This document shows, piece by piece, positions 1-64,000 of a stretch of 64,000 bases of DNA. Source of the stretch: Runella sp. MFBS21 (GTDB taxonomy: Bacteria; Bacteroidota; Bacteroidia; Cytophagales; Spirosomataceae). The stretch's first letter is position 1. Each line of letters begins with the position of its first letter. The position numbers were made by a program, and so were the translations under genes. Where the stretch lies: NCBI RefSeq assembly GCF_029433105.1, contig NZ_JARNTW010000001.1, forward strand, positions 310,001 through 374,000, given 5' to 3'. A model generated the notes under the pieces. The model was not told where the DNA came from and searched no databases. It saw nothing but the letters and a program-made list of their open reading frames with translations.

Positions 1-1042
1 CGCCGATTTCTTCTAAGGGATAATTGTAGCCACCAGGTGCTTTGCCCTTGCGCGATTCGAGGTCGAGGTGTCCCATGGCTTTCATGATGCGCAGGTAATC
101 CCCAAGCTCAGGGTCAAGCAGGGTAAAACAGGTGATGGTTTTTTCGAGCAATTCTTCACCCGTACTGAAAGGCTTCAGCGGGGGTAAATTTTGTGGATCT
201 ACCTTGAAATCCCACGGACGAAGGCTCGAAAGTTGCAGCGCCTCTTTACGTTCGAGTGCCATGGTATTGAGCATTGGTACTACGGCTTCTGCTACTGACT
301 CATGAAAGTTGAAGCAGTCTTGGGGAGTATAATCGAAGCGGCCCAAAGCGGCAAACATATAATCGCGAAAGTTGTCAAAACCAGCGTTGGTAGCTACTTG
401 ATGGCGCAAATCGCGTAAGGTATTGAGTAGCTCGTCGAGTTTGTCTTTGTCTTCCAATCGCCGTGTTTGGATTTTATTCCACACTTCTTCCCGAAGAGCG
501 CGGTCGGTCGATTGCAAAAAATCTGAGGCTTTTTGCAGTGTTACTTCTTCTCCTTGGATATTGACCGTCATGGCGCCTACGGTAGCTCCGTATTTGGCTT
601 GTTCGGTTTGGATTTGGGTTTGGAGAGGAATATTTTCATCCCTAAAAATCTCAATGGCTTTTTTCATGCTACGAAGCGCGATGTCAAATCCTTGGTCTTT
701 GAGTTCATTCAAAAAAGGACTTTCCAAGGCTTTTTGGTCGAGTGCATTGCCATAGGCAGAGAGGTGAGGCTGGAAGTTTTCTACAAAATCACCGAATTCC
801 TTTTGATATTGCTCACTGCTTGTATCGCAAGTCATGCGGATATACCGCCATGCAAAGTTTTCGGAGAGATAAGACTCCAATTCGCTTTTGTCCAAAAACC
901 ATTGCCGTAATGCTTCGGCCGATTCAATAGGGCGATTGATGAGGTTTTCATAAAATGGCTGAAGTTGCTCCCAAGTGGTAAGCTCAAAATCTTCTCCTAA
1001 AAATTTTCGAGGCGGGCGTTGGGGAATATTAATCGCTGACAT
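1..1042 (-). CDS. M3 family oligoendopeptidase, N-terminal part (gene runs off the window)
   Basis: The minus strand is open from an ATG at 1042 to the window edge, giving 347 residues without a stop. The protein begins MSAINIPQRPPRKFLGEDFE and continues as an all-helical PepF/M3 N-terminal region (for example the stretch containing WRYIRMTCDTSSEQYQKEF). Members of this family are cytoplasmic zinc metallopeptidases of about 570 residues that cut short peptides; the HExxH zinc motif lies in the missing C-terminal part, so catalysis cannot be checked here. The family call rests on recognition of the N-terminal sequence. There is no neighbour on the same strand inside the window. Confidence 0.85.
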   Translation of the reverse strand, partial: MSAINIPQRPPRKFLGEDFELTTWEQLQPFYENLINRPIESAEALRQWFLDKSELESYLSENFAWRYIRMTCDTSSEQYQKEFGDFVENFQPHLSAYGNALDQKALESPFLNELKDQGFDIALRSMKKAIEIFRDENIPLQTQIQTEQAKYGATVGAMTVNIQGEEVTLQKASDFLQSTDRALREEVWNKIQTRRLEDKDKLDELLNTLRDLRHQVATNAGFDNFRDYMFAALGRFDYTPQDCFNFHESVAEAVVPMLNTMALERKEALQLSSLRPWDFKVDPQNLPPLKPFSTGEELLEKTITCFTLLDPELGDYLRIMKAMGHLDLESRKGKAPGGYNYPLEEIG

Positions 1043-1182
1043 AAGGCTGATTTTTCGATGTTTTGATAATGTTGGCTAACAAAGGAAGGTGAAAAATGGT
1101 TTTGTTAAAAACAACATAACTACTAATCATTAATTTTATCATCAAGACGAGCTACTTCTTCTAAGATTGATCGCAAAAAATT

Positions 1183-1641
1183 ATGTGGCTTAATATTCTC
1201 ATTGTGTTAGGAACCTTTGTATTTATGGAAGGTTTTGCGTGGTTTACGCACAAATACATCATGCACGGGCCCATGTGGAATTGGCATGAATCTCACCATG
1301 TTCATCATAAAGGATGGTGGGAAACCAACGACCTCTTCGGGATTATCTTTGGGGCGACGGCGACGGTTTTGATTATAGTAGGGTCGGAGTGGGAATCATT
1401 TCGGTGGTTGATGTATGTCGGGATAGGAGTTACGCTTTACGGAATTGCCTATTTTGTATTTCATGATATAATCGTACACCGTCGAATCAAGATTAAATTT
1501 AAAACGACTAGTCGGTATCTTAATCGTATTATTTGGGCGCATTATATGCATCATAAAGTTCACCAACGTGATGGGGCTGAGGCATTTGGGTTTTTGTATG
1601 CTCCCAAGAAGTATGACAAGCAAAAAATGAAAGAGAAATAA
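1183..1641 (+). CDS. crtZ: Beta-carotene hydroxylase, fatty acid hydroxylase superfamily
   Basis: 152 residues, the usual CrtZ size. It is a small membrane di-iron enzyme that adds 3-hydroxyl groups to beta-ionone rings of carotenoids. The four histidine clusters are visible: H23-x4-H28, H35-x2-H38-H39 with H41-H42 following, an FHD-x3-H cluster near residue 95, and HYMHHKVH near residue 125. Hydrophobic helices lie between them. No other carotenoid gene is near, so it is likely a stand-alone gene whose substrate is made by enzymes encoded elsewhere. The assignment of the family is firm; the exact carotenoid substrate is inferred. Confidence 0.9.
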   Translation: MWLNILIVLGTFVFMEGFAWFTHKYIMHGPMWNWHESHHVHHKGWWETNDLFGIIFGATATVLIIVGSEWESFRWLMYVGIGVTLYGIAYFVFHDIIVHRRIKIKFKTTSRYLNRIIWAHYMHHKVHQRDGAEAFGFLYAPKKYDKQKMKEK

Positions 1642-1726
1642 GAACGTATTTTTTTGAGTCAAGCCACGATTTTTCTAAAAGTAGTTTTGTAAGATTGGCT
1701 GCTTTAATCAAAAAATACGTACAATA

Positions 1727-2482
1727 ATGACAAAATCGTTTTATCTCCTCGCGCTTCTTTTTGCTATTTCAGTGAGTTCTTTTGCGCAAAAAAAGAAAAA
1801 AGCGGCTACTAAAGATGCTATTTTGGTTTTTTCTAAAACGGCGGGCTACCGACATTCGTCTATTCCCAAAGGAAAGCAAGCGTTGATACTCATGGGGCAG
1901 CAAAACAGATTTGCAGTAGATACTACAGAAGATGCGTCGGTATTTACGCCCGAAAACCTAAAGAAATACAAAGCAGTAGTATTTTTGAGTACTACTGGAA
2001 ACATCCTCAACCAAGAGCAAGAACATGCTTTTGAGCAGTTTATCCGTGCAGGAGGAGGTTTTGTGGGGATTCATGCCGCCGCCGATACCGAATACGACTG
2101 GCCTTGGTATAATCAACTGGTAGGAGCGTACTTTTTAAGTCATCCCAAACAGCAAAATGTAGATGTAGTAGTCAATGACCACAATCACCCATCTACTACT
2201 ATGCTACCCGACCGCTGGAAGCGTTTTGATGAGTTATATAATTATAAAAAAATAGTGCTTGGTATCAAAGTATTGGCGACACTCGACGAATCTACCTATA
2301 AAGGCGGAGCAAACGGGGTCAATCATCCTTTTATTTGGTATCGTGAGTTTGATGGAGGGCGGTCTTTCTACACGGGAGGTGGCCATACTGACGAGTCGTT
2401 TGTAGAACCGCTATTTGTACAGCATTTGCTGGGAGGAATAGAATATGCGATTGGTCGTAAATCCGTAAAGAAACCGATGTAA
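1727..2482 (+). CDS. Secreted ThuA-domain protein
   Basis: 251 residues with an N-terminal signal peptide (MTKSFYLLALLFAISVSSFA, cleavage likely before Q21), so it is exported. The mature part is a ThuA-like (class I glutamine amidotransferase-like fold) domain: ILVFSKTAGYRHSSI at the start, a GGGFVGIHAAADTEY loop and a closing GGGHTDESF segment. In Bacteroidota such proteins are usually linked to carbohydrate uptake or degradation, but no reaction is proven for the family. The N-terminal domain of the large lipoprotein at 48567-52331 belongs to the same family. Confidence 0.85.
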   Translation: MTKSFYLLALLFAISVSSFAQKKKKAATKDAILVFSKTAGYRHSSIPKGKQALILMGQQNRFAVDTTEDASVFTPENLKKYKAVVFLSTTGNILNQEQEHAFEQFIRAGGGFVGIHAAADTEYDWPWYNQLVGAYFLSHPKQQNVDVVVNDHNHPSTTMLPDRWKRFDELYNYKKIVLGIKVLATLDESTYKGGANGVNHPFIWYREFDGGRSFYTGGGHTDESFVEPLFVQHLLGGIEYAIGRKSVKKPM

Positions 2483-2599
2483 GGGGTTACGTTGGTAATT
2501 AGTACAATCATGAATGCAGATAGGCTGCTTTGGTAGCTTGTCTGCGTTTTTTTTATTTGGAATGAGGTACGAATTCCACAAAATACCCGAAAAATACGC

Positions 2600-2626
2600 A
2601 TGGAATGGTTTTTTGATGAAATATAC
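2600..2626 (+). promoter_or_regulatory. Shared leader element, copy 1
   Basis: ATGGAATGG followed by a T-run, GATGA and TATAC lies 23-49 bases before the barrel gene. A near copy occurs at 12927-12954 before the YtxH gene. Role unknown; a common promoter or regulator site is possible. Confidence 0.35.
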
Positions 2627-2648
2627 CAAATCAAAAAATGCAATAAAC

Positions 2649-3311
2649 ATGAAAACGAAAGTATTACTGTTAGCGCTTCTGTTGGTTCAAGGACTAAGCT
2701 ATGCACAAAGCGAACCCAAATTTTTTAGCCTAGGTCTACGTGCTGGTGCCAACTTATCACAATTTAAAGGCAACGATTTGTCGTTGAATTCAAGCGAAGG
2801 TTCTTTTCAATTGACCGACAATAGCAACCGAGTGTGGGGAGCTACAGGAGGTATCTTTATGAGATTTGGACGTACGTTCTTCATACAGCCAGAAATCATG
2901 CTTTCTCAAAAAGGAGGTAGATTTAGCGTATTTGAAGGAAATACTGGAAAGGCTGAAAAAAGCTTCAAAATGACAAACTTAGATTTTCCAGTAATGTTTG
3001 GGGTAAAAATTGCCCGTTTCTTGAGAATCAATGCAGGGCCAGTAGCGGCTTTCAACTTAGGCCGTGATGGAGACTTAGAAGAAGCTTTTGAAGACTATAC
3101 CAATGAAAAAGACTTCGATAGCGCTTTTCGGAGAGCGGCTCTGGGGTATCAGGCAGGTATAGGCCTTGATTTTGGCAAACTCAACCTTGATGTGCGTTAT
3201 GAAGGAAACCTCACTGATGTAGTAAAACTTCAATTGAGCAATCCACAAGCTCAGGCGCAGTTTGACCGTAAGATGAATCTCGTTCAAGCTACCCTAGGTT
3301 TTGCTTTTTAG
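2649..3311 (+). CDS. PorT-family outer-membrane beta-barrel protein
   Basis: 220 residues. I chose the ATG at 2649 because it opens a clean signal peptide (MKTKVLLLALLLVQGLSYAQ); an upstream in-frame ATG at 2514 would add 45 residues that do not look like a leader. The mature protein alternates short glycine-containing strands typical of the outer membrane beta-barrel domain family 2 (FSLGLRAGANLSQF, WGATGGIFMRFG, YQAGIGLDFGKL, VQATLGFAF) and ends in phenylalanine as barrels do. Ligand and function are unknown. A strong two-way terminator follows the stop. Confidence 0.85.
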   Translation: MKTKVLLLALLLVQGLSYAQSEPKFFSLGLRAGANLSQFKGNDLSLNSSEGSFQLTDNSNRVWGATGGIFMRFGRTFFIQPEIMLSQKGGRFSVFEGNTGKAEKSFKMTNLDFPVMFGVKIARFLRINAGPVAAFNLGRDGDLEEAFEDYTNEKDFDSAFRRAALGYQAGIGLDFGKLNLDVRYEGNLTDVVKLQLSNPQAQAQFDRKMNLVQATLGFAF

Positions 3312-3327
3312 TGCTTATATTATTCCA

Positions 3328-3374
3328 TCAATCAATAAAAAAAGGGCGATTATCGCCCTTTTTTTATTGATTGA
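3328..3374. terminator. Two-way intrinsic terminator, perfect 22-bp stem
   Basis: The arms 3328-3349 and 3353-3374 are exact reverse complements with a 3-base loop (TTA). The GC core GGGCGA/TCGCCC is flanked by A7 on one side and T7 on the other, so it can end transcripts from both the barrel gene (+) and the Pro-rich gene (-). Confidence 0.9.
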
Positions 3375-3377
3375 ACT

Positions 3378-3611
3378 TTACTTTTCAAATATTTCGTCCT
3401 CTTCTCCATTTACGATTTGATTATCATTTTCGGCGTTGATTTCGTGTTTTTGAGGGTCGGGGGGAGTATGTTTATCGGGTTCGATTTCGGGAGGAGCCGT
3501 AGGCTGTTCTATTTCTGGTTGATGGATCTCGGGCTGCGCAGGATGCGGCTCCACTTCTGGTGCAGGCGTAGGTGGCGCAGGCGTGGGATCGGGTGTTTGT
3601 GTGTTTTTCAT
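3378..3611 (-). CDS. Small proline/glutamate-rich protein of unknown function
   Basis: 77 residues of low complexity: an N-terminal half built of PTPAPPTPAPEVEPHPAQPE-like Pro/Glu/Ala steps and an acidic tail ending NGEEDEIFEK. There is no signal peptide and no hydrophobic segment, so it is probably a disordered cytoplasmic protein. The stop codon lies just past the perfect terminator at 3328-3374, and the reading frame shows strong codon bias toward Pro/Glu, both of which support a real gene. I recognise no family. It could be a spurious frame in a biased region, but the convergent terminator argues against that. Confidence 0.5.
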   Translation of the reverse strand: MKNTQTPDPTPAPPTPAPEVEPHPAQPEIHQPEIEQPTAPPEIEPDKHTPPDPQKHEINAENDNQIVNGEEDEIFEK

Positions 3612-3812
3612 GGTTTGAAATATGTTTGGTTTGGATATTGTTTTGAAAAACCTGTGCCACGTTTTTTGGGGAACAATCTCCTCAGGCTAGTACAATATTG
3701 GTTTGGAATACATTTTTAGCATATAGTAGTGACAATAATAATACAGTGAAGCCAACTTTGATAGGTTTCAAGTTTGATTAAGTTTTCACAATAAAATCAA
3801 AAAACAGCCGCT
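3612..3812. other. Divergent intergenic region
   Basis: 201 bases between the Pro-rich gene (-) and the AI-2E exporter gene (+). It holds a GGGGAA-containing stretch near 3667-3675 that weakly resembles the island motif described at 25661, but the TTCTAC half is missing. No gene is seen. Confidence 0.4.
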
Positions 3813-5006
3813 ATGCCTCCCGTACCTCAAAATTTTCAATTACCTTATATAGCACGTTTAGCTTTTGGACTTATCTGTGTCACCATTATTGTATATTGGA
3901 TGCACGTACTTGGCTCAATCGTAACTTTGCTATTGTTTTCTATCCTTTTTTCGATAGCTATGTATCCGCTTACTGATTGGCTAGAACGAAAAGGTTTAGG
4001 TAGAATGTTGGCTATTGCGATTGCTATTATTACATTTTCGTTGGTAGCAGCGGGAGTGTGTATGATCTTAGGATATCAGGTGAGAGATTTTTCAGAAATG
4101 CTTCCCCAATTGATTAATAAAGTAAATGCATCTCTAAGCAAAGTGCAGCTTTGGGCGTATGAGCGTTTTAAAATTCCCCCAAGCCGTCAGTTAAATGAGT
4201 TGCAGAAATACTGGCAAAATATAGCCGAAGGAGGAGGGTCGGTAGTAGGAACCGCCGTCTCTACCACCACTACCATGCTAGGCAATATCTCTATCTTGCC
4301 CGTGTATATTTTCTTCTTGCTGTATTATCGCGATATGTTCAAGCAGTTTTTTTGCAAAGTTTTTGCTTCTACCAAAAAAGCCAAAATACATGAAGTACTT
4401 AGTAAAATATACGAAGTAGTACACAGCTACCTTTCAGGGCTTTTGATTGTGACCTTGATCGTGGGTACGCTCAATTCGGTAGGGCTATTAATTTTAGGGA
4501 TTCCATCGGCTATCTTCTTTGGGTTTTTAGCTGCTATTTTATTGATTATTCCTTATATAGGAATCTTGATAGGGTCTATTTTGCCCATTGTGGTAGCCCT
4601 TGTTACTAAAGATTCCCCTATGTACGCGGTAGGAGTAGCCGGAATTTTCTTCTTTGTACAAATGCTGGAAGGAAATATCATTACACCTTATATTGTAGGA
4701 TCCAAAATTAGCGTCAATCCCTTGGCTGCCATTGTGATGTTGTTTTTGGGAGGAGCTTTGTGGGGAATTGCTGGACTAGCATTGGCCTTACCACTTACGG
4801 CGATTTTGAAAGTGGTGTTTGATGAAGTAGACGAGCTAAAACCTTATGGATATTTGCTTGGAGAGCCCGAAACTACCAACAAACAACGAGCTATTCAGAG
4901 TAAAAAAGTACAAAAAATAGAACAAAATGTAGTGGAAAGTATTGCTGAAACTACCCAAGAAGTAAAATCGCTTTTTGGACGAAAAAAAGCCACAAAATCA
5001 GCATAA
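3813..5006 (+). CDS. AI-2E family transporter (PerM/TqsA type)
   Basis: 397 residues. The protein has the family layout: two N-terminal membrane helices, a soluble stretch (about residues 95-160), then a cluster of membrane helices with the typical signature VGTLNSVGLLILGIPSA followed by ILLIIPYIGILIGSILP and the region with GNIITPYIVGSKISVNPLA. The C-terminal 60 residues are hydrophilic and rich in Lys/Gln/Glu. Family members export small molecules or act as ion antiporters; the substrate cannot be read from sequence. It is the first gene of the stress-related island and precedes the GH13 gene by 127 bases. Confidence 0.9.
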   Translation: MPPVPQNFQLPYIARLAFGLICVTIIVYWMHVLGSIVTLLLFSILFSIAMYPLTDWLERKGLGRMLAIAIAIITFSLVAAGVCMILGYQVRDFSEMLPQLINKVNASLSKVQLWAYERFKIPPSRQLNELQKYWQNIAEGGGSVVGTAVSTTTTMLGNISILPVYIFFLLYYRDMFKQFFCKVFASTKKAKIHEVLSKIYEVVHSYLSGLLIVTLIVGTLNSVGLLILGIPSAIFFGFLAAILLIIPYIGILIGSILPIVVALVTKDSPMYAVGVAGIFFFVQMLEGNIITPYIVGSKISVNPLAAIVMLFLGGALWGIAGLALALPLTAILKVVFDEVDELKPYGYLLGEPETTNKQRAIQSKKVQKIEQNVVESIAETTQEVKSLFGRKKATKSA

Positions 5007-5015
5007 TGAGTAAAA

Positions 5016-5033
5016 TTGGGTAGAAGGTTCTAC
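5016..5033 (+). promoter_or_regulatory. Island motif TTGGG-N7-TTCTAC, copy F
   Basis: Gapless match to the copies at 10276-10293, 16147-16164 and 25661-25678. It lies about 100 bases before the GH13 gene start at 5134. Likely a promoter element or regulator site shared by the stress genes. Confidence 0.5.
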
Positions 5034-5133
5034 AAATTTTATGCTTCGGAAGTATTGAATTGAAGAGTTGTAAGTGGTATAGTTTTTTGTAAATCTTGAA
5101 TATCAAAGACTAACACTACAATTTAAAATATTT

Positions 5134-6954
5134 ATGGATATAGCCATTACCCCAAAGTATATAAAAAGTAAAGTAGGTGGTATGGGGGCCGTACCTACCG
5201 ATGAAGGGGTGTCGTTTAGAGTATGGGCTCCTAATGCACAAAAAGTATTTGTAACAGGTGACTTCAATGGTTGGGAAAAAGCGTCTATCGCGTTAACTCA
5301 CGAAGAAAACGGCTTTTGGTCAGTACAAGTACCGGAAGCCTCCACTGGACATCAATATAAATATGTCTTGAAAACAGCCCAAGGTGAATTAATGAGAAAT
5401 GACCCCTATGCGCGAGAAGTTACCAATTCGGTAGGCAATAGTGTGGTCGTTAATCCTTCGGATTTTGACTGGCAAAATGATCATTTTGATATGCCTTCTT
5501 TCAACAAAATGGTCATATATGAACTACACGTAGGAAGTTTTAACGTAAAGGAAGAAGGCAAAGCAGGGGATTTTTATGGCGTAATCGAAAAATTAGATTA
5601 TCTAAAATCTATTGGAGTTAATGTCATAGAATTGATGCCCGTGGCTGAGTTTCCGGGTGGTTTCTCTTGGGGCTATAATCCGGCTCATCCTTTTGCGGTA
5701 GAGTCAGAATATGGAGGTCCCAAAGCACTAAAAGAACTCGTGAAAGCAGCACATCAAAAAGGAATCGCGGTGGTGTTGGATGTAGTTTACAACCACTTTG
5801 GGCCTACTGATATGGATTTGTGGCAATTTGACGGTTGGCAAGAAAACGGTTTAGGGGGAATTTATTTTTATAACGACTGGCGCGCCAAAACTCCTTGGGG
5901 AGATACAAGGCCAGACTATGGAAGATCAGAAGTACGACAGTATATCCGTGACAATGCTCTCATGTGGCTTGAAGAATACCACATTGATGGCCTTAGGATG
6001 GATATGGTTCCGTATATCAGAAACGTAAACGCTGACGGAAATCCTGCCAATGACCTGGAAGAAGGGTATAAACTGATACAATGGGTCAATTCAGAGATTA
6101 AATCTAGGTACCCTGAAAAATTTACAGTAGCCGAAGATTTACATACGCTAGATGCCATTACAGCACCTGTCGAAAATGGAGGACTCGGCTATAGTAGTCA
6201 GTGGGATAGTCAATTTGTACATCCTATTAGAGATATTATTATCCAAATGCACGATGAGCATCGTAACATGGATGTAGTGGTGGCGTCTATTGTACACCGT
6301 TATAACAATGATGTTTTTGAAAGAGTCATTTATACAGAATCGCACGATGAAGTCTCCAACGGACAAGCTCGCGTAACACAGGAAATTGCGGGAGAGCAGG
6401 ATGTCGATAATTGGTATGCCAAAAAACGCTCTCTCTTAGGAGCTGCTCTTATGATGACAGCCCCTGGTATACCGATGCTGTTTCAAGGACAAACCATGCT
6501 GGAAGATGGCTGGTTTCAAGATACCGATCCTATCGATTGGTCACGGGTTTCGGAATTCAAAGGCATCACTAAGCTTTATCGGGATTTGATTCATTTACGT
6601 CTTGATTATAAAGGAATTACCAAAGGACTATCGGGGCAAAATGTAGAAATTTTACACGTTGATAACCAAAATAAGGTGGTGGCGTTTCAGCGTTGGATGG
6701 AGGGTGGCTCCAAAGATACCACGGTGATAGTAATGAATTTTTCGCAGCAACCCATCGAAAACTATAGTATTCGTTTTCCAATGCAAGGTCTGTGGAAAAT
6801 CAGGTTCAACAGTGATTGGGAAGGCTATGATAATGACTTTGATAGTCACTTTAGTTATGATATAGAAATAAATACATCCCAAAATGATGATTCTCATTGG
6901 ATGGCAGATGTTTCTTTAGGAGCTTACAGTACTATTATTTATTCACAAGATTAA
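5134..6954 (+). CDS. GH13 alpha-amylase-family enzyme, branching-enzyme or trehalohydrolase-like
   Basis: 606 residues. An N-terminal CBM48/isoamylase-N domain (about 18-110, with FRVWAPNAQKVFVTGDFNGW) is followed by a GH13 barrel. Catalytic motifs are visible: DVVYNH at 216-221, the nucleophile in GLRMD at D290, the acid/base in AED at E334, and SHD ending in D405. A C-terminal beta domain closes the protein. The layout fits 1,4-alpha-glucan branching enzymes and related maltooligosyltrehalose trehalohydrolases; the sequence alone does not settle which. There is no signal peptide, so it acts in the cytoplasm, probably on glycogen or trehalose as stress reserves. An island motif lies upstream. 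Confidence 0.85.
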   Translation: MDIAITPKYIKSKVGGMGAVPTDEGVSFRVWAPNAQKVFVTGDFNGWEKASIALTHEENGFWSVQVPEASTGHQYKYVLKTAQGELMRNDPYAREVTNSVGNSVVVNPSDFDWQNDHFDMPSFNKMVIYELHVGSFNVKEEGKAGDFYGVIEKLDYLKSIGVNVIELMPVAEFPGGFSWGYNPAHPFAVESEYGGPKALKELVKAAHQKGIAVVLDVVYNHFGPTDMDLWQFDGWQENGLGGIYFYNDWRAKTPWGDTRPDYGRSEVRQYIRDNALMWLEEYHIDGLRMDMVPYIRNVNADGNPANDLEEGYKLIQWVNSEIKSRYPEKFTVAEDLHTLDAITAPVENGGLGYSSQWDSQFVHPIRDIIIQMHDEHRNMDVVVASIVHRYNNDVFERVIYTESHDEVSNGQARVTQEIAGEQDVDNWYAKKRSLLGAALMMTAPGIPMLFQGQTMLEDGWFQDTDPIDWSRVSEFKGITKLYRDLIHLRLDYKGITKGLSGQNVEILHVDNQNKVVAFQRWMEGGSKDTTVIVMNFSQQPIENYSIRFPMQGLWKIRFNSDWEGYDNDFDSHFSYDIEINTSQNDDSHWMADVSLGAYSTIIYSQD

Positions 6955-6987
6955 TCAAAATTGTTTCACAATAAACTTACTAATAGA

Positions 6988-7446
6988 ATGAAAAGAGTAT
7001 TCAAAACCGCCGCAATGTTGTTGGCATTAGGAATGTTTACATTGACTAGCTGCTCAAGAGAAGATAAAAGAGAAGTAGCTGATGATGTGCAGAACGCACA
7101 AGACAAAGTAGAGGACACAGCTGATAATGTAGCTGAAGATGTAAAAGAAGCAGGCCAAGAAACCGCTGCTGAAATCGAAGCCGAACGTAAAGAAATGGCC
7201 GAAAAAATTGAAAAACGCAAAAAAGAAATCAATAAAGAATTAGACGAATTGGATGCGAAAATCAAAACGGCTAAGGCGAATGAAAAAGCAAAATGGGAAA
7301 AACGCCGCGCTAATCTTAAAGAAGATATCAATGAGCTAGATGCGGAAATGGCCGAAGTAAAAAAAGACATCAAACGAGATTGGAAGCAGTTTAAGCGTGA
7401 TCTAAATGCAAAGATTGACGACATGCAAAAAGATCTAGAAAACTAG
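6988..7446 (+). CDS. Lys/Glu-rich coiled-coil lipoprotein
   Basis: 152 residues from the ATG at 6988; an earlier TTG at 6961 is less likely because the lipoprotein leader starts at 6988. The signal ends in a lipobox LTSC with C22 as the lipidated residue. The rest is an almost unbroken charged helix with Asp/Lys/Glu heptads (VEDTADNVAEDVKEAG, then EKIEKRKKEINKELDELDAK). It is probably tethered to a membrane and forms a coiled coil. No enzyme motif is present. It resembles envelope-stress and LEA-like proteins, and related composition recurs at 10700 and 12989. Confidence 0.75.
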   Translation: MKRVFKTAAMLLALGMFTLTSCSREDKREVADDVQNAQDKVEDTADNVAEDVKEAGQETAAEIEAERKEMAEKIEKRKKEINKELDELDAKIKTAKANEKAKWEKRRANLKEDINELDAEMAEVKKDIKRDWKQFKRDLNAKIDDMQKDLEN

Positions 7447-7455
7447 TATACAATC

Positions 7456-7530
7456 AAATTCTGTTCGAAAAGTGAGTAGGCACCAAGTAATATATGGTAA
7501 GAAAAACTTTTCGGACAGAATTTTTTAATA
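7456..7530 (+). terminator. Hairpin terminator after the lipoprotein gene
   Basis: Arms 7456-7473 and 7506-7523 pair over 18 positions with one G-U pair, with a 32-base loop, and are followed by TTTTTT. It lies 10 bases after the lipoprotein stop. Confidence 0.65.
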
Positions 7531-7643
7531 AACAATATGAAAAATCGCTACACCATTGTCTTAAAGACATTATTTAAGGTCAGTCAATAAAACAACTCAA
7601 GCATATATCCACATAACAATAACACACCTAATTGAAGAGAGTC

Positions 7644-8021
7644 ATGGAAGAAGTGAAAGAGTCAATGGTGGTACAGTTGAGGAAATTGTGGGCGCTGTAC
7701 CTGCGACGCTTGCAAGTATGCAAGCAGCTCGAAAAACAATCGTTAGCTGAAGATAAAAGCACGTTTATCAAGCATTTTCAGGCCGAAACGCAGCTTTTTC
7801 TTAACGAAGCAAGCCAGTTTGATTGGATTCTTGGGCAAAAATGCTTGCCTATAGCTGTGGCTTGTAAAAGTCTGTATGAAGTTGATAATCATCTGATTAA
7901 AGTCTATGCTGTCTTGCAGAATGATACTTCTTGGGAACAAGAATACCCCGAGTTGTCGCGATTTCTGATGCGAAACTTGGGACGTATCAAGGCTTCTTTG
8001 GGGTTGACTCGCTATTTATGA
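7644..8021 (+). CDS. Hypothetical helical protein
   Basis: 125 residues from the ATG at 7644, which has an AGAGAG stretch a few bases upstream; a TTG at 7632 would add four residues. It is predicted to be all-helical and soluble, with a Leu/Arg-rich N-terminus (LRKLWALYLRRLQVCKQLEK) and no recognisable catalytic motif. I do not recognise a family. It stands alone between a terminator and the transglutaminase-like gene. Confidence 0.6.
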   Translation: MEEVKESMVVQLRKLWALYLRRLQVCKQLEKQSLAEDKSTFIKHFQAETQLFLNEASQFDWILGQKCLPIAVACKSLYEVDNHLIKVYAVLQNDTSWEQEYPELSRFLMRNLGRIKASLGLTRYL

Positions 8022-8158
8022 TATCCACAACCGTCGGGTTGAATCAATAATTATTCGTACTTTTACTAATATTCACTCAGCGGTCATTTTTGAAAAACAA
8101 ACTAGAAAATGGGCGACTCAAATCACTATAATCTTATCTTTTTAACCCATTTTTATCC

Positions 8159-8956
8159 ATGAAACTAAGAGGCAAAAGTGTCTTCAAGTATCAAGTCAAC
8201 GAAAACACGCCCGTCCTAATGCTATTACGTCCTCGTCGTCAAGAGGGGCAATCTATCATCAAAGAAGAATTTACGACTGAACCTACCTTCCCTTTTAATG
8301 AATATACCGACGACTATGGTAACCAGTGTCAAAGAGCGGTATTTCCGGTAGGGCCCCTTACTATTACCACTGAGGTGGAGTCATTGGTAGAGCCACATGT
8401 TCAGCTGCAAGAGCCTTTTCCTGAATTTGTGCCGGTAGAAGAATTGCCCAGCGAGACGATTATTTATTTATTGCCAAGTCGCTATTGTCAGTCTGAGCTT
8501 CCCGAAATCAATGATTTGGCTCAGCAAATTGTGGCAGAAGTGCCTATAGGGTATCTTCAAGCAGAAGCTATCCGCAACTGGGTACATCAAAACATTAAAT
8601 ATGAGTACAACACTACCGATTCTTCTACTACTGCGGTAGACATCACACGGCAAAAAGTAGGTGTATGCCGCGATTTTACCCATTTGAGTATTGCGTTGTG
8701 TCGTAGTTTATGTTTGCCTGCTCGTATGACTGTGGGATATTTAGACAAGCTAAAATACATGGATTTACATGCGTGGTTTGAGGTTTTTTTGGGGGGACAA
8801 TGGCACACCTTTGATGCCGTACAACCCCAAACAGAAGGATGCAGGATTGTGATAGGCTACGGGAGAGACGCTGCTGATGTAGCCATGGTGACTCAGTTTG
8901 GTGATTCGGAGTTGCTATCTTTGACGGTAGAAACGGCCGTAATAGAAGAAGAATAA
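8159..8956 (+). CDS. Transglutaminase-like cysteine protease-fold protein
   Basis: 265 residues. An N-terminal beta domain (1-120, bacterial transglutaminase-N type) precedes the transglutaminase core. The Cys-His-Asp triad is visible as C170 (in KVGVCRDFTHLS), H204 (in MDLHAWFEVFL) and D219 (in WHTFDAV). No signal peptide is present, so it is likely cytoplasmic. Such proteins act as proteases or cross-linking enzymes; the substrate is unknown. The gene is monocistronic and convergent with the ECF sigma gene. Confidence 0.88.
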   Translation: MKLRGKSVFKYQVNENTPVLMLLRPRRQEGQSIIKEEFTTEPTFPFNEYTDDYGNQCQRAVFPVGPLTITTEVESLVEPHVQLQEPFPEFVPVEELPSETIIYLLPSRYCQSELPEINDLAQQIVAEVPIGYLQAEAIRNWVHQNIKYEYNTTDSSTTAVDITRQKVGVCRDFTHLSIALCRSLCLPARMTVGYLDKLKYMDLHAWFEVFLGGQWHTFDAVQPQTEGCRIVIGYGRDAADVAMVTQFGDSELLSLTVETAVIEEE

Positions 8957-9002
8957 AATATAGGCAAAGAAAGCCGGGGTGTTTGATTCTCTAAAAAAGA
9001 AA

Positions 9003-9596
9003 TTATGCGCTTAGAGAGCTACTAGGGAAATATAATACTAGGGCATTAGAACCAAAAGAGGGTGTCTGCATCAGACACCCTCTTAGTTTAATGATTGCCG
9101 TCCTGATACGGGTTTTGACCGTAGTAAGGGGCAATTGCAGCTTTTTGGCAGTTTCTTCGTGCGTATATCCACCCCAGTACACCATTTCGATGAGCAGTCG
9201 GTGCTCGGCTTTTAGAGTAGACACTAGTTCTCGTAGCTCATGGCTGTCCATCAATCCGAATATAGCTTGGCGCTCTTCTATTGAAGTAGCTGCCTTTTCG
9301 ATTTCAATCATTTCGGGACGTCTGGCTCTCAAAAAATCAATAGCACAGTTGCGGGCTATGTTGAGCATCCAAGTAAATAGCCGCCCTTTTGAAGAGTCAT
9401 AGTGGGATATTTTCTTCCAAATCTTGACGAAAGTATCTTGTAGTAAATCCTGAGCAACGTCTTCTTCTTGCACAATTTTGAGGAGTATTCCATAAAGAGC
9501 CTCCGAGTAGTTGTCATATAGATAGTTGAATGCTTTCCGATCTTGTTGAGAAAGCATTTCTAACAGTTCGTTTTCGGCATAAGTCGGTACTTTCAT
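9003..9596 (-). CDS. ECF-type RNA polymerase sigma factor
   Basis: 197 residues. Sigma region 2 is at about 25-95 (YSEALYGILLKIVQEEDVAQDLLQDTFVKIW and MLNIARNCAIDFLRARR) and region 4 at about 120-170 (LLIEMVYWGGYTHEETAKKLQLPLTTVKTRIRTA). The layout is that of SigK/ECF factors. No anti-sigma gene is adjacent, which is unusual for this class. The last 25 residues follow a 13-bp hairpin in the coding sequence (9056-9084) that looks like an intrinsic terminator, so the C-terminal tail may not be fully expressed. It may direct part of the stress island. Confidence 0.88.
   Translation of the reverse strand: MKVPTYAENELLEMLSQQDRKAFNYLYDNYSEALYGILLKIVQEEDVAQDLLQDTFVKIWKKISHYDSSKGRLFTWMLNIARNCAIDFLRARRPEMIEIEKAATSIEERQAIFGLMDSHELRELVSTLKAEHRLLIEMVYWGGYTHEETAKKLQLPLTTVKTRIRTAIIKLRGCLMQTPSFGSNALVLYFPSSSLSA
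9056..9084 (-). terminator. Perfect 13-bp hairpin inside the sigma gene 3' end
   Basis: Arms 9056-9068 and 9072-9084 are exact reverse complements with a 3-base loop; on the minus strand four T follow. It could end the minus-strand sigma transcript 53 bases before its stop codon, or the plus-strand transglutaminase transcript. Confidence 0.6.
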
Positions 9597-9677
9597 ACAA
9601 GTATGGGAGAAATTTAAGGGAGTTAGAGAAATTAAGAAAAGCTTGGTTTGTAATATAAATCCTTCAAAGAGACAGAC

Positions 9678-10181
9678 TTATTGGATTTTCAAAGTCTCTT
9701 GTTCGGCTTTATTATATTGGGTGCTTGTACTGATGCTTTGTATGATTTTGAGCGAGTTTTCGAGGTTTTCACGTTGACGTTGCAGCACTCCTCGAAGTTC
9801 TTCATTATTATATATTTCTTCTGTGGCCAATGCTTCATCATAAGTCTGGAGAGCAGAGCTATCCCCAAATTCGCAGGATGCTAAAATAGCAGCTCTGTCA
9901 TTTCCCACAATCGCTGCTTTGAGATTAAGCCAAGCCTGATGGATATTTCCACCGATGGTTCCTTTGGTGGTAGGTTCGGCTCCCATATCACGAATATAAG
10001 CGGCCAAATTTTCAGCGAAATTGACGCTTTCATTAAGCATAGTCGAAAATACTATTTGCAGGTCTTCATCTTTGATTTCCTGTGCTGCTTGATGGTACCC
10101 CGCTATCCGGTCGTTGTTGATATGCAGCAGTCCATTGAGTATATCCACAACTTTTTCGATGGTGTCTTGATTGAGTTCCAT
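9678..10181 (-). CDS. PA2169-type four-helix-bundle protein (DUF2383)
   Basis: 167 residues, ferritin-like four-helix fold: MELNQDTIEKVVDILNGLLHINNDRIAGYHQAAQEI, then LNESVNFAENLAAYIRDMG and the family signature GTIGGNIHQAWLNLKAAIVGNDRAAILASCEFGD. It is cytoplasmic. The family is widespread in stress-induced gene sets; no activity is established. A partial island motif (10206-10223, minus strand) lies 25 bases upstream of the start. Confidence 0.88.
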   Translation of the reverse strand: MELNQDTIEKVVDILNGLLHINNDRIAGYHQAAQEIKDEDLQIVFSTMLNESVNFAENLAAYIRDMGAEPTTKGTIGGNIHQAWLNLKAAIVGNDRAAILASCEFGDSSALQTYDEALATEEIYNNEELRGVLQRQRENLENSLKIIQSISTSTQYNKAEQETLKIQ

Positions 10182-10205
10182 GACGTAGCTTTAATAAATA
10201 TTGAA

Positions 10206-10223
10206 TAGATACATATTCCCCAA
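10206..10223 (-). promoter_or_regulatory. Island motif, partial copy C
   Basis: Minus-strand TTGGGGAATAT matches the first half of the 25661 copy exactly; the second half reads TCTA one base later than in the other copies. It lies just upstream of the DUF2383 gene. Confidence 0.35.
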
Positions 10224-10275
10224 AAAATCTAATACCACCTATTTTAGGGTAAAATTGAGGAGAGAAAACGGGGAC

Positions 10276-10293
10276 TTGGGGTGTTTTTTCTAC
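10276..10293 (+). promoter_or_regulatory. Island motif TTGGG-N7-TTCTAC, copy B
   Basis: TTGGGG, seven bases, TTCTAC, followed by AATATTT as in the copy at 25661. It lies about 85 bases before the small membrane gene at 10378. Confidence 0.5.
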
Positions 10294-10377
10294 AATATTT
10301 TTGAATACCTCACTGGCATCTGTTTTTCTGATAGATAAGTATCTAATAAGACGCCATACTCAAAACAATATATTGTT

Positions 10378-10602
10378 ATGAATAACATCGAAAAAGAAAG
10401 TGTCAAAGATGACGCAAAATCTCAGAAAATTTCGGCAAGTACTATTTTTTGGATAGTGCTGGGGGTTGGAATCTTACTCATGGGCTTTGCTTATTTCAGC
10501 GGATATTTTACAGTCGGTGAAGACGGTGGAGGAAGAATGGGCCCCGTAAGTGGCAAAGACTCAGCAATAGTTACCAAAAGTGATACCATACAAGGAAACT
10601 AG
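10378..10602 (+). CDS. Small single-span membrane protein
   Basis: 74 residues. A charged N-terminus (1-20) leads to one membrane helix (about 23-45, ASTIFWIVLGVGILLMGFAY) and a glycine-rich outside tail (GEDGGGRMGPVSG). No family is recognised. Its place after an island motif and between the DUF2383 and LEA-like genes suggests a role in the same stress response. Confidence 0.65.
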   Translation: MNNIEKESVKDDAKSQKISASTIFWIVLGVGILLMGFAYFSGYFTVGEDGGGRMGPVSGKDSAIVTKSDTIQGN

Positions 10603-10699
10603 CCTTAAGTATACATGATGACTACTGTCTATAAACAATCAAAATTACCTTCTAAAAAAACATATCTTTTCTTAACATAACCAAAAATCAATTTTTATC

Positions 10700-11014
10700 A
10701 TGAAAACTAAAGAAGAATTGCTTAAAGAAGCTGCCGAGCATAAAGTGGAAACTGTGGAAAAAAAAGCAGATGTAGCCAAAGCTGAGTTACAAGAAAAAGT
10801 AGACGATGTAAAAATTGGGGCTGCTACATTGGCCGAAAAAGCCCAAGACAAATGGGAAGATTTCAAAGATAAAGCCGAAGATGCTTGGGAAAATACCAAA
10901 GAAAAAGTAAAAGATGCTTGGGAAGATACAAAAGACAAAGCCGAAGAAATTCGTGATAAAGTAGCCGACAAAACCCAAGATACAAAAGAAGAAATTCGGG
11001 AAAAAACAAGATAG
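10700..11014 (+). CDS. LEA-like Lys/Glu/Asp-rich helical protein
   Basis: 104 residues, built of roughly 11-residue steps such as KAQDKWEDFKD, KAEDAWENTKE, KVKDAWEDTKD and KAEEIRDKVAD. This is the pattern of group 3 late-embryogenesis-abundant proteins and of CsbD/YtxH-like stress proteins: disordered when wet, amphipathic helix when dry or on a membrane. No signal peptide. The function as a desiccation or osmotic protectant is inferred from composition. An intrinsic terminator follows. Confidence 0.75.
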   Translation: MKTKEELLKEAAEHKVETVEKKADVAKAELQEKVDDVKIGAATLAEKAQDKWEDFKDKAEDAWENTKEKVKDAWEDTKDKAEEIRDKVADKTQDTKEEIREKTR

Positions 11015-11030
11015 TAATCCCTTCTTCATG

Positions 11031-11071
11031 GCCTCGATTCGACTGTATATACAGCCTAATCGAGGCTTTTT
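11031..11071 (+). terminator. Intrinsic terminator
   Basis: GCCTCGATT at 11031-11039 pairs with AATCGAGGC at 11058-11066 and is followed by TTTTT; 17 bases after the LEA-like gene stop. Confidence 0.85.
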
Positions 11072-11129
11072 GTTGATAATAAATAAGCCTTCATTTACTG
11101 AATACATTTAACTTAATCGATTTATAGCT

Positions 11130-12332
11130 ATGGATTTAAGGACCGATTCTCCTTACTGGCTTATGAAAAATGGCTTTGTTTATTCTTACCCTTCTCTTAA
11201 TCATTCGGTCAAAACAGAAGTAGCAATCATAGGCGGCGGAATTACCGGTGCTTTGATAGCTTACCATCTTACTCAAGCGGGGATTTCTACGGTGGTAGTT
11301 GACAAACGAAAAATCGGAATGGGAAGTACTTGTGCGAGTACTGCTTTGCTTCAATACGAAATTGATACTCCTTTGAATCAGCTAATGTCTTTGGTGGGTG
11401 AAAAAAACGCTAATCGCAGCTATCTACTATGTGTAGAAGCCATCAAAAAAATCGAATCTATCACCAAAACCTTACCGAATGAAGTGGGTTTTGAAAACAA
11501 ACAGAGTTTTTACTACGCATCCAGAAAAAAAGACCTTGACGAACTTGAAAAAGAACTAAAACTAAGGCAAAAAATAGGGATAGAAGTCGATTTTTGGACC
11601 CAAGAAAAGATAGAAAAGCATTTTAGTTTTTCTGCGCCTGGCGCTCTCATGTCAAATTCAGGGGCGCAAATTGACGCCTATCGTTTTACACATGAGCTTT
11701 TTCAGTGGGCGCAAGCACGCGGATGTCAGGTGTTTGATGATACGACCGTTGAGGAGATTGTGCATCATAAAAATAGAGTCACCCTAACGACCGAGCACGG
11801 CCATACTGTGGAAGCCCAAAAACTAATCATCGCGTGTGGATATGAATCTCAAAACTATTTGACAAAAAAAATAGTAGACTTCAATTCTTCCTTTGCTGTG
11901 GTAAGTGAACCTGTGCCTATGGAAGATATTTGGTATCACAACTGCTTGATTTGGGAAACCGCCCGGCCTTATTTATACATCCGAACAACCTCCGACAATC
12001 GTATATTAATAGGAGGAAAAGACGAGCCTTTTTATAGCCCTACCAAAAGAGACGCTCTCAACAAGCGTAAAGCCGCCCAGCTAGAAAATGCCTTTAAACG
12101 AAGATTCCCTCATATTCCGTTTCGGGTAGATTTTAAGTGGGCAGGTACCTTTGCCGAAACTATTGATGGGCTACCCTATATTGGAAAAGTGAAAGAGCGC
12201 CCACATACTTACTTTGCTATGGGTTTTGGAGGCAATGGTATTGTTTTTAGCCTTTTAGCAGCGGAGATAATCAGAGATGAATTGGAAGGGAAGAAAAACG
12301 CAGACGCGTCAATATTTAAGTTTGATCGTTAG
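11130..12332 (+). CDS. FAD-dependent oxidoreductase, DAO family
   Basis: 400 residues. The Rossmann dinucleotide site is at 31-60 (VAIIGGGITGALIAYHL with GGGITG at 35-40, then the ribose-binding acidic D55). The C-terminal part has the usual DAO closure YIGKVKERPHTYFAMGFGGNGIVFSLLAAEII. The region 340-375 (AGTFAETIDGLPYIGK) contacts the flavin in relatives. The family oxidises amines or amino acids; the substrate is unknown. No Rieske domain is fused, unlike some relatives. The gene stands alone. Confidence 0.88.
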   Translation: MDLRTDSPYWLMKNGFVYSYPSLNHSVKTEVAIIGGGITGALIAYHLTQAGISTVVVDKRKIGMGSTCASTALLQYEIDTPLNQLMSLVGEKNANRSYLLCVEAIKKIESITKTLPNEVGFENKQSFYYASRKKDLDELEKELKLRQKIGIEVDFWTQEKIEKHFSFSAPGALMSNSGAQIDAYRFTHELFQWAQARGCQVFDDTTVEEIVHHKNRVTLTTEHGHTVEAQKLIIACGYESQNYLTKKIVDFNSSFAVVSEPVPMEDIWYHNCLIWETARPYLYIRTTSDNRILIGGKDEPFYSPTKRDALNKRKAAQLENAFKRRFPHIPFRVDFKWAGTFAETIDGLPYIGKVKERPHTYFAMGFGGNGIVFSLLAAEIIRDELEGKKNADASIFKFDR

Positions 12333-12352
12333 AGTGTATAACTAAAAAAATA

Positions 12353-12718
12353 CTATTCAAGGATTTGCTCTATCTTGCTCAAATCGAGCGGTTTTTCGAC
12401 AAAACCATCGGCACCCGACTGTAGTGCACGCTCTCGTAAGCCGCTCATTGCGGTGATCATAACGAGTTTAGAAGTAGGGGCTTTTTCCCGAAATTTTTCG
12501 ATTTGTTCTACACCGATTCCGTCTGGCAGGTTGTTGTCCAAAAAAATCAATGAAGGTTGTTCTTCGGCAGCTTTAGCAAGTCCTTCTGCAAGGGTATGTG
12601 CTCTGAGCGACATAATCCCAAACCTCTGTAATGCTAACCCTAATAAAAGACAGGTGTCAATCTCATCGTCTATGATCACAGCCTTTCTGTAGGTTTCTGA
12701 AAAGGCTCTATTACTCAT
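12353..12718 (-). CDS. Single-domain response regulator
   Basis: 121 residues, a receiver domain only. Acidic pocket D17-D18, phosphoacceptor D61 (in IFLDNNLPDG), conserved Thr/Ala at MITAMSG and Lys at EKPLDL are all present. No output domain, so it signals by protein contact. No kinase is in the same operon; the kinase at 14689 or 19709 is a candidate partner by proximity only. Confidence 0.9.
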   Translation of the reverse strand: MSNRAFSETYRKAVIIDDEIDTCLLLGLALQRFGIMSLRAHTLAEGLAKAAEEQPSLIFLDNNLPDGIGVEQIEKFREKAPTSKLVMITAMSGLRERALQSGADGFVEKPLDLSKIEQILE

Positions 12719-12773
12719 TTTTTACAAATTGGTTAAAGTACACATTATTAATATTTTGAATCATGGCTGAATT

Positions 12774-12805
12774 AATAATACAAAGCAGTTCTGCTTTGTA
12801 TTATT
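12774..12805. repeat. Perfect 15-bp inverted repeat
   Basis: Arms 12774-12788 and 12791-12805 (AATAATACAAAGCAG and its complement) with two bases between. It lies 56 bases upstream of the response regulator gene and 184 bases before the YtxH gene, without a T-run. An operator for a dimeric regulator or a DNA hairpin is possible. Confidence 0.5.
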
Positions 12806-12926
12806 ACCTTTAATATTAGTTAAAAAATCGTGCCAGTATAATGTATTAGTGACAGATTGAATGCTCAATAAACCTCAAATTGGGGAAAAAAAGTAACATA
12901 ATCTGCTTTGAGATAGATATTCGAGT

Positions 12927-12954
12927 ATGGAATGGTTTTTTTTTGATGATATAC
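12927..12954 (+). promoter_or_regulatory. Shared leader element, copy 2
   Basis: ATGGAATGG, T9, GATGA and TATAC 35-62 bases before the YtxH gene, matching the element at 2600-2626 except for the T-run length. Confidence 0.35.
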
Positions 12955-12988
12955 GAAAATATATGTCAATCACTAAAACTTAAATGCC

Positions 12989-13300
12989 ATGACTAATAAT
13001 TCGAAAGTTGTATTGGGTATTGTTACTGCCGCTGCCGCAGGAGCTGTTATAGGAATGTTGTTTGCTCCCGAAAAAGGTAGCGAGCTTCGTGATAAAATGC
13101 GTGACACCGCAAATGGCTTTGCTTCTGATTTGTTGGATGCCATTCAACGTGGTCGTCAGCAATATACAGAATTAGAAAGCGAAGTAGAAGACAAAGCCAA
13201 TGAGCTTAAGTCAAAAGCAGCGGGTAAAGTTGCCGAAGTAAAAGACCGTGTAGAATCGGAAGTTGAAAATGTGAAAGAAAAAGCGCAACGTTATTCATAA
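12989..13300 (+). CDS. YtxH domain-containing protein
   Basis: 103 residues. The N-terminal glycine/alanine-rich membrane helix (VVLGIVTAAAAGAVIGMLFAP, about 7-28) followed by EKGSELRDKMRD is the YtxH signature; the rest is a long charged helix rich in Lys and Glu. YtxH proteins are general-stress membrane-anchored proteins without known catalytic role. It heads a likely operon with the holin-like and unknown genes downstream. Confidence 0.88.
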   Translation: MTNNSKVVLGIVTAAAAGAVIGMLFAPEKGSELRDKMRDTANGFASDLLDAIQRGRQQYTELESEVEDKANELKSKAAGKVAEVKDRVESEVENVKEKAQRYS

Positions 13301-13365
13301 CGGTGAGTCTGACGAAAAGGTACAAACCTGCTAGCTTATACACGATTATCACATATCACAACCTC

Positions 13366-13397
13366 GAAATTGCGAAGGCATCAGTCTTCGCAATTTC
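13366..13397 (+). repeat. 12-bp hairpin between YtxH and holin-like genes
   Basis: GAAATTGCGAAG (13366-13377) pairs with CTTCGCAATTTC (13386-13397) over an 8-base loop, 20 bases before the next start. No T-run follows, so it may modulate rather than end transcription. Confidence 0.5.
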
Positions 13398-13417
13398 TCA
13401 AAATATGATCCCATACA

Positions 13418-13783
13418 ATGCAAGTACTAGAATCTGCAAACGAAATCAAAGAACGAGCCGGAGATTGGTTTGAACACGCTTCCGATTATTTGGAGGCACG
13501 TTGGAACTTAGGCGTGTTGGATGTTTCTCAAAAAACCGCTAGTGCCATTTCAAGCTTGGTTTCGGCGCTTATTTTGGGCGCTATTGGTATGTTGGGGTTG
13601 CTGTTTGTGAGTTTAGGCGCTGCATGGCTCATTGGGGAGAAACTCCAAAACTTGGCGGCGGGATTTTTCATCGTAGCCTTATTTTATGGAGTTGTCGGGG
13701 TGATTTTGTACTTGGTCAAAGACCGGTTTATTAAAATTCCAGTAGTCAACACTTTTATAAAAAAGTTTTATTATGAAAACTAA
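13418..13783 (+). CDS. Phage-holin-family (holin superfamily III-like) membrane protein
   Basis: 121 residues with an amphipathic N-terminus (EIKERAGDWFEHASDYLEARWNL) and two membrane helices (about 45-75 and 80-105). This matches the chromosomal 'phage holin family' proteins usually found next to YtxH genes; they are not lysis holins. It probably sits in the inner membrane as part of an envelope-stress complex. The last 11 bases overlap the start of the next gene, so translation is likely coupled. Confidence 0.82.
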   Translation: MQVLESANEIKERAGDWFEHASDYLEARWNLGVLDVSQKTASAISSLVSALILGAIGMLGLLFVSLGAAWLIGEKLQNLAAGFFIVALFYGVVGVILYLVKDRFIKIPVVNTFIKKFYYEN

Positions 13784-14249
13784 GATTGAAACAGTTGATG
13801 ACCTGCGAGCTGAAAGAGCACGATTAAAAAACAAGTTGGAATTGTCTAGAATTCATATGCGAAAAGAAATAAATGCCATAAAAACAGAGCTTAGCCCTGC
13901 GCGACAGGCCGTAGGAGTGGTAAGTGATTTGTTGACTACTCCTCGGAAAGGGCTGTTGCCTATTGGGGTAGGGATTGGTGTAGACTTAATCCTGCGACGC
14001 ACCTTGCTCTCTAAAGCGGGCTGGCTTCCTCGGTTGATAGTCCCTCTTATAGTAAGGAATGTCACCACAAATCTTATTCAGAAAAACAAAACGAGTATCG
14101 TAGAAAAAGCCCTGATTTGGCTCAAAAAAGCCACTGATAAGCCTCAGTCTAAGCCACAGCTTATAGAGGCGGCGGCTCCTCAAAAATTGTTGCCAAGCCC
14201 TGCCAAGCTGAATGGCAAGGTTCAGCATCCGTCTTTTATGGATAATTAA
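13773..14249 (+). CDS. Hypothetical protein of the YtxH/holin-like operon
   Basis: 158 residues, overlapping the holin-like gene by 11 bases. N-terminal charged coil (VDDLRAERARLKNKLELSR), a middle part with hydrophobic stretches (GLLPIGVGIGVDLILRR and LPRLIVPLIVRNVTTNL) and a Lys/Pro-rich tail. It resembles in layout the third protein of YtxH/holin-type clusters in other Bacteroidota. No function known; likely membrane-associated. Confidence 0.75.
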   Translation: MKTKIETVDDLRAERARLKNKLELSRIHMRKEINAIKTELSPARQAVGVVSDLLTTPRKGLLPIGVGIGVDLILRRTLLSKAGWLPRLIVPLIVRNVTTNLIQKNKTSIVEKALIWLKKATDKPQSKPQLIEAAAPQKLLPSPAKLNGKVQHPSFMDN

Positions 14250-14692
14250 TAAAAAGCCTTAAAGGGTTCGGGTTTTATGGGTAAATGGGTAAGATTAATC
14301 CAAAACTTAACCAATGTTAGAATGGTATCATTGAAGACATCAAACGAAGAAGGTTTGGAAATGTAGCAGTTAGCACCTAAAGCATAACATTGGTTAACGT
14401 CTTTTTCTGATTTTGAGGTAGTCAATACCACTACTGGAATTTTGCGGAGCTTAGGCTCGGTTTTCAAAACTTTTAGTACCTCTCTTCCATCCATCCTAGG
14501 CATATTGAGATCAAGGATGATAAGCCCTACCGAAGCATCATTGTTGTCGGTACGGATGTATTCCAATAGCTCCAAACCATCTCCTACAAACACAGTTGGG
14601 TTGAGTAAATTACAATCGTCAAGGACAGATTGCAGCAAGTACCGGTCGTCGTCGTCGTCGTCGGCTATGAGGATAGTGGCGTTTCTGTTCAT
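14246..14692 (-). CDS. Rcp1-type single-domain response regulator
   Basis: 148 residues from the ATG at 14692, which overlaps the TGA of the upstream kinase gene (ATGA), a sign of translational coupling; a longer frame to 14809 would run inside the kinase gene. Motifs: LIADDDDDDRYLL acidic pocket, LIILDLNMPRMDGREVL phosphoacceptor, VVVLTTSKSEKD and ISKPSSF. The extended loop and 'NMPRMDGRE' signature are those of Rcp1-like regulators paired with cyanobacterial-phytochrome-type kinases. Partner: the CHASE3 kinase upstream. Confidence 0.92.
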   Translation of the reverse strand: MNRNATILIADDDDDDRYLLQSVLDDCNLLNPTVFVGDGLELLEYIRTDNNDASVGLIILDLNMPRMDGREVLKVLKTEPKLRKIPVVVLTTSKSEKDVNQCYALGANCYISKPSSFDVFNDTILTLVKFWINLTHLPIKPEPFKAFY

Positions 14693-16107
14693 AATTTCGG
14701 GGCTAAATGATTGGTTACTGGCAAATAGATGTGGAATATGGCTCCTTCTTGATTTGGTTTTGCCTCTGCAACTATAAACCCGTTGTGATTGGATACAATT
14801 CTGCGGCATAGTGCTAGACCAATTCCCGTGCCTTCATATTCAGACCGATTATGTAATCGTTGGAAAATTACGAAGATTTTTTCAGCATAAATAGGATCAA
14901 AACCTATACCATTATCTATAAACGAAATTTGGTGGTAAATGTTTTCTTTTAGATTGGTATTTATTCCTGCGATACTTTCCCCCAGCACCTGTTTATAAAC
15001 AATTTCGATTACGGGCGGAGTAGTGGGTTTGCTATACTTTATAGCATTAGAAATAAGATTGTTGAATAGCTGAATAATCTGAAATTCTATACCACTAATC
15101 ACCGGTAGCGTTACGCTTTTGATAGTCACTTTTTTCTTGGAGATAGTATCCGAAAACTCTTCTTGTATGCGCTTAACTAAAGTGTTGAGGTCAATCTCTT
15201 GGAAAATTTTTTCGCGCATATTTGCCGTTCTTGAAAACAACAACAAATCATCAATAAGTTGCTGCATTCGATTAGCTGATTGATTGATTTTGGTGAGGTT
15301 GGCTTTACCGTCTTCGCTGAGTTGATCGTATTGTTTTAGGATGAGCCTTTCGCCAAAGGCGCGGATTTTGCGCAGCGGCTCTTGTAAATCATGAGATGCT
15401 ACGTACGCAAACTGCTCAAGTTCAGCATTGGCCCGTTCTAAGTCGGTGAGCTTTTCTTCTAATGTCTTTTGGAAACTAATACGCCGCGAAAGCTCTACAT
15501 ACAATAATCGAAAGAAAATAAGCAAAAATGCCAAAGACACTACCGAAAGCAACAAAAGGTAAAAGTTGGTGTTGCGGTCGGCTATTTTTTGCATTTCGGC
15601 TCGTTGATTGAGTAGTTGGAGCTCGTCTTCTTCAAAATGCCGAGAAATTACCCTAATCTTATCCATTTCTTTTCGTCCTTCTTCTAGAGCCACTCCATCA
15701 AAATGCTGTTTGGCTTTTATACGGCTAATGTTTAGTTCAATTAGGTTTATGTGCCGTTGGATAAGCATGTTGATAGTATCTAAGCGCCGGAGTTGGAGGG
15801 GATTGTCTCGCACAAGCAGCCGGAAGTCACGAGTTACTTTTTTTAGTTTGTTTCTGCCTTCCGCATAAGGGTATAAATATTTTTCTTGGCCAGAGAGTAA
15901 GTAGCCTCTATGTCCGATTTCTATAATAGATAAAGTATTGGTCAAGTCTTTGTTTTTGAGACGTACTCGGTAGCTGTGATTCACCGATTCGGTGCGTCGG
16001 CCGGTTTCTTGTACTCGGTCGTAGGCGAGCCAGCTTAAAAAGATAAGCATGAATAAACTGACGGCCATTGCTAAAAAAATTCCCAACAAATCGTTGCGTA
16101 AAATCAT
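14689..16107 (-). CDS. CHASE3 sensor histidine kinase
   Basis: 472 residues. An N-terminal membrane helix (7-29), an extracytoplasmic CHASE3 helical sensor (about 35-178) and a second helix (182-205) lead to a coiled linker, a HisKA domain with H239 (in FAYVASHDLQEPLRKI) and a HATPase_c domain with N-box NLISNAIKYSK, DNGIGFD and GTGIGLALCR. It senses an unknown envelope signal and likely phosphorylates the coupled Rcp1-type regulator. A copy of the island motif lies upstream of its start on the same strand. Confidence 0.92.
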   Translation of the reverse strand: MILRNDLLGIFLAMAVSLFMLIFLSWLAYDRVQETGRRTESVNHSYRVRLKNKDLTNTLSIIEIGHRGYLLSGQEKYLYPYAEGRNKLKKVTRDFRLLVRDNPLQLRRLDTINMLIQRHINLIELNISRIKAKQHFDGVALEEGRKEMDKIRVISRHFEEDELQLLNQRAEMQKIADRNTNFYLLLLSVVSLAFLLIFFRLLYVELSRRISFQKTLEEKLTDLERANAELEQFAYVASHDLQEPLRKIRAFGERLILKQYDQLSEDGKANLTKINQSANRMQQLIDDLLLFSRTANMREKIFQEIDLNTLVKRIQEEFSDTISKKKVTIKSVTLPVISGIEFQIIQLFNNLISNAIKYSKPTTPPVIEIVYKQVLGESIAGINTNLKENIYHQISFIDNGIGFDPIYAEKIFVIFQRLHNRSEYEGTGIGLALCRRIVSNHNGFIVAEAKPNQEGAIFHIYLPVTNHLAPKL

Positions 16108-16146
16108 AAGGGTGATGAATCTGTGGCTTATTTTCTACAAATAAAT

Positions 16147-16164
16147 GTAGAGAAAAATACCCAA
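16147..16164 (-). promoter_or_regulatory. Island motif TTGGG-N7-CTCTAC, copy D
   Basis: On the minus strand, 40-57 bases upstream of the kinase start. It overlaps an inverted repeat TCTACA-N6-TGTAGA (16135-16152) and a CCCAATTTGGG palindrome (16160-16170) whose other arm points toward rpoN. Confidence 0.5.
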
Positions 16165-16359
16165 TTTGGGTAAAAAATCGTTTTAGTATAAAACTATAAA
16201 ATCATAATATGTGTTGTATATAAAAAGTTTGAAAAATGTAATGTATTGATTTTTAGGGTTTTTTGTAGATTTAGACTCGTAAATATAAATTTTAATTGAA
16301 TGTAATTACTTACTGAGGCATCCAATTTGGTAGATAAAACCAAAAAATGTTGTCCAACA

Positions 16360-17787
16360 ATGGCGGCTCCTATGCTAAACCTCGTACAATCTCAAAAGCA
16401 AACGCTGAAGATATCTCCGGCGCAAATTCAGTTGCTCAATTTTTTGCAGTTGAATACGCTTGAGCTTGAGCAGCATATTAAAAATGAGCTTGAAGAAAAC
16501 CCACTACTTGAAGAAGGGACAGAAGAGTCTGATGATAATTTTGGGGATGATTTTAATACCCCCGCCAAGGCCGAAGACCGTACGCAAGATTACATGGATT
16601 GGGATGAATTCAAGGATGATGATATGCCAGATTATCGTACTCGAGTCAACAATTATGCCGATGACGATACTAATTATACGCCCATTGTGGTAGAAGCTGT
16701 CACTTGGCGTCAAGAACTCAAGGAGCAATTTCACTTACTGCCCCTCAACGAACGCCAGCAAATATTAGCTGATTTTGTGATAGATTCTTTGACCGACGAA
16801 GGCTACCTTAACTACACTGCGGAGGCATTGGCCGATGACGTATCTTTTACAAGTGGAATTTTTGTAGAAGAAACGGAAGTCCAAGAGATAGTTGAAATCT
16901 TACGTAAAATGGATCCGCCGGGTCTAGGGGCGCGTGATTTGCAAGATTGCTTGTTGCTTCAATTAGAGCGCCGTTCAGATAAAGAAGCCGAATTAGCTAC
17001 GCTTATCATAAAAAAATATTTTGACGAACTAGCCGCTCGCAATTATGAAAAACTAATGCGCGCTTGCGGGATTTCGTCAGAAGAACTTAAAGAAGTAATT
17101 GCACTTATTGCTTCGCTCAATCCGCAGCCTGTCATGGGTAGTCAGATTGACAGTTTTGTGATCAAAGACAACATTGTACCCGACTATATTGTCAGAGTGG
17201 ACGGAGACCTAATCGAAGTAGAGCTCAACAACCGCCGTATTCCACCTTTACGCGTCAATAAGTCATATGCGCAAGAAGTAGGAGGTACTCGTGCTGCTAA
17301 TACCTACGTCAATTCTAAACTTAATGCTGCCAATTGGCTGATTGATGCAATTCAACAGCGCGAAAATACCATGCTCAAATCAATGAGAGCTATCGTCAAA
17401 CTACAAGAAGAATATTTCCATACAGGGGATATTCGTAGGCTAAAGCCGATGGTATTGAGAGACGTAGCGGAGCGTATTCAAATGGATGTATCTACTGTGT
17501 CACGCGTTACGAGTGGTAAATATGCCCAAACTCCGTTTGGCGTCATTCATCTCAAAGACTTGTTTACGGAAGGAATCGTAACCCAAAGTGGAGAGGAAGT
17601 ATCTAATCGACAGATACAACTGGCATTGGTAGAACTGGTGTCGCAAGAAGATAAGCAAAGCCCGCTCAACGATTTTCAGTTGGCCGAAATGCTCAGCGAC
17701 AAAGGATATTCGGTAGCGCGTAGAACAGTCGCCAAATACCGTGAGCAAATGGATATACCAACGGCCTCATTGCGGAGGGTATTGTAA
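16360..17787 (+). CDS. rpoN: RNA polymerase sigma-54 factor
   Basis: 475 residues from the ATG at 16360 (MAAPMLNLVQSQKQ); a TTG at 16327 would add 11 residues of unlike character. Region I (activator-interacting, Gln/Leu-rich) is LNLVQSQKQTLKISPAQIQLLNFLQ, followed by an acidic region II, the core-binding domain (about 115-310) and the C-terminal DNA-binding part with the RpoN box ARRTVAKYRE near the end. It directs core polymerase to -24/-12 promoters and needs an AAA+ activator; one is encoded at 18234. It may serve the island, though no perfect -24/-12 site was found here. Confidence 0.93.
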   Translation: MAAPMLNLVQSQKQTLKISPAQIQLLNFLQLNTLELEQHIKNELEENPLLEEGTEESDDNFGDDFNTPAKAEDRTQDYMDWDEFKDDDMPDYRTRVNNYADDDTNYTPIVVEAVTWRQELKEQFHLLPLNERQQILADFVIDSLTDEGYLNYTAEALADDVSFTSGIFVEETEVQEIVEILRKMDPPGLGARDLQDCLLLQLERRSDKEAELATLIIKKYFDELAARNYEKLMRACGISSEELKEVIALIASLNPQPVMGSQIDSFVIKDNIVPDYIVRVDGDLIEVELNNRRIPPLRVNKSYAQEVGGTRAANTYVNSKLNAANWLIDAIQQRENTMLKSMRAIVKLQEEYFHTGDIRRLKPMVLRDVAERIQMDVSTVSRVTSGKYAQTPFGVIHLKDLFTEGIVTQSGEEVSNRQIQLALVELVSQEDKQSPLNDFQLAEMLSDKGYSVARRTVAKYREQMDIPTASLRRVL

Positions 17788-17806
17788 CCAAAATCGTAGT
17801 GTAATT

Positions 17807-18220
17807 ATGAATATGAAAGCTAAATTGTCGGAAAAATTCGAACAAATGGCTGAAGCTGCTACCAGAGGAGTAGGAAGTAGCTGGGCTTTTTTGTTGGCTT
17901 GTGGATTTGTGATAGGATGGCTGGTAAGAGGTATAGCTGTTGGATTTGATGACATGTGGGACTTGGTCATGAACAATATCACGGCTATTGTTACTTTTCT
18001 GATCGTTTTTTTGATTCAACAATCTCAAAACAAAGATTCTTTGGCGATTCAGCTTAAACTTGATGAAATCATTTTGGCTTTAGATAAAGCCAACAACCAA
18101 CTTGTGGATGCTGAAAATCTACCTGAAAAAAAATTGAGACAAATGCATGGAGAATATAGTAAACGGGTAGAAGCACAAACACCTAAGAATAAAAAGCGTA
18201 AAACAACATCTTCATCTTGA
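17807..18220 (+). CDS. Low-affinity iron permease family protein
   Basis: 137 residues from the ATG at 17807; earlier in-frame starts lie inside rpoN. The family core is clear: EKFEQMAEAATRGVGSSWAF, a membrane helix FLLACGFVIGWLVRG, then NNITAIVTFLIVFLIQQSQNKDSLAIQLKLDEIILAL. Two membrane helices, then a cytoplasmic Lys-rich tail (KNKKRKTTSSS). The name comes from a yeast homologue; iron transport by bacterial members is not proven. It sits between rpoN and its likely activator, 13 bases before the latter. Confidence 0.88.
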   Translation: MNMKAKLSEKFEQMAEAATRGVGSSWAFLLACGFVIGWLVRGIAVGFDDMWDLVMNNITAIVTFLIVFLIQQSQNKDSLAIQLKLDEIILALDKANNQLVDAENLPEKKLRQMHGEYSKRVEAQTPKNKKRKTTSSS

Positions 18221-18233
18221 ACTTTGGATTCGT

Positions 18234-19709
18234 ATGGAAAATAGAATATTGGTCATTGATGATGACACCGACATTTGTTTATTACTACGCCGTTTTTTGA
18301 CCAAAAACGGCTTTGAAGTTGCAATCGCTCATACAGGTGCGACGGGATTGGCGACGCTTGAAGAATTTCGCCCTGATTTGGTTTTGACAGATTTTCGTTT
18401 GGGTGACATGGACGGAACAACCATCTTGACCAATATCAAAGAAAAATTCCCTAGTGTGCCGGTACTTATTATTACGGGCTACTCTGACATCAAAATTGCT
18501 ATCAATGTCATGAAACAAGGGGCTTATGATTACATCACTAAGCCTTTGTTTCCGGATGAGATTTTACTTACAATTAAAAAGGCCCTAAAAGCTTCTCAAG
18601 AAGCTTCTGAGGCCGATACTACCGTAGAAGTAACCAATACTACTTCTAGCCCCACAGGGAGTCGTCGTAAAAGTAGCACTCAAGCGCAGTATATTTTTGG
18701 GGAAGGCCCTGAGTCTGTGTATCTCTACAAACAAGTAGATTTGGTAGCTCCTACCAATTACAGCGTGTTGATTTACGGAGAAAGCGGCTCAGGCAAAGAG
18801 GCTGTTGCACTCGAAATCCATAAACGTAGTAAAAGAGCAAATGGACCTTTCATTGCGATGGATTGCGGGGCGATTTCGAAAGAACTAGCCGCTAGTGAGT
18901 TGTTTGGGCACGAGAAAGGTTCTTTTACGGGAGCAGTAGGCCAAAAAATCGGCCATTTTGAAATGGCCAACGGAGGTACTTTGTTTTTGGACGAAGTCGG
19001 CAATCTACCCTACGATGTCCAAATGTCGCTTTTGAGGGTAGTGCAAGAACGAAAATTGCGGCGTATTGGCGGAAACCGTGAGATAGATGTAGATGTAAGG
19101 CTGATTGTAGCTTCCAACGAGCGCTTGATTGAGGCAGCTCGAAAGGGTAAATTTCGTGAAGATTTGTACTATCGCTTCAACGAATTTAGTATCGACGTAC
19201 CTCCTCTCAGAGACCGACGCTCTGATTTACTGACTTTTGCACAATTTTTCTTGGATAAGACCAACGCCGAATTGAGCAAACAAGTCAAGGGCTTTACGCC
19301 CGAAGTAGAGAGAGCTTTTAAGGAATATCCTTGGCCAGGTAATTTGAGAGAGATGAGAAATATCATTCGTCGGTCAACATTACTTACCGAAGGCGATAAG
19401 ATAGACATCCGTACGCTACCTTTTGAGCTTATCAATTATGATAGGTTGTTGTTTTTAGAACCAAACAATCCATCCCTCCCCGAACCTTCTCCTTATACTA
19501 GCTATGAAGCTCCGGCTCCGTCGATTCCGGCTAAGGTGGTGCCTGCTCCCAAAGTAGATTTGAAGTCGGCAGCTCTCGAAGCCGAATATGAAATGATTCT
19601 GAACGTTTTGAAGCAAGTAAACTTCAACAAAAGTAAGGCAGCCCAAGCCTTAGGAATAGATCGTAAGACATTATACAACAAAATGAAAAATATCAATCTT
19701 AGTAACTAA
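18234..19709 (+). CDS. NtrC-family sigma-54-dependent response regulator
   Basis: 491 residues. Receiver domain 1-120 with phosphoacceptor D53 (VLTDFRLGD); AAA+ domain about 150-390 with Walker A GESGSGKE (182-189), the sigma-54 contact loop as GSFTGA (229-234; consensus GAFTGA, so a Ser variant), and Walker B FLDEVG (251-256); C-terminal Fis-type helix-turn-helix KSKAAQALGIDRKTLYNKMK. It activates RpoN-dependent promoters when phosphorylated. Its stop overlaps the next kinase start (TAATG), so the kinase at 19709 is the likely partner. Confidence 0.93.
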   Translation: MENRILVIDDDTDICLLLRRFLTKNGFEVAIAHTGATGLATLEEFRPDLVLTDFRLGDMDGTTILTNIKEKFPSVPVLIITGYSDIKIAINVMKQGAYDYITKPLFPDEILLTIKKALKASQEASEADTTVEVTNTTSSPTGSRRKSSTQAQYIFGEGPESVYLYKQVDLVAPTNYSVLIYGESGSGKEAVALEIHKRSKRANGPFIAMDCGAISKELAASELFGHEKGSFTGAVGQKIGHFEMANGGTLFLDEVGNLPYDVQMSLLRVVQERKLRRIGGNREIDVDVRLIVASNERLIEAARKGKFREDLYYRFNEFSIDVPPLRDRRSDLLTFAQFFLDKTNAELSKQVKGFTPEVERAFKEYPWPGNLREMRNIIRRSTLLTEGDKIDIRTLPFELINYDRLLFLEPNNPSLPEPSPYTSYEAPAPSIPAKVVPAPKVDLKSAALEAEYEMILNVLKQVNFNKSKAAQALGIDRKTLYNKMKNINLSN

Positions 19710-21310
19710 TGCTGCCGCCCAATCATCAAGATAATGCTGTAAAGCCTTTTGCTTTGAGTTTTTCTCAAAGTCAAATGGAAGCGCTATTGCAAAATTCTCC
19801 TGATTTGGTATACATTGTAGATTTAAGATTGCAAAGCCTAATCTTCATAAATGAGAGAGTTAGTGATATTCTGGGCTATAGTATGGCTGAAGCAGAGACA
19901 CTAGTTCAAAAGTTATCATCCATTGTGGTTCACTCGGATATAGCCTCTTTAGGCGAAGCTTTACTTACTAGATTTAGATTACTCCCTTCCAATGAAACCG
20001 CAGAGTTTCATTTAAAATTACGACACAAAGACGGCTCGGTACGTACTTTACGTCATCGCTGTAGAGCGATGATAAAAGAGGGTGGAGAAAATACCCAAAT
20101 CATGGGAACCGCCGAAGACGTGACCGATAGCTCTAGCCGAGAACTTGCGTATCAAAAAAACCAATATCAGCTCAAAGAAGCAGAGGTAATATTTAAGTGT
20201 GGAAGCTGGGAGTGGCAATCTCACGAAACATGCATGAGATGGTCTGATGGATTATTTAGGGTATTTGAATTGTCGCCAGACCAGTATCCTGATAGATGTA
20301 TTGAGTATAAGGTTTATGAAAGTTTTATATACCAAGAAGACGTTGTTAAGGTACGAAATTATGTAAGGCAGCTATTGTCAGAAAAGCGCGGAACTTTGGA
20401 TTTAGAGCATCGTATTATAGATGCCAAAGGAGTCCTTAAATACATCACTCTACGTGCCAAATGCTATTTTGATGAAAAAGGCAAACTTGCCCGCCTCATG
20501 GGAGTAGCCGCAGACCGTACCGAAATCGAAAGCTACCAAAATGAGCTGGAAAGACGCCTCATCGCGCTCAAAAAAAGCAATCAAGAATTGGAGCAATTTG
20601 CTTATGTAGCTTCTCATGACCTACAAGAGCCTCTTCGTAAAATCATTGCTTTTGGAGAGCGGTTGGATAAAAAATACAAAGAGCAACTCGGCACAGAGGG
20701 ACAGTTTTTTATAGCTCGTATGACCAACGCCGCCAATAGGATGCATGGGCTTATTGAAGATTTGTTGACGTATTCGCGGGCTTCGCGGCAATTAGAATCC
20801 CAAGAACCCATTTCGCTTAATGAGGTAGCAAAAGAGGTATTGGAAGATTTAGAAGTGAAAATTCAAGATAAAAAAGCGGTTGTTGAAGTAGACGACTTAC
20901 CCACTATCGAGGCACAGTCCACCCAAATGCACCAGCTTTTTCTGAACCTCATTGAAAATGCACTGAAATTTACTAAACCTGACCAAGAGCCAATGGTTCA
21001 GGTGAGGGTTCGGAAAGCTACCCTACCAGAAATAAAAGCAATACCCCAACTCAATCCACACCAATCTTATTTTTGCTTTACTGTGAAAGACAATGGCATT
21101 GGTTTTGAGCCTCAGTATGCAGAACAAATTTTTGCGATATTTCAAAGATTACATGGGAGATCAGAATATGAGGGGACAGGTTTGGGATTGGCGATTTGTC
21201 GCAAAATTGTCGAATCCCATCAAGGGTATATTGGAGCTCGTGGAAATATAGGCGAAGGAGCTGAGTTTTATTTTTATTTGCCACACCGTCGGTCCGGCGT
21301 TTCGGCTTAG
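19709..21310 (+). CDS. PAS-domain sensor histidine kinase
   Basis: 533 residues. Two PAS folds (about 20-145, with FINERVSDILGYSMAEAE, and 160-275), a HisKA domain with H303 (FAYVASHDLQEPLRK) and a HATPase_c domain (NLIENALKFTK, DNGIGFEPQYAEQIF, GTGLGLAICRKIVE). No membrane helix, so it is a cytoplasmic sensor. Its start overlaps the stop of the NtrC-type gene by one base and a single-domain regulator follows 36 bases later, so it could feed both. Confidence 0.92.
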   Translation: MLPPNHQDNAVKPFALSFSQSQMEALLQNSPDLVYIVDLRLQSLIFINERVSDILGYSMAEAETLVQKLSSIVVHSDIASLGEALLTRFRLLPSNETAEFHLKLRHKDGSVRTLRHRCRAMIKEGGENTQIMGTAEDVTDSSSRELAYQKNQYQLKEAEVIFKCGSWEWQSHETCMRWSDGLFRVFELSPDQYPDRCIEYKVYESFIYQEDVVKVRNYVRQLLSEKRGTLDLEHRIIDAKGVLKYITLRAKCYFDEKGKLARLMGVAADRTEIESYQNELERRLIALKKSNQELEQFAYVASHDLQEPLRKIIAFGERLDKKYKEQLGTEGQFFIARMTNAANRMHGLIEDLLTYSRASRQLESQEPISLNEVAKEVLEDLEVKIQDKKAVVEVDDLPTIEAQSTQMHQLFLNLIENALKFTKPDQEPMVQVRVRKATLPEIKAIPQLNPHQSYFCFTVKDNGIGFEPQYAEQIFAIFQRLHGRSEYEGTGLGLAICRKIVESHQGYIGARGNIGEGAEFYFYLPHRRSGVSA

Positions 21311-21345
21311 TACATGGTAGAACTTTTTAGTTCTACCCTAACCTA

Positions 21346-21825
21346 ATGCATCTTATGAACAGTACAGACAGTAAGCAAACCAAGGAAAGTGTTTTGATAT
21401 TAGTCGCTGACGACGATGAAGATGATCGGATGTTTACCAAAGAAGCCTTTGAAGAAAACCATTTACTGAATGATATTCGGTTTGTGAATGATGGTGTAGA
21501 GCTGATGGATTATCTCAAACGGCGCGCCAAATACGCTAACCCTGCCGATAGCCCGCGCCCAGGTATTATCTTATTGGATTTGAATATGCCCAAAATGGAC
21601 GGTCGTGAGGCGTTGAAGGAAATCAAATCAGACCCTACGCTCAAGACCATTCCAGTAGTAGTACTTACTACTTCAAAAACCGAAAAAGATGTGTTACAAA
21701 CCTATGATTTGGGGGTGAATTGTTTTATTACAAAACCTGTCACTTTTTCAAGTTTTATTGAAGTTACCCGCACCTTGGGGCATTATTGGTTCGATATCGT
21801 CAAGCTACCCAATTCTCAAGATTGA
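21346..21825 (+). CDS. Rcp1-type single-domain response regulator
   Basis: 159 residues, receiver domain only (LVADDDEDDRMFTKEAF, IILLDLNMPKMDGREALKE, VVVLTTSKTEKDVLQ, FITKPVTF). It is a close paralogue of the regulator at 14246, and both follow kinases with identical H-boxes (FAYVASHDLQEPLRK), so the two kinase/regulator pairs probably arose by duplication. A second ATG nine bases downstream is possible. Confidence 0.92.
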   Translation: MHLMNSTDSKQTKESVLILVADDDEDDRMFTKEAFEENHLLNDIRFVNDGVELMDYLKRRAKYANPADSPRPGIILLDLNMPKMDGREALKEIKSDPTLKTIPVVVLTTSKTEKDVLQTYDLGVNCFITKPVTFSSFIEVTRTLGHYWFDIVKLPNSQD

Positions 21826-22014
21826 TGCGACAAAAGATAGGGTGAGTTGGGAGTTCGATAATGTAACCATCATACGACTTCGCTGTGATAAGTGCTAAGT
21901 TGTGGAATATCAGTGCCTTCAAGAATGAGTGCCTATTGGCCAATTATTATATTTCCGAATTACTGAATTATCATATTTTCAAACTGTTACATTCTCAAAC
22001 TTTCAAATTACCTA

Positions 22015-23484
22015 ATGTCGAAAGATATCATTAAGCTTCTCATTGTAGATGATGATGAGGATGATTTTTTCTTAACCTCAGATTATCTAAAAGATATTCG
22101 TTCAAAAAAATTTGATATTACTTGGGCTAGTTCTTTTAGCAAAGGAGTAGAGCAGCTAGCGCAGTCAAAGTTTGACCTCTGTTTTTTTGATTTTTTATTA
22201 GGAGCCAAAACGGGGCTGGATTTGCTTAAATCTGCTCTTCAAAATGGAGTGAGCTGTCCTATTGTCTTACTGACAGGCAAGGGAGACCAGCAAGTAGACC
22301 TAGAAGCCATGCGACTTGGGGCGATGGACTACTTGGTAAAGAGTGAGCTTGACTCCGAAAAGCTAGAGCGTTGTATCAGATATGCTCTTGAGCGAGCGGA
22401 AGTACTGCGGCGCTTGCGAGAGAGTGAAACGCGTCTTCGGGGTATTTTTTCTCAACTGAAAGACGCTGTACTGCTCAAATGGCCCAAAGGGGGCTCTATA
22501 TTTTATTTCAACGATGCCGCGCTTGACCTTCTTGGTTATGAAGAAAACGAAATATTACAACTTTCAATGCGCCACTTATGTGCTATCTCTACTCAGCACG
22601 ATGAATATGTTCATACATTAGAAGAAAAGGGAATTCTGGAAAATTTTGAAGTATGGCTCGTCCGAAAAAGTGGGGAACGTGTGCTATGCTCTCTCCATGC
22701 TAGTAAACAAAACGACAGCGAAGGGAAGTTGTATTATTTGCTGGTTATTCAAAATATCACAGCTCGCAAAAAAGTTGAAAGAGACCGACTATTGGCCGAA
22801 AAATCTGCTTCGACAGCGCGCTTGATACGTACTTTAGCGCATGAGGTACGCAATCCACTTACCAATATTCACTTATCACTCGATCAGCTAGAGTCTGAAT
22901 TTACGACCGAAGACCAACGTCTTTTTGGGGATATTATTCGTCGCAACGGAAAGCGTATCAATGCTCTTATTACTGAATTACTAAATTCTTTCAAGCCCCA
23001 AGAAACAATCCTCAAGCAGGTATCTATTCAAGATATACTAGATCTGACGCTCAATGAAGCCATTGATAGAATCAACCTCAAAAAAATAACCCTTATAAAA
23101 GAATATGGGGAAGATTGCTTCTTGCAGCTTGACGAACCCAAAATCAAAATCGCCTTTCTCAATCTCATTATCAATGCCGTAGAAGCAATGGAAGAAAACG
23201 TAGGCCTACTCACCATAGCTACGCATGTAGCTGGTCAATCGTGCTTTGTCGAAATCAAAGACAATGGGACGGGTATCAGTCCTGAAAACTTGAATCGCCT
23301 GTTTGAGCCTTATTTTACTTCCAAAAACAACGGCTTAGGCTTGGGACTTGCTTCTACATTTACGATTCTTCAATCTCACAAAGCATCGGTAGAAGTGGAG
23401 TCGGAGTTAGGGCAAGGCACTACTTTTACGGTCACTTTTCCTCTGGGAGAAAAGCTACCTGAAAATTTAGTTATTAGTAATTAA
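22015..23484 (+). CDS. Response regulator-PAS-histidine kinase hybrid
   Basis: 489 residues. Receiver domain first (1-125, acidic DDDEDD at 12-17, phosphoacceptor D59), then a PAS domain (about 140-250), then a HisKA of the NtrB/HWE-like 'HEVRNPL' class with H276 and a HATPase_c domain (NLIINAVEAMEE, DNGTGISPENLNRLFEP, GLGLGLASTF). No membrane helix. It follows the regulator at 21346 after 190 bases, probably from its own promoter. An intrinsic terminator comes after the stop. Confidence 0.92.
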   Translation: MSKDIIKLLIVDDDEDDFFLTSDYLKDIRSKKFDITWASSFSKGVEQLAQSKFDLCFFDFLLGAKTGLDLLKSALQNGVSCPIVLLTGKGDQQVDLEAMRLGAMDYLVKSELDSEKLERCIRYALERAEVLRRLRESETRLRGIFSQLKDAVLLKWPKGGSIFYFNDAALDLLGYEENEILQLSMRHLCAISTQHDEYVHTLEEKGILENFEVWLVRKSGERVLCSLHASKQNDSEGKLYYLLVIQNITARKKVERDRLLAEKSASTARLIRTLAHEVRNPLTNIHLSLDQLESEFTTEDQRLFGDIIRRNGKRINALITELLNSFKPQETILKQVSIQDILDLTLNEAIDRINLKKITLIKEYGEDCFLQLDEPKIKIAFLNLIINAVEAMEENVGLLTIATHVAGQSCFVEIKDNGTGISPENLNRLFEPYFTSKNNGLGLGLASTFTILQSHKASVEVESELGQGTTFTVTFPLGEKLPENLVISN

Positions 23485-23717
23485 ATCTTTGTAGGAGGCA
23501 AAGGACTTACAAACACAAACACCTCCTTATTTGAGTTATTTAAAAAAATTAAAGGGGCGGCATTCGCCCTTTTATTTTTTATGATGAAAGATGTTGTAAA
23601 AACAGCAGTAGTCTTTTTTGATAGGCTATCCTTGGGAGAAGCTTTAGGAGGTTGGTAGCTACCATACATTAGATAGTGGGCTACCAACGCAAATCCAAAT
23701 AAGGCATTCGTTTTCAT
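23481..23717 (-). CDS. Possible small protein with hydrophobic N-terminus
   Basis: 78 residues: a short hydrophobic start (MKTNALFGFALVAHYLMYGS) then a basic, Ser/Pro-containing tail. It overlaps the kinase gene on the other strand by four bases and runs through the terminator hairpin at 23550-23580, which speaks against a conserved gene. The TspO-like gene lies 35 bases upstream on the same strand. Unrecognised; may be spurious. Confidence 0.3.
   Translation of the reverse strand: MKTNALFGFALVAHYLMYGSYQPPKASPKDSLSKKTTAVFTTSFIIKNKRANAAPLIFLNNSNKEVFVFVSPLPPTKI
23550..23580 (+). terminator. Intrinsic terminator
   Basis: GGGCG/CGCCC hairpin with a 5-base loop in the stretch 23555-23570, followed by TTTTATTTTTT; about 70 bases after the kinase stop. 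Confidence 0.7.
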
Positions 23718-23752
23718 ATCTAAAAGGAAGGAAAGTAGGGGAAATATTATTA

Positions 23753-24616
23753 CTATTCTTGAACGATTACTTGTTCATGGGTGGAAGTAATAACTACTCT
23801 TTTAGAAGAATTGCTTCTAAAGAGAGAACGTGTAAACTCAATGATGACCATAGCCGTAAGCAATAATGCTCCAAACACTGCCGACCACGCAATAAAACGG
23901 TAATACACATCAGCATTGATACGGGCAATCAAAATACCACAGAAAGCCCAAATTACGGACAAACCTAAATAGGCATTTTGGGTTTTAAACAAAGCCCATG
24001 TAGTAATCAGCGCTCCTACAAAAATCATGGTACATGCCCAGAAGGTTTCGGTATTGCCCCAGCCATTCCAGCCACTATTTACGAGAAGAGCGGTTATGTT
24101 AGCAATCGTTGCGATACAAATCCACCCTAGATAAGTGCCAAAAGCCGCTTTGACCGTAAAACGTGAGCCACTAGCTAAAAAAGGAGCAATTTGTTTTACT
24201 TTTAGATTGATATGTACCAATTGGGCCAATAACAGCAACATCACCACCACCGAAAACTGAATGTATCCATAATGCCATGAAAGAATCCACAGGGCGTTGA
24301 GGATAGAGGTAATCATAAAACCCGCACCTACCGTAGATACTGTATCTCCAGTGGCGTCGTCTACGGTACTACTAAAAAGAGATTTGCTCTGCTTAATACA
24401 AAACACAAGCAATAAAAGATAAATCACTCCCCAAATGGAAAATGTAATAGGAGCGGGTACGAAGAGGTTGGTGTATTGATCCGAAACTTCTCCGGTTGTT
24501 TTTCCATTGAGAGGCAGGGCGTTGGCCAAATAATTAACGAATATCATCACTCCAAAGAAAACCCAATTGAGGACTTGGAGGATTTTGACGGTTGATTTAC
24601 TCCAAATAGTTTTCAT
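23753..24616 (-). CDS. TspO/MBR-like tryptophan-rich sensory protein
   Basis: 287 residues, about nine hydrophobic helices with many tryptophans (for example VFFGVMIFVNYLANALPLNG, TFSIWGVIYLLLLVFCI, NALWILSWHYGYIQFSVVVM, YLGWICIATIANITALLVNSGW). This is the long Bacteroidota form related to TspO, a membrane tetrapyrrole/cholesterol-binding stress sensor; the typical TspO is 160 residues, so the function may differ. It follows the YihY gene by 26 bases on the same strand, so an operon is likely. Confidence 0.85.
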   Translation of the reverse strand: MKTIWSKSTVKILQVLNWVFFGVMIFVNYLANALPLNGKTTGEVSDQYTNLFVPAPITFSIWGVIYLLLLVFCIKQSKSLFSSTVDDATGDTVSTVGAGFMITSILNALWILSWHYGYIQFSVVVMLLLLAQLVHINLKVKQIAPFLASGSRFTVKAAFGTYLGWICIATIANITALLVNSGWNGWGNTETFWACTMIFVGALITTWALFKTQNAYLGLSVIWAFCGILIARINADVYYRFIAWSAVFGALLLTAMVIIEFTRSLFRSNSSKRVVITSTHEQVIVQE

Positions 24617-24642
24617 GATGTATATATAAGTTTATGTTAAGA

Positions 24643-25575
24643 CTAAGAAGTATGAGGCATGTGTGCTTTGGCAGGGAGTGTTACTTCTTCTTTCAGAATA
24701 CGTACGGCATACGAGCCGGGCTTAATGCCTGAGCCGAGGCTGTTGGCGTAGACCTTGGTAAACTCAGCACCGAAGTACAAAATCACTGACGAATAATAAA
24801 CCCACAATAAAATAATTACGACAGAACCAGCGGCACCATAAGCATTGCCGATATTGGACTGACCCAAGTAAAGCCCAATGGCGTATTTGCCAATCATAAA
24901 TAAAATGGCTGTCACGCCGGCACCAATGAAGGTGTCTTTCCAGGCCACTTTCCCGTCGGGCAAAACACTAAATATGACCGCAAATAAAACCGTCATCACA
25001 CCCCATATGACGGCTATGTTAAGAATCCAAAAAAGATAAATAGTAGCTTCCGAAAACAAGGCCATTATCTTTTCGCTGAATAAGTTGAGAAGCGCATTGA
25101 GCAACAACGACACAATAAATAAAAAGCCTAATGAAATAATCAACGAAAACGACAATAAGCGATTGGTGAGGTATTTCAAAAAACCGCTTTTAGGCTTGGG
25201 TTTAATCGACCAAATCTGATTGATTGAATCTTGAATCTCAGCAAATACCCCTGTAGCCCCGATAAGTAATGTAACCACACCAATAACAGCGGCAATGCCA
25301 GTTTTACCAGAAAGCTGGGCGTTTTTGATTAGTTCTTGTATTTGTGTCGCCGCCTGACTACCAATCAGCCAACTAATTTGACTATAAAGCTGCCCTTGTA
25401 CGGCATCGCGTCCATAAAAAACTCCCACAACTGACATAAATACCAATAGCATGGGAGCCAGAGAAAATAACGTATAATAAGACAGTGATGCACTCAGCTT
25501 GAGGGCTTTATCGTTGGTGAATTCTTGAAAAGCTTCTTTAAGTAGTGAAAAGTATGTTTTCCAAGATGTAATCAT
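24643..25575 (-). CDS. YihY/BrkB family inner-membrane protein
   Basis: 310 residues from the ATG at 25575 (MITSWKTYFSLLKEAFQEF); an ATG eight codons earlier is also open. The family signature is present: AFQEFTNDKALKLSASLSYYTLFSLAPMLLVFMSVVG, then NQIWSIKPKPKSGFLKYLTNRLLSFSLI and the C-terminal NAYGAAGSVVIILLWVYYSSVILYFGAEFTKVY. About six membrane helices. Once mis-named ribonuclease BN; its role is unknown, with hints of envelope stability. First gene of the YihY-TspO unit. Confidence 0.92.
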   Translation of the reverse strand: MITSWKTYFSLLKEAFQEFTNDKALKLSASLSYYTLFSLAPMLLVFMSVVGVFYGRDAVQGQLYSQISWLIGSQAATQIQELIKNAQLSGKTGIAAVIGVVTLLIGATGVFAEIQDSINQIWSIKPKPKSGFLKYLTNRLLSFSLIISLGFLFIVSLLLNALLNLFSEKIMALFSEATIYLFWILNIAVIWGVMTVLFAVIFSVLPDGKVAWKDTFIGAGVTAILFMIGKYAIGLYLGQSNIGNAYGAAGSVVIILLWVYYSSVILYFGAEFTKVYANSLGSGIKPGSYAVRILKEEVTLPAKAHMPHTS

Positions 25576-25660
25576 GATAGAAGTGTGAGTTAAGTACAAG
25601 ATTAGTAGTTAATTATAATATATATCACCAACAACCATTCCAAGGGTATTGTTGCAGACT

Positions 25661-25678
25661 TTGGGGAATATTTTCTAC
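25661..25678 (+). promoter_or_regulatory. Island motif TTGGG-N7-TTCTAC, copy A
   Basis: TTGGGGAATATTTTCTAC, followed by GTTATTTG. It lies about 120 bases upstream of the small membrane gene at 25800. The copies at 5016, 10276 and 16147 align with it without gaps. Confidence 0.5.
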
Positions 25679-25799
25679 GTTATTTGTTATTTTCTCTACG
25701 CAATTTCCCCATTTCTACCTTCTTTAGATACTGGCATAGCTATTTGAAGAATTAGAGCATCAAATGAAATTGTTTATCAACTCTAAATCTTTAAAAGTT

Positions 25800-25952
25800 A
25801 TGCGCTCTCTCTTGTATATCATCGCCGTTATCCTTATCATAGGTTGGTTAATTGGGGCTTTTGCCTATAGCGCCGGAGGCCTTATTCATATCTTATTGGT
25901 ACTAGCTGTTATTTCGTTTTTGATAGGTCTTATCCGTCGTGGAACAGTCTAG
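25800..25952 (+). CDS. lmo0937-family small membrane protein
   Basis: 50 residues from the ATG at 25800 (MRSLLYIIAVILIIGWLIGAF); an ATG 12 codons earlier is open, but family members are about 50 residues long. Two hydrophobic helices separated by YSAGGLIHI, the family hallmark. Function unknown; such proteins are often strongly stress-induced. It heads a row of stress genes running to 27895. Confidence 0.8.
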   Translation: MRSLLYIIAVILIIGWLIGAFAYSAGGLIHILLVLAVISFLIGLIRRGTV

Positions 25953-26004
25953 TTTTACAAGTTATTATTAGCTATCATCATTCATCTCTAACTTACTAAA
26001 CGTC

Positions 26005-26175
26005 ATGGAAATCTTTTTGTTAATGACTATTACAGGACTGATTGGTTTGGCAACTTCGGTAGGTATGATGTACTTGTCACATACCTCTAACTCACACGAT
26101 ACTTCGCGATTCAACACAGAAGGACGCAACGAGTTTTATCGACGCGTAAAACTAAACGCCAGTCGTTTGAAGTAA
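26005..26175 (+). CDS. Small single-span membrane protein (56 residues)
   Basis: A short gene, ATG at 26005, TAA at 26173. The N-terminal half is a membrane helix (MEIFLLMTITGLIGLATSVG) and the C-terminal half is polar and basic (HDTSRFNTEGRNEFYRRVKL). It lies 52 bases after the lmo0937-type gene and 63 bases before dps, in the same direction, so co-expression is plausible. No family recognised. Confidence 0.6.
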   Translation: MEIFLLMTITGLIGLATSVGMMYLSHTSNSHDTSRFNTEGRNEFYRRVKLNASRLK

Positions 26176-26238
26176 GACATGGGTTTGTAAGTTAGAGTTA
26201 GCACACCATTATAATCGAATATACTAAAGTAAACAGTC

Positions 26239-26706
26239 ATGCAAGCAGATATTGGAATACCACAAGTTCAGACAAAAAAAATAGTAGATGTGCTTCATCG
26301 GCTATTAGCCGATGAGCACATAATCCTCACCAAAACGCGTAATTATCATTGGAATATCAGAGGGTCTAGTTTTATGGAGCTTCATAAATTTTATGAGTCA
26401 CAATACGAGCTATTGACCAATCTGATTGATGAAATTGCCGAACGAGTCACTCAGCTAGGTGATACTGCGATAGGAACCATGAAAGAATTCTTAGAAACTA
26501 CACGTTTGGAAGAAGGGCCCTATCATCATCAGCAAGATCAACAAATCAAACGTCTATTGGAAGATCATCAAACCTTATGTAAACATTTGCGGGAAGATAT
26601 CGACCAAAGTGATAAATATGACGACCCAGTTACAACTGATTTTTTGACAGGGGTACTGGCTCAACACGAAAAAATGGCTTGGATGCTACGTTCATTTTTA
26701 AAGTAG
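26239..26706 (+). CDS. dps: Dps family DNA-protecting ferritin-like protein
   Basis: 155 residues, the usual Dps length. Ferroxidase-site residues are in place: H37 (TRNYHWNIRG), H49, D64 and E68 (LIDEIAERV). Dps forms 12-subunit cages that bind DNA and store iron using hydrogen peroxide, protecting DNA in stationary phase. No lysine-rich N-terminal tail is present, so DNA binding may be weak. It stands in the stress gene row between small membrane proteins and the OmpA lipoprotein. Confidence 0.93.
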   Translation: MQADIGIPQVQTKKIVDVLHRLLADEHIILTKTRNYHWNIRGSSFMELHKFYESQYELLTNLIDEIAERVTQLGDTAIGTMKEFLETTRLEEGPYHHQQDQQIKRLLEDHQTLCKHLREDIDQSDKYDDPVTTDFLTGVLAQHEKMAWMLRSFLK

Positions 26707-26739
26707 TGTTCAAAATATATTGAATTCCTTGGCACAGCC

Positions 26740-27435
26740 ATGAAAACATATCAATACATATCGCTGAATAATATTTGGAGTCTCGGTTTGGGAATCTTGA
26801 TTGTACTTACGCTTTCTGACTGTACTTCCACACCAAAGATGTCGAAACCGAGTACATCATCTAGCTCTAATCGCAAAATAAGTAAGGCTAAAGACCCGGC
26901 TGATTATGCGATTAGAGCCTCAGCGGTGGGAGGAGTCGCAGGGAGCATTATCCAGAAATACATGGAAAAACAAGCTACCGACTTGCGCCAAACATTGGGC
27001 TGGATTTCGCAAATACAGCAAGTAGGGGAAGGTCTTATCATCACTATGAATTCGGGAATATTGTACAAAGACAATACCTCCGAACTTTCGACCGAACCCC
27101 AATCAAATTTGAAAAAACTAGCGGAAACGCTAAATAATTATAAAAATACCGAGATTTTGATAGCCGCTCATACCGACAACGTGGGTGATGCCAAACAGAA
27201 CCAATTATTGTCGGAAAAAAGAGCCGCCGCTTTTGCTGAATTCCTAACTTCTCAAGGCGTATCGCCCTTGCGAATCGTAAGACAGGGCTTTGGCGGTGCT
27301 ACACCCGAGGTTTCCAATAATACTGATGAAGGGCGGCGTCAAAATCAACGTGTAGAGCTAGCCATTGTAGCCAATGAGTCTCTAAAAAAACAAGCAAAGA
27401 AAGAAGCTCGTGAAGCGAGAGTTAGTAAAAAATAA
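26740..27435 (+). CDS. OmpA-family lipoprotein
   Basis: 231 residues. Signal peptide with lipobox LSDC (C28), a Ser-rich linker, a short glycine-rich helix (ASAVGGVAGSIIQKYME) and an OmpA C-terminal peptidoglycan-binding domain (about 95-220) with NNYKNTEILIAAHTDNVGDAKQN and LSEKRAAAFAEFLTSQGV and the closing NQRVELAI. It anchors the outer membrane to the cell wall. The start at 26740 comes 33 bases after dps. Confidence 0.9.
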   Translation: MKTYQYISLNNIWSLGLGILIVLTLSDCTSTPKMSKPSTSSSSNRKISKAKDPADYAIRASAVGGVAGSIIQKYMEKQATDLRQTLGWISQIQQVGEGLIITMNSGILYKDNTSELSTEPQSNLKKLAETLNNYKNTEILIAAHTDNVGDAKQNQLLSEKRAAAFAEFLTSQGVSPLRIVRQGFGGATPEVSNNTDEGRRQNQRVELAIVANESLKKQAKKEAREARVSKK

Positions 27436-27451
27436 ACCATAACTAAGACTG

Positions 27452-27631
27452 ATGCCAGATACCATTGTAACTCCTGATGACTTTGAAAAAAATGCAAAAG
27501 GAGAAATCGTAAGAAAAAAAGAGGAAAGTAAGCCGACCGCCAAAAACCTCGCTGAAGCTCCTGACCATGTAGATATGGAGCTCTACGAACAGCAAAAAAA
27601 GAAGGCAGAAGAAGCTGCTAAATATGACTAA
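27452..27631 (+). CDS. Small hydrophilic protein (59 residues)
   Basis: A short gene, ATG at 27452, TAA at 27629, just 16 bases after the OmpA gene and 15 bases before the next. The sequence is charged and probably disordered (VTPDDFEKNAKGEIVRKKEE, then DMELYEQQKKKAEEAAKYD). No family recognised; close spacing supports a real gene in the stress operon. Confidence 0.55.
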   Translation: MPDTIVTPDDFEKNAKGEIVRKKEESKPTAKNLAEAPDHVDMELYEQQKKKAEEAAKYD

Positions 27632-27646
27632 AAACAGAAAATAGCT

Positions 27647-27895
27647 ATGAGTACTCAAGAAAACGGTATAATTACTACTAAGAGTCGGCCTAAAGCTGGA
27701 AATACCGAAAACTCAAATGAGGTACTTCAACATGGGAAAGTTCCTGAAGGGGAACCCAACGACGATTCAGAAAAAAAATCAGATGTACCACATACTTCTA
27801 ATAAAGAAAGTGCTAGGGTATCAGAACAAAAAAATATAAATGGCAAACGAGGCTATAATGAATTACAGCCAAATCGTAAGCCTAAAAAACAGTAG
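27647..27895 (+). CDS. Small hydrophilic, probably disordered protein
   Basis: 82 residues rich in Lys, Asn, Glu and Ser, with no hydrophobic stretch and a basic end (ELQPNRKPKKQ). It is the last gene of the row starting at 25800, followed by an intrinsic terminator. Composition resembles small stress-induced hydrophilins. Unrecognised. Confidence 0.55.
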   Translation: MSTQENGIITTKSRPKAGNTENSNEVLQHGKVPEGEPNDDSEKKSDVPHTSNKESARVSEQKNINGKRGYNELQPNRKPKKQ

Positions 27896-27931
27896 AATTT
27901 TTCATAAGGTTAAGGGTTTAGGAATGGGTCG

Positions 27932-27966
27932 AGAGTAGGATGGCTTTGCTATCCTACTCTTTTATT
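27932..27966 (+). terminator. Intrinsic terminator
   Basis: AGAGTAGGAT (27932-27941) pairs with ATCCTACTCT (27951-27960), followed by TTTTATTTTT; ends the 25800-27895 gene row. Confidence 0.85.
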
Positions 27967-28074
27967 TTTATCCAAAACTAGCTATGTTTGTTAGGCCTCT
28001 TTATTTTATAAAAACAGTTAAACAAAGCTTAAAAGTGGCTTTTATCACTAGATTGTATTTAATCCCCAAAACTT

Positions 28075-28377
28075 ATGTTTGTACACCACGTATTCTTTTT
28101 TCTCAAAAATCCTGATAGCACTGCCGACCGTGACCAACTCGTCGCTGGCCTACAGACCCTTACCTCGATAGAAGGCGTCAAACTTGCCCATATCGGAAAA
28201 GTAGCTGATACTCACCGAGGCGTGATCGACCGTTCGTATTCGGTATCATGGTTGATGCTGTTTGATGACAAAGCCGCCCAAGATATTTATCAAGATCACC
28301 CTGTGCACCACAAGTTTGTGGAAGATTGTGCGCATTTGTGGGAAAAGGTAATCGTTTATGATTCGGATGATGTCTGA
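28075..28377 (+). CDS. Dabb (stress-responsive alpha/beta barrel) protein
   Basis: 100 residues. The Dabb start MFVHHVFFFLKNP and the pattern DRSYSVSWLMLFDDKAAQDIYQDHPVHHKFVEDC match the dimeric ferredoxin-like fold. Members include aromatic-ring-handling enzymes and stress proteins of unknown role. It overlaps the following AraC gene by a few bases, so the two are probably co-transcribed. Confidence 0.88.
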   Translation: MFVHHVFFFLKNPDSTADRDQLVAGLQTLTSIEGVKLAHIGKVADTHRGVIDRSYSVSWLMLFDDKAAQDIYQDHPVHHKFVEDCAHLWEKVIVYDSDDV

Positions 28378-29245
28378 AAAAGAGACTATACCTATTCGGC
28401 AGGCGTTTCTTCAAGCTCCCTTTGCGTACCGAAGTATGCAAGAGATTGAAGAAAAACGTAGCCAAACACCAGACTTGCCTCATCGCCACGATTATTTTAT
28501 GGTGATGCTGGTAGAGGCTGCCGATGGTGTACATCAAATCGATTTTGTTGATTATGAGCTTCGGGCAAACACCGTTTATTTTGTGGCCCCTGAGCAGATT
28601 CATCACGTGACCTTGGCGCAGTCTGTGCCGCAAGGTCACGTGATTTTGTTTCGCCCCGATTTTCTCCAGCAGTATAGTATTTCGCCCGCGCAGCTGTATG
28701 ATATGGAGTTGTTTTTCAACTGTGACGAAGCTCGCCCTTTGGAGCTTACGGCGGCAGAGTTTTCGTCATTGCTTCCTTATGTGAAGGGTATAGTAGCCGA
28801 ATACACTTCTGATAAGCCCCAAAAATGGGATGCGGTGGGAGCGTGGCTAAAATTGCTTTTGCTAGAGTGTAAGCGTTTTAAGATACTTCAAAATGTGACT
28901 TATAAAACGTGGGACAAACGACAAGCTGAGATTGTGAAACAATTTAAGAATGATGTCGAGCATTTTTTTCAGAAGTTGCATAAGGTCAATGAATATGCCG
29001 ATAGGCAAAATCTCACAAGCAATCACCTCAATGAGGTGATTAAGACCGAAACGGGTACTTCGGCCAAAGATTTTATTCAAAATCGTGTACTGTTAGAAGC
29101 CAAAAGGCTCGCGCGATATTCCAACCTTTCGGTCAAGGAAATCGCCTATCAGTTGGGATATGAAGATGTGGCTCATTTTAGTAAGTTCTTCAAGAAAAAT
29201 GTTGGAGTAGCTTTCACCGAGTTTCGCGAAACCGTAGAACCATAA
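28370..29245 (+). CDS. AraC-family transcriptional regulator
   Basis: 291 residues from the ATG at 28370, which overlaps the stop of the Dabb gene; ATGs at 28358 and 28367 are also open. N-terminal cupin-like sensor (about 20-180, with LPHRHDYFMVMLVEAADG) and C-terminal double helix-turn-helix (NEYADRQNLTSNHLNEVIKTETG and LSVKEIAYQLGYEDVAHFSKFFKKNVG). It may control the neighbouring detoxification genes; the ligand is unknown. Confidence 0.9.
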   Translation: MSEKETIPIRQAFLQAPFAYRSMQEIEEKRSQTPDLPHRHDYFMVMLVEAADGVHQIDFVDYELRANTVYFVAPEQIHHVTLAQSVPQGHVILFRPDFLQQYSISPAQLYDMELFFNCDEARPLELTAAEFSSLLPYVKGIVAEYTSDKPQKWDAVGAWLKLLLLECKRFKILQNVTYKTWDKRQAEIVKQFKNDVEHFFQKLHKVNEYADRQNLTSNHLNEVIKTETGTSAKDFIQNRVLLEAKRLARYSNLSVKEIAYQLGYEDVAHFSKFFKKNVGVAFTEFRETVEP

Positions 29246-29319
29246 AATTGCCAATACCTCCCTTTGTTTTTCCATTGTAGCAAGCGCTTCAATATTCCAA
29301 TTTTGCATTGTTTTTAAAT

Positions 29320-30288
29320 ATGATTCTCATGAATGCTACTCACGTTTTGAAAGGACTCCACCACGTCACCGCTACCGTCAACGACGCCCAAGAAGATTAT
29401 GATTTTTATACCAAACTTTTGGGTTTAAGATTGGTCAAAAAAACGGTCAATTTTGACAACAATGCAGTATATCATTTTTATTATGGGGATAAAAAAGGAA
29501 CACCTAGTACGATTTTTACGACCTTTCCCTATAAAAACCAAGGAGTACGGCAAGGTGAAGAAGGAACGGGGCTGATTATTTCGACGGCATTTTCGGTACC
29601 TTCTACAGCTTTGGAGTTTTGGCAAAATCGTCTTTCTAAAGCGGGTATTGAAACCAAACTCTCCCAACGCTTCGGTCAAGCCGTTTTGTGGTTTCGCGAT
29701 CCTGCTGGTTTACAGTTGGAATTGGTGGCTAATGATGCTGATTCGCGCATTCCTTTTGAAACCCATGAAGTCGCCAAAGAGGTCGCTATTCGAGGAATTC
29801 ATCATGTGACTTTGTGGGTGGCTTCGCAAGACTGGGAAGTATTACGAAGCTTTTTGACCCAAGAGCTGCAAATGACCGAAATAGCCCAAGAAGAAAATCG
29901 TATTCGCTTAAAAATCAATCAAAACAATAACGCAGATTTCCTCGAACTGCTACGCGCCGAGGTCGATGCTCCGCGTGGAAAAAACGGTCTTGGTACTGTG
30001 CATCACGTAGCTTTTCGGATTGATTCGGAGGAAGAACAACTCGCTCTGCGCCATCGCCTTGTCAGTGATTTGAAGATGCAAGTAACCGAAGTAAAAGACC
30101 GTAAATATTTCCGTTCTATCTATTTCAGGTTGCCTTCTCATCAGCTTTTTGAGGTAGCTACAAGTGGCCCGGGCTTTGACGTGGATGAGTCGGTAGAGGA
30201 ATTGGGAACGCATCTCATGCTACCCGACGATAAAGAATACAATCGGGCGGTGATTGAGGCTGCTTTGCCTCCTATTGTGCAGGGATGA
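29320..30288 (+). CDS. Ring-cleaving VOC dioxygenase (MhqO-like), copy 1
   Basis: 322 residues from the ATG at 29320; an ATG three codons on is equally possible. Two vicinal-oxygen-chelate modules: KGLHHVTATVNDAQEDYDFY and VAIRGIHHVTLWVA. Candidate metal ligands are the His of the HHVT/HHVA motifs and the Glu of HQLFEVATSGPGF. Family members such as MhqO open hydroquinone or catechol rings. It converges with the MarR-GNAT gene and is paralogous to the gene at 31476, with which it shares the stretch LLGLRLVKKTVNFD. Confidence 0.9.
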   Translation: MILMNATHVLKGLHHVTATVNDAQEDYDFYTKLLGLRLVKKTVNFDNNAVYHFYYGDKKGTPSTIFTTFPYKNQGVRQGEEGTGLIISTAFSVPSTALEFWQNRLSKAGIETKLSQRFGQAVLWFRDPAGLQLELVANDADSRIPFETHEVAKEVAIRGIHHVTLWVASQDWEVLRSFLTQELQMTEIAQEENRIRLKINQNNNADFLELLRAEVDAPRGKNGLGTVHHVAFRIDSEEEQLALRHRLVSDLKMQVTEVKDRKYFRSIYFRLPSHQLFEVATSGPGFDVDESVEELGTHLMLPDDKEYNRAVIEAALPPIVQG

Positions 30289-30290
30289 TT

Positions 30291-31244
30291 TTAGAGCCAC
30301 AATTCCATGGCCACATCGGCCCGCGAATAAGGCGAACTGAAATCTTTGACCGTCTTAAAGCCAAGCTTTTGGTATAAATTGAGGGCGGGGAGCAGGCGTG
30401 AATTTGTTTCTAGATAAAGCCTTTTGAGACCTAAGCGCTTGCCTTCCTCAATGATAGCTTGTCCTAGCAACTCGCCGATTCCTAGCCCTTTGGCATTGCT
30501 ATCTACGCCCATTTTCGATAGCTCCATGCTATCGGCTGTCATGGGTTTGAGCGCTGATGTACCTACGATATTGCCTTGATATTCGGCCAAAAGTACCAAG
30601 CCGCCTTTGTTGATATAAAAGGTATCGGGATTTTCCAACGACTCCATATCGAGTGGTTCTACTTTGAAGTACTTTTCAATCCATTCATAATTGATGCGCT
30701 TGAAAGCCGCGCGATGTGCGTCATTGGTGGGGTCGAGATGAATGATTTTTACTTTGTTTCTTTCACGGGTTTTGAGACGGGCTTTGATACGTTCGGGCAG
30801 CCCTTTTCGCAAAATGACTTGCTCGTACTCCATCAATGCCCGCAATACGTCCGTTTCACATTCGTTTTTTACTTCAGTCATCGTGTCTTGCAAATCTTCC
30901 AAAAGTTCGTTCATTCGCAGCTGCATTTGCTGCCCTTTGGGTGTGAGCTTGACCAGTGTTTCGCGTTTGTCAGTGATGCCTTTTTGGGTCTCTACAAACC
31001 CTGACTTGCTCATTTCCTTGACCATCAGGCTTACCCCTACGTGCGATTGTCCGATGTATTCGGCGATTTTGGAGACAGTTTCAAATTCATTTTCGGCAAT
31101 TGCTAGAAATACCGGAAACCATTTTACTTCAAAATCCATTCCGTACATTTGATAGATTTGGGCAGATGCTTGTTGACTTATTTCCCCTAACCTTCGCATA
31201 TAGCTGCCAAGTGCTACATAGCCCATTGTACGATAGAAATCCAT
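30291..31244 (-). CDS. MarR regulator fused to GNAT acetyltransferase
   Basis: 317 residues. N-terminal MarR winged helix (about 40-135, VSKIAEYIGQSHVGVSLMVKEMSKSGFVET and TDKRETLVKLTPKG) and C-terminal GNAT domain (165-317, with MGVDSNAKGLGIGELLGQAIIEEGKRLG, the acetyl-CoA loop). Such fusions regulate genes and may acetylate a small molecule or protein. It diverges from the second dioxygenase gene; a palindrome right before its start is a likely autoregulatory operator. The target set is inferred from position. Confidence 0.9.
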   Translation of the reverse strand: MDFYRTMGYVALGSYMRRLGEISQQASAQIYQMYGMDFEVKWFPVFLAIAENEFETVSKIAEYIGQSHVGVSLMVKEMSKSGFVETQKGITDKRETLVKLTPKGQQMQLRMNELLEDLQDTMTEVKNECETDVLRALMEYEQVILRKGLPERIKARLKTRERNKVKIIHLDPTNDAHRAAFKRINYEWIEKYFKVEPLDMESLENPDTFYINKGGLVLLAEYQGNIVGTSALKPMTADSMELSKMGVDSNAKGLGIGELLGQAIIEEGKRLGLKRLYLETNSRLLPALNLYQKLGFKTVKDFSSPYSRADVAMELWL

Positions 31245-31253
31245 GTTTGTAAT

Positions 31254-31279
31254 AATTTGCGTAAGTAATTACGTAAATT
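31254..31279. promoter_or_regulatory. Candidate MarR operator palindrome
   Basis: A 26-bp imperfect palindrome of the form AATTT-n-CGTAA-n-TA-n-TTACG-n-AAATT, starting 10 bases upstream of the MarR-GNAT gene and in the divergent control region with the dioxygenase at 31476. Size and place fit a MarR dimer site. Confidence 0.55.
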
Positions 31280-31475
31280 AAAATATTTAATTTTTTGCAA
31301 ACAATACCCAAGCCTTATTTCATCAAAAAATAGAAGCCATGATTTTGACAAGGTATTCCTGCTTTTCTACCTTGAACGGCTTTTACTATTGAACGACCTT
31401 TGTATTGTCAATAAAGACAAAAACAACCCAAGGCAAACAAAAGCCTTCTTTTATAAACCACTAAATTTTAAAATA

Positions 31476-32453
31476 ATGGAAACGAATAATTTGATAAAAG
31501 GGATTCACCATGTAACAGCAATTGCTGCTGACCCTCAAGAAAACGTTGATTTTTATGTTGGCTTATTGGGATTACGTTTGGTTAAAAAAACAGTCAATTT
31601 TGACGCCCCTGATGTATATCACCTTTATTATGGCGACGAAACAGGCAATGCGGGAAGTATTCTTACTTTTTTCCCTTTCGGAAAAGGCAGCCAAAAAGGT
31701 CGTCATGGAAAAGGACAAGCCGCTACTACGTCGTTTTCGATACCTACCGCTGCGTTGGATTATTGGATGAAGAGATTTGACCAATATGGTATTCTTTACA
31801 AAAATCCACAACAGCGTTTCAACGAAGTATTTATTTATTTTGAAGATCCTGATGGCTTAGGATTGGAGCTTGTGGCCAACGACGTAGATACTCGTCCTGG
31901 CTTTAGTTATGGGCATATTCCGTTGGAATATTCGATCAGAGGCTTTTGGAATATCGAAATGTGGGAAACTACTTACGAGCGCACCGAGGCATTGTTGGCC
32001 AATTCGCTCAACTATGAATTTGTCGTTGAAGCGGGAGCTCGTCGTAGATATGCTGCTAAAGGCGCTCAAAACGGGCAATTTGTAGACATCGTCTGGGACA
32101 ACAACAATCGTTGGGGAATGAGTGGCGCGGGGACTGTACACCATATAGCATTTGACACTCCCACCGACAATACCCAACTCGAAGTTAGAGATGCGGTGCT
32201 TTCGGCAGGTTTTATGCCTACACACGTACTTGATAGACAATATTTCCACTCTATTTATTTTCGCGAACCCGGTGGCGTATTGTTTGAAGTGGCTACCACG
32301 CCTCCTGGCTTTTTGCTTGATGAAGAAAAAGCAAAATTGGGAGAAGCGCTTAAACTTCCACCTTGGCAAGAAAGAAATCGGGCGCAAATAGAACAACTCT
32401 TGCAACCAATTTCTTTGGAAAAGGTTTATCAGAAATACAATATCAATCATTAA
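31476..32453 (+). CDS. Ring-cleaving VOC dioxygenase (MhqO-like), copy 2
   Basis: 325 residues from the ATG at 31476 (METNNLIKGIHHVTAI); an upstream ATG at 31389 gives an unlikely leader. Like copy 1 it has two VOC modules: GIHHVTAIAADPQENVDFYVGLLGLRLVKKTVNFD, and the second with GTVHHIAFDTPTD and REPGGVLFEVATTPPGF. It heads the run with the hydrolase and pirin genes. The role in opening hydroquinone-type rings is by family. Confidence 0.9.
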   Translation: METNNLIKGIHHVTAIAADPQENVDFYVGLLGLRLVKKTVNFDAPDVYHLYYGDETGNAGSILTFFPFGKGSQKGRHGKGQAATTSFSIPTAALDYWMKRFDQYGILYKNPQQRFNEVFIYFEDPDGLGLELVANDVDTRPGFSYGHIPLEYSIRGFWNIEMWETTYERTEALLANSLNYEFVVEAGARRRYAAKGAQNGQFVDIVWDNNNRWGMSGAGTVHHIAFDTPTDNTQLEVRDAVLSAGFMPTHVLDRQYFHSIYFREPGGVLFEVATTPPGFLLDEEKAKLGEALKLPPWQERNRAQIEQLLQPISLEKVYQKYNINH

Positions 32454-32460
32454 GCAACTA

Positions 32461-32493
32461 TTCTTCCTCTCCTTCTCAAGAGGAGAGGAAGAA
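32461..32493. repeat. 13-bp hairpin between dioxygenase and hydrolase genes
   Basis: TTCTTCCTCTCCT (32461-32473) pairs exactly with 32481-32493 over a 7-base loop. No T-run on the plus strand, so it may stabilise or process mRNA within the operon. Confidence 0.5.
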
Positions 32494-32507
32494 AAAACAT
32501 AAAAATC

Positions 32508-33134
32508 ATGCACAACGTTAAGAATAGTATTTGGGCAGGTGTACCTTTGGCGGAGGCCAAGCGTGTACTTATCATGACCCATGGACGAGGGGCAAGTGCG
32601 CAGAGTATTTTGAGTTTGGCAGCGGAGCTAGACGTCGATGATTTTGCTTTGGTTGCCCCGCAAGCTACGGGGCATACATGGTATCCTTATAGTTTTTTGG
32701 CTCCCGAAGCTCAAAATGAACCGGGTCTTTCGTCGGGTTTGGCGGTATTGAAACAATTGGTTGACACGGCCAAAGAAGCAGGGTTCAAATCCGAACAAAT
32801 TTATTTGTTAGGGTTTTCGCAAGGTGCTTGTTTGACGGCTGAGTTTGTAGCTCAAAATGCCCAACCCTTTGGTGGGGTTTTTATATTGAGTGGGGGAGTA
32901 ATCGGCGATAGTGTAAAAACCGAACGCTATCAAGGAGATTTTGCGGGAGCGCCGATTTTCTTGGGATGCTCGGATATAGATTCGCACGTGCCCAAACACC
33001 GCGTCAATGACTCCACCGAAGTCTTTAAAAATTTAGGAGCCAATACCGTAGAAAAAATCTATCCTAATGCTCCCCACAGTATTTTTCAGGATGAAATCAA
33101 CCACATCAATCACATATTGAATCAAAAAAAATGA
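32508..33134 (+). CDS. MhqD-like alpha/beta hydrolase (phospholipase/carboxylesterase family)
   Basis: 208 residues. The nucleophile elbow is GFSQG with S104; a likely acid is D156 or D158 in CSDIDSH, and H190 in APHSIF completes the triad. No signal peptide. In Bacillus, MhqD is co-regulated with the dioxygenase MhqO during quinone stress, and the same pairing here supports the call. The last four bases overlap the pirin start (ATGA), so translation is coupled. Confidence 0.88.
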   Translation: MHNVKNSIWAGVPLAEAKRVLIMTHGRGASAQSILSLAAELDVDDFALVAPQATGHTWYPYSFLAPEAQNEPGLSSGLAVLKQLVDTAKEAGFKSEQIYLLGFSQGACLTAEFVAQNAQPFGGVFILSGGVIGDSVKTERYQGDFAGAPIFLGCSDIDSHVPKHRVNDSTEVFKNLGANTVEKIYPNAPHSIFQDEINHINHILNQKK

Positions 33135-34009
33135 AAGCATTCAAAAGTATTTCATACGTATGGGAAGGCCGCCCGCAGCAAGTAGGCGATGGTTTTGTAG
33201 GACAAAGCATGATTCCTTCTCAGCGATTCCAAGATTTTAGTCCTTTCTTGATGCTCGACCACCACGGCCCTATGCAAGTAAAGCCATCTCCTGTACCAAA
33301 GGGCGTAGATGAACATCCCCACCGAGGTATTGAGACAGTGACGGTGGTGTTTGAAGGAGCCCTTCAGCACCGAGATTCGGCCGGCAACAAAGGAACTATC
33401 TTCGCGGGAGATGTGCAGTGGATGTCGGCAGCTTCGGGCTTGGTGCACGAAGAAAAACACGAAATCAATTTTTCAAGAAAAGGAGGAACGTTGGATTTTG
33501 TGCAACTTTGGGTCAATCTGCCCAGAGCGCATAAAATGGAGGCGCCGCGTTATCAAGAACTAACCGCAGCTCAGATTCCGGTGGTTCAAATCAACGAACA
33601 GACCAAACTGCGCCTTATCTCGGGTGAGCTCAACGCCCTCAAAGGCCCCGCGTTGACTTACACGCCTGTTTTGTTGGCGGAGGTAATCATTGAAGGAAGT
33701 TCTGAATTTGAGTTGCAATTGCCCGAAAACTTTAATGTGGCTATTCACGTAGCTCAAGGAGAAATCGCCCTCAACGATACCAAGGGTATCAAAGCCAAAC
33801 GCATTGCGAAGTTGAGTCAACAAGGCGAGTGGGTGAGCGTAGCTACCCAAGGTGGCGTGACACGGCTGCTGATTTTGGGTGGAGAGCCTATCAATGAGCC
33901 AATTGCTAGCTATGGGCCTTTTGTAATGAATACCCAAGCCGAAATCATGCAAACGCTTCAGGATTATCAATCGGGAAAAATGGGCTTTTTAGAGCCTGTG
34001 GAGTACTAA
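33131..34009 (+). CDS. Pirin family protein
   Basis: 292 residues, bicupin. Metal ligands H62, H64, H106 and E108 are in place in EHPHRGIETVTVVFEG and SGLVHEEKHE, so it should bind iron. Bacterial pirins include quercetinases that oxygenate flavonols, which fits a cluster for aromatic or quinone compounds. It is the last gene of the operon, followed by palindromic repeats. Confidence 0.92.
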   Translation: MKAFKSISYVWEGRPQQVGDGFVGQSMIPSQRFQDFSPFLMLDHHGPMQVKPSPVPKGVDEHPHRGIETVTVVFEGALQHRDSAGNKGTIFAGDVQWMSAASGLVHEEKHEINFSRKGGTLDFVQLWVNLPRAHKMEAPRYQELTAAQIPVVQINEQTKLRLISGELNALKGPALTYTPVLLAEVIIEGSSEFELQLPENFNVAIHVAQGEIALNDTKGIKAKRIAKLSQQGEWVSVATQGGVTRLLILGGEPINEPIASYGPFVMNTQAEIMQTLQDYQSGKMGFLEPVEY

Positions 34010-34021
34010 TGATTAACCCAT

Positions 34022-34054
34022 AACCTCGGCTGCGTTTTGAACGCAGCCGAGGTT
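34022..34054. repeat. 33-bp palindrome, family A copy 1 (also possible terminator)
   Basis: A 15-bp perfect stem with a 3-base loop and ends AACCTCGGC...GCCGAGGTT. Same length and ends as the copy at 52233-52265, with a different but still paired inner stem and TTGAAC near the centre. It follows the pirin stop by 12 bases. Confidence 0.75.
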
Positions 34055-34065
34055 AAACCCCACCT

Positions 34066-34098
34066 ACCCCTGCCAGCGTTCAAAACGCTGGCAGGGGT
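34066..34098. repeat. 33-bp palindrome, family A copy 2
   Basis: A 15-bp perfect stem with loop CAA; on the minus strand it reads ACCCCTGCC...GGCAGGGGT with the core CGTTTTGAACG shared with copy 1. Eleven bases from copy 1, in the convergent gap between pirin and sigma genes. Confidence 0.75.
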
Positions 34099-34116
34099 TC
34101 AAACGTTGCCAGGGTT
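34097..34116 (-). repeat. Half copy of the family A palindrome
   Basis: On the minus strand it reads AACCCTGGCAACGTTTGAAC, equal in form to one arm and centre of the 33-bp elements but lacking the second arm. It abuts the stop codon of the sigma gene at 34115. Confidence 0.5.
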
Positions 34117-35362
34117 AAAGCTCTTCAATCTTCTTCCAAATAAGTTGCCATTCGGCTTTCGAATTTGTCAATGTGAGGGCAATCTCGTAGTGATTTTTAG
34201 CTGCTACAGTGTTGTTTAATTGTTTATAAAAATCACCCAAAGCCGTGTGGTAATAGTGGTTTTTCTCCATTTCTTTTAATAGTAACAATGCCTCTATTCC
34301 ACGCTCAGGGCCATAGGCAAAGCCTATCGCAATGGCTTTGTTGAACTGTACCATTACACTCTGATTAATCTGCTCTAGCAAGCGATACAAGTAAACAATG
34401 GCTTGCCAATTGGTAGTTTCAAAACTTTTGGCTTGCGCATGATAGCTCGCCAAGGCAGCTTCAATATGATAAGAACTGAGTTCGTCTCCGTCCGAAGCTC
34501 TGTTTAGAAATTGGACTCCTTGTTGAATCATGGATTGATTCCATTTCTCTCGATTTTGGTGCGCCAGTAGCACCATATGGCCTTCTTCGTCGAGGCGGGC
34601 GTCGAAGCGGGAAGCTTGAAAATACATCAATGATAGCAAAGCGGAGGTTTTGGGTAGATTTGTGATTTTGTGTTGACTAAGCAACGTCCCTAATCTAAGC
34701 GCCTCTTCACAAAGCTCTTTTTTGATAAATTGGTCAGGATTTTGGGAATGATATCCTTCGTTGAAAAGTAAATAAATCGCCTTCAAAATAGCATTTAAGC
34801 GAGGAAGGAGGTCATTGCCTTCAGGCACTTCTAGTTCAATGGGCGTGGTTCGGATTTTATCTTTGGCGCGGTAAAGTCGCTTATTGATGTTTTCGTCGTT
34901 TGACAAAAACGCCCTTGCAATTTCTGGAATACTTAGGCCACAAAGCGTACGCAAAATCAACGTAATTTGGGCTTCTTGAGGCAGGCTCGGATGACAGCAC
35001 GCAAACATCATTCGAAGCTGACTATCCTCGATTTCGTGCTCAAGAAAAAGCTGGTCGATGTGCTGTTGCATTTGCTGTTCGGATTGTAAATCATGGATAA
35101 GGTGGGGGCTGACTTCGGCCCAGGATTTTTCTTTGCGTAAGCGATCCAAAACTTTGTTTTTGGCTGTAGTATAGAGCCAACCCGTGGGGTTGTCGGGGAT
35201 GCCGTTTAGTTTCCAATGTTGCATGGCTGCCAATAGCGTATCTTGTACTACGTCGCGGGCGGTGTCGTAGTTGGGGAAGCCAAACAAGCGGGTCAAGACG
35301 GCGAGCATCTTTCCTGACTCATGTCGGAAAAGATGCTCGGCCAATTGGTTGACTTCATTCAT
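34115..35362 (-). CDS. ECF sigma factor with C-terminal extension (ECF42/DUF6596 type)
   Basis: 415 residues. Sigma region 2 (about 10-80, TAKNKVLDRLRKEKSW) and region 4 (about 125-180, LILRTLCGLSIPEIARAFLSNDENINKRLYRAKDKI) are followed by a 220-residue helical extension with TPR-like parts (YLLFNEGYHS, RLLEQINQSVMVQFNKAIAIG, YHTALGDFYKQLNN). This is the ECF42 layout, in which a DGPF/YCII gene is the usual neighbour, as here. No anti-sigma factor; the extension is thought to control activity. Confidence 0.92.
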   Translation of the reverse strand: MNEVNQLAEHLFRHESGKMLAVLTRLFGFPNYDTARDVVQDTLLAAMQHWKLNGIPDNPTGWLYTTAKNKVLDRLRKEKSWAEVSPHLIHDLQSEQQMQQHIDQLFLEHEIEDSQLRMMFACCHPSLPQEAQITLILRTLCGLSIPEIARAFLSNDENINKRLYRAKDKIRTTPIELEVPEGNDLLPRLNAILKAIYLLFNEGYHSQNPDQFIKKELCEEALRLGTLLSQHKITNLPKTSALLSLMYFQASRFDARLDEEGHMVLLAHQNREKWNQSMIQQGVQFLNRASDGDELSSYHIEAALASYHAQAKSFETTNWQAIVYLYRLLEQINQSVMVQFNKAIAIGFAYGPERGIEALLLLKEMEKNHYYHTALGDFYKQLNNTVAAKNHYEIALTLTNSKAEWQLIWKKIEEL

Positions 35363-35375
35363 GAGTTTTGGGATA

Positions 35376-35423
35376 GACTTTCTAAGTTTTAAACCTAATA
35401 AATACCTAAAAACTTAGAAAGTC
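35376..35423. repeat. Stem-loop repeat, family B copy 1
   Basis: GACTTTCTAAGTTTT (35376-35390) pairs exactly with 35409-35423 over 18 bases. It lies between the YCII gene stop and the sigma gene start on the minus strand. A 14-base piece (AAACTTAGAAAGTC) recurs at 40921. Confidence 0.6.
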
Positions 35424-35427
35424 AAGG

Positions 35428-35781
35428 TTAATTAAACTCTTGGATTTGGCGTACTTCTACCCGTCCTTCAACGTCGTAGATGGGGCAGCCTTTGGATAGC
35501 TCGATGGCTTCATCAATACTATCGGCAGTAAGAATCATAAATCCGCCGATGATTTCTTTGCCTTCCGTGAAAGGCCCATCGGTGATGACATGGCTAGAGC
35601 CTGATACTGTTTTGCCAGTAGGATAAAGCCCTTCGGTCGCAATCATCTTTCCTTGAGCCGCAATGCCCCCAATCCAATTGTTCCATTTTTCTATTTCGGC
35701 TTGGATAGTCTCGGGCGACATTTGAGCAAAATCTTCTTCCGCAGGGATTGAATTCCAGAAAGCGAGCATGTACTTGTTCAT
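35428..35781 (-). CDS. YCII/DGPF-domain protein, partner of the ECF42-type sigma factor
   Basis: 117 residues from the ATG at 35781; a longer frame to 36306 overlaps the WYL gene and is not likely. The start MNKYMLAFWNSIPAEEDFAQ and the signature VITDGPFTEGKEIIGGFMIL are those of the DGPF family. These small alpha/beta dimers sit next to ECF42 sigma factors and are often their regulon members; the reaction is unknown. Confidence 0.9.
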   Translation of the reverse strand: MNKYMLAFWNSIPAEEDFAQMSPETIQAEIEKWNNWIGGIAAQGKMIATEGLYPTGKTVSGSSHVITDGPFTEGKEIIGGFMILTADSIDEAIELSKGCPIYDVEGRVEVRQIQEFN

Positions 35782-35910
35782 GGTAGTAAATTGGTTTTTG
35801 TGAACTAAATGATTGAATTTATACGAATGACGGACTGGCTTCTCGAAACTGGACAAAAGAGACAAATTTTTTTTTATATTTTTGAAAAATAAAAAACTTC
35901 CCTCTTTCTC

Positions 35911-36606
35911 ATGAATCGTATAGACCGTTTGTTGGCTATATCGCTTGTCTTGCAATCTCGCAAATATACCCCTGCCGAAACCCTCGCCGAACGCTTCGGG
36001 ATGAGTATCCGAACCGTATATCGTGACCTGAAAGCACTCAACGAAATCGGTGTTCCAATAGGTTTTGAACCCAATAGAGGGTATTTTATCATGCAAGGGT
36101 ATTTTTTGCCACCCGTAACATTCAGTAGCGAAGAAGCCAATGCTTTGGTATTGGTAGAGTCTATTGTAGAGCGTTTTACGGATAAATCTATCAGCAAAAA
36201 TTATCATTCTGCCCTCAACAAGGTAAAAGCTATTCTGAAAAACTCCCAAAAAGAAAGCATCGAACATCTGGAAGGGAAAGTGGTCAATAGCGTAGTTTGT
36301 ACTCAATCAAACTTTGAGTATTTGTCTGAAATTCAGACCTCTATTACCCAGCAGACCATTCTTAAAATCAAGTACCAAAATGCCAATCAAGAAAACAGCG
36401 AACGTGAGATAGAGCCTATAGGGATCATTTTTTATTCGATGGCTTGGCATGTGATTGCATGGTGTTGGCGGCGTCTCGAATACCGCGATTTCAAAGTCGC
36501 CCGTATCCAAAAGCTTGTAAATACGCAGGCTGCTTTTCGTAAATCTTCGCATCAAGAAATCAATGCTTTCATAAAAGAGCAAGAAATGCGAATGGCACTG
36601 ACATAG
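35911..36606 (+). CDS. YafY-type HTH/WYL transcriptional regulator
   Basis: 231 residues. N-terminal DeoR-like winged helix (1-60, AETLAERFGMSIRTVYRDLKALNEIGVP) and a WYL domain at about 130-220 (ILKIKYQNANQ, REIEPIGIIFYSMAWHVIAWCWRR). WYL domains bind small ligands or nucleotides. It diverges from the YCII gene and precedes the AHSA1 gene in the same direction, which it may control. Confidence 0.9.
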   Translation: MNRIDRLLAISLVLQSRKYTPAETLAERFGMSIRTVYRDLKALNEIGVPIGFEPNRGYFIMQGYFLPPVTFSSEEANALVLVESIVERFTDKSISKNYHSALNKVKAILKNSQKESIEHLEGKVVNSVVCTQSNFEYLSEIQTSITQQTILKIKYQNANQENSEREIEPIGIIFYSMAWHVIAWCWRRLEYRDFKVARIQKLVNTQAAFRKSSHQEINAFIKEQEMRMALT

Positions 36607-36662
36607 GGTTGTCACTAGGGGGTGTTTTATTTGTATTCACAAAACCAAAACAGCTTCTAGTT

Positions 36663-37094
36663 ATGAATAGCAATCTATTAACCCTGAAAACATCTATCAT
36701 TATTGAGGCGCCTGCAGCGGAAGTATGGGATGCCCTTACCAATCCCGAAATGGTAAAAAAATATTTTTTCGGTTCCCAAATGATTACTACTTGGAAAGAA
36801 GGTGAAAGTATCCGTTTTACGGGAGAGTGGGAGGGACAAACCTACGAAGACAAAGGCACCGTTTTGAGCTTTAAACCAGCGCATTATTTGGCGTATAGTT
36901 ATTGGAGTTCGATGGGTGGTACTCCCGATCTTCCCGAAAATTATGCTCAGATTGAATACTATGTTGAGCCTCTGGAAAACGGTACCCAAGTAAGCGTCAC
37001 GCAAGACAGTATCAAAGATGAAACCGCCCAACATCATTCTGAAAATCTGTGGCAGCTTGTACTGGGCGAAATGAAGAAGCTCTTAGAAAAGTAA
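36663..37094 (+). CDS. SRPBCC/AHSA1-family protein
   Basis: 143 residues from the ATG at 36663 (MNSNLLTLKTSIIIEAPAAEVWDALTNPEMV); an upstream start adds a doubtful leader. The helix-grip pattern (IEAPAAEVWDALT, TWKEGESIRFTGEWEG, LSFKPAHYLAYSYW, NLWQLVLGEMKKLLE) is that of Aha1-like lipid or co-chaperone proteins. Ligand unknown. A long hairpin follows the stop. Confidence 0.88.
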   Translation: MNSNLLTLKTSIIIEAPAAEVWDALTNPEMVKKYFFGSQMITTWKEGESIRFTGEWEGQTYEDKGTVLSFKPAHYLAYSYWSSMGGTPDLPENYAQIEYYVEPLENGTQVSVTQDSIKDETAQHHSENLWQLVLGEMKKLLEK

Positions 37095-37101
37095 GTATGG
37101 A

Positions 37102-37150
37102 TGCGCAAATTGGTTTTCTAATTTTTTAACTTGGAAGACCAATTTGCACA
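37102..37150 (+). terminator. Hairpin after the AHSA1 gene
   Basis: 37102-37118 pairs with 37134-37150 over 17 positions with two mismatches or wobbles, loop 15 bases. The T-run is weak, so it may be a repeat rather than a terminator. Confidence 0.45.
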
Positions 37151-37193
37151 TTTACTTATTTAAGTACCAAAGAGTCAATTACTTAAAAACAGA

Positions 37194-37703
37194 ATGGTAT
37201 CGTTTCGAGCATTGTTAGAGAAGTTTGATAAAAAAGGAGAAAAAACGGGCTGGACTTATTTTGAGATTTCGGAAGAAATGGCTCATCAGCTCAACCCTAA
37301 TGTCCGTACTTCTTTTCGAGTAAAAGGAAAACTGGATGAGTATGCCATCAAGCTGGTAGCATTGCTGCCGATGGGCGACGGGGGATTTATCATGCCGGTC
37401 AATGCCGAAATGCGCCGTGGACTTCGCAAGAAAGAAGGTGCTATGATTAACGTAGCTCTCGAAGTCGATGTAGATCCATTGCCTCAGTCCATCGATTTGT
37501 TGGAATGTTTGGAAGATGAACCACAGGCGTTGGCTTTTTTTAATAAACTTCCCGTAAGTCATCAAAACTATTACAGCAAATGGATTGAATCGGCCAAAAC
37601 GATTGAAACCAAAACCAAACGCATCAGCATGATGATAAAAGGCATGTCGATGGGGTTGAATTTTGGTGAAACGATTCGATATTTTCGAGATTTAGAAAAG
37701 TAA
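37194..37703 (+). CDS. YdeI/OmpD-associated family protein with DUF1905
   Basis: 169 residues. Begins with the DUF1905 barrel (FEISEEMAHQLNPNVRTSFRVKGKLDEYAIK, MPVNAEMRRGLRKKEGAMINVALEVD) and ends with the YdeI bacteriocin-protection region (ALAFFNKLPVSHQNYYSKWIESAKTIETKTKRISMMIKGMSMG). Function unproven. It lies in a run of small genes of similar type that often travel together with WYL regulators. Confidence 0.88.
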   Translation: MVSFRALLEKFDKKGEKTGWTYFEISEEMAHQLNPNVRTSFRVKGKLDEYAIKLVALLPMGDGGFIMPVNAEMRRGLRKKEGAMINVALEVDVDPLPQSIDLLECLEDEPQALAFFNKLPVSHQNYYSKWIESAKTIETKTKRISMMIKGMSMGLNFGETIRYFRDLEK

Positions 37704-37759
37704 ATAACGCCCTTTTGCGTGTTTTGATTACATCTGACATCACTTTTACCTACCCTACA

Positions 37760-38092
37760 ATGGTAAATTTAGAACAAGCTCATACACTTCTGGTTTCGAT
37801 GCCCGATGCCGTAGAGGAGGCTCACTTTGACAAACCTGCCTATAAAATCAAAGGCAAGATATTTGCTACGTTCAATATCGAGAACAAGTGGGTGACGCTA
37901 AAATTGACACCTGAGCAGCAAAATATTCTTTGTGAAGACCCCGCTTTTTATCCTGTTCCCAACAAATGGGGCCAAATGGGATGGACTCACGTTAATCTAA
38001 ATCAAGTAAAAAAAACTCACTTTGCGGAGGCGGTAGACCTCGCTTATCAAAACATTATTTCACAAAAAAAGAAAGCCAAAAGTAAGTCATAG
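37760..38092 (+). CDS. MmcQ/YjbR family protein
   Basis: 110 residues from the ATG at 37760; an upstream ATG at 37715 adds 15 residues with no support. The pattern LVSMPDAVEEAHFDKPAYKIKGKIFATFNIENKWVTLKLTP and WGQMGWTHVNLNQV matches the CyaY-like fold called MmcQ/YjbR. Function unclear, DNA binding was suggested. It follows the YdeI gene by 56 bases. Confidence 0.9.
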   Translation: MVNLEQAHTLLVSMPDAVEEAHFDKPAYKIKGKIFATFNIENKWVTLKLTPEQQNILCEDPAFYPVPNKWGQMGWTHVNLNQVKKTHFAEAVDLAYQNIISQKKKAKSKS

Positions 38093-38127
38093 AGGCGGCT
38101 TTTGGGAGATACTCAACTATAACAACC

Positions 38128-38667
38128 ATGAGAAAACTAATATTAGGACTTGCCGTGAGCTTAGACGGCTTCATCGAAGGCCCCAATGGCGAATATGACT
38201 GGTGTTTTACTGACCAAGATTATGGTCTCAACGAGTTTTTTACTCAAATAGATGCCTTGTTTGTAGGACGCAAAACCTACGAAATGTCTATCGCTCAAGA
38301 TGGGCGTGAAAGCTGGCTTCCTAAGCTCAAAGAGTATGTTTTTTCAAACACATTGGAGCGATTTAAATCAGATAGAAGATTGATTAGCGGTACTCCTGAG
38401 GAAGTAGAAGCACAGGTCAGAAGGATAAAAAGCTTAGAAGGGAAGGATATTTGGCTTTTTGGCGGAGCTGAGCTTAGTAATTTTTTGATGGAGTTGAACC
38501 TCATTGATGAGCTTTGGTTGTCGGTTCATCCCGTCATGTTGGGAGCGGGAAAACCTTTTTTAGGAAACCTCAAAGACCGGCATTGGCTTACCCTCATCGA
38601 ATCAAAAGTCTATGAAACGGGCTTGGTATCTTTGAAATATAGCTGCAAAAAGACATTGAGTGATTAG
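38128..38667 (+). CDS. Dihydrofolate-reductase-like RibD C-terminal family protein
   Basis: 179 residues. Starts MRKLILGLAVSLDGFIEGPNGEYDWCF, then DALFVGRKTYEMSIAQDG, KSLEGKDIWLFGGAELSNFLMELNLIDELWLSVHPVMLGAGKPFL, all typical for the RibD/YyaP/YwjB group. It probably binds NADPH, but the substrate is unknown. Last gene of the 35911-38667 run, followed by a terminator that forms half of a repeat pair flanking the next island. Confidence 0.9.
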   Translation: MRKLILGLAVSLDGFIEGPNGEYDWCFTDQDYGLNEFFTQIDALFVGRKTYEMSIAQDGRESWLPKLKEYVFSNTLERFKSDRRLISGTPEEVEAQVRRIKSLEGKDIWLFGGAELSNFLMELNLIDELWLSVHPVMLGAGKPFLGNLKDRHWLTLIESKVYETGLVSLKYSCKKTLSD

Positions 38668-38680
38668 ACAACAGCGATTG

Positions 38681-38761
38681 GATAGTTTTTTGTGGCTAAA
38701 AATTTTTTACAACATCGGGGAGTTTAGGAGTCGAATCCTAAACTCCCGTTGTATTTTTGGG
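38681..38761. repeat. Direct repeat flanking the immunity-like island, left copy
   Basis: GATAGTTTTTTGTGGCTAAA, a spacer and a hairpin closed by GTTGTATTTTTGG. The right copy is at 41074-41168 with the same order of parts. It contains a terminator hairpin for the RibD-like gene. Confidence 0.6.
38709..38758 (+). terminator. Intrinsic terminator after the RibD-like gene
   Basis: GGGAGTTTAGGA (38718-38729) pairs exactly with 38736-38747, with outer ACAAC/GTTGT pairing, followed by ATTTTT. Confidence 0.8.
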
Positions 38762-39048
38762 ATAGTATTTACTGTATTCTATGTCTTCAGAGAGGCAAGA
38801 AAATTTTGTAATAGCTCTTTGAACCATTAGGGAAGCTACTTTGAGCGGTTAAAAAAAAGGTATGTAAAACATAAGATGATGCTGTACGTACCAATAAAAA
38901 TTTAGCAAAAGTTTTGAGGAATTGAAAGTAGCCTCGGTAGAGGTGCAACATTTGCAGTAGTAGCTGCGCATAACGGGAGGTTTTATTAGGTACAATTGAG
39001 AGGCATTAACTATTCAAAAAGTCACTCTTTACATTTAAAATAAAAGCT
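38762..39048. other. Gene-free AT-rich stretch
   Basis: About 290 bases between the terminator and the immunity-like gene. All frames are broken by stops and no clear promoter or structure is seen; it may hold decayed coding sequence. Confidence 0.4.
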
Positions 39049-39735
39049 ATGAAATACTTTCGAATTATTGTTTGGGGTACTCCGTTGTATAATTATGAGC
39101 CTTGGAAAGGTGAGCCTGATAACTTTTATTATAATTTAGAAATAAATAAAATGCCAACATTTGACCCTGTATTCTCTTATCAAGTGTTGGAGGAAGTACC
39201 CGCTACTGATTTTATAAGTAGCACCTTTGGTGGATCTACTTATGGTTTTTTGGTAAATCAAAAAGCTAGAAATTTTTTAAATTCAATTAATGCAGATTTA
39301 AATCACAAATATTATCCTATAAAAATGCTGCAAGAAATTAATCAAAAAGCTTCTGATTCTCCCGCTTATTATCATTCAACTCCTTATTGGTATTTTTTTA
39401 TTGTCAACCCTGATTATGTTGATTGGATAGATTTTAAGAAAACTATATTTTTTGCCCGCCCATTAAAAGGAGATATTTTACAAAACATTCGTTTTGAAAA
39501 CTCAGAACAATTCTCTTTATTTAAAAGTGAAGAAAAATACGACATAGGATGTGAAATGTTGTTTTTGAATGATGAATTTAAAAGAAAGGAGTTAGATATT
39601 TTTGTTATACCTCAGTTGGCAGCTAAATCATCTTATTATCAAATTGTAGTTTCTGAGAATTTTAAAGAAAGGGTTGAAAAAGCAAAACTAACAGGAATTC
39701 ATCGTTTTGTAGAATTACCCATCTATGTAGATTAG
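39049..39735 (+). CDS. Immunity-like protein (Imm11/DUF1629-like C-terminus)
   Basis: 228 residues, AT-rich codon use unlike its neighbours. The end FKERVEKAKLTGIHRFVELP resembles the 'sekLkealekagltGvrF' closing motif of DUF1629/Imm11 proteins, which neutralise toxins of polymorphic or type VI systems. Many aromatic residues (YYHSTPYWYFFIVNPDYVDW). No signal peptide. The call is by weak resemblance and by neighbours; no toxin is encoded beside it. Confidence 0.5.
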   Translation: MKYFRIIVWGTPLYNYEPWKGEPDNFYYNLEINKMPTFDPVFSYQVLEEVPATDFISSTFGGSTYGFLVNQKARNFLNSINADLNHKYYPIKMLQEINQKASDSPAYYHSTPYWYFFIVNPDYVDWIDFKKTIFFARPLKGDILQNIRFENSEQFSLFKSEEKYDIGCEMLFLNDEFKRKELDIFVIPQLAAKSSYYQIVVSENFKERVEKAKLTGIHRFVELPIYVD

Positions 39736-39971
39736 GCTCTAAGTGAATATTTACAAAAACTCAAATAAATGCCTTTTGTAATAGTTGATTTAAGCGAAAT
39801 ATTGACCAAGGTCGTAACCTCCACTACCAATGAAGCAGTGGACTTTGAGAAGGTGTACTTCTTATAAATGGATATTAACACAAAACTTAATTAAACGTAG
39901 CCAATAATACTATCTAAATTTGGTTGATTTTAATTTGGATAGCCAACTTTAAACCTTTTAATTGAATAACT
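39736..39971. other. Gap with a possible gene remnant
   Basis: A 32-codon open stretch from 39769 to 39867 starts with ATG (MPFVIVDLSEILTKVV) and may be the remnant of a larger gene or a chance frame. The last 26 bases form the leader that is duplicated at 40503. Confidence 0.3.
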
Positions 39972-40372
39972 ATGGACTTAAAAATAACCTTATCTCTGAA
40001 GCATGATTATCCATATTCGGATTCTCCTTCTATGTATATCTCCGCCCCTTATGAAAAGCTAGGCCCCCTTTTTTGGGAGATAAAATATGATATAGATGTT
40101 GATACTTTTAGAGAAGCGATTGACCAAATCGTGGCAGGAACATGGTCAGAGCCTTTGGTCTTTGATTGGACTAGTGGTGTAACGACAGTGTTTGTTTACC
40201 CAGAAATTTCTTATTATGAAGAATTTGATAAAGATGCTGGAGAAATTCCCACCTTACAGCTATTCTATTTATTCAATATATGGGAGAATTTTTTAAAGGT
40301 ATCTTCTGCAATAATTCCTATAAAAATGTGATTGCAAGAACTATCAATTTACAAAATTTTCTTTGGGAAGAG
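39946..40372 (+). repeat. Tandem duplication, copy 1
   Basis: Includes leader, the gene at 39972 and about 40 bases after it. Copy 2 is at 40503-40914. Shared pieces include the leader ACTTTAAACCTTTTAATTGA and the trailer TTACAAAATTTTCTTTGGGA. Confidence 0.8.
39972..40331 (+). CDS. Small immunity-like protein, copy 1
   Basis: 119 residues, acidic and aromatic, no signal peptide. Shares most of its sequence with the protein at 40529: ISAPYEKLG, then AIDQIVAGTWSE, SYYEE and EIPTLQLFYLFNIWENFL. Copy 1 has five extra residues near the N-terminus. I do not recognise a named family; size, acidity, gene duplication and neighbours are those of immunity proteins. The function is therefore a guess. 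Confidence 0.6.
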   Translation: MDLKITLSLKHDYPYSDSPSMYISAPYEKLGPLFWEIKYDIDVDTFREAIDQIVAGTWSEPLVFDWTSGVTTVFVYPEISYYEEFDKDAGEIPTLQLFYLFNIWENFLKVSSAIIPIKM

Positions 40373-40502
40373 TTCGGTGAACCTTTGGGCAAGCTGCTTT
40401 GAGAGCTTATAAAACTAAGAGGATTCCCGTTGTTGCTCTGGCGACCTCATCGGCACAGCGACAATAGGGGGAAAACATTAATACTGTTTATCCAATGATA
40501 AA

Positions 40503-40914
40503 ACTTTAAACCTTTTAATTGAATAACTATGGAATTAGAAATAACTTTATCTCTAGAGGATAATCATCCTTTTATGTATATCTCCGCCCCTTATGAAAAG
40601 TTAGGAGCCTTTTTTGGGGAGATAAAAGATGAAGATAGGATCAATATTTTTAGAAAAGCAATTGACCAAATCGTGGCAGGAACATGGTCAGAATCTTATC
40701 CCTTTGATTATACTGGCGGTGTAACGGCGGTATCTATTTCACCAGAGATTTCTTATTATCATGAATTAGGTAAAGAATCTGAAGAAATTCCCACCTTACA
40801 CTTATTGTATTTATTCAATATATGGGAAAACTTTTTAAGGATATGTTCTATAATACCTCCTCTAAAAAAGTGATGACAAGAACTATCCATTTACAAAATT
40901 TTCTTTGGGAAGAG
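40503..40914 (+). repeat. Tandem duplication, copy 2
   Basis: Offset 557 bases from copy 1 at the leader. Leader, gene and trailer are all kept, so the whole unit was duplicated rather than the gene alone. Confidence 0.8.
40529..40873 (+). CDS. Small immunity-like protein, copy 2
   Basis: 114 residues, diverged paralogue of the 39972 protein (about two thirds identical by eye). Differences cluster in the middle (FGEIKDEDRINIFRKAI versus FWEIKYDIDVDTFREAI), as expected if each copy tracks a different toxin variant. Followed by a family B stem-loop. Function is inferred as for copy 1. Confidence 0.6.
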   Translation: MELEITLSLEDNHPFMYISAPYEKLGAFFGEIKDEDRINIFRKAIDQIVAGTWSESYPFDYTGGVTAVSISPEISYYHELGKESEEIPTLHLLYLFNIWENFLRICSIIPPLKK

Positions 40915-40919
40915 TGGTC

Positions 40920-40968
40920 TAAACTTAGAAAGTCCATTAATCGCAGTCAACAAGACTTTCCAAGTTTA
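40920..40968. repeat. Stem-loop repeat, family B copy 2
   Basis: TAAACTTAGAAAGTC (40920-40934) pairs with 40954-40968 with one G-U pair. It shares AAACTTAGAAAGTC with the copy at 35376-35423. Confidence 0.6.
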
Positions 40969-40980
40969 GAAAAAGAAAGA

Positions 40981-41060
40981 ATAACGCCGTATATATGAAA
41001 CGCTATTTTACGCCGCTACTTGGCAGGCCGACCTCGACCCATACCGCACCAAACGATTAA
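40981..41060 (+). pseudogene. Possible C-terminal gene remnant
   Basis: The frame reading YETLFYAATWQADLDPYRTK around 40990-41056 looks protein-like and has higher GC than its surroundings, but an in-frame stop precedes it and no start exists. It may be the end of a lost gene of the island. Family unknown. Confidence 0.25.
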
Positions 41061-41073
41061 ATACTAACCATTT

Positions 41074-41168
41074 GATAGTTTTTTGTAGCTAAAACCACCT
41101 TTTGGGTCTTATATTACATCATCGTGGGAGTTTGGGAGTATAATCTTAAACTCCCATTGTGTTTTTGG
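41074..41168. repeat. Direct repeat flanking the immunity-like island, right copy
   Basis: Same part order as 38681-38761: GATAGTTTTTTGTAGCTAAA, spacer, hairpin with GGGAGTTTGGGA (41126-41137) and its partner (41144-41155), then ATTGTGTTTTTGG. Confidence 0.6.
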
Positions 41169-41253
41169 TATATTAAATCGTCGTAAAATGAGTTTGGGTA
41201 GCATTAAATATCATCGTAAATTTGGCATCTAAGCCTATTTTCCACCACTTACT

Positions 41254-42168
41254 ATGAAAAACTATTTACTGATAGTTGCCTTTTTGGTATCTAAACTGAC
41301 CATAGGTCAATCTCCTTCTCCCAAGATAACGAGCAATTTGGAAGTGCTAGACATCAAAAATGGTAAGCGACAAGTGATTCTGACGGGCAATTGGCTCATG
41401 GAAGCGCCCAATTGGTCGCCAGACGGAAAATTTCTGATTCTCAATCGCAAAGGTGTTCTCGAAAAAATGTCGATTGAAGGAGAATCTTTGGGCGTGATTG
41501 ATACCGATTTTGCTAACCGATGCACTAGTGCGCATGGTATCAGCTATGACGGCAAAACCGTTTTTTTTAGCCATAATGACACTAGAGCAGGGCTTACCAA
41601 CAATTCTCGCATCTTCAAAGTACCCATAGAAGGAGGAAAGCCGACTTTGCTGACGCCCAATGCCCCTTCTTTTTGGCATGGTGTGAGCCGTTCGGGAAAA
41701 CATATTTTGTATGCTGGCCTGCGTAATGGGAATTGGGATATTTATAAAATCCCCACGGCTGGCGGCGAAGAAATTCGTCTTACTGATCATTCAGGCTTGG
41801 ACGACGCCCCCGAATATAGCCATGATTCCAAATTCATCTATTTCAACGCTTACCGTACAGGCCGGGTGCAGCTTTATAGAATGAAACCCGACGGCACCGC
41901 TGAAGAGCAGCTTACTGATGATGAGTTTGACAATTGGTATCCACATCCGAGTCCTGATGGGCGGTGGATTGTTTTTATGTCTTATCTCGAAGATCAAAAA
42001 GGCAAACACCCTCTGGGCAAGGAAGTAAAACTGCGCTTGATGAACCTCAAAACCAATCAAATCAAAGATTTGACTGAGACATTTGTTGGAGGGCAAGGAA
42101 CCCTTAGTGTGCCATGCTGGTCGCCCGATAGCAAGCGACTTGTTTTTGTGACCTACAAATTAGACTAG
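41254..42168 (+). CDS. Secreted TolB-like PD40 beta-propeller protein
   Basis: 304 residues. Signal peptide 1-18 (MKNYLLIVAFLVSKLTIG), then WD40-like PD40 repeats: APNWSPDGKFLILNR, HGISYDGKTVFFSH, HGVSRSGKHILYAG, APEYSHDSKFIYFNAYR, YPHPSPDGRWIVFMSY and VPCWSPDSKRLVFVT. Likely a periplasmic six-blade propeller that binds a protein or glycan; no catalytic role visible. Monocistronic, followed by a palindrome. Confidence 0.88.
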   Translation: MKNYLLIVAFLVSKLTIGQSPSPKITSNLEVLDIKNGKRQVILTGNWLMEAPNWSPDGKFLILNRKGVLEKMSIEGESLGVIDTDFANRCTSAHGISYDGKTVFFSHNDTRAGLTNNSRIFKVPIEGGKPTLLTPNAPSFWHGVSRSGKHILYAGLRNGNWDIYKIPTAGGEEIRLTDHSGLDDAPEYSHDSKFIYFNAYRTGRVQLYRMKPDGTAEEQLTDDEFDNWYPHPSPDGRWIVFMSYLEDQKGKHPLGKEVKLRLMNLKTNQIKDLTETFVGGQGTLSVPCWSPDSKRLVFVTYKLD

Positions 42169-42171
42169 GCG

Positions 42172-42212
42172 CAAACTTCCCAAGTTTGATGCTCGATAAC
42201 TTGGGAAGTTTG
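42172..42212. repeat. Stem-loop repeat, family B-like
   Basis: CAAACTTCCCAAGTT (42172-42186) pairs exactly with 42198-42212 over 11 bases, starting 4 bases after the PD40 gene stop. No T-run. Confidence 0.6.
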
Positions 42213-42302
42213 GCTCAGGCATAACATAAAGTAGATTGATATAAATCATTGTATTAATATTATAAATTTTCTAATGTTGCTTTCTAAAAGTAAAAAGCAA
42301 AC

Positions 42303-43481
42303 ATGTTGAAATATACCTTAAAGCTAGGAGTGGGGATAGGTTTGTGGATAAGTGTGTGGAGTTGTGGAAAAGAAGAGCAAAAAAAGAAAATTGTAGAGCA
42401 AGATGATATAAGCAAACTAGCCGCTCTTCCTTTAGAAGCTCCCGTACCTGCTGACAATCCCCTCACTAAAGAAAAAATTGCCTTAGGAAAACTATTATTT
42501 TTTGACCCTATTTTGTCCGGAAATAAAGACATCGCTTGTGCTACTTGTCATCATCCCGAATTTGGTTTTGCTGAGAGCCTGGAAATATCAATCGGTACCA
42601 ACGCCCACGGTATGGGAAGCAATAGAGCCTTTAACATGCCCAATGATATTCCTTTTGTAAAGCGTAATTCTCAAACCATCCTCAATGCGGCTTTTAATGG
42701 TGTCACGCTCACGACCAATGCCAACCCAACGCAAGCACCCATGTTTTGGGATTTGCGGGTAAGGAGTTTGGAAAAACAATCCCTAGAGCCAATCAAAGCC
42801 TTAGAAGAAATGCGAGGGCGGAGGTACTCGGCAGAAGCTGCCCTCGATAGCGTCGTAAATCGATTAAGAAAAAATCCTACATATGCCTCACTTTTTCGAA
42901 CGGCTTTTCCCAACGACCCCACGGTTACGGTTGATCATCTCGCACAAGCGATTGCATCTTATGAACGAACCTTGATAGGAGGCAACTCGCGTTTTGATCA
43001 ATACCTGAGAGGAGACAGAAATGCCCTATCTATCAATGAAATAGAGGGAATGCAAGCTTTTCTGAAGTCAGGTTGTGCCAAATGTCATCATGGCCCCATG
43101 CTGTCGGATTTTCAGCTACATGCTTTAGGAGCACCCGACAACGAAAAACTACCCGAATCAGATAAAGGTGTGGATAATCAGTACAAGTTTCGAACGCCTA
43201 GTTTGCGCAACTTGCGCTATACTGCGCCTTATATGCACAGTGGTAAGCTCAAGACCTTGGAACAAGTACTGGAGTTTTATGAAGACTTGGCCGGGGATAA
43301 AATCCGTAATTCACAAGTAAAACCATCCCAAATCGACCCTATCGTGGAGGCTCTCAAGGTCGATTTTAAAGATATATCTTTGATTGTCGAATTTTTGAAT
43401 ACCCTCAACGATGAGCAGTTTGATCGCTCTATTCCCGAAAAAGTACCGAGTGGATTAGCCGTAGGGGGCAACCTTCGCTAA
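42303..43481 (+). CDS. Di-haem cytochrome c peroxidase (CcpA/MauG family) lipoprotein
   Basis: 392 residues. Lipobox with C21 (VWSCGK), so it is anchored to a membrane outside the cytoplasm. Two haem c sites: CATCH at 79-83 and CAKCH at 258-262. Other family features are LFFDPILSGNKDIACATCH and FRTPSLRNLRYTAPYMHSGKLKTLEQVLEFY. It reduces hydrogen peroxide with electrons from cytochromes or copper proteins, or acts as a MauG-like oxidase. It precedes the acyltransferase gene by 51 bases. Confidence 0.92.
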   Translation: MLKYTLKLGVGIGLWISVWSCGKEEQKKKIVEQDDISKLAALPLEAPVPADNPLTKEKIALGKLLFFDPILSGNKDIACATCHHPEFGFAESLEISIGTNAHGMGSNRAFNMPNDIPFVKRNSQTILNAAFNGVTLTTNANPTQAPMFWDLRVRSLEKQSLEPIKALEEMRGRRYSAEAALDSVVNRLRKNPTYASLFRTAFPNDPTVTVDHLAQAIASYERTLIGGNSRFDQYLRGDRNALSINEIEGMQAFLKSGCAKCHHGPMLSDFQLHALGAPDNEKLPESDKGVDNQYKFRTPSLRNLRYTAPYMHSGKLKTLEQVLEFYEDLAGDKIRNSQVKPSQIDPIVEALKVDFKDISLIVEFLNTLNDEQFDRSIPEKVPSGLAVGGNLR

Positions 43482-43532
43482 AAATATTTGTCTTAACTTG
43501 CGTAGCAAAACAACACTTCGTCTTTACAAGCT

Positions 43533-44627
43533 ATGCAAAACCGCCTACTTTCTTTAGATGTTTTTCGGGGTATTACGGTCGCCGCGATGATTTTGGTCAA
43601 TAACCCCGGCGATTGGGAACATGTTTATGCTCCATTGCTCCATGCACATTGGCACGGCTGTACTCCTACCGACCTTATTTTTCCATTTTTTCTATTCATT
43701 GTGGGGGTTTCTATTTCATTTGCGATGAGCAAGTCCAAAAAACCTTCGATAGATAAGATTGTGAAGCGTAGTGCTATTTTGTTTGGGTTAGGGCTATTTT
43801 TGAATCTATACCCTAAATTCAATTTCGAAACAGTACGCATTCCAGGGGTATTGCAACGTATCGCTTTGGTATATTTGGTTTGTGCGATTGTTTTTGTGAA
43901 AACAACCCATTCGACCCAAATAAGGTTAACTGCTTTTCTGCTTGTAGTTTATTATTTGTTGATGACATTCGTGCCAGTGCCCGGTGTGGGCTACGCCAAT
44001 CTGGAAGCTACCACTAATTTGGGCGCTTGGATTGACCGAAGTATTCTCACTACTGCGCATTTGTGGAAAGCTGCAAAAGTGTGGGATCCCGAAGGCTTGT
44101 TTAGTACGCTTCCTGCCGTTGCTACGGGACTATTGGGCGTCCTGACGGGGCAATGGCTACGTTCGGACAAAGCTGTAGCTGAAAAAATCGCTTGGTTGTT
44201 TACGGTTGGTAATCTTCTTGTCGTAGCAGGATTGATTTGGGACTTGTTTTTTCCTATCAATAAATCCCTCTGGACTAGTTCTTTTGTGTTGTATGCGGGT
44301 GGGTGGAGTATGGTAGGGCTTGCGGTCTGTTATTGGCTGATTGACGTACAGGGCTATCGCCGTTGGACTACGCCTTTTGTGGCTTTTGGCGTGAATGCCA
44401 TTACGGTATTTTTCTTGTCGGGGATTATTCCCCGCACGCTGGCACTGATTAAAGTCGAAACTCCCGAAGGAACGATTAATTCGCAGCAATGGATGCAAAA
44501 AAATCTGATTGGGGTATGGTTTAGCAATCCCTACAACGCGTCGTTGGCAGGCGCACTTACTTTTGTTGCGATTTGGTTTGTGATTTTGTATGTGATGTAC
44601 AAGAAAGGAGTTATTATCAAAGTGTAG
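43533..44627 (+). CDS. HGSNAT/YeiB-like membrane acyltransferase (DUF5009)
   Basis: 364 residues, about ten membrane helices. Opening signature SLDVFRGITVAAMILVNNPGDWEHVYAPLLHAHWHGCTPTDLIFPFFLFIVG is that of heparan-alpha-glucosaminide N-acetyltransferase homologues; the His in APLLHAHWHG is the likely acetyl-accepting residue region. Bacteroidota members probably transfer acetyl groups to glycans across the membrane. Same direction as the peroxidase gene; joint expression is possible. Confidence 0.9.
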   Translation: MQNRLLSLDVFRGITVAAMILVNNPGDWEHVYAPLLHAHWHGCTPTDLIFPFFLFIVGVSISFAMSKSKKPSIDKIVKRSAILFGLGLFLNLYPKFNFETVRIPGVLQRIALVYLVCAIVFVKTTHSTQIRLTAFLLVVYYLLMTFVPVPGVGYANLEATTNLGAWIDRSILTTAHLWKAAKVWDPEGLFSTLPAVATGLLGVLTGQWLRSDKAVAEKIAWLFTVGNLLVVAGLIWDLFFPINKSLWTSSFVLYAGGWSMVGLAVCYWLIDVQGYRRWTTPFVAFGVNAITVFFLSGIIPRTLALIKVETPEGTINSQQWMQKNLIGVWFSNPYNASLAGALTFVAIWFVILYVMYKKGVIIKV

Positions 44628-44629
44628 GA

Positions 44630-44888
44630 GTATGAAAAAGGTCAGTGTTAAATGCAAAGGTATGGTTCCATATGCGCTAAGTAACACATGAATCTCATTT
44701 ACTAAACTTTTTCGTCCCAGAATTAATAAAACCTCTAAAACTACTAATAAGGTTAAGTTTCGTGAAAAGGTGATTTTAGTATCTGTTGTCAAATTATGAC
44801 CACTTCCAAGGGCTAAAAACCAGATAGATAATTGCCCAATTATTAATAAACTAACCAGTCCTAATAAAATGCTATATAAAGGTTTCAT
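44630..44888 (-). pseudogene. N-terminal part of a membrane protein gene, probably broken
   Basis: From the ATG at 44888 the first 85 codons look real: two membrane helices (ILLGLVSLLIIGQLSIWFLA and NLTLLVVLEVLLILGRKSL). The frame then runs into the antisense of the acyltransferase gene with low-quality sequence until 44157, so the original C-terminus is probably lost. It may also be a short intact gene with an unexpected tail. Confidence 0.35.
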
Positions 44889-44969
44889 CTCTGGTAAAAT
44901 TAGAATGTAATTTTTATTTACCTGTATAAAAAGTTACTTTTTTGATAATTTCTAGGCCAATCTTTTCAA

Positions 44970-45021
44970 GATAAACATCTCATAACTATAGGACACGTCA
45001 TACAGTTATGAGATGTTTATC
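44970..45021 (-). terminator. 18-bp hairpin spanning a stop codon
   Basis: Arms 44970-44987 and 45004-45021 are exact reverse complements with a 16-base loop. The stop codon of the gene at 44998 lies in the loop and its last codons form one arm. Confidence 0.6.
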
Positions 45022-45711
45022 TACCAAAACATAAAAGGGGAGATAATTTATGCCTCTATGTATTTTGACAATGACGTTATTTTCTCTTACTTCTATCTTT
45101 TTGTAAATCTCTAAGAAAAACTCGCACCCCCTTTCCGCTTTATCAATCTCTTTTTCCAATATTATTAGACCTCCTTTTTCAAGTACTAACTTAGAAATCA
45201 TAGAATCAGATTTAAATTCAATATATACATATGTATATATAAGTTGATTGTATAATAGGATGCTTTGCTCTAGTACCTTATAATTGGTATTTAATTTATT
45301 TGCTAGGCCTTTATGATAAGCAAGGTTAGTAGCTTCTAATAGAGAGGGATTCTTTATTGTATTTGAGGCTAAGCGCATATAGCTGCACGCTTTTTCCCAG
45401 ATATAAAATTTCTGCTCTTTTTCATTTAAAGAGTCAAATTCTAAAAAGTCTAACTCACCATAAAATCGTAAATGTCCACCCCCACCTCCGTAATAATGAA
45501 CAAAGTTTTTAGGTATCTGAGGGAATATCCTATATTTTTCATCTGAGGCAAAGTCAATATTTATAAACTTGATTTTTTTTCCTATATAAATTTCATTCAA
45601 TAATCTTGTGAGTAGCCTAGCAAGACCAAAAAATTGATCATTTAAGGTTGTTAAATCTCTATCGCCATCTTTAAACCAAAATAGCAGTCTTTCTATTTTC
45701 CTGTATTTCAT
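44998..45711 (-). CDS. Hypothetical AT-rich protein, possibly an immunity-type protein
   Basis: 237 residues, soluble, with a run of five glycines (YYGGGGGHLRFYGE) in the N-terminal third and a charged C-terminal half (VLEKGGLIILEKEIDKAERG). Its codon use is more AT-rich than flanking genes, as in the immunity-like genes at 39-41 kb, suggesting transfer. No family recognised and no toxin near. Confidence 0.6.
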   Translation of the reverse strand: MKYRKIERLLFWFKDGDRDLTTLNDQFFGLARLLTRLLNEIYIGKKIKFINIDFASDEKYRIFPQIPKNFVHYYGGGGGHLRFYGELDFLEFDSLNEKEQKFYIWEKACSYMRLASNTIKNPSLLEATNLAYHKGLANKLNTNYKVLEQSILLYNQLIYTYVYIEFKSDSMISKLVLEKGGLIILEKEIDKAERGCEFFLEIYKKIEVRENNVIVKIHRGINYLPFYVLVDKHLITV

Positions 45712-45885
45712 CTTGTTTTTGAAACTTGTATACTTTGTGTCAGAGACGGGGGTTGAGCTAGTTTGGGCATAGATGCACTTTCCGAACTATGAGCTCATTT
45801 AAAGTGTCAAAGTGAAACTCATTATGAAAATAAGCAAAAAAGGTTTACTTCCACTAATCATTTTGAAAAAAATTAAGCCTCTCTA

Positions 45886-45917
45886 TTGACATCTATGGAG
45901 AGGTTTTTGTATGTTTG
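45886..45917 (+). promoter_or_regulatory. Bacteroidota-type housekeeping promoter
   Basis: TTGAC at 45886-45890, 19 bases, then TATGTTTG at 45910-45917. This fits the TTTG-N19-TAnnTTTG pattern of Bacteroidota primary sigma promoters. Transcription should start near 45922-45925. Confidence 0.65.
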
Positions 45918-45943
45918 TAGTGTATTAGTTAAGTAGTACACTA
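45918..45943. promoter_or_regulatory. YtrA/GntR-type operator
   Basis: Inverted repeat TAGTGTA-N12-TACACTA covering the expected transcription start. The half-sites AGTGTA and TACACT are those known for YtrA-subfamily repressors. The repressor gene is in the same operon (47490), so this is likely autoregulation. Confidence 0.65.
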
Positions 45944-45958
45944 AATCTCAAAGATTCT

Positions 45959-46663
45959 ATGATTCATCTAGACAATGTTTCGTTCAGCTATGAAAAGAAA
46001 CCCTTATTTTTGGGGTTGACAATGTACTTGCAGTCAGGGCACATTTATGGGCTTTTGGGGGAAAACGGGGTGGGTAAGACGACTTTGCTCAAGTTACTGG
46101 CAGGGTTGGTTTTTCCCAAAGGAGGGATGTGCAAGGTGTTGGAGCATGAGCCTCGTCACCGCAAACCTTCCTTTATGAGTCAGCTGTATTTTGTGGCTGA
46201 TGAGCCTCATTTGCCGCATTCAACGGCGGCGCGGTACGCGGATACCTACGGCGTTTTTTACCCAAATTTTGATAAATCGCTGTATTTAGATTATCTAAAA
46301 GAGTTTCAAGTGCCTGCCGAACAGGTCTTTTCTAAACTATCGTTTGGGCAACGTAAGAAGGTAGTCATTAGCTTTGCCTTGGCAACCAACGTACCCTTGG
46401 TATTGATGGACGAACCTACCAATGGATTGGACATTCCCTCAAAAAGTACTTTTAGGAGAATCGTAGCGGGGGCAATGACCGATGAACGTAGTATCGTGAT
46501 TTCGACCCACCAAGTGCGCGATTTAGATAGTTTGATAGACGCCGTTTTGATTCTTCACCAAGGAAAAATCGTCTATAACGAAGACCTGAATGCCTTAGCC
46601 GATAAGGCCACCGCCCAACCTAATCTCGAAAATTTGTTCCAAGAAGTTATTCAATTTCACTAA
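45959..46663 (+). CDS. ABC transporter ATPase (YtrB-like)
   Basis: 234 residues. Walker A GENGVGKTT (34-42), signature LSFGQRKKV, Walker B VLMDEPTNGLD and switch His in STHQVRD. A single nucleotide-binding domain, as in YtrB/EcsA-type exporters. It pairs with the membrane protein two bases downstream. Substrate unknown; relatives respond to cell-wall-active agents. Confidence 0.93.
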   Translation: MIHLDNVSFSYEKKPLFLGLTMYLQSGHIYGLLGENGVGKTTLLKLLAGLVFPKGGMCKVLEHEPRHRKPSFMSQLYFVADEPHLPHSTAARYADTYGVFYPNFDKSLYLDYLKEFQVPAEQVFSKLSFGQRKKVVISFALATNVPLVLMDEPTNGLDIPSKSTFRRIVAGAMTDERSIVISTHQVRDLDSLIDAVLILHQGKIVYNEDLNALADKATAQPNLENLFQEVIQFH

Positions 46664-46665
46664 TT

Positions 46666-47484
46666 ATGAACGATATATTTGACCTTCGCCGATTTGGGTG
46701 GTATGCCCGAAAAGAATTTCGTGAAAACTGGAAAGTGTATGCGCTGTTTGCCGTAGGTGTGGTGGTGATGCAGTTGGTTTTCATTTATCTGCTGTGCAAA
46801 CCGTTGGAGGATAAATTTTATTATGACCAGTTGAAATGGTATGATTTAAACCCTTTTGCTGGGCTTTTTAACTCTGCCGTAATAGCCACCTGGATTGCAG
46901 GAAGCTACGCTTACTCTTATTTTTCTTCTTCTTCCAAAACTTTATTTTCTCTAACCTTACCCGTTTCCCCCTTTGAACGATTTTGTTTTGCTTGGCTTCT
47001 TACTATTCCTTTAAGCTTGATAATAACGGCTATTTTATGGCGAGTAACGTGGTTGTTTACAACTCCTTTTATCCTTTCAACCTTTCCTAAGGCAATTATC
47101 AGAATGGATTATGCGAAGGCATTTCGGAATGTAGGCGAAACAATTTTAGCGATTGGGGTTTTGGGTATTTCGGGTGCGTTTATGTTGGGAAGTGTAATTT
47201 TTAGGAAATATAGTTTTTTCAAAACGTTGGCTATTGGCGTAGGAACGGTACTACTCCTTTACACATTTCAGCAAAAAGCACTAATAGCAATTTTACCAAA
47301 TGCTGACAAAGTGGAAACTTCCCCTTATCCAGGGGTTATATACGCAAGTGTAAGAACCATTTCCAAGCTTCATATCCAAGTTGGTTCAACGCTTGAGTTG
47401 CCCTACTTGGTTTGGTGGGTGGGGTGTTTACCCGTCATTTTGTGGGTAGTTACGTATTTGAAAATCAAAGAAAAAGAAGTTTAA
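46666..47484 (+). CDS. ABC transporter membrane protein of the YtrA-type operon
   Basis: 272 residues with about six membrane helices (for example VYALFAVGVVVMQLVFIYLL, FCFAWLLTIPLSLIITAILW, ILAIGVLGISGAFMLGSVIF and YLVWWVGCLPVILWVVTYLK). The signature is too weak for a named permease family, but gene order and two-base spacing to the ATPase make the partner role clear. Five bases separate it from the GntR start. Confidence 0.8.
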   Translation: MNDIFDLRRFGWYARKEFRENWKVYALFAVGVVVMQLVFIYLLCKPLEDKFYYDQLKWYDLNPFAGLFNSAVIATWIAGSYAYSYFSSSSKTLFSLTLPVSPFERFCFAWLLTIPLSLIITAILWRVTWLFTTPFILSTFPKAIIRMDYAKAFRNVGETILAIGVLGISGAFMLGSVIFRKYSFFKTLAIGVGTVLLLYTFQQKALIAILPNADKVETSPYPGVIYASVRTISKLHIQVGSTLELPYLVWWVGCLPVILWVVTYLKIKEKEV

Positions 47485-47489
47485 TAGCC

Positions 47490-47852
47490 ATGAATTTTCA
47501 TAACCAAATCCCGATTTATCTGCAAATCGCCGAACACATCGGCGAGCAGATTCTGACCCAACGTTGGAAACCCGATGACAAAATTCCGTCCATTCGGGAA
47601 TTGGCGGTGCAATTGGAAGTAAATCCCAACACGGTGCAGCGTACTTACGATTTTTTACAAACGCAGGAGGTAATTTTTACCAAACGCGGATTGGGCTATT
47701 TTGTAGCTCCGAACGGTGAACAAAATTACCTCAACTGGCGCAAAGAGACGTTTATTCAGAACGAATTACCGATCTTTTTCAAACAAATTCGCTTACTAAA
47801 AATGAGTTTTGAAGAACTCGAAAAACGATTTTACGAACATGAAAACATCTAA
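47490..47852 (+). CDS. YtrA-subfamily GntR repressor
   Basis: 120 residues from the ATG at 47490 (MNFHNQIPIYLQIAEHIGEQIL); an upstream in-frame ATG lies inside the permease gene. The winged helix (PSIRELAVQLEVNPNTVQRTYDFLQTQEVIFTKRGLGYFV) with only a short C-terminal helix is the YtrA type. It most likely represses its own operon through the inverted repeat at 45918-45943 and is released by an unknown signal. Confidence 0.92.
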   Translation: MNFHNQIPIYLQIAEHIGEQILTQRWKPDDKIPSIRELAVQLEVNPNTVQRTYDFLQTQEVIFTKRGLGYFVAPNGEQNYLNWRKETFIQNELPIFFKQIRLLKMSFEELEKRFYEHENI

Positions 47853-48498
47853 TAAATTGCTAAGTGCGACGGTCGTTATCACGTTGGTTGTGCAGGCACT
47901 TTTAGTATTTGGGTACAAGAGCGCTTATTTGGAGCAATTGACCGCCAAAAAAGAAAAAGCGCATACGGTGTTTCGCACTTTTGATAAGGAGAAGGCATCG
48001 GCCAAAGTTTTGAGAGCCAAAGGGATTCGGTTTGTGCTGCATTTGGGAGGAGAGAAATTAGGTTTTCGCCACGATTACCGTCGGGTAGGTTTTAGCTATA
48101 GTAAAAGAGGCGATACGCTCGAAATCTCAGCAGGAACGGGACGGCAGGATGATGTCGATTTTTGTGAATTGTATTTTCCCGAAATGCCTGCGATTGAGTT
48201 GTATAATTCAAATGTGACCATCGTTACTACTAAACCAATGGATGCATCGCTGTTGATTAAGAAAAATAGCGTGTGTGCACTAGAAAAAGGAATGTGGGGA
48301 AATGTAAACGCTCAGGTAGAAGACATCTCTAAACTCCGATTGGTAGAGGGCAGCGAAATCAATCAGTTGACGGTGAGCTTGGCAGATAAAGCTGGATTAG
48401 AGGATGTTGGTACAGCCGTGAAAAAAATTCGATTGACTACTCAGTCGGATAGCAGCGAGGTGAAGCTTTCGGGTAAATCACTGAAGAATTTATATTAG
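47839..48498 (+). CDS. Membrane-anchored protein of the YtrA-type operon, unknown function
   Basis: 219 residues from the ATG at 47839, overlapping the repressor gene by 14 bases. One N-terminal membrane helix (LLSATVVITLVVQALLVFGY), then a mostly beta extracytoplasmic part (GIRFVLHLGG, LELYNSNVTIVTTKPMD, LRLVEGSEINQLTVSLADK, KIRLTTQSDSSEVKLSG) recalling beta-helix DUF2807-type adhesin-like folds. Its place suggests it works with the transporter. Confidence 0.75.
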   Translation: MKTSNKLLSATVVITLVVQALLVFGYKSAYLEQLTAKKEKAHTVFRTFDKEKASAKVLRAKGIRFVLHLGGEKLGFRHDYRRVGFSYSKRGDTLEISAGTGRQDDVDFCELYFPEMPAIELYNSNVTIVTTKPMDASLLIKKNSVCALEKGMWGNVNAQVEDISKLRLVEGSEINQLTVSLADKAGLEDVGTAVKKIRLTTQSDSSEVKLSGKSLKNLY

Positions 48499-48507
48499 GC
48501 TACTAGA

Positions 48508-48551
48508 TTACAAAAAAGAGAGGCGCCATATGGCGCCTCTCTTTTTTGTAA
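48508..48551. terminator. Two-way intrinsic terminator, 44-base perfect palindrome
   Basis: The sequence is fully self-complementary around GGCGCCATATGGCGCC, with A6 on the left and T6 on the right, and separates the convergent operons at 48498 and 48567. Confidence 0.9.
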
Positions 48552-48566
48552 TAGATTGTTATTGAA

Positions 48567-51500
48567 TTACTTACTTGTGGCTTTGCTATCGTCTTTCACG
48601 ACTTTCATAACACCACTCATCAAGCGCCAGTGACCGGGGAAAGTACATAGATAAGGGTAGTTTCCGGGTTCGGTAGGAGCGGTGAAAGTAAGGCGATACG
48701 TTTGGTCGGGATTGACTAAAGGCGTGTAAGCTACGATTTGGGGCAAGTTAGGAACGTAGTTTTTCTCGGCAGCATCTTTTTGCGTAATCATTTTATCAGC
48801 CGCATTTCCCACGATTTCGGTAGATTTTGGTTTGATAATCACAAGATTGTGCTGCATAGCATCAGGATTTTCAAAAACCAATTCTACGGGCTTACCTGCA
48901 ATCACCGTAAATTCTTTTACATCAAACTTCATCGCTTCTTTGATAGATTTGATTTTGATGACTTGGAGATTGGGGTCAACAGGCACGAGAGCATTAGCAC
49001 CAAATGACTCAATCACTCCCGTAAATTTAGCCTTCAAATCGTCGGCGATAGTTTCTTTGGTACTTACTAGGAGCATTTTGCCAGCATCGCTCGTGGTCAC
49101 TTTACGGCGAGGATTCCAGCCGTTCACGATTCCCTTCAATACCGCATAACGTGCATCGCTATCTAGCGTATTGGCTTTGGCAATCAAGGCTATCACCGAA
49201 TCGGGACTCATACTGAGCGAAGAAGCATAGCTACGTGCGGCGCGTTCAAGAGCAAAATCCGAAAGTTTGGCGGGGCGTTTTACTTCAAAAGTTTTAGAAA
49301 GAGAATTGTTTTTAACCTCGTCTTCTTCTGGAATTAGATTGTCAGGATCGATGCTCGCACTGATACGCAATTTACCTGCTTGCTCTGCCGTAAAGCCCAT
49401 ACGACCTACCCAGGGGCCATTGTTGCTTTCTACCAGTTGAATGGTTTCGCCGGCTCCAATGCCATTTTTGAGTTGGTAGCTTACATAGTTGATTTTTAGA
49501 CCTAGTCCTTCGATTCCTACTTTCACCACAGGAACGGTTTCTTTAGGAATAGCCACTCCTTTGTTGGTAATTTCAATCGTAATAGCGGCGGGTTCGCGTA
49601 CAAAAGGCACCGTAGGATTGATTGTAATATTGGTAATAGCCAAGTCAGGTTTGGTGGCGGTGGTCATGGCACTGTGGTTGTGCTCAGTGGCAGCATTGGG
49701 ACCATGCATAGCGCTGTGGTCGTGTGCCATAGGGGCGGGGGCTTTGGTCTCTGCTTTTTGTCCTACGGTACGTTTAGCCAAATAAGTTTGCATCAATTTA
49801 CCTCCATGCGAATTTAATACCACCGAGAAGGCGTCGGGCAGCCAACGATCGTCGGCTTCGTTGGAAGCTTCGAAGCGAGCCAGTAAAACCTTCTCTATTT
49901 CGGGAGTAAGCGGAGTTTCGGTAAATTTGAGCAACGAGTTGAGAACTACAAGGGGCTCCGAATCATTGAGGGTATTGTTGGCCAAAAGTGCTTGCGCAGT
50001 AGCCGCAGTGGAAGGCAAAACTTGCACGGCGTTTTTACGTACGGCAGCACTTGGATGTTTGAGCGCACCAATTACGGCTTTGAGGGCATTATCATCCGAC
50101 AAAGCACCCAATCCTTGCAATGTCCAAAGAGCATGAATAGCGGCTGGATTTAAACCAATTTCATCAACTGAGGGGTCATTGACCAAAGCGATAAGCTGAG
50201 GTACAACGTCTTTGTTGGCACGTTCGACCAGTAAGCGTTGCGCGTGGTTACGCCACAACATATTGGTGTTTTTGAGGTTGGCAATCAATTCCGCAGGGCG
50301 GTCTTTACTTAAGCTGATAGGAGTATAAGCAGGCGCTTCTTTGTAGGCTACGCGATAGATACGTCCGTGAGTATAATCGCGAAGGTCGGTATCGTAAGCA
50401 TTTCCTTTTCCATTGCCAAACCCTTGAGGAGTAGGATTGTGCTGAATGATGAAACTGTACCAATCGGCTACCCAAACTGCGCCATCAGGGCCTACTTCTG
50501 CAAAAACGGGTGAAAACCACTCGTCAGCACCAGCCATGAGGTTGAAGGCTTCTTTGTCTTCATAATCGGTGCCTTTTTTTACTAGCTGATTTTGGTGCAA
50601 CACGTGTCCAGTAGGCTCGGCTACAAAAGCGATTTGATTCCAATATTTTTTAGGAAAAGCACGGGCGGTATAGAAATTATGCCCAGCCGCTGCCGTAAAT
50701 CCACCAAATACATCTACCTGACGAATACGCGGAGTGATTGGTTTCATGTCTTTGTGAGTATCAGTGCCACGGCTACCGTTGTCGCGTCCCATACCTACAC
50801 TACCTGTGAAGTAGCGGTGGGGAATCGCCATATACCAGCCGTGTGAGTTGTTGGCGGTAGAACCAAATACATCACCTGCTTCATTGAACGCAAATCCCCA
50901 TGTATTGTTGGAAGTACTGGTAACCCACTCAATTTTAGATCCGTCGGGTTTGAAGCGGAAAAATGCCTGACCGAATTTGAGACTGTCGGCATTGTCTTTG
51001 AGTTTTCCTTCAAAGCCTGAGTAGCCTACACATCCCCAAATCCAGTTGTCGAACCCATAGTGCAAGTTGCTAGGCCCTGCGTGTGTATCGCCCGTACCGA
51101 AGCCTGAAAACAAGATTTTTTTTTCGTCTGCTTTGTCGTCACCGTCGGTATCTTTTAAGAAAATAATGTGAGGTGCTTGGCTTACGATAAGACCGCCGTT
51201 GGCAAAGACCATACCCGTTGGGATACTCAGACCATCGGCAAAACGCGTGAATTTATCGGCTTTGCCGTCTTTGTCAGTATCTTCACAAATCAAAATATAA
51301 TCACTACCGCCTGAGTCTTTGCGTTCGTTGGGATAATCTTTGGTGATTAATACATACAATCTCCCGCGCTCGTCCCAGCTCATGGCGATTGGATGCTGCA
51401 CATTAGGCTCCGCCGCAAACAAATCCAGCGTAAAATCGGTCGGGACCTGAATGTGTTTCATGGATTCTTCCGGCGAAACGGCATTTTGTTGAAGCTGTGG

Positions 51501-52331
51501 CCCAGAACGTTTTTCGTAGTTGGGAAGTTTGGCTTCTTTGTAAGTAAACGGACGAGGGTCGAGGGCTGTCAAATTCTTAATAGCTTGGTCTCCTACCGCC
51601 CAACGAATTCCTTTTTCGAGCAAGTTGATGAAATCTGGCTGACTCCAAGTGCGGTCGTCATGTCCATAGGCCGTATAAAAAATGCGTCCTTTTCCGTGCG
51701 TACGTACCCATGTGTAAGGCTCAGTTTTGGTATTGGGCTTGTCTTTGTATTGGTCAGGTTGGATTTCGCGCTCCGTCAAGACAAGGTTGTCAGGTTGGAG
51801 CTTACTGTGGAGGTAAGTTTCGTCCAGTGTCTTAAATTGTTTGACGCCCATGATGGCAGGGTGGTTGGGATTGGTCCAAATAGGACGAATAGTATCCCAC
51901 GTGTGCCGCCAAAATTGCCCTCCCATGATTTTTACCAATTCCTCAGAGTTGCGGAAGCAGTAGGATGCACAGTGAACAGGAATAAACCCTTTGCCACTAG
52001 CAATATAATCTACCAAGGCTCTTTCTTGGGGCTTGCTGATAGTATCCCAGTTGGCATACAGTAGTACTCCGTCGTACTTGGCTAGATTGGTAGGGTTCAG
52101 ATCGTTTAGATCATCTGAATACGAAAAATTGATTCCCTTAGAGCCTAATGCCGCCATGATAGTAGGCACACGTTCGATGGGGCGGTGGTGGCCGTTATCG
52201 CCCAGAAAGAGAATTTCAAGGCGACGCGGAGTAACCTCGGCAAGGGTTGAACCCTTGCCGAGGTTGGTTTTTTGCGTAGCACATTGCCACAGCAAAGTCG
52301 CCGACAAAAGAATGGTTAGAAAGCGTTTCAT
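48567..52331 (-). CDS. Large lipoprotein: ThuA, PVC-type propeller, HEAT, CARDB and azurin domains
   Basis: 1254 residues. Lipobox LLWQC with C17. Domains in order: ThuA-like (about 40-265, GFIPVHCASYCF and GHGRIFYTAYGHDDRTW), PVC-type sugar-dehydrogenase-like propeller (about 295-650, EPNVQHPIAMSWDERGRLYV and GPDGAVWVADWY), HEAT repeats (about 670-810), a CARDB-like beta domain (about 890-990) and a C-terminal azurin-like cupredoxin whose copper ligands read C1229-TFPG-H1234-WRL-M1238 plus an upstream QHN His. No CxxCH haem motif exists, so copper replaces the cytochrome often fused in this family. Residues 23-33 are encoded by a palindromic repeat. Confidence 0.88.
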   Translation of the reverse strand: MKRFLTILLSATLLWQCATQKTNLGKGSTLAEVTPRRLEILFLGDNGHHRPIERVPTIMAALGSKGINFSYSDDLNDLNPTNLAKYDGVLLYANWDTISKPQERALVDYIASGKGFIPVHCASYCFRNSEELVKIMGGQFWRHTWDTIRPIWTNPNHPAIMGVKQFKTLDETYLHSKLQPDNLVLTEREIQPDQYKDKPNTKTEPYTWVRTHGKGRIFYTAYGHDDRTWSQPDFINLLEKGIRWAVGDQAIKNLTALDPRPFTYKEAKLPNYEKRSGPQLQQNAVSPEESMKHIQVPTDFTLDLFAAEPNVQHPIAMSWDERGRLYVLITKDYPNERKDSGGSDYILICEDTDKDGKADKFTRFADGLSIPTGMVFANGGLIVSQAPHIIFLKDTDGDDKADEKKILFSGFGTGDTHAGPSNLHYGFDNWIWGCVGYSGFEGKLKDNADSLKFGQAFFRFKPDGSKIEWVTSTSNNTWGFAFNEAGDVFGSTANNSHGWYMAIPHRYFTGSVGMGRDNGSRGTDTHKDMKPITPRIRQVDVFGGFTAAAGHNFYTARAFPKKYWNQIAFVAEPTGHVLHQNQLVKKGTDYEDKEAFNLMAGADEWFSPVFAEVGPDGAVWVADWYSFIIQHNPTPQGFGNGKGNAYDTDLRDYTHGRIYRVAYKEAPAYTPISLSKDRPAELIANLKNTNMLWRNHAQRLLVERANKDVVPQLIALVNDPSVDEIGLNPAAIHALWTLQGLGALSDDNALKAVIGALKHPSAAVRKNAVQVLPSTAATAQALLANNTLNDSEPLVVLNSLLKFTETPLTPEIEKVLLARFEASNEADDRWLPDAFSVVLNSHGGKLMQTYLAKRTVGQKAETKAPAPMAHDHSAMHGPNAATEHNHSAMTTATKPDLAITNITINPTVPFVREPAAITIEITNKGVAIPKETVPVVKVGIEGLGLKINYVSYQLKNGIGAGETIQLVESNNGPWVGRMGFTAEQAGKLRISASIDPDNLIPEEDEVKNNSLSKTFEVKRPAKLSDFALERAARSYASSLSMSPDSVIALIAKANTLDSDARYAVLKGIVNGWNPRRKVTTSDAGKMLLVSTKETIADDLKAKFTGVIESFGANALVPVDPNLQVIKIKSIKEAMKFDVKEFTVIAGKPVELVFENPDAMQHNLVIIKPKSTEIVGNAADKMITQKDAAEKNYVPNLPQIVAYTPLVNPDQTYRLTFTAPTEPGNYPYLCTFPGHWRLMSGVMKVVKDDSKATSK
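52233..52265. repeat. 33-bp palindrome, family A copy 3, inside a coding sequence
   Basis: AACCTCGGC...GCCGAGGTT with a 16-bp perfect stem and a single central base. It encodes residues N23-V33 of the large lipoprotein, just after the lipid-bearing Cys17, where extra residues are tolerated. Confidence 0.75.
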
Positions 52332-52391
52332 TGTATGGTTAGAAAAGTTATTTGTTGCTGGGAAAAGTCAAATAAGAGCTATGTTATATTG

Positions 52392-52868
52392 CTATTCGTA
52401 CTCTTCATTATTTTCAAAAAAATCAAATAGGTATTCTTCTTTAAACTCTATTCCAAAATCCGTTAGCATTTTTAAATATTCTTCGCGAAAGGTCTTTTTT
52501 CGATGGTGTTCTTCTTGATTATTAATGTACTTGATCACGGCGTCGATGTGAGATTTACTGTAAGAAAAAGCGCCGTAACCGCGCTGCCAATTAAAATTAG
52601 CGTATTGAAAATGTATTTTTATGAATTTATTGGAGGAGGTTTTTATTTCTTCTACTAAATCGGAAAGAGATACTGAGGTACCGTAACCCATAAAAATATG
52701 AATATGATCTGAGGTTCCATTGATTGCCAATGGCTTCGACCCGTGTTGTTTTAGAATGCCACCTATATATGCATATAATTCTTCTTTCCATACCTTATGG
52801 ATAAGGCTTTGTCGTCCTTTCACTGCAAAAACAATTTGGATGTAAAGCTGCGTATAGGTATTGGCCAT
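52392..52868 (-). CDS. IS200/RAYT-like HUH transposase (Y1)
   Basis: 158 residues. HUH motif H55-I-H57 (SDHIHIFMG), then SSNKFIKIHF, FNWQRGYGAFSYS and the catalytic tyrosine Y114 in VIKYINNQEEHHRKKTF. All catalytic residues are present, so the protein may be active. No tnpB accessory gene is nearby. A 68-bp palindrome with tandem repeats lies just upstream (52903-53004) and a 33-bp palindrome 127 bases downstream. It could be an IS200 copy or a domesticated REP-associated transposase. Confidence 0.9.
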   Translation of the reverse strand: MANTYTQLYIQIVFAVKGRQSLIHKVWKEELYAYIGGILKQHGSKPLAINGTSDHIHIFMGYGTSVSLSDLVEEIKTSSNKFIKIHFQYANFNWQRGYGAFSYSKSHIDAVIKYINNQEEHHRKKTFREEYLKMLTDFGIEFKEEYLFDFFENNEEYE

Positions 52869-52902
52869 GGGTTAAACAAATGGTTTTGTAAATATCACGT
52901 CT

Positions 52903-52970
52903 CTACAAATATTACGGTGCGCTGCACCTTTGGGGTACCCCAAAGCCGCAGCGCGGCGTAATATTTGTAG
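52903..52970. repeat. 68-bp interrupted palindrome upstream of the HUH transposase
   Basis: Symmetric parts: CTACAAATATTACG, GCGCTGC and TTTGGGGT on the left match ACCCCAAA, GCAGCGC and CGTAATATTTGTAG on the right, with equal 2-base and 3-base mismatched gaps. Starts 35 bases before the transposase ATG. Confidence 0.75.
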
Positions 52971-53004
52971 CACGGCGTAATATTTGTAACGCGGCGTAAT
53001 ATTT
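52952..53004. repeat. Three tandem copies of a GCGGCGTAATATTTGTA unit
   Basis: The right arm of the palindrome and two more copies run in tandem with an 18-base period (CGGCGTAATATTTGTA at 52955, 52973 and a last shortened copy at 52992). Confidence 0.7.
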
Positions 53005-53012
53005 TTGGCCAA

Positions 53013-54137
53013 TTAGGCATTAAAAAAATCGGGTAATTGCAAAATCTTTCCACCTTGCATCGCCGATTCGTGAGCCAAAATCCCTACAGAAGTCCAGTTG
53101 GCAGATTGAGCTGCGTTGGGGAAAGGATCACGGTCTTCGACCAAAGCCATCAGAAACTCATGTACCAAGTGGGGGTGCGAACCACCGTGGCCCGCACCCT
53201 GTGTAAATGAAAGATGGGTATTTTCGGCAATGTCATAAACTCCTTTGGTCGTAAATTGTTGAATTTCTTCGGGCAACAAATGTGCGTAATCTGGTGTTTC
53301 GATGCGCTCAGGGATTTCGTGTTCTTCTTTTTTAGCAGTGTGAATCACCGCTTCTTCCCCCTCGATGAGGGGCCACTCAAAAGATTTTTTAGAGCCATAC
53401 ACTTCAAAACTTTCACGGTATTGGCGAGCTACATCAAACAAAGAGCGATATACATACGCACTTAAATCGCTGTCTTTGAATTTGATATGTGCCGATTCTA
53501 CGGCAAAAGGTGAGTTGTGAATCTTGGCGAGTTCTTCGCGAATTGTGCCCGAACCAAAACAAGATACATACTCTGCTTCCAATTTGAGTAAGCCTGCTAC
53601 GGGACCTACGCAGTGAGTAGCATAGTGCATAGGAGGCAAGCCAGGCCAATAGTCAGGCCAACCGTCCATGTCTTGCTGGTGAGAAGCTTTCAGGAATTGA
53701 ACTTTACCAAGTTCTCCTTTTTCGTACAATTCTTTCACAAACAAAAATTCTCTTGCATACACTACTGTCTCCATCATCATGTATTTCTTGCCTGTTTCTT
53801 TGCACGTTTTGACGATTTCCATGCACTCTTCTACCGAGGTTGCCATCGGCACCGTACAAGCTACGTGCTTGCCTGCTCGTAACGCTTTGAGGGTTTGCTC
53901 GGCGTGATTAGGAATAGGAGAGTTGATATGAACAGCGTCAATGTTAGGGTCTTTGAGAAGCTCATCATAGTCTGAGTAGCGCACATCTATATTGAAAGCG
54001 TCGCCGATAGCGTTTAGTTTTTCGGCATTACGCTGACAGATAGCGTACATATTGGCATGGGGATGGCGCTGGTAAATGGGAATAAATTCGGCCCCAAAAC
54101 CGAGCCCAACGATAGCGATGTTGATTTTTTTAGACAT
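53013..54137 (-). CDS. Gfo/Idh/MocA family oxidoreductase
   Basis: 374 residues from the ATG at 54137 (MSKKINIAIVGLGFGAEF); an upstream start adds 15 residues. Rossmann site IAIVGLGFG, the family motif HVACTVPMATSVEE in place of the EKP motif (the Lys of EKPxA is replaced, so catalysis may differ), and a C-terminal alpha/beta domain (residues 130-360). NAD(P)-dependent sugar or inositol oxidoreductases belong here. It lies next to a sugar-phosphate isomerase-like gene on the same strand, as in many Cytophagales sugar clusters. Confidence 0.88.
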   Translation of the reverse strand: MSKKINIAIVGLGFGAEFIPIYQRHPHANMYAICQRNAEKLNAIGDAFNIDVRYSDYDELLKDPNIDAVHINSPIPNHAEQTLKALRAGKHVACTVPMATSVEECMEIVKTCKETGKKYMMMETVVYAREFLFVKELYEKGELGKVQFLKASHQQDMDGWPDYWPGLPPMHYATHCVGPVAGLLKLEAEYVSCFGSGTIREELAKIHNSPFAVESAHIKFKDSDLSAYVYRSLFDVARQYRESFEVYGSKKSFEWPLIEGEEAVIHTAKKEEHEIPERIETPDYAHLLPEEIQQFTTKGVYDIAENTHLSFTQGAGHGGSHPHLVHEFLMALVEDRDPFPNAAQSANWTSVGILAHESAMQGGKILQLPDFFNA

Positions 54138-54231
54138 AGCAGAAGCGGGTTGTAGAGTGGTATTGCTGCAAAGCAACGCCACAGGATTCGTTATGTTTTA
54201 AATTATTTTTTGAATAAAATTTTTACTCTCT

Positions 54232-55071
54232 TTAAAGGCCTATTTGCTGACATGAATTACGAATAAAGGCCAAGCCGTCGCGCATGAGTTGTTCTTCCGA
54301 ATCAAACATTTTGCGCCATATATTGGCCGCAGGAAGCTTAGGGCTGAATGCTTCGATACTCAGCCATCCGTCGTAGCCAATGTCTTTGATTGCTTGAAAA
54401 GTACCTGCCCAGTCCACGTTACCTTTGCCGGGCGTACTACGGTCATTTTCAGAAAGTTGGATAAAAGAAATGCGGTCGCCCATTTTGCGGATGCAATCAC
54501 CAATGCTTTTTTCTTCGATGTTGGCATGAAATGTATCAAACATAATCTGACAATTGGGGTGATTTACGTCATCTACAAACCGAATCAGTTCATCGCCACA
54601 ACTTGTGAGGTAAAGCTCGAAGCGGTTGAGGTATTCAAGACCCAATGAAATGCCTTGATTTTGAGCATATTCTGCCAATTGTTGAATACCTTCTACGCCC
54701 CATTTCCATTCGTCAGAAGTGGCAGCTTGTCCAGTAAATACCCCTAGTGCCGAATGATAAGGCCCCATGAGCTTGGTGGCTCCTAAAACCACACCACAAT
54801 CCACTACTTTTTTGAGATTGGCCAAGGCATAAGCACGTACGGCGGAGTCGGGGCTAATGAGGTTTTCGGCTTGGCCGCAAAAGGTATCACATTCTCTATG
54901 CAGGCCGAGTTCATCGAGTTTTTTACGCCAACTATGCCACGCATCTGGATTCGTATTAAAGATAGGAACTTCCACGCCTTCAAAGCCGATTTCTTGGATT
55001 AAATCAAGGGTAGGAAATAGACTTTCGTCAATTTGCGTGCCCCAAAGGAGCAAGTTCATGCTGAATTTCAT
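54232..55071 (-). CDS. Sugar phosphate isomerase/epimerase (xylose isomerase-like TIM barrel)
   Basis: 279 residues. Barrel strands and metal-site residues of the AP-endonuclease-2/IolE/IolI-like family: EIGFEGVEVPIFN, LGLEYLNRFELYL, QIMFDTFHANIEE (metal Asp and His), RISFIQLSENDRSTPGKGNVDW and GYDGWLSIEAF (closing Glu). The likely substrate is a ketose or tagatose/psicose-type sugar. First gene of the unit with the oxidoreductase downstream. Confidence 0.88.
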   Translation of the reverse strand: MKFSMNLLLWGTQIDESLFPTLDLIQEIGFEGVEVPIFNTNPDAWHSWRKKLDELGLHRECDTFCGQAENLISPDSAVRAYALANLKKVVDCGVVLGATKLMGPYHSALGVFTGQAATSDEWKWGVEGIQQLAEYAQNQGISLGLEYLNRFELYLTSCGDELIRFVDDVNHPNCQIMFDTFHANIEEKSIGDCIRKMGDRISFIQLSENDRSTPGKGNVDWAGTFQAIKDIGYDGWLSIEAFSPKLPAANIWRKMFDSEEQLMRDGLAFIRNSCQQIGL

Positions 55072-55298
55072 ATAGATATATAAGAGATGGCTTAGGGGTA
55101 GAAAAATTCAAATACAAAATAATAGTAAAATAATACTAAAAACTTCCCTTGCATTTGCTTATTTTGACTGTATTTTGACTTAAAAATAAAGAAAAGAATA
55201 AAATATTGTTAAAATTAAGTTAGTGAAAGTTTTGTTTTAAATCTACAATCAGCTCTTGATGGCGATATCTCTTTGGTAGATATAGCGTACCTTTGTAT
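55072..55298. other. AT-rich divergent control region
   Basis: 227 bases with long A/T runs and a TACCTTTG box at 55288-55295 right before the helicase start; no clear -33 box at the right distance. Confidence 0.35.
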
Positions 55299-57197
55299 AT
55301 GGATTATTTTAAAAATTTACTTGATTTACTTAAAACAGAACGCGAAGAAGACCACAATCAGTATCGTAAACTTACTGAGCAGAGTTCTGTATCAGAAAGA
55401 AGAGCCAATGGTTTGACTTGGTATCCGGTGGCTATCAGAGGTTCGGAAATGAGCCGAGGAGATTATCTAACAGTAGAGTTGGAGCGCACCACTCATCAAG
55501 ACATTGCACACCAATTCAGATTTGGAATGCCTGCTGTGTTTTTTGGGAATCACGATGCCAAAAACGACCGCGTCGAGGGAACCATAACGCATCAAAACGG
55601 CAATCGCCTTAAAATCACGCTACGCACCGACGAACTACCTGAATGGTCGAGAGATGGGAAGCTTGGGATTGATATTCTCTTTGATGACAATAGCTACGAA
55701 GAAATGCAATCGGTTTTGAAGCAAATTATAGCTATCGAATCCAAAAGCGTAGATAAAGATAAAAAGCTCATCGGTATTTTAACGGGAAGTCAAAAGCCAA
55801 CTTTTAAGGAAAAAGTGTCTCCTTTTGTGGGTACAAGATTGAATGAATCTCAGCAGGTCGCAGTCGATAAAATATTGAAAGCCAACGAACTTGCTATCGT
55901 ACATGGCCCTCCTGGTACTGGCAAAACCACTACGTTGGTACAGGCGATTAAGGCTTTGGTAAAGACTCAAAATCAAAAAGTGCTCGTAGTAGCACCGAGC
56001 AATACAGCGGTAGATTTGTTGAGCGAGAAGCTACACGAAGAAGGGCTCAATGTATTGCGAGTGGGCAATCCCGCTCGTGTAACAGAGCGATTGATGTCTT
56101 TGACGCTCGATGCCAAAATGGCCGAACACCCCCAAATGAAAGAATCGAAAAGGCTCAAAAAGCAGGCGCAAGAGTTCAAAAATATGGCGCATAAGTACAA
56201 GCGTAATTTTGGAAAATCCGAACGCGACCAACGTAAGCTGCTTTTTGATGAAGCCCATAAAATCATGAAGGAAGTAGGCAATACAGAGCAGTATATCATT
56301 GATGATTTGCTGGTCAAAGCGCAAGTAGTGACAGCTACCTTGGTAGGGGCGAATCATTATACCGTTAAAAACTTGAGCTATGACACCGTAGTGATTGATG
56401 AAGCAGGGCAAGCGCTTGAGCCGGCTTGTTGGATTTCGATTCTGAAAGCCCCCAAAGTAGTCTTGGCCGGCGACCATTGTCAGTTGCCTCCTACTATCAA
56501 GTCAGAAGTAGCCGCCAAAAATGGATTAAGTACTACGTTGCTCGAAAAAAATGTGGGCTTGCATCCCGAAGCTGTAACACTCCTTGAAGAGCAATATCGT
56601 ATGAATGAGCAGATTATGGGGTATTCGTCGCAGGTATTTTATCACAATCGCCTCAAAGCCCATACTTCGGTAGCCAAGCGATTGCTTTTTGAAGACGACA
56701 AACCCTTGTTGTTTATTGATACAGCGGGCTGTGGATTTGAAGAAAAACTAGAGGGAACCAGTAGTACCAACCCCGAAGAAGCGGTGCTCTTGCTCAAGCA
56801 TCTTGCGATGTTGGCGGAAGAATGCCCAAAACAGGAGCCTTTTCCAAGTATAGGTGTCATTGCACCTTACAAACAGCAGATTCGGGTGCTTACGGAGCAG
56901 CTCGCCCATGTGCCAGCCTTACAGCCTTATTTATCTTCTATTGCTATCAATACCGTCGATAGTTTTCAGGGACAAGAAAGAGACGTAATTTATATCAGCA
57001 TGACCCGTAGCAATACCGACGGAATCATTGGGTTTTTGGCAGATATTAGGCGTATGAATGTAGCCATGACACGCGCCCGCAAGAAGCTTGTAATAGTAGG
57101 TGACAGTGCTACTTTAGCCCAATCAGCGTTTTACGCAGATTTTATTGAATATGCCGAAAAAAAGGATGCTTACATAAGCGCTTGGGAATGGATGTAA
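55299..57197 (+). CDS. Upf1/IGHMBP2-like superfamily 1B helicase
   Basis: 632 residues from the ATG at 55299. Domains: N-terminal beta barrel (about 30-135), RecA1 with Walker A GPPGTGKTT (203-211) and motif II DEAG (VIDEAGQALEP), and RecA2 with NTVDSFQGQERDVIYISMTRSN and RRMNVAMTRARKKLVIVGD (motifs V and VI). A charged helical insert (EHPQMKESKRLKKQAQEFKN) lies between motifs Ia and II. A 5'-3' RNA/DNA helicase; its cellular role in bacteria is unknown. Confidence 0.92.
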   Translation: MDYFKNLLDLLKTEREEDHNQYRKLTEQSSVSERRANGLTWYPVAIRGSEMSRGDYLTVELERTTHQDIAHQFRFGMPAVFFGNHDAKNDRVEGTITHQNGNRLKITLRTDELPEWSRDGKLGIDILFDDNSYEEMQSVLKQIIAIESKSVDKDKKLIGILTGSQKPTFKEKVSPFVGTRLNESQQVAVDKILKANELAIVHGPPGTGKTTTLVQAIKALVKTQNQKVLVVAPSNTAVDLLSEKLHEEGLNVLRVGNPARVTERLMSLTLDAKMAEHPQMKESKRLKKQAQEFKNMAHKYKRNFGKSERDQRKLLFDEAHKIMKEVGNTEQYIIDDLLVKAQVVTATLVGANHYTVKNLSYDTVVIDEAGQALEPACWISILKAPKVVLAGDHCQLPPTIKSEVAAKNGLSTTLLEKNVGLHPEAVTLLEEQYRMNEQIMGYSSQVFYHNRLKAHTSVAKRLLFEDDKPLLFIDTAGCGFEEKLEGTSSTNPEEAVLLLKHLAMLAEECPKQEPFPSIGVIAPYKQQIRVLTEQLAHVPALQPYLSSIAINTVDSFQGQERDVIYISMTRSNTDGIIGFLADIRRMNVAMTRARKKLVIVGDSATLAQSAFYADFIEYAEKKDAYISAWEWM

Positions 57198-57299
57198 TTT
57201 TTTAAAATTCAAAAACAAAGAAGCGCTTGGCGATATACCAGAAAAAATCTAACTTTAAACTCAACCTTTACTCAACATAACCTATTTTTAAGCTTTTTT

Positions 57300-57914
57300 A
57301 TGCCTCCTGAAAAAAATAAGGTGCTTGTGCTTTTTTCGCATCCACTTTTAGAAAAATCACGTGCCAATCGTCTAGTCTTAAAATCCTATCTCAATCGAGA
57401 CGATATTACTTTTCATGATTTGTATGAGCGCTATCCCGACTTCAACATTGATGTGGAGTACGAAAAAGAACTGCTCTTGCAGCATGAAATGATTGTCTGG
57501 CATCATCCTTTTTATTGGTATAGCTGTCCGCCTTTGTTTAAACAATGGATAGATATGGTACTGGAAGTAGGATGGGCCTACGGCCCTGGTGGGGATGCCC
57601 TAGAAGGAAAATCAATAATGCAGGTCATTACGGTAGGTGGGGGCCATCAGGCGTACCAAGAAAGCGGCTATAATCGCTTTCCTATTAGAGAATTTTTACG
57701 CCCTTTTGAGCAGACAGCCAACCTCTGCAAGATGAATTATTTCCCGCCGTTTGTCATTCATGGTACCCACCGCCTGAGTCGCGAACAACTCATAGATTAT
57801 AGCTCAGAGCTAGTGCTTTTTCTGGACAATTGGCAAGAGATACAATATAGCCCCACTTTGTATCAGCACACTTATATTAATGATCTTCTCAAAAAAATTA
57901 CGACTAACAAATGA
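57300..57914 (+). CDS. KefF-like NAD(P)H oxidoreductase, flavodoxin fold
   Basis: 204 residues. Flavodoxin-2 pattern: LVLFSHPLLEKSRANRLVL, MIVWHHPFYWYSCPPLFKQWIDMVLEVGWAYGPGG and VITVGGGHQAYQESGYN. KefF is the cytoplasmic quinone-reductase subunit that activates the potassium channel KefC. Its last four bases overlap the KefC start (ATGA), so the two are coupled and probably form one complex. Confidence 0.9.
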   Translation: MPPEKNKVLVLFSHPLLEKSRANRLVLKSYLNRDDITFHDLYERYPDFNIDVEYEKELLLQHEMIVWHHPFYWYSCPPLFKQWIDMVLEVGWAYGPGGDALEGKSIMQVITVGGGHQAYQESGYNRFPIREFLRPFEQTANLCKMNYFPPFVIHGTHRLSREQLIDYSSELVLFLDNWQEIQYSPTLYQHTYINDLLKKITTNK

Positions 57915-59797
57915 GCACAGGATTTTTATTTCAGGCATTGGTATTTATGGGAGCCTCGATTTTGCTTGTTCCTATTGCCAAAAAAATAGGTTTAAGTTCG
58001 GTGCTTGGGTATTTGGTAGCGGGAGTGGTGATTGGACCTTTTGGGTTGAAATTTGTGGGGGAAAATGGCCAAGACATCATGCACGCTTCCGAATTTGGGG
58101 TAGTAATGATGCTCTTTTTGATTGGATTGGAGCTAAATCCAAAAAAGTTTTGGGAAATGCGCAAAGCCATTCTTGGGTTAGGAGGCTTACAAGTATTGGC
58201 CACTACATTTTTGCTGTTTATTAGTTTTTTATTGATGGGTTGGCCATGGCAAATGTGTGTCGCGGTAGCTTTGGCGTTTTCAATGTCATCGACGGCGATT
58301 GTGCTACAGACCCTAAAAGAAAAAAACCTCTCGCATACGGTGGCAGGGGAGGCTTCATTTGCGGTGTTGTTGTTTCAGGATATTGCGGTGATTCCGATAT
58401 TGGCGCTTTTGCCGCTATTGGGTACCCACACAGCCTCTTCGAGTGAGCACTCCTCGTCATTGTTTGAGGGACAGCCCGCTTGGGTGCAAGCAGTGTCCGT
58501 TTTGGGAGTGGTTGGGTTGATTTTGGTGGTAGGGAAGTTTTTGGTCGTGCCTTTTCTACGTTTTGTTTCCAAAACCCAAATGAGAGAATTGTTTGTGGCA
58601 GCAGCTTTGTTTATTGTGGTAGGAGTAGCAGCGGCCATGCAAGCTGTAGGTCTCAGTCCTGCTTTGGGTACTTTCTTGGCTGGAATGGTATTGGCCAATA
58701 CCGAGTTTCGTCATGAGCTAGAAAGCGATATCGAACCTTTCAAAGGCCTGCTTTTGGGGTTGTTTTTTGTGAGTGTTGGTGCTACTATTGATTTCGATCA
58801 AATCACCAATGACCCTTCTACTATTGCGCTTCTTGTGGTGTTGTCGTTGGTTTTAAAATTTGGTGTATTGATGATTACGGGCAAAATCTTCAAAATGAGC
58901 AGTGACCAAAATTTCATTTTTTCTTTTGGACTGAGCCAAGTAGGAGAATTTGCTTTTGTATTATTATCATTTTCCAATCAAATCAATCTACTAGATGAAG
59001 TCTGGAATGCCAAGCTTATGGCGGTGGTAGCGATTACAATGGCTTCTACTCCGCTAGTTTTACTCGTAAATGAAAAGTTAATTGAACCTTATTTTGGCGT
59101 AAAAACCCAAGGCGACCCCCAACCCGAATCAGATACGATTGATACACAACATAAGGTGATTATTGCAGGGTTTGGGCATTTTGGAAGCACTATTGGACGG
59201 TTTTTGCGGGCTAGTGGCGTCAAAGCTACCATTCTCGACAATGACTCCGACCGTGTCGATTTGCTGCGTCGTATGGGCTTTGAAGTATATTTTGGAGATG
59301 CCACACGCGTAGATTTGTTAGAAGCTGCAGGAGCGGCAGAAGCTACTATTTTGATTGCGGCGATTGACCCACCCGAAATAAACCACTTGTTGATTGAGGT
59401 CGTTAAGAAAAAATTCCCTAATCTGAAGATATTTGCGCGGGCGCGCAATCGCTACGACGCTTATGAGCTAATTGATATGAACATCGACAATGTTTACCGC
59501 GAAACACTCGATGCTGCGGTACGGCTAGGCGTAGATGCGATGGTTCAGTTAGGTTTTCGCAAATACACCGCCAATCGGCAGGGGCAGAAGTTTATTCATT
59601 ATGATGAAGTATCGGTACGCAAGCTCGCTAAGAGTCGCCACGAAACCAAAGATTATGCCTTGTCGGTAAAAGAGCAGATTCAGTGGCAAGAGCAAATTTT
59701 GCAGAATGACCTCAAACTCACCAAAGAAGAAGCAGATTTAAGCTGGGACAGCGAGCACCTACGACAAGTAGTAGTGCAGGCATATCCCAATGAGTAA
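57911..59797 (+). CDS. KefC-like CPA2 potassium:proton antiporter with RCK domain
   Basis: 628 residues. About 12 membrane helices (1-390; GLSSVLGYLVAGVVIGPFGL, FSMSSTAIVLQTLKEKNLSHTVAGEASFAVLLFQDIAVIPILAL) followed by a TrkA-N/RCK nucleotide-binding domain (about 410-540; HKVIIAGFGHFGSTIGRFL, ILDNDSDRVDLLRRMGFEVYFGDATRVDLLEAAG). It releases potassium to acidify the cytoplasm, protecting cells from electrophiles. The overlap with the KefF gene supports the pair; glutathione gating is inferred from the family. Confidence 0.92.
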   Translation: MSTGFLFQALVFMGASILLVPIAKKIGLSSVLGYLVAGVVIGPFGLKFVGENGQDIMHASEFGVVMMLFLIGLELNPKKFWEMRKAILGLGGLQVLATTFLLFISFLLMGWPWQMCVAVALAFSMSSTAIVLQTLKEKNLSHTVAGEASFAVLLFQDIAVIPILALLPLLGTHTASSSEHSSSLFEGQPAWVQAVSVLGVVGLILVVGKFLVVPFLRFVSKTQMRELFVAAALFIVVGVAAAMQAVGLSPALGTFLAGMVLANTEFRHELESDIEPFKGLLLGLFFVSVGATIDFDQITNDPSTIALLVVLSLVLKFGVLMITGKIFKMSSDQNFIFSFGLSQVGEFAFVLLSFSNQINLLDEVWNAKLMAVVAITMASTPLVLLVNEKLIEPYFGVKTQGDPQPESDTIDTQHKVIIAGFGHFGSTIGRFLRASGVKATILDNDSDRVDLLRRMGFEVYFGDATRVDLLEAAGAAEATILIAAIDPPEINHLLIEVVKKKFPNLKIFARARNRYDAYELIDMNIDNVYRETLDAAVRLGVDAMVQLGFRKYTANRQGQKFIHYDEVSVRKLAKSRHETKDYALSVKEQIQWQEQILQNDLKLTKEEADLSWDSEHLRQVVVQAYPNE

Positions 59798-59802
59798 CCA
59801 CA

Positions 59803-60678
59803 ATGCGGATTCCATTAAGAAAAGAACTAAACGCTCCTTCGGCATCTTTCACTACGATAGAGCTTGAAGAATCTTATTTTGACCCCAATTGGCATTTTCA
59901 TCCTCATTATCAGCTTTTTACGGTTATTGAAGGGACAGGGACGAGATTTATTGGCGACAATATTCTGCACTTTGAAGCAGGGGATACGGTTTTTTTAGGA
60001 CCCAATATCCCACATTTATGGCGTAGCGACCGTGCGTATTTTGAGGGGAATCCTGCCCTCAAAACGCACGGAATTGTGGTGTATTTTACTGAGGATTTTT
60101 TGGGAGAAGGTTTTTTTGACAAACCCGAAATGTACAATTTACGTCAATTGCTCATCAAAGGTCAACGTGGGCTCGATATCAGTGGAGAATCACGCGAACG
60201 GGTGCGTAAAAGTCTCCAAAAACTCGTCAATCTTCATGATTTTGAAGCAGTTTTGGAGTTGCTAAATACGCTGCATTATTTATCATCGGCGGTAGAAGTA
60301 GATTATATCACGAGTGTGGGGTATGTCAATACGCACAAAGTCTCCGAAACCGAGCGTATGCAGCGGGTGTATGAGTATGTGATGAAGCATTTTAAAGAAG
60401 AAATCAGGCTCAATGAGGTGGCTACGCTAGCCAATATGACCGAAGCGGCTTTTTGTAGGTATTTTAAAAGCCGTACCAACAAGACTTTCTCAGACTTCGT
60501 GAGCGAAATCCGCATCGGATATGCTTGTAAGCTTTTGGTACAAGAAAAATATTCAGTGACCCAAATATGTTACGAAAGTGGGTTCAATACCGTCTCAAAC
60601 TTCAACCGCCAATTCAAAAACCTGACTGGTAAGTCTCCTTTACAATATCAAAAGGTATATATGAGGGCGGAAGGATAG
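59803..60678 (+). CDS. AraC-family transcriptional regulator
   Basis: 291 residues. Cupin sensor (about 15-170, with the metal-like HFHPHYQLFTVIEGTGTRF) and C-terminal AraC helix-turn-helix (LNEVATLANMTEAAFCRYFKSRTNKTFSDFV, YSVTQICYESGFNTVSNFNRQFKNLTGKSPLQYQ). Starts 5 bases after the kefC-like gene, so it is probably in the same operon and could regulate it or a distant sugar set. Confidence 0.9.
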   Translation: MRIPLRKELNAPSASFTTIELEESYFDPNWHFHPHYQLFTVIEGTGTRFIGDNILHFEAGDTVFLGPNIPHLWRSDRAYFEGNPALKTHGIVVYFTEDFLGEGFFDKPEMYNLRQLLIKGQRGLDISGESRERVRKSLQKLVNLHDFEAVLELLNTLHYLSSAVEVDYITSVGYVNTHKVSETERMQRVYEYVMKHFKEEIRLNEVATLANMTEAAFCRYFKSRTNKTFSDFVSEIRIGYACKLLVQEKYSVTQICYESGFNTVSNFNRQFKNLTGKSPLQYQKVYMRAEG

Positions 60679-60705
60679 TATTGTATCTAAACCTCTCTCG
60701 TACTC

Positions 60706-61059
60706 ATGGCCGAACATATTGACACTGGTAAGCTGGGCGAAGACAAAGCCGCTGCTTTTTTGGAAGAAAAAGGATATGAAATCTTAACGCGAAACTACCG
60801 ATTCCGCCATTCCGAAATTGATATTATTGCTAAGAAAAACAAGATTTTGATTTTTGTGGAAGTCAAAACCCGCACCAATGTCAGTTTTGGGATGCCTGAA
60901 GAGTTTGTGGATGCCACCAAGCGGCGTCTTATCATGAAAGCTGCGGAGCAGTATATCTTTGATTTGGACTGGCAGGGCGACATCCGATTTGATGTAGTGT
61001 CGGTGGTAATTACACAGCACCAAACTCGCCTTCATCATATCGAAGATGCTTTCTATTGA
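60706..61059 (+). CDS. YraN family (UPF0102) nuclease-fold protein
   Basis: 117 residues. Restriction-endonuclease-like signature: GKLGEDKAAAFLEEKGYEILTRNYRFRHSEIDIIAKKNKILIFVEVKTRTN, with E in SEIDII and the EVK triad typical of the fold. Family members are conserved but of unclear role, possibly DNA processing. Follows the AraC gene by 27 bases. Confidence 0.93.
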   Translation: MAEHIDTGKLGEDKAAAFLEEKGYEILTRNYRFRHSEIDIIAKKNKILIFVEVKTRTNVSFGMPEEFVDATKRRLIMKAAEQYIFDLDWQGDIRFDVVSVVITQHQTRLHHIEDAFY

Positions 61060-61065
61060 GGATTT

Positions 61066-61494
61066 TTATAAAGTATTGAAAGCAATTTCTTCTTTTTCTA
61101 AAATCTCAATGGCTCGTGGACTATTTTGAATCAAAATCTTAAAATTTTTCTTTGGCATTTCGTCTTCATCATCGAGCCATTTCCAGTCTTCGGCAGTGGC
61201 GTCAAGAAGGTTGAGAAGCTCCACCAATACTTTGCCTTTTTTTTCTTTGCTTAAAAACTCATCAAAATTGGTGATATAAATAGCTACATTAGGTTGTTTT
61301 ATCCATGTCAGGTCGTTGAGCAAACTATCTAATAGTTCCATCTCTGGCTCAAAGTCTGGAAGACTCAAAGCTTTTTCAATCGCATTATAAAAGAGAGGTA
61401 ATGTTTGGGCTTGGGCCCCATCTATGTGTCCGATACGAAAGTTTTTGAAAGGTGATAATGACTGCTCAGACGATAAAAGAGTAAAATTGGCCAT
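61066..61494 (-). CDS. Barstar-like protein
   Basis: 142 residues. The middle part, FYNAIEKALSLPDFEPEMELLDSLLNDLTWIKQPNVAIYITNFDEFL, follows the barstar pattern of helix, 'LPDF', 'D-LL-DL' and beta strand. Barstars bind and inhibit barnase-type RNases. No such RNase is near. The match is by eye and the family may be another immunity or hypothetical group. It sits 17 bases after the mobA stop on the same strand. Confidence 0.5.
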   Translation of the reverse strand: MANFTLLSSEQSLSPFKNFRIGHIDGAQAQTLPLFYNAIEKALSLPDFEPEMELLDSLLNDLTWIKQPNVAIYITNFDEFLSKEKKGKVLVELLNLLDATAEDWKWLDDEDEMPKKNFKILIQNSPRAIEILEKEEIAFNTL

Positions 61495-61511
61495 AGAAAA
61501 TCAGAATTGAA

Positions 61512-62063
61512 TTAAAAACTATTTTGGTATTCTTTGAGTGTATTGATATTGCGTAGCCACTGTGGATGTGGGCATGATAATAAGGAGATGGCAGCTTGTT
61601 CTAAAATATTTTTGGGAGAACGCTTTCCCTCCTCATAGGCTTTGGCCATTAAAGAGTAGGACGCAGGTTCCCAAATTGTAAACAATGGCTCAGGGGATAA
61701 GCTTTCTGGATTTTGGAAAGCCGTTGCAATTTGGTGGGAAAGCCGGTTTTGAATTAAAAATTCAATTGCTTTGCTATCCACAAAAGGCATATCACAAGCC
61801 ACTACTAGCCAAGCCTCACTAGGGTCAACTTCAAAAGCCGACAAAATTCCGCCCAACGGTCCGGCTTGATAAGGGTCAATGAGCAGATTGGCCTCCAAAA
61901 AAGAGGAGGTTTGCTCGGCTCGACAAGATATAAAGCTTTCGATATTAACTTTTTCCAATATATCTTTACAGTATTGCCACTGAGCAACTCCGTGATAATG
62001 GAGTAGGCTTTTGTCGGTGCCCATACGAGTGCTATATCCGCCTGCCAATACCAATCCTTTCAT
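61512..62063 (-). CDS. mobA: Molybdenum cofactor guanylyltransferase
   Basis: 183 residues from the ATG at 62063 (MKGLVLAGGYSTRMGTDKSLL); 13 extra codons upstream are possible. The nucleotidyltransferase signature LAGGxSxRMGxDKSLL is clear, then PLGGILSAFEVDPSEAWLVVACDMPFVD with the metal Asp, and PLFTIWEP near the end. MobA adds GMP to molybdopterin. The start overlaps the stop of the upstream hydrolase gene by 4 bases. Confidence 0.92.
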   Translation of the reverse strand: MKGLVLAGGYSTRMGTDKSLLHYHGVAQWQYCKDILEKVNIESFISCRAEQTSSFLEANLLIDPYQAGPLGGILSAFEVDPSEAWLVVACDMPFVDSKAIEFLIQNRLSHQIATAFQNPESLSPEPLFTIWEPASYSLMAKAYEEGKRSPKNILEQAAISLLSCPHPQWLRNINTLKEYQNSF

Positions 62064-63037
62064 GTTTCTTGGATAAAAGATAAAGCCCGCATTTCTGACC
62101 AATACGCCCCGTTTTTATTGGAGATACGAGGCCGAAACCCGCAATGCCCGCCGTGTTGGGTAAGCTCAAGCCATACATGCGGTAGCTTCTCAATCACATC
62201 TGATGGCAGGCTTTGGTAAGGTACAAGAGGGTCGTTGATAGCGTTGACGATGAGTGTGGGAATGGCGATATCCTGCACAAAGTATTTGGAGCTACATTGT
62301 TGGTAATAATCATCCGCTCCCTTAAACCCATGCAATGGCCCCGTAAAAAGGTGGTCGAAGTCCCAAAAAGTTTTGACTTGTTGCCATTTCTGAACATCAA
62401 AATGCTCAGGATATTGAAAAGATTTAGCTTCTATTTTAGGTTTTAGTGTTTTCAAAAACCGCCATAAATAAATGCGATTTTCAGGCTTTTCGATGTTGCG
62501 ACTACAAGCTAACAAATCCATCGGAACACTAAAAACAACTACTTTTTTGATTGCATTATGAATATTTTTGCCTTGTTCTCCTACGTATTTGAGAGTGACA
62601 TTGCCGCCTAGGCTAAAGCCCATCAAATAGATTTCTGAATATCCTTTTTTAAGGGCGTATTGAACCACAAAGTCTAAATCAGAAGTTTCGCCACTGTGAT
62701 AAAAACGTATCTGTTGGTTTAATTCACCACTACAACTTCGATAATTCCACGCCAAACAATCATATCCATTGGCGGTCATGAGTTTTACCATTCCCTTGAT
62801 ATACTGGCGAGTACTATCTCCTTCTAAACCATGCGATAAAATAACAAGTTTGGAGGAAGGTCGAGAGGCGTTGGCCAAGCTCCAGTCTATATCCAGAAAA
62901 TCATGGTCAGGAGTATTGAGGCGTTCGCGGTGGGAAGGGTATTTTATTTTCCTAAAAAGAGCGGGATAAATACTCTGATAGTGGCCATTGGGCAACCAGG
63001 CGGGAGGTTGGTGGGTATGGGTTGAAACAACAGGCAT
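62060..63037 (-). CDS. YheT-like alpha/beta hydrolase
   Basis: 325 residues from the ATG at 63037 (MPVVSTHTHQPPAWLPNGHYQSIYPALFRK); a start 16 codons earlier is open. Family features are PPAWLPNGHYQSIYPALF, ILSHGLEGDSTRQYIKGM, the nucleophile elbow GFSLGGNVTLKYVGEQG, NAINDPLVPY and the catalytic His in TQHGGHCGF. Substrate unknown, likely an ester or acyl compound. Overlaps mobA by 4 bases, so they form one operon. Confidence 0.92.
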   Translation of the reverse strand: MPVVSTHTHQPPAWLPNGHYQSIYPALFRKIKYPSHRERLNTPDHDFLDIDWSLANASRPSSKLVILSHGLEGDSTRQYIKGMVKLMTANGYDCLAWNYRSCSGELNQQIRFYHSGETSDLDFVVQYALKKGYSEIYLMGFSLGGNVTLKYVGEQGKNIHNAIKKVVVFSVPMDLLACSRNIEKPENRIYLWRFLKTLKPKIEAKSFQYPEHFDVQKWQQVKTFWDFDHLFTGPLHGFKGADDYYQQCSSKYFVQDIAIPTLIVNAINDPLVPYQSLPSDVIEKLPHVWLELTQHGGHCGFRPRISNKNGAYWSEMRALSFIQET

Positions 63038-63088
63038 AGACTTCTCAAATAACCAAAACAAATAACGGGCTTTTACAAAAGACAAACG

Positions 63089-64000
63089 TTATTGTTTAAT
63101 AAAAGGTTTAGTGATAGAGCGGCGTCCGTCACTAACTCTGATAAAATGTTGTCCTGGCGGTAACTCTGAAACATCAAACTGATTGATAAACACACTACCA
63201 TTGTCATAAAGGAGCTTGCTAGGAAGTATTTTTCCTGTTTGTGTTACGATATAGGCCGTAAGATTGTAGGTATTGTCAGATTCGTAGGCGACAGTCAGTA
63301 AATCTACAGTGGGATTAGGAAAAAGCTTGAGATGTTCTTTCACGATTAATATCTCGGGAATCGCAGCAGGGGTTTCTGTTGGGTATTTGACGTGAGTAAG
63401 CTCCAAGGGTTTGGATAGTACCGAGCATCCATTTTGAGTGATTTCGACCGTATATTTTCCTGCCACAGTAGCTACGAGGCGTGCGCCGGTCGCTGTAGGA
63501 ATGGGAGTGCCATCTACAAACCACCGATAAGTCATGTTTTCTCCTGAGATAGTAGTTAGTCGAATACTACCTTTAGGTGGGATTACTGTTCCAGCGTTGG
63601 TTGAGATGACGGGTTGTTGAAGCGCCGATAGAATTTGAGTAACAGAGGAAGTCGCCGAACACACCCCTGACGAAACTACGACATTATAGTTACCTGCCTC
63701 GGTCGGAAAGATGGTGGGCGTGCTGGCACCTACTACGGGTCTTCCGTCTTTGTACCATTGATAACGGTAGCCGATTCCAGTATTAACACTAAGAGGAACA
63801 GGTTTACCTGCACAAATGGTAACACTTCCTTGGGGGGTAATTTGGGCAGAAAGATTAAATATCTTAACATTAATGGGGAGAGATTCGGCGGAGCATTGAT
63901 AGCCAATGACTTTCACACTATACAATCCTTCTTGGGAAATTTCGAGGCTAGGGGTATTGGAAGTGCTGATTGTTTGGCCATTTTTAGACCATTGGTAAGT
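63089..64000 (-). CDS. T9SS-secreted protein with Ig/PKD-like repeats, C-terminal part
   Basis: The frame stays open from 63089 to the window edge, 303 residues of the C-terminal end. Ig-like repeats of about 80 residues recur: TYQWSKNGQTIS, YRYQWYKDGRPVVGASTP and MTYRWFVDGTPIPTATGA, each with 'EAGNYxVxVsSGxCS'-type ends. The last 75 residues are a type A sorting domain of the type IX secretion system (LKLFPNPTVDLLTVAY, then GQHFIRVSDG and ITKPFIKQ). It is therefore exported and anchored at the surface; its main domain lies outside the window. Confidence 0.88.
   Translation of the reverse strand, partial: TYQWSKNGQTISTSNTPSLEISQEGLYSVKVIGYQCSAESLPINVKIFNLSAQITPQGSVTICAGKPVPLSVNTGIGYRYQWYKDGRPVVGASTPTIFPTEAGNYNVVVSSGVCSATSSVTQILSALQQPVISTNAGTVIPPKGSIRLTTISGENMTYRWFVDGTPIPTATGARLVATVAGKYTVEITQNGCSVLSKPLELTHVKYPTETPAAIPEILIVKEHLKLFPNPTVDLLTVAYESDNTYNLTAYIVTQTGKILPSKLLYDNGSVFINQFDVSELPPGQHFIRVSDGRRSITKPFIKQ

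Follow-up and report, generated by a model that had tools for sequence, protein, structure and literature searches.

A palindromic motif in a stress-gene island of Runella sp. MFBS21 as the likely enhancer of a second sigma-54 factor and its activator

The window analysed here, a stretch of 64,000 nucleotides from Runella sp. MFBS21, contains an island of stress-type genes with a conserved cassette of regulatory genes:

14246 to 16107, minus strand: CHASE3 histidine kinase (Pfam) and a response regulator (by eye), divergent from rpoN2
16360 to 17787, plus strand: rpoN2, the second sigma-54 gene of the genome; start judged from relatives, the open reading frame (ORF) opening at 16327
18234 to 19709, plus strand: enhancer-binding response regulator with a receiver, an AAA+ domain with GSFTGA and a Fis-type helix-turn-helix
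19709 to 21310, plus strand: PAS histidine kinase (Pfam)
within 19709 to 23484, plus strand: response regulator 21346 and receiver-kinase 22015 (translations read by eye)

The rpoN2 product matched PF00309, PF04963, PF04552 and TIGR02395 above the cut-off and comprises the Sigma54_AID, CBD and DBD domains. Seven of the nine positions of its RpoN box (ARRTVAKYR) are invariant in 37/37 sequences. In a FastTree phylogeny of 117 sequences the 37 RpoN2 sequences form a clade separate from standard RpoN (support 0.969), and a wider clade of 49 members takes in divergent cassettes as well (support 0.804). RpoN2 is 41% identical to RpoN1 of the same genome; this other RpoN copy is located on C12.

The regulator at 18234 is of the NtrC type (PF00158, PF00072 and PF02954) and carries a GSFTGA loop, and the relatives that were read have either GAFTGA or GSFTGA. 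Its recognition helix, IDRKTLYNK, is unique to it among the six strong activator homologues of the genome. By sequence its best solved relatives are the NtrC-family proteins 4l4u and 1ny5, and for none of the 25 NCBIfam models listed, out of 115 matched, does its score reach the model's cut-off. Linkage to the sigma factor is tight: the distance between rpoN2 and the activator gene stays below 1.1 kb in 21/21 genomes with an RpoN2 match of at least 52% identity, and below 0.5 kb in 20 of these.

A sequence-only reading of the window had described a motif, TTGGG-N7-TTCTAC, in front of stress genes. Its four sites are genuine: 5016-5033, 10276-10293 and 25661-25678 match exactly, and 16147-16164 (minus strand) matches with one mismatch. 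The three exact matches compare with 0.031 expected from base composition for the whole window and 0.0015 for the intergenic DNA of the island, and matches with two mismatches are in excess as well (45, where 100 shuffles average 18.1). Across the genome the exact motif occurs 21 times and its reversed control twice. Of the 21, 17 overlap mechanical ORFs of at least 150 aa; the other four are the three in the window and one located 89 bp upstream of the gene for an MlaE-like permease. The statement that no copy occurs outside the control regions of the island is therefore wrong genome-wide. Likewise, the partial copy reported at 10206-10223 has more than two mismatches, and its TTGGGG partly coincides with, and extends beyond, the -12 end of a candidate promoter element of the DUF2383 gene (10221-10238).

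We searched for motifs de novo in 246 upstream regions, taken from the window and from 17 RpoN2 islands. The top motif was an 18-bp palindrome, TGkRGAA-N4-TTCYnCA, of which TTGGG-N7-TTCTAC is a degenerate form; the second kind of motif was TGGcAt..tTTTTT, and the palindrome is followed downstream by a sigma-54-type element, TGGnAT-N5-TTTT. The exact motif has no match in 20 other rpoN2 loci (L084-L103), since it is a local variant of the palindrome, and most of its occurrences in 39 genomes lie inside ORFs (20 places and the 30 first-listed loci read). The half-site shows no preference for any base at its centre, and for this reason a DnaA-box-like reading of TTTTCCACAA, made by comparison with the DnaA box, was dropped. 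A chance origin was also rejected: next to the excess of exact matches, 5/19 window regions still score with matrices trained without Runella, while shuffles average 0.01 and 0/200 reach 5.

The palindromic sites in control regions of the window are given below, together with the downstream elements (TGGnA-N6-TTT) that are candidates for sigma-54 -24/-12 promoters on the basis of their sequence; sites A and B had been missed in the earlier reading.

2561 to 2582: palindromic site A, AATGAGGTACGAATTCCACAAA (PWM 13.3/14.0 on the two strands), preceding an outer-membrane beta-barrel gene that probably starts at 2649; its coding flag is due solely to the over-extended mechanical ORF 2514-3311, within which it falls
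2600 to 2617, plus strand: candidate element ATGGAATGGTTTTTTGAT of the 2649 gene (PWM 14.6), about 18-19 from site A by coordinates
3665 to 3686: palindromic site B (PWM 18.4/17.8), between a proline-rich ORF (3611, minus) and an AI-2E family transporter (3813, plus)
3643 to 3660, minus strand: candidate element GTGGCACAGGTTTTTCAA (PWM 17.5), spacing about 6 by coordinates
3703 to 3720, plus strand: candidate element TTGGAATACATTTTTAGC of 3813 (PWM 10.0, gap 18)
5015 to 5036: palindromic site C, the motif at 5016 (PWM 15.3/14.2), before the GH13 gene 5134
5074 to 5091, plus strand: candidate element GTGGTATAGTTTTTTGTA of the GH13 gene (PWM 15.2, gap 39)
10275 to 10296: palindromic site D, the motif at 10276 (PWM 15.2/15.7), between DUF2383 (10181, minus) and a small membrane gene (10378, plus)
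10221 to 10238, minus strand: candidate element GTGGTATTAGATTTTTTG of DUF2383 (PWM 13.0, gap 38)
10313 to 10330, plus strand: candidate element CTGGCATCTGTTTTTCTG of 10378 (PWM 16.1, gap 18)
12879 to 12900: weak palindromic site E, containing the fragment TTGGGGAA (PWM 9.4), between response regulator 12718 (minus) and YtxH 12989 (plus)
12819 to 12836, minus strand: candidate element CTGGCACGATTTTTTAAC of response regulator 12718 (PWM 17.9), spacing about 44 by coordinates
12927 to 12944, plus strand: candidate element ATGGAATGGTTTTTTTTT of YtxH (PWM 15.0, gap 28)
16120 to 16141 and 16144 to 16165: tandem palindromic sites F, the second being the motif at 16147 (PWM 15.2/16.8 and 14.1/14.2), between the CHASE3 kinase (16107, minus) and rpoN2 (plus)
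16315 to 16332, plus strand: candidate sigma-54-like element GAGGCATCCAATTTGGTA before rpoN2 (PWM 9.2), about 150 bp from sites F
25660 to 25681: palindromic site G, the motif at 25661 (PWM 18.9/18.6), between the BrkB gene (minus) and an lmo0937/DUF5670 gene (plus) that probably starts at 25800
25626 to 25643, minus strand: candidate element TTGGAATGGTTGTTGGTG of BrkB (PWM 12.7, or 8.2 with a Runella-free matrix; gap 18)
25731 to 25748, plus strand: candidate element CTGGCATAGCTATTTGAA of the DUF5670 gene (PWM 15.2, gap 51)

The fragment noted before YtxH thus corresponds to a site that is present, flanked by a candidate element on each side, but weak. It is better kept in the orthologous regions of L084 (PWM 17.2) and L085 (19.1), where the spacing of about 44 to the element of the response regulator is also found; the element before rpoN2 scores 11.5 in both. 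No sigma-54 element was detected for the CHASE3 kinase beside sites F (score 1.6), and DUF2383 would be served by the palindrome at 10276, read backwards. Both matrices also match elsewhere in this stretch. With a score of at least 11, the matrix for the palindrome finds coding DNA at 464, 2997, 4089, 8788, 22436 and 28315, of which 28315 falls within the small ORF 28075-28377; with at least 12, the one for the sigma-54 element finds nine other places, eight of them coding. As the palindrome scores about equally on both strands, the earlier remark that all copies point toward their gene carries little meaning.

The motif had been proposed to be the promoter of an alternative sigma factor (an ECF factor or RpoN) or a regulator site. 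The first of these is unsupported, as the element is palindromic, keeps no fixed distance to the genes and has separate, phased TGGnA-N6-TTT elements downstream; the second agrees with an enhancer. For an RpoN2 promoter, in which TTGGG would be the -24 and TTCTAC the -12 element, it can be said that the rpoN2 gene lies in the island and that TTGG and TT are in register with the consensus TTGGCACGNNNNTTGC. We nevertheless consider this very improbable: the element is symmetric, occurs in tandem at 16120-16165, is variably spaced, is located between divergent genes, has a separate sigma-54 element downstream, and is still found in genomes that lack RpoN2. A gene for an ECF sigma factor, 9003, is found in the island and retained in two congeners; no counterpart was seen among the genes listed, in gene lists read by eye. 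While this location could suggest that the motif is the promoter of factor 9003, its spacer is 7 bp, as opposed to the 16-17 bp between the -35 and -10 elements of sigma-70-family (ECF) promoters, and the sigma-54 explanation requires no ECF factor, which makes such a promoter scarcely credible. What stands of the suggested link to RpoN or the ECF factor is the tie to the RpoN of the island.

The motif is instead likely to be the upstream activating sequence (UAS, or enhancer) of a sigma-54 stress regulon, which regulator 18234 would govern with RpoN2. The distances between palindrome and element, which played no part in finding either motif, cycle every 10.5-11 bp. The training regions above both thresholds numbered 54, of which 37 were spaced 5-85; in 7 the order was reversed and in 10 the distance was larger. 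With the latter 17 omitted, the 10.5-bp period was significant over 25 de-duplicated pairs (Rayleigh p = 2.6e-4), without a comparable peak between 6 and 16 outside 10-11; spacings 10 and 77, included in this test, are off the series. At 14 further loci, palindrome and element occurred together in 19/206 upstream regions, with 0 in the reversed controls and 0 in 847 control regions, and the spacings gave p = 7.8e-3 for a period of 10.5 bp and 8.5e-4 for one of 11 bp; loci of close relatives, like orthologous sites, do not count as independent, and L121-L123, L144-L154 and L180 include congeners of the training islands. Genes were called mechanically as longest ORFs, and the thresholds were set by eye after trying several. 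The joint arrangement was absent at 6/14 test loci: L122 and L123 have two and three palindromes, respectively, none paired with an element, and L144, L145, L147 and L148 have no palindrome whatever at threshold. The species of L144, L145 and L147 have another rpoN2 locus (L180, L151 and L154) with pairs, and L148 is a 4.9-kb piece. With these exceptions, the palindrome is found upstream of the sigma-54 promoter on a consistent helical face.

Related activators also occur in genomes that lack RpoN2. At 11 such loci the palindrome was present in 42/206 upstream regions (0 reversed), and the recognition helix IDRKTLYNK was identical in 10/11 (the 10 read). Here the promoter element is more canonical and farther from the palindrome, with a median spacing of 109 bp against 41.5 bp in RpoN2 islands. 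Because the palindrome persists without RpoN2 while the promoter element differs, it follows the activator and not the sigma factor. It could also be the operator of another dimeric regulator, co-inherited with sigma-54 promoters, given that the cassette holds further response regulators and that 18234 is a candidate binder only. This is unlikely, since the helically phased spacing is what an activator in contact with the polymerase would show, Pfam detects no domain other than a receiver in regulator 12353, and the site stays with the activator in RpoN2-less genomes. Moreover, no palindrome precedes the 13 YtxH loci read in 10 activator-less genomes (16 loci, 3 unread; 8 clear YtxH genes, 4 below the Pfam cut-off and L283, evidently a wrong ORF).

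Broader counts were less discriminating. A strict palindrome pattern gave 151 sites (61 reversed) in the 51 genomes that have the activator and 16 (7 reversed) in the 10 that lack it, and thus fails to separate the two groups among these 61 genomes. Totals for patterns of half-site plus promoter were near those of the reversed controls (19 vs 11; 11 vs 10). PWM scoring of these loci selected the island sites, those of MlaE, SOD and AI-2E, and the weak case L249 (palindrome 10.0, spacing 64). The near-RpoN2 loci L124-L127 have the palindrome in 7/52 regions and the joint arrangement in none, and in a class-wide set of 30 DUF5670 loci it was found at 2 of the 20 read (this genome and one other).

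In the downstream element the GG at -24 is present in 94-95% by EM, and the canonical GC at -12 is missing in RpoN2 islands (G 2/54, C 8/54). A missing -12 GC had been reported before; it does recur, but in the downstream elements and not in the motif itself. C at -12 is found in 17/25 promoters of the related regulator in RpoN2-less genomes against 8/54 in RpoN2 islands (p = 4.9e-6). For the C that ends TGGC the counts are 19/25 against 9/54. The promoters compared were selected in a way that fixed the -24 GG and took no account of -12. The T-rich -12 may reflect AT-rich intergenic DNA or weak promoters rather than a changed specificity of RpoN2. The base composition of the two genome sets is unmatched, orthologous promoters were counted several times as only identical strings were merged, and E. 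coli RpoN also has T at a residue that differs here. The retention of C at both positions in RpoN2-less genomes argues against such an artefact, to which we assign clearly less than an even chance, though it is a serious possibility. Residues that differ between RpoN1 and RpoN2 beside the -12 helix are leads only.

We propose that the kinases of the cassette phosphorylate regulator 18234, whose Fis-type domains would bind TGkRGAA-N4-TTCYnCA, as suggested by their co-conservation. Its AAA+ ring would then contact RNA polymerase with RpoN2 at the TGGnAT-N5-TTTT promoter, from the same face of the DNA, the -24 element mostly beginning about 7, 18, 29, 39, 50, 61 or 72 bp from the palindrome. A single palindrome may have a sigma-54 promoter on either side, and the tandem palindromes about 150 bp before the rpoN2 promoter suggest a self-reinforcing system with possible autoregulation. 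Targets likely include the DUF2383, YtxH, lmo0937-type, GH13 and BrkB genes. Of the earlier reading, the view that the motif sites form a shared control element of stress-type genes, tied to the RpoN gene of the island, is supported.

Tentatively, and at somewhat below an even chance, part of the family of environmental bacteria around Runella, Emticicia and Flectobacillus could run its general stress response via a dedicated second sigma-54 and a partner activator, not via a sigma-B- or RpoS-like factor. After the activator gained its own sigma factor, the shared promoters would have drifted from the canonical TGGCAY...C to a T-rich -12 and an AT-rich -24, and the enhancer would have come to lie within a few helical turns of the promoter, changes that together would have insulated the old and new sigma factors from each other; genomes with the activator and without RpoN2 would represent the other state. 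No such system was found described for this group in the literature searched, nor was there any account of the enhancer, of its spacing or of these targets. If right, the proposal means that a stress regulon can be read from its DNA through a code of enhancer, helical spacing and promoter. Genomes that combine this type of activator and enhancer with RpoN2 can be compared with those that do so without it, and therefore the insulation of paralogous sigma-54 factors, studied in Cereibacter, becomes directly testable.

Cereibacter (Rhodobacter) sphaeroides pairs each paralogue with its own activator (RpoN1/NifA, RpoN2/FleQ and RpoN3/AprX), and its RpoN1 and RpoN2 promoters are distinguished at -11 (PMC11999139, PMC3162934). 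Runella likewise has a sigma-54 paralogue with a probable enhancer-binding activator of its own and, probably, a small change in promoter preference. However, it belongs to a different phylum, a single cassette holds rpoN2, the activator gene and several kinase genes, the difference concerns -12 and the C of -24, and stress-type genes take the place of nitrogen fixation, flagella and a repressor gene as targets. Two promoter consensus sequences differing at -12 are described for B. japonicum (PMC3162934), and a stress-linked second RpoN is named in Bradyrhizobium (PMC13207237). Bradyrhizobium thus also has two RpoN proteins, although of an unrelated lineage, and the literature searched yielded no description there of a cassette that combines a dedicated activator with the present enhancer. 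The activator resembles NtrC/ZraR-type regulators in its receiver, sigma-54 AAA+ and Fis-type helix-turn-helix domains and in a palindrome upstream of the promoter, and differs from them in its proposed site TGkRGAA-N4-TTCYnCA and in the close, phased spacing of this site in RpoN2 islands. We take the lmo0937-type, DUF2383, YtxH, Dps-like and SOD-like genes to resemble general-stress genes of the sigma-B, RpoS and PhyR-EcfG responses. Unlike in those responses, the switch here would be sigma-54 with an ATP-driven activator, the stress role being suggested by gene content. The Dps-like gene lies in the island, and the SOD-like gene, which has a site, elsewhere.

The motif TTGGG-N7-TTCTAC, which the sequence-only reading had proposed as a possible promoter of an alternative sigma factor or a regulator site, is present in the window at the four sites described. 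Three exact matches were found in the window where 0.031 would be expected from base composition. A scan of the genome confirmed an excess outside the long ORFs (4 found, approximately 0.36 expected), but 17 of the 21 exact matches overlap ORFs of at least 150 aa, and the motif as written is therefore not specific. An MlaE-like permease gene follows the fourth intergenic match at 89 bp, a distance similar to those of the other three, which lie 85, 86, and 101 bp upstream of their genes. An alignment of the sequences upstream of genes in the three Runella islands showed conservation of a looser TGGGGAA...C form but not of the exact motif. The exact motif also occurs 72–83 bp upstream of a conserved secreted-protein gene in four congeners (L104:1500, L108, L112:1500, L050:1519), in three of which a sigma-54-like element (scores 8.3–12.6) follows at a spacing of 10.

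Expectation-maximisation from random starts on 246 upstream regions (45.7 kb) of this island and 17 others yielded the palindrome TG.GGAAaattTTcC.CA and, separately, the element TGGcAt..tTTTTT. TTGGG-N7-TTCTAC is a degenerate form of this palindrome with local distribution. The second is an element of the sigma-54 -24/-12 type, mostly located downstream of the palindrome, and the promoter reading of the motif is thus not borne out. Judged from sequence, the motif is very probably a conserved, predicted enhancer element of a sigma-54 system that was misread as a promoter. The seven palindromic places in the window are:

2561, palindrome
3665, palindrome, sigma-54 element on either side toward divergent genes
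5015, palindrome
10275, palindrome, sigma-54 element on either side toward divergent genes
12879, weak palindrome, sigma-54 element on either side toward divergent genes
16120/16144, palindromic sites adjoining the CHASE3 kinase gene
25660, palindrome, sigma-54 element on either side toward divergent genes

The flanking elements explain what had been described as a partial copy of the motif at 10206. At 16120/16144 no sigma-54 element toward the kinase was found (best score 1.6). A conserved element at 16315–16332, approximately 150 bp from these sites, is directed toward rpoN2 (16360–17787, forward strand), the sigma-54 gene of the island, which suggests that the system is self-activating. 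Region 16100–16175 contains two overlapping inverted-repeat layers, TACCCAA/TTGGGTA and CTAC/GTAG, with compensating changes (by eye) between this genome and two congener islands (L084, L085), the pattern that recognition of half-sites in several registers would produce. Six further palindrome matches in the window, all within ORFs, and nine sigma-54 matches, of which eight fall in ORFs and the ninth between genes at 38062, were deemed chance.

In or beside the island, sites with sigma-54 elements precede genes for an outer-membrane beta-barrel protein, an AI-2E transporter, GH13, DUF2383, a small membrane protein, YtxH, a response regulator, BrkB, and an lmo0937-type protein. Outside it they precede MlaE-like and superoxide-dismutase-like genes (names recognised from sequence); the latter (L239:1553; G000:C1, ~132050, reverse strand) has a palindrome of score 16.9 and an element of 17.5 at a spacing of 18. 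The term stress regulon is a reading of this gene content.

In 206 upstream regions from 14 loci outside the training set, the palindrome was found in 28 (0 with the reversed pattern), the sigma-54 element in 41 (7 reversed), and both jointly in 19 (0 reversed). The joint hits come from 8 of these 14 loci, some of which are congeners of training islands. Among the six loci lacking a joint hit, L144, L145, and L147 have no palindrome, but for each of them the species or isolate has another rpoN2 locus with pairs (L180, L151, and L154, respectively); L148 is a 4.9-kb piece, and L122 and L123 contain palindromes without a pair. Two RpoN2-type loci each were observed in Runella defluvii (L144, L180), Runella limosa (L145, L151), and one Runella MAG (L147, L154), with nearby palindromes only at the second locus of each. 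Four palindrome hits and no joint hit were obtained in 847 control regions, made up of 69 near genes for RpoN1 (the standard sigma-54), 102 random regions of this genome, 25 from elsewhere in the window, and 651 from 63 other, mostly Bacteroidota, RpoN loci. Training without all three Runella islands recovered the palindrome and gave a joint score in 5 of 19 window regions, a number reached by none of 200 dinucleotide shuffles.

Among 54 regions above both thresholds, the element follows the palindrome at 5–85 bp in 37, precedes it in 7, and is farther away in 10. After removal of orthologues, 25 spacings remained: 7, 10, 18 (three times), 20, 29 (three times), 38–41 (five times), 51 (three times), 58, 72, 73, 77, and 81 bp, together with 44, 46, and 48 bp, which belong to regulator gene 12353 and its relatives. 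These spacings, which entered the training of neither matrix, have a period of 10.5 bp (p = 2.6e-4); with orthologues kept, p was between 3e-6 and 6e-6 when the lower element threshold was applied and between 4e-5 and 5e-5 with the higher one. Periods of 6–9.5 and 12–16 bp gave p ≥ 0.1. In genomes without RpoN2 the palindrome-promoter distances cycle at 10.5–11 bp (18 best cases, orthologue-rich; p = 1.1e-3 at 10.5, 8.4e-5 at 11).

The proposed binder of the palindrome, the NtrC-type regulator 18234, combines a receiver with a sigma-54 AAA+ domain bearing GSFTGA and an HTH of the Fis type. A close homologue (63–82% identity) lies at most 1.1 kb from rpoN2 in all 21 genomes, out of 61 searched and including this one, with an RpoN2 hit of at least 52%. 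Seventeen genomes combine a single RpoN with a 49–53% homologue, presumed orthologous; at the 11 such loci examined, 42 of the 206 regions have the palindrome (none with the pattern reversed), and the recognition helix IDRKTLYNK is identical in 10, those with a readable protein. Six strong activator homologues are encoded in this genome, one ending without an HTH, and only the island's regulator carries this helix. In 10 genomes without a homologue at E 1e-100, neither palindrome nor promoter was found, at the thresholds used, at the 13 YtxH loci read (of 16; 8 clear YtxH genes), whose genes may belong to another subfamily. Counts of a strict palindrome pattern over whole genomes did not discriminate between the two sets (151 sites versus 61 reversed in 51 genomes with the activator, 16 versus 7 in 10 lacking it). 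Divergent rpoN2-activator cassettes (L261–L269; genomes G045, G047, G059, G070, G083, G040, G048) have palindromes before their own genes (29 of 126 regions, 0 reversed), and some of these genomes have two activators.

Promoters downstream of palindromes, selected solely on their -24 portion (TGG[ACT]A[CT]), differ with the presence of RpoN2. C at -12 occurs in 8 of 54 distinct promoters with RpoN2 versus 17 of 25 without (p = 4.9e-6), C at -24 in 9 of 54 versus 19 of 25 (p = 5.3e-7), and the median palindrome-promoter distance is 41.5 versus 109 bp (p = 1.1e-5); in divergent-cassette promoters C is found at -12 in one of six. These differences may reflect a changed specificity of RpoN2, for which AT-drift is a live alternative. 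The RpoN box, the reader of -24, is unchanged in RpoN2, but immediately behind the -12 helix RpoN2 has TSG or TTG-like residues where other RpoN proteins mostly have A/S-N-S. For Cereibacter sphaeroides it is established that RpoN paralogues have activators of their own and that their promoters differ at -11 (PMC11999139; PMC3162934), and a -12 difference in Bradyrhizobium japonicum is cited in the latter.

The genome (7.88 Mb) is close to Runella zeae, a named record of which has a 97% identical RpoN2, and contains two sigma-54 genes, one of them in the island. Island synteny is kept in the two congeners (L084, L085). The core of the island recurs in many of the other loci listed and consists of a CHASE3-type kinase and a regulator transcribed divergently from rpoN2, together with an NtrC-type regulator and further kinases. 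The RpoN2 clade comprises 37 sequences (support 0.969). L089–L091 are solitary rpoN genes; their genomes (G071, G046, G084) each carry a pair of RpoN2-like genes, of which one stands alone next to putative lysS and cold-shock genes. The matches listed for them include no third one within the identity range of RpoN1; RpoN1 may have been replaced.

Searches of open-access literature gave no description of this enhancer or of a sigma-54 stress regulon in this group. A 2025 survey of sigma-54 regulons has a single mention of Cytophagia, concerning chaperone genes, and Runella, Spirosoma, and Dyadobacter are absent from its main text (PMC12316311). In a distant genome of the class (G114, locus L290), a palindrome (15.1) and a sigma-54 element (14.5) lie 126 apart before an lmo0937-type gene, and the system may therefore extend beyond the family.
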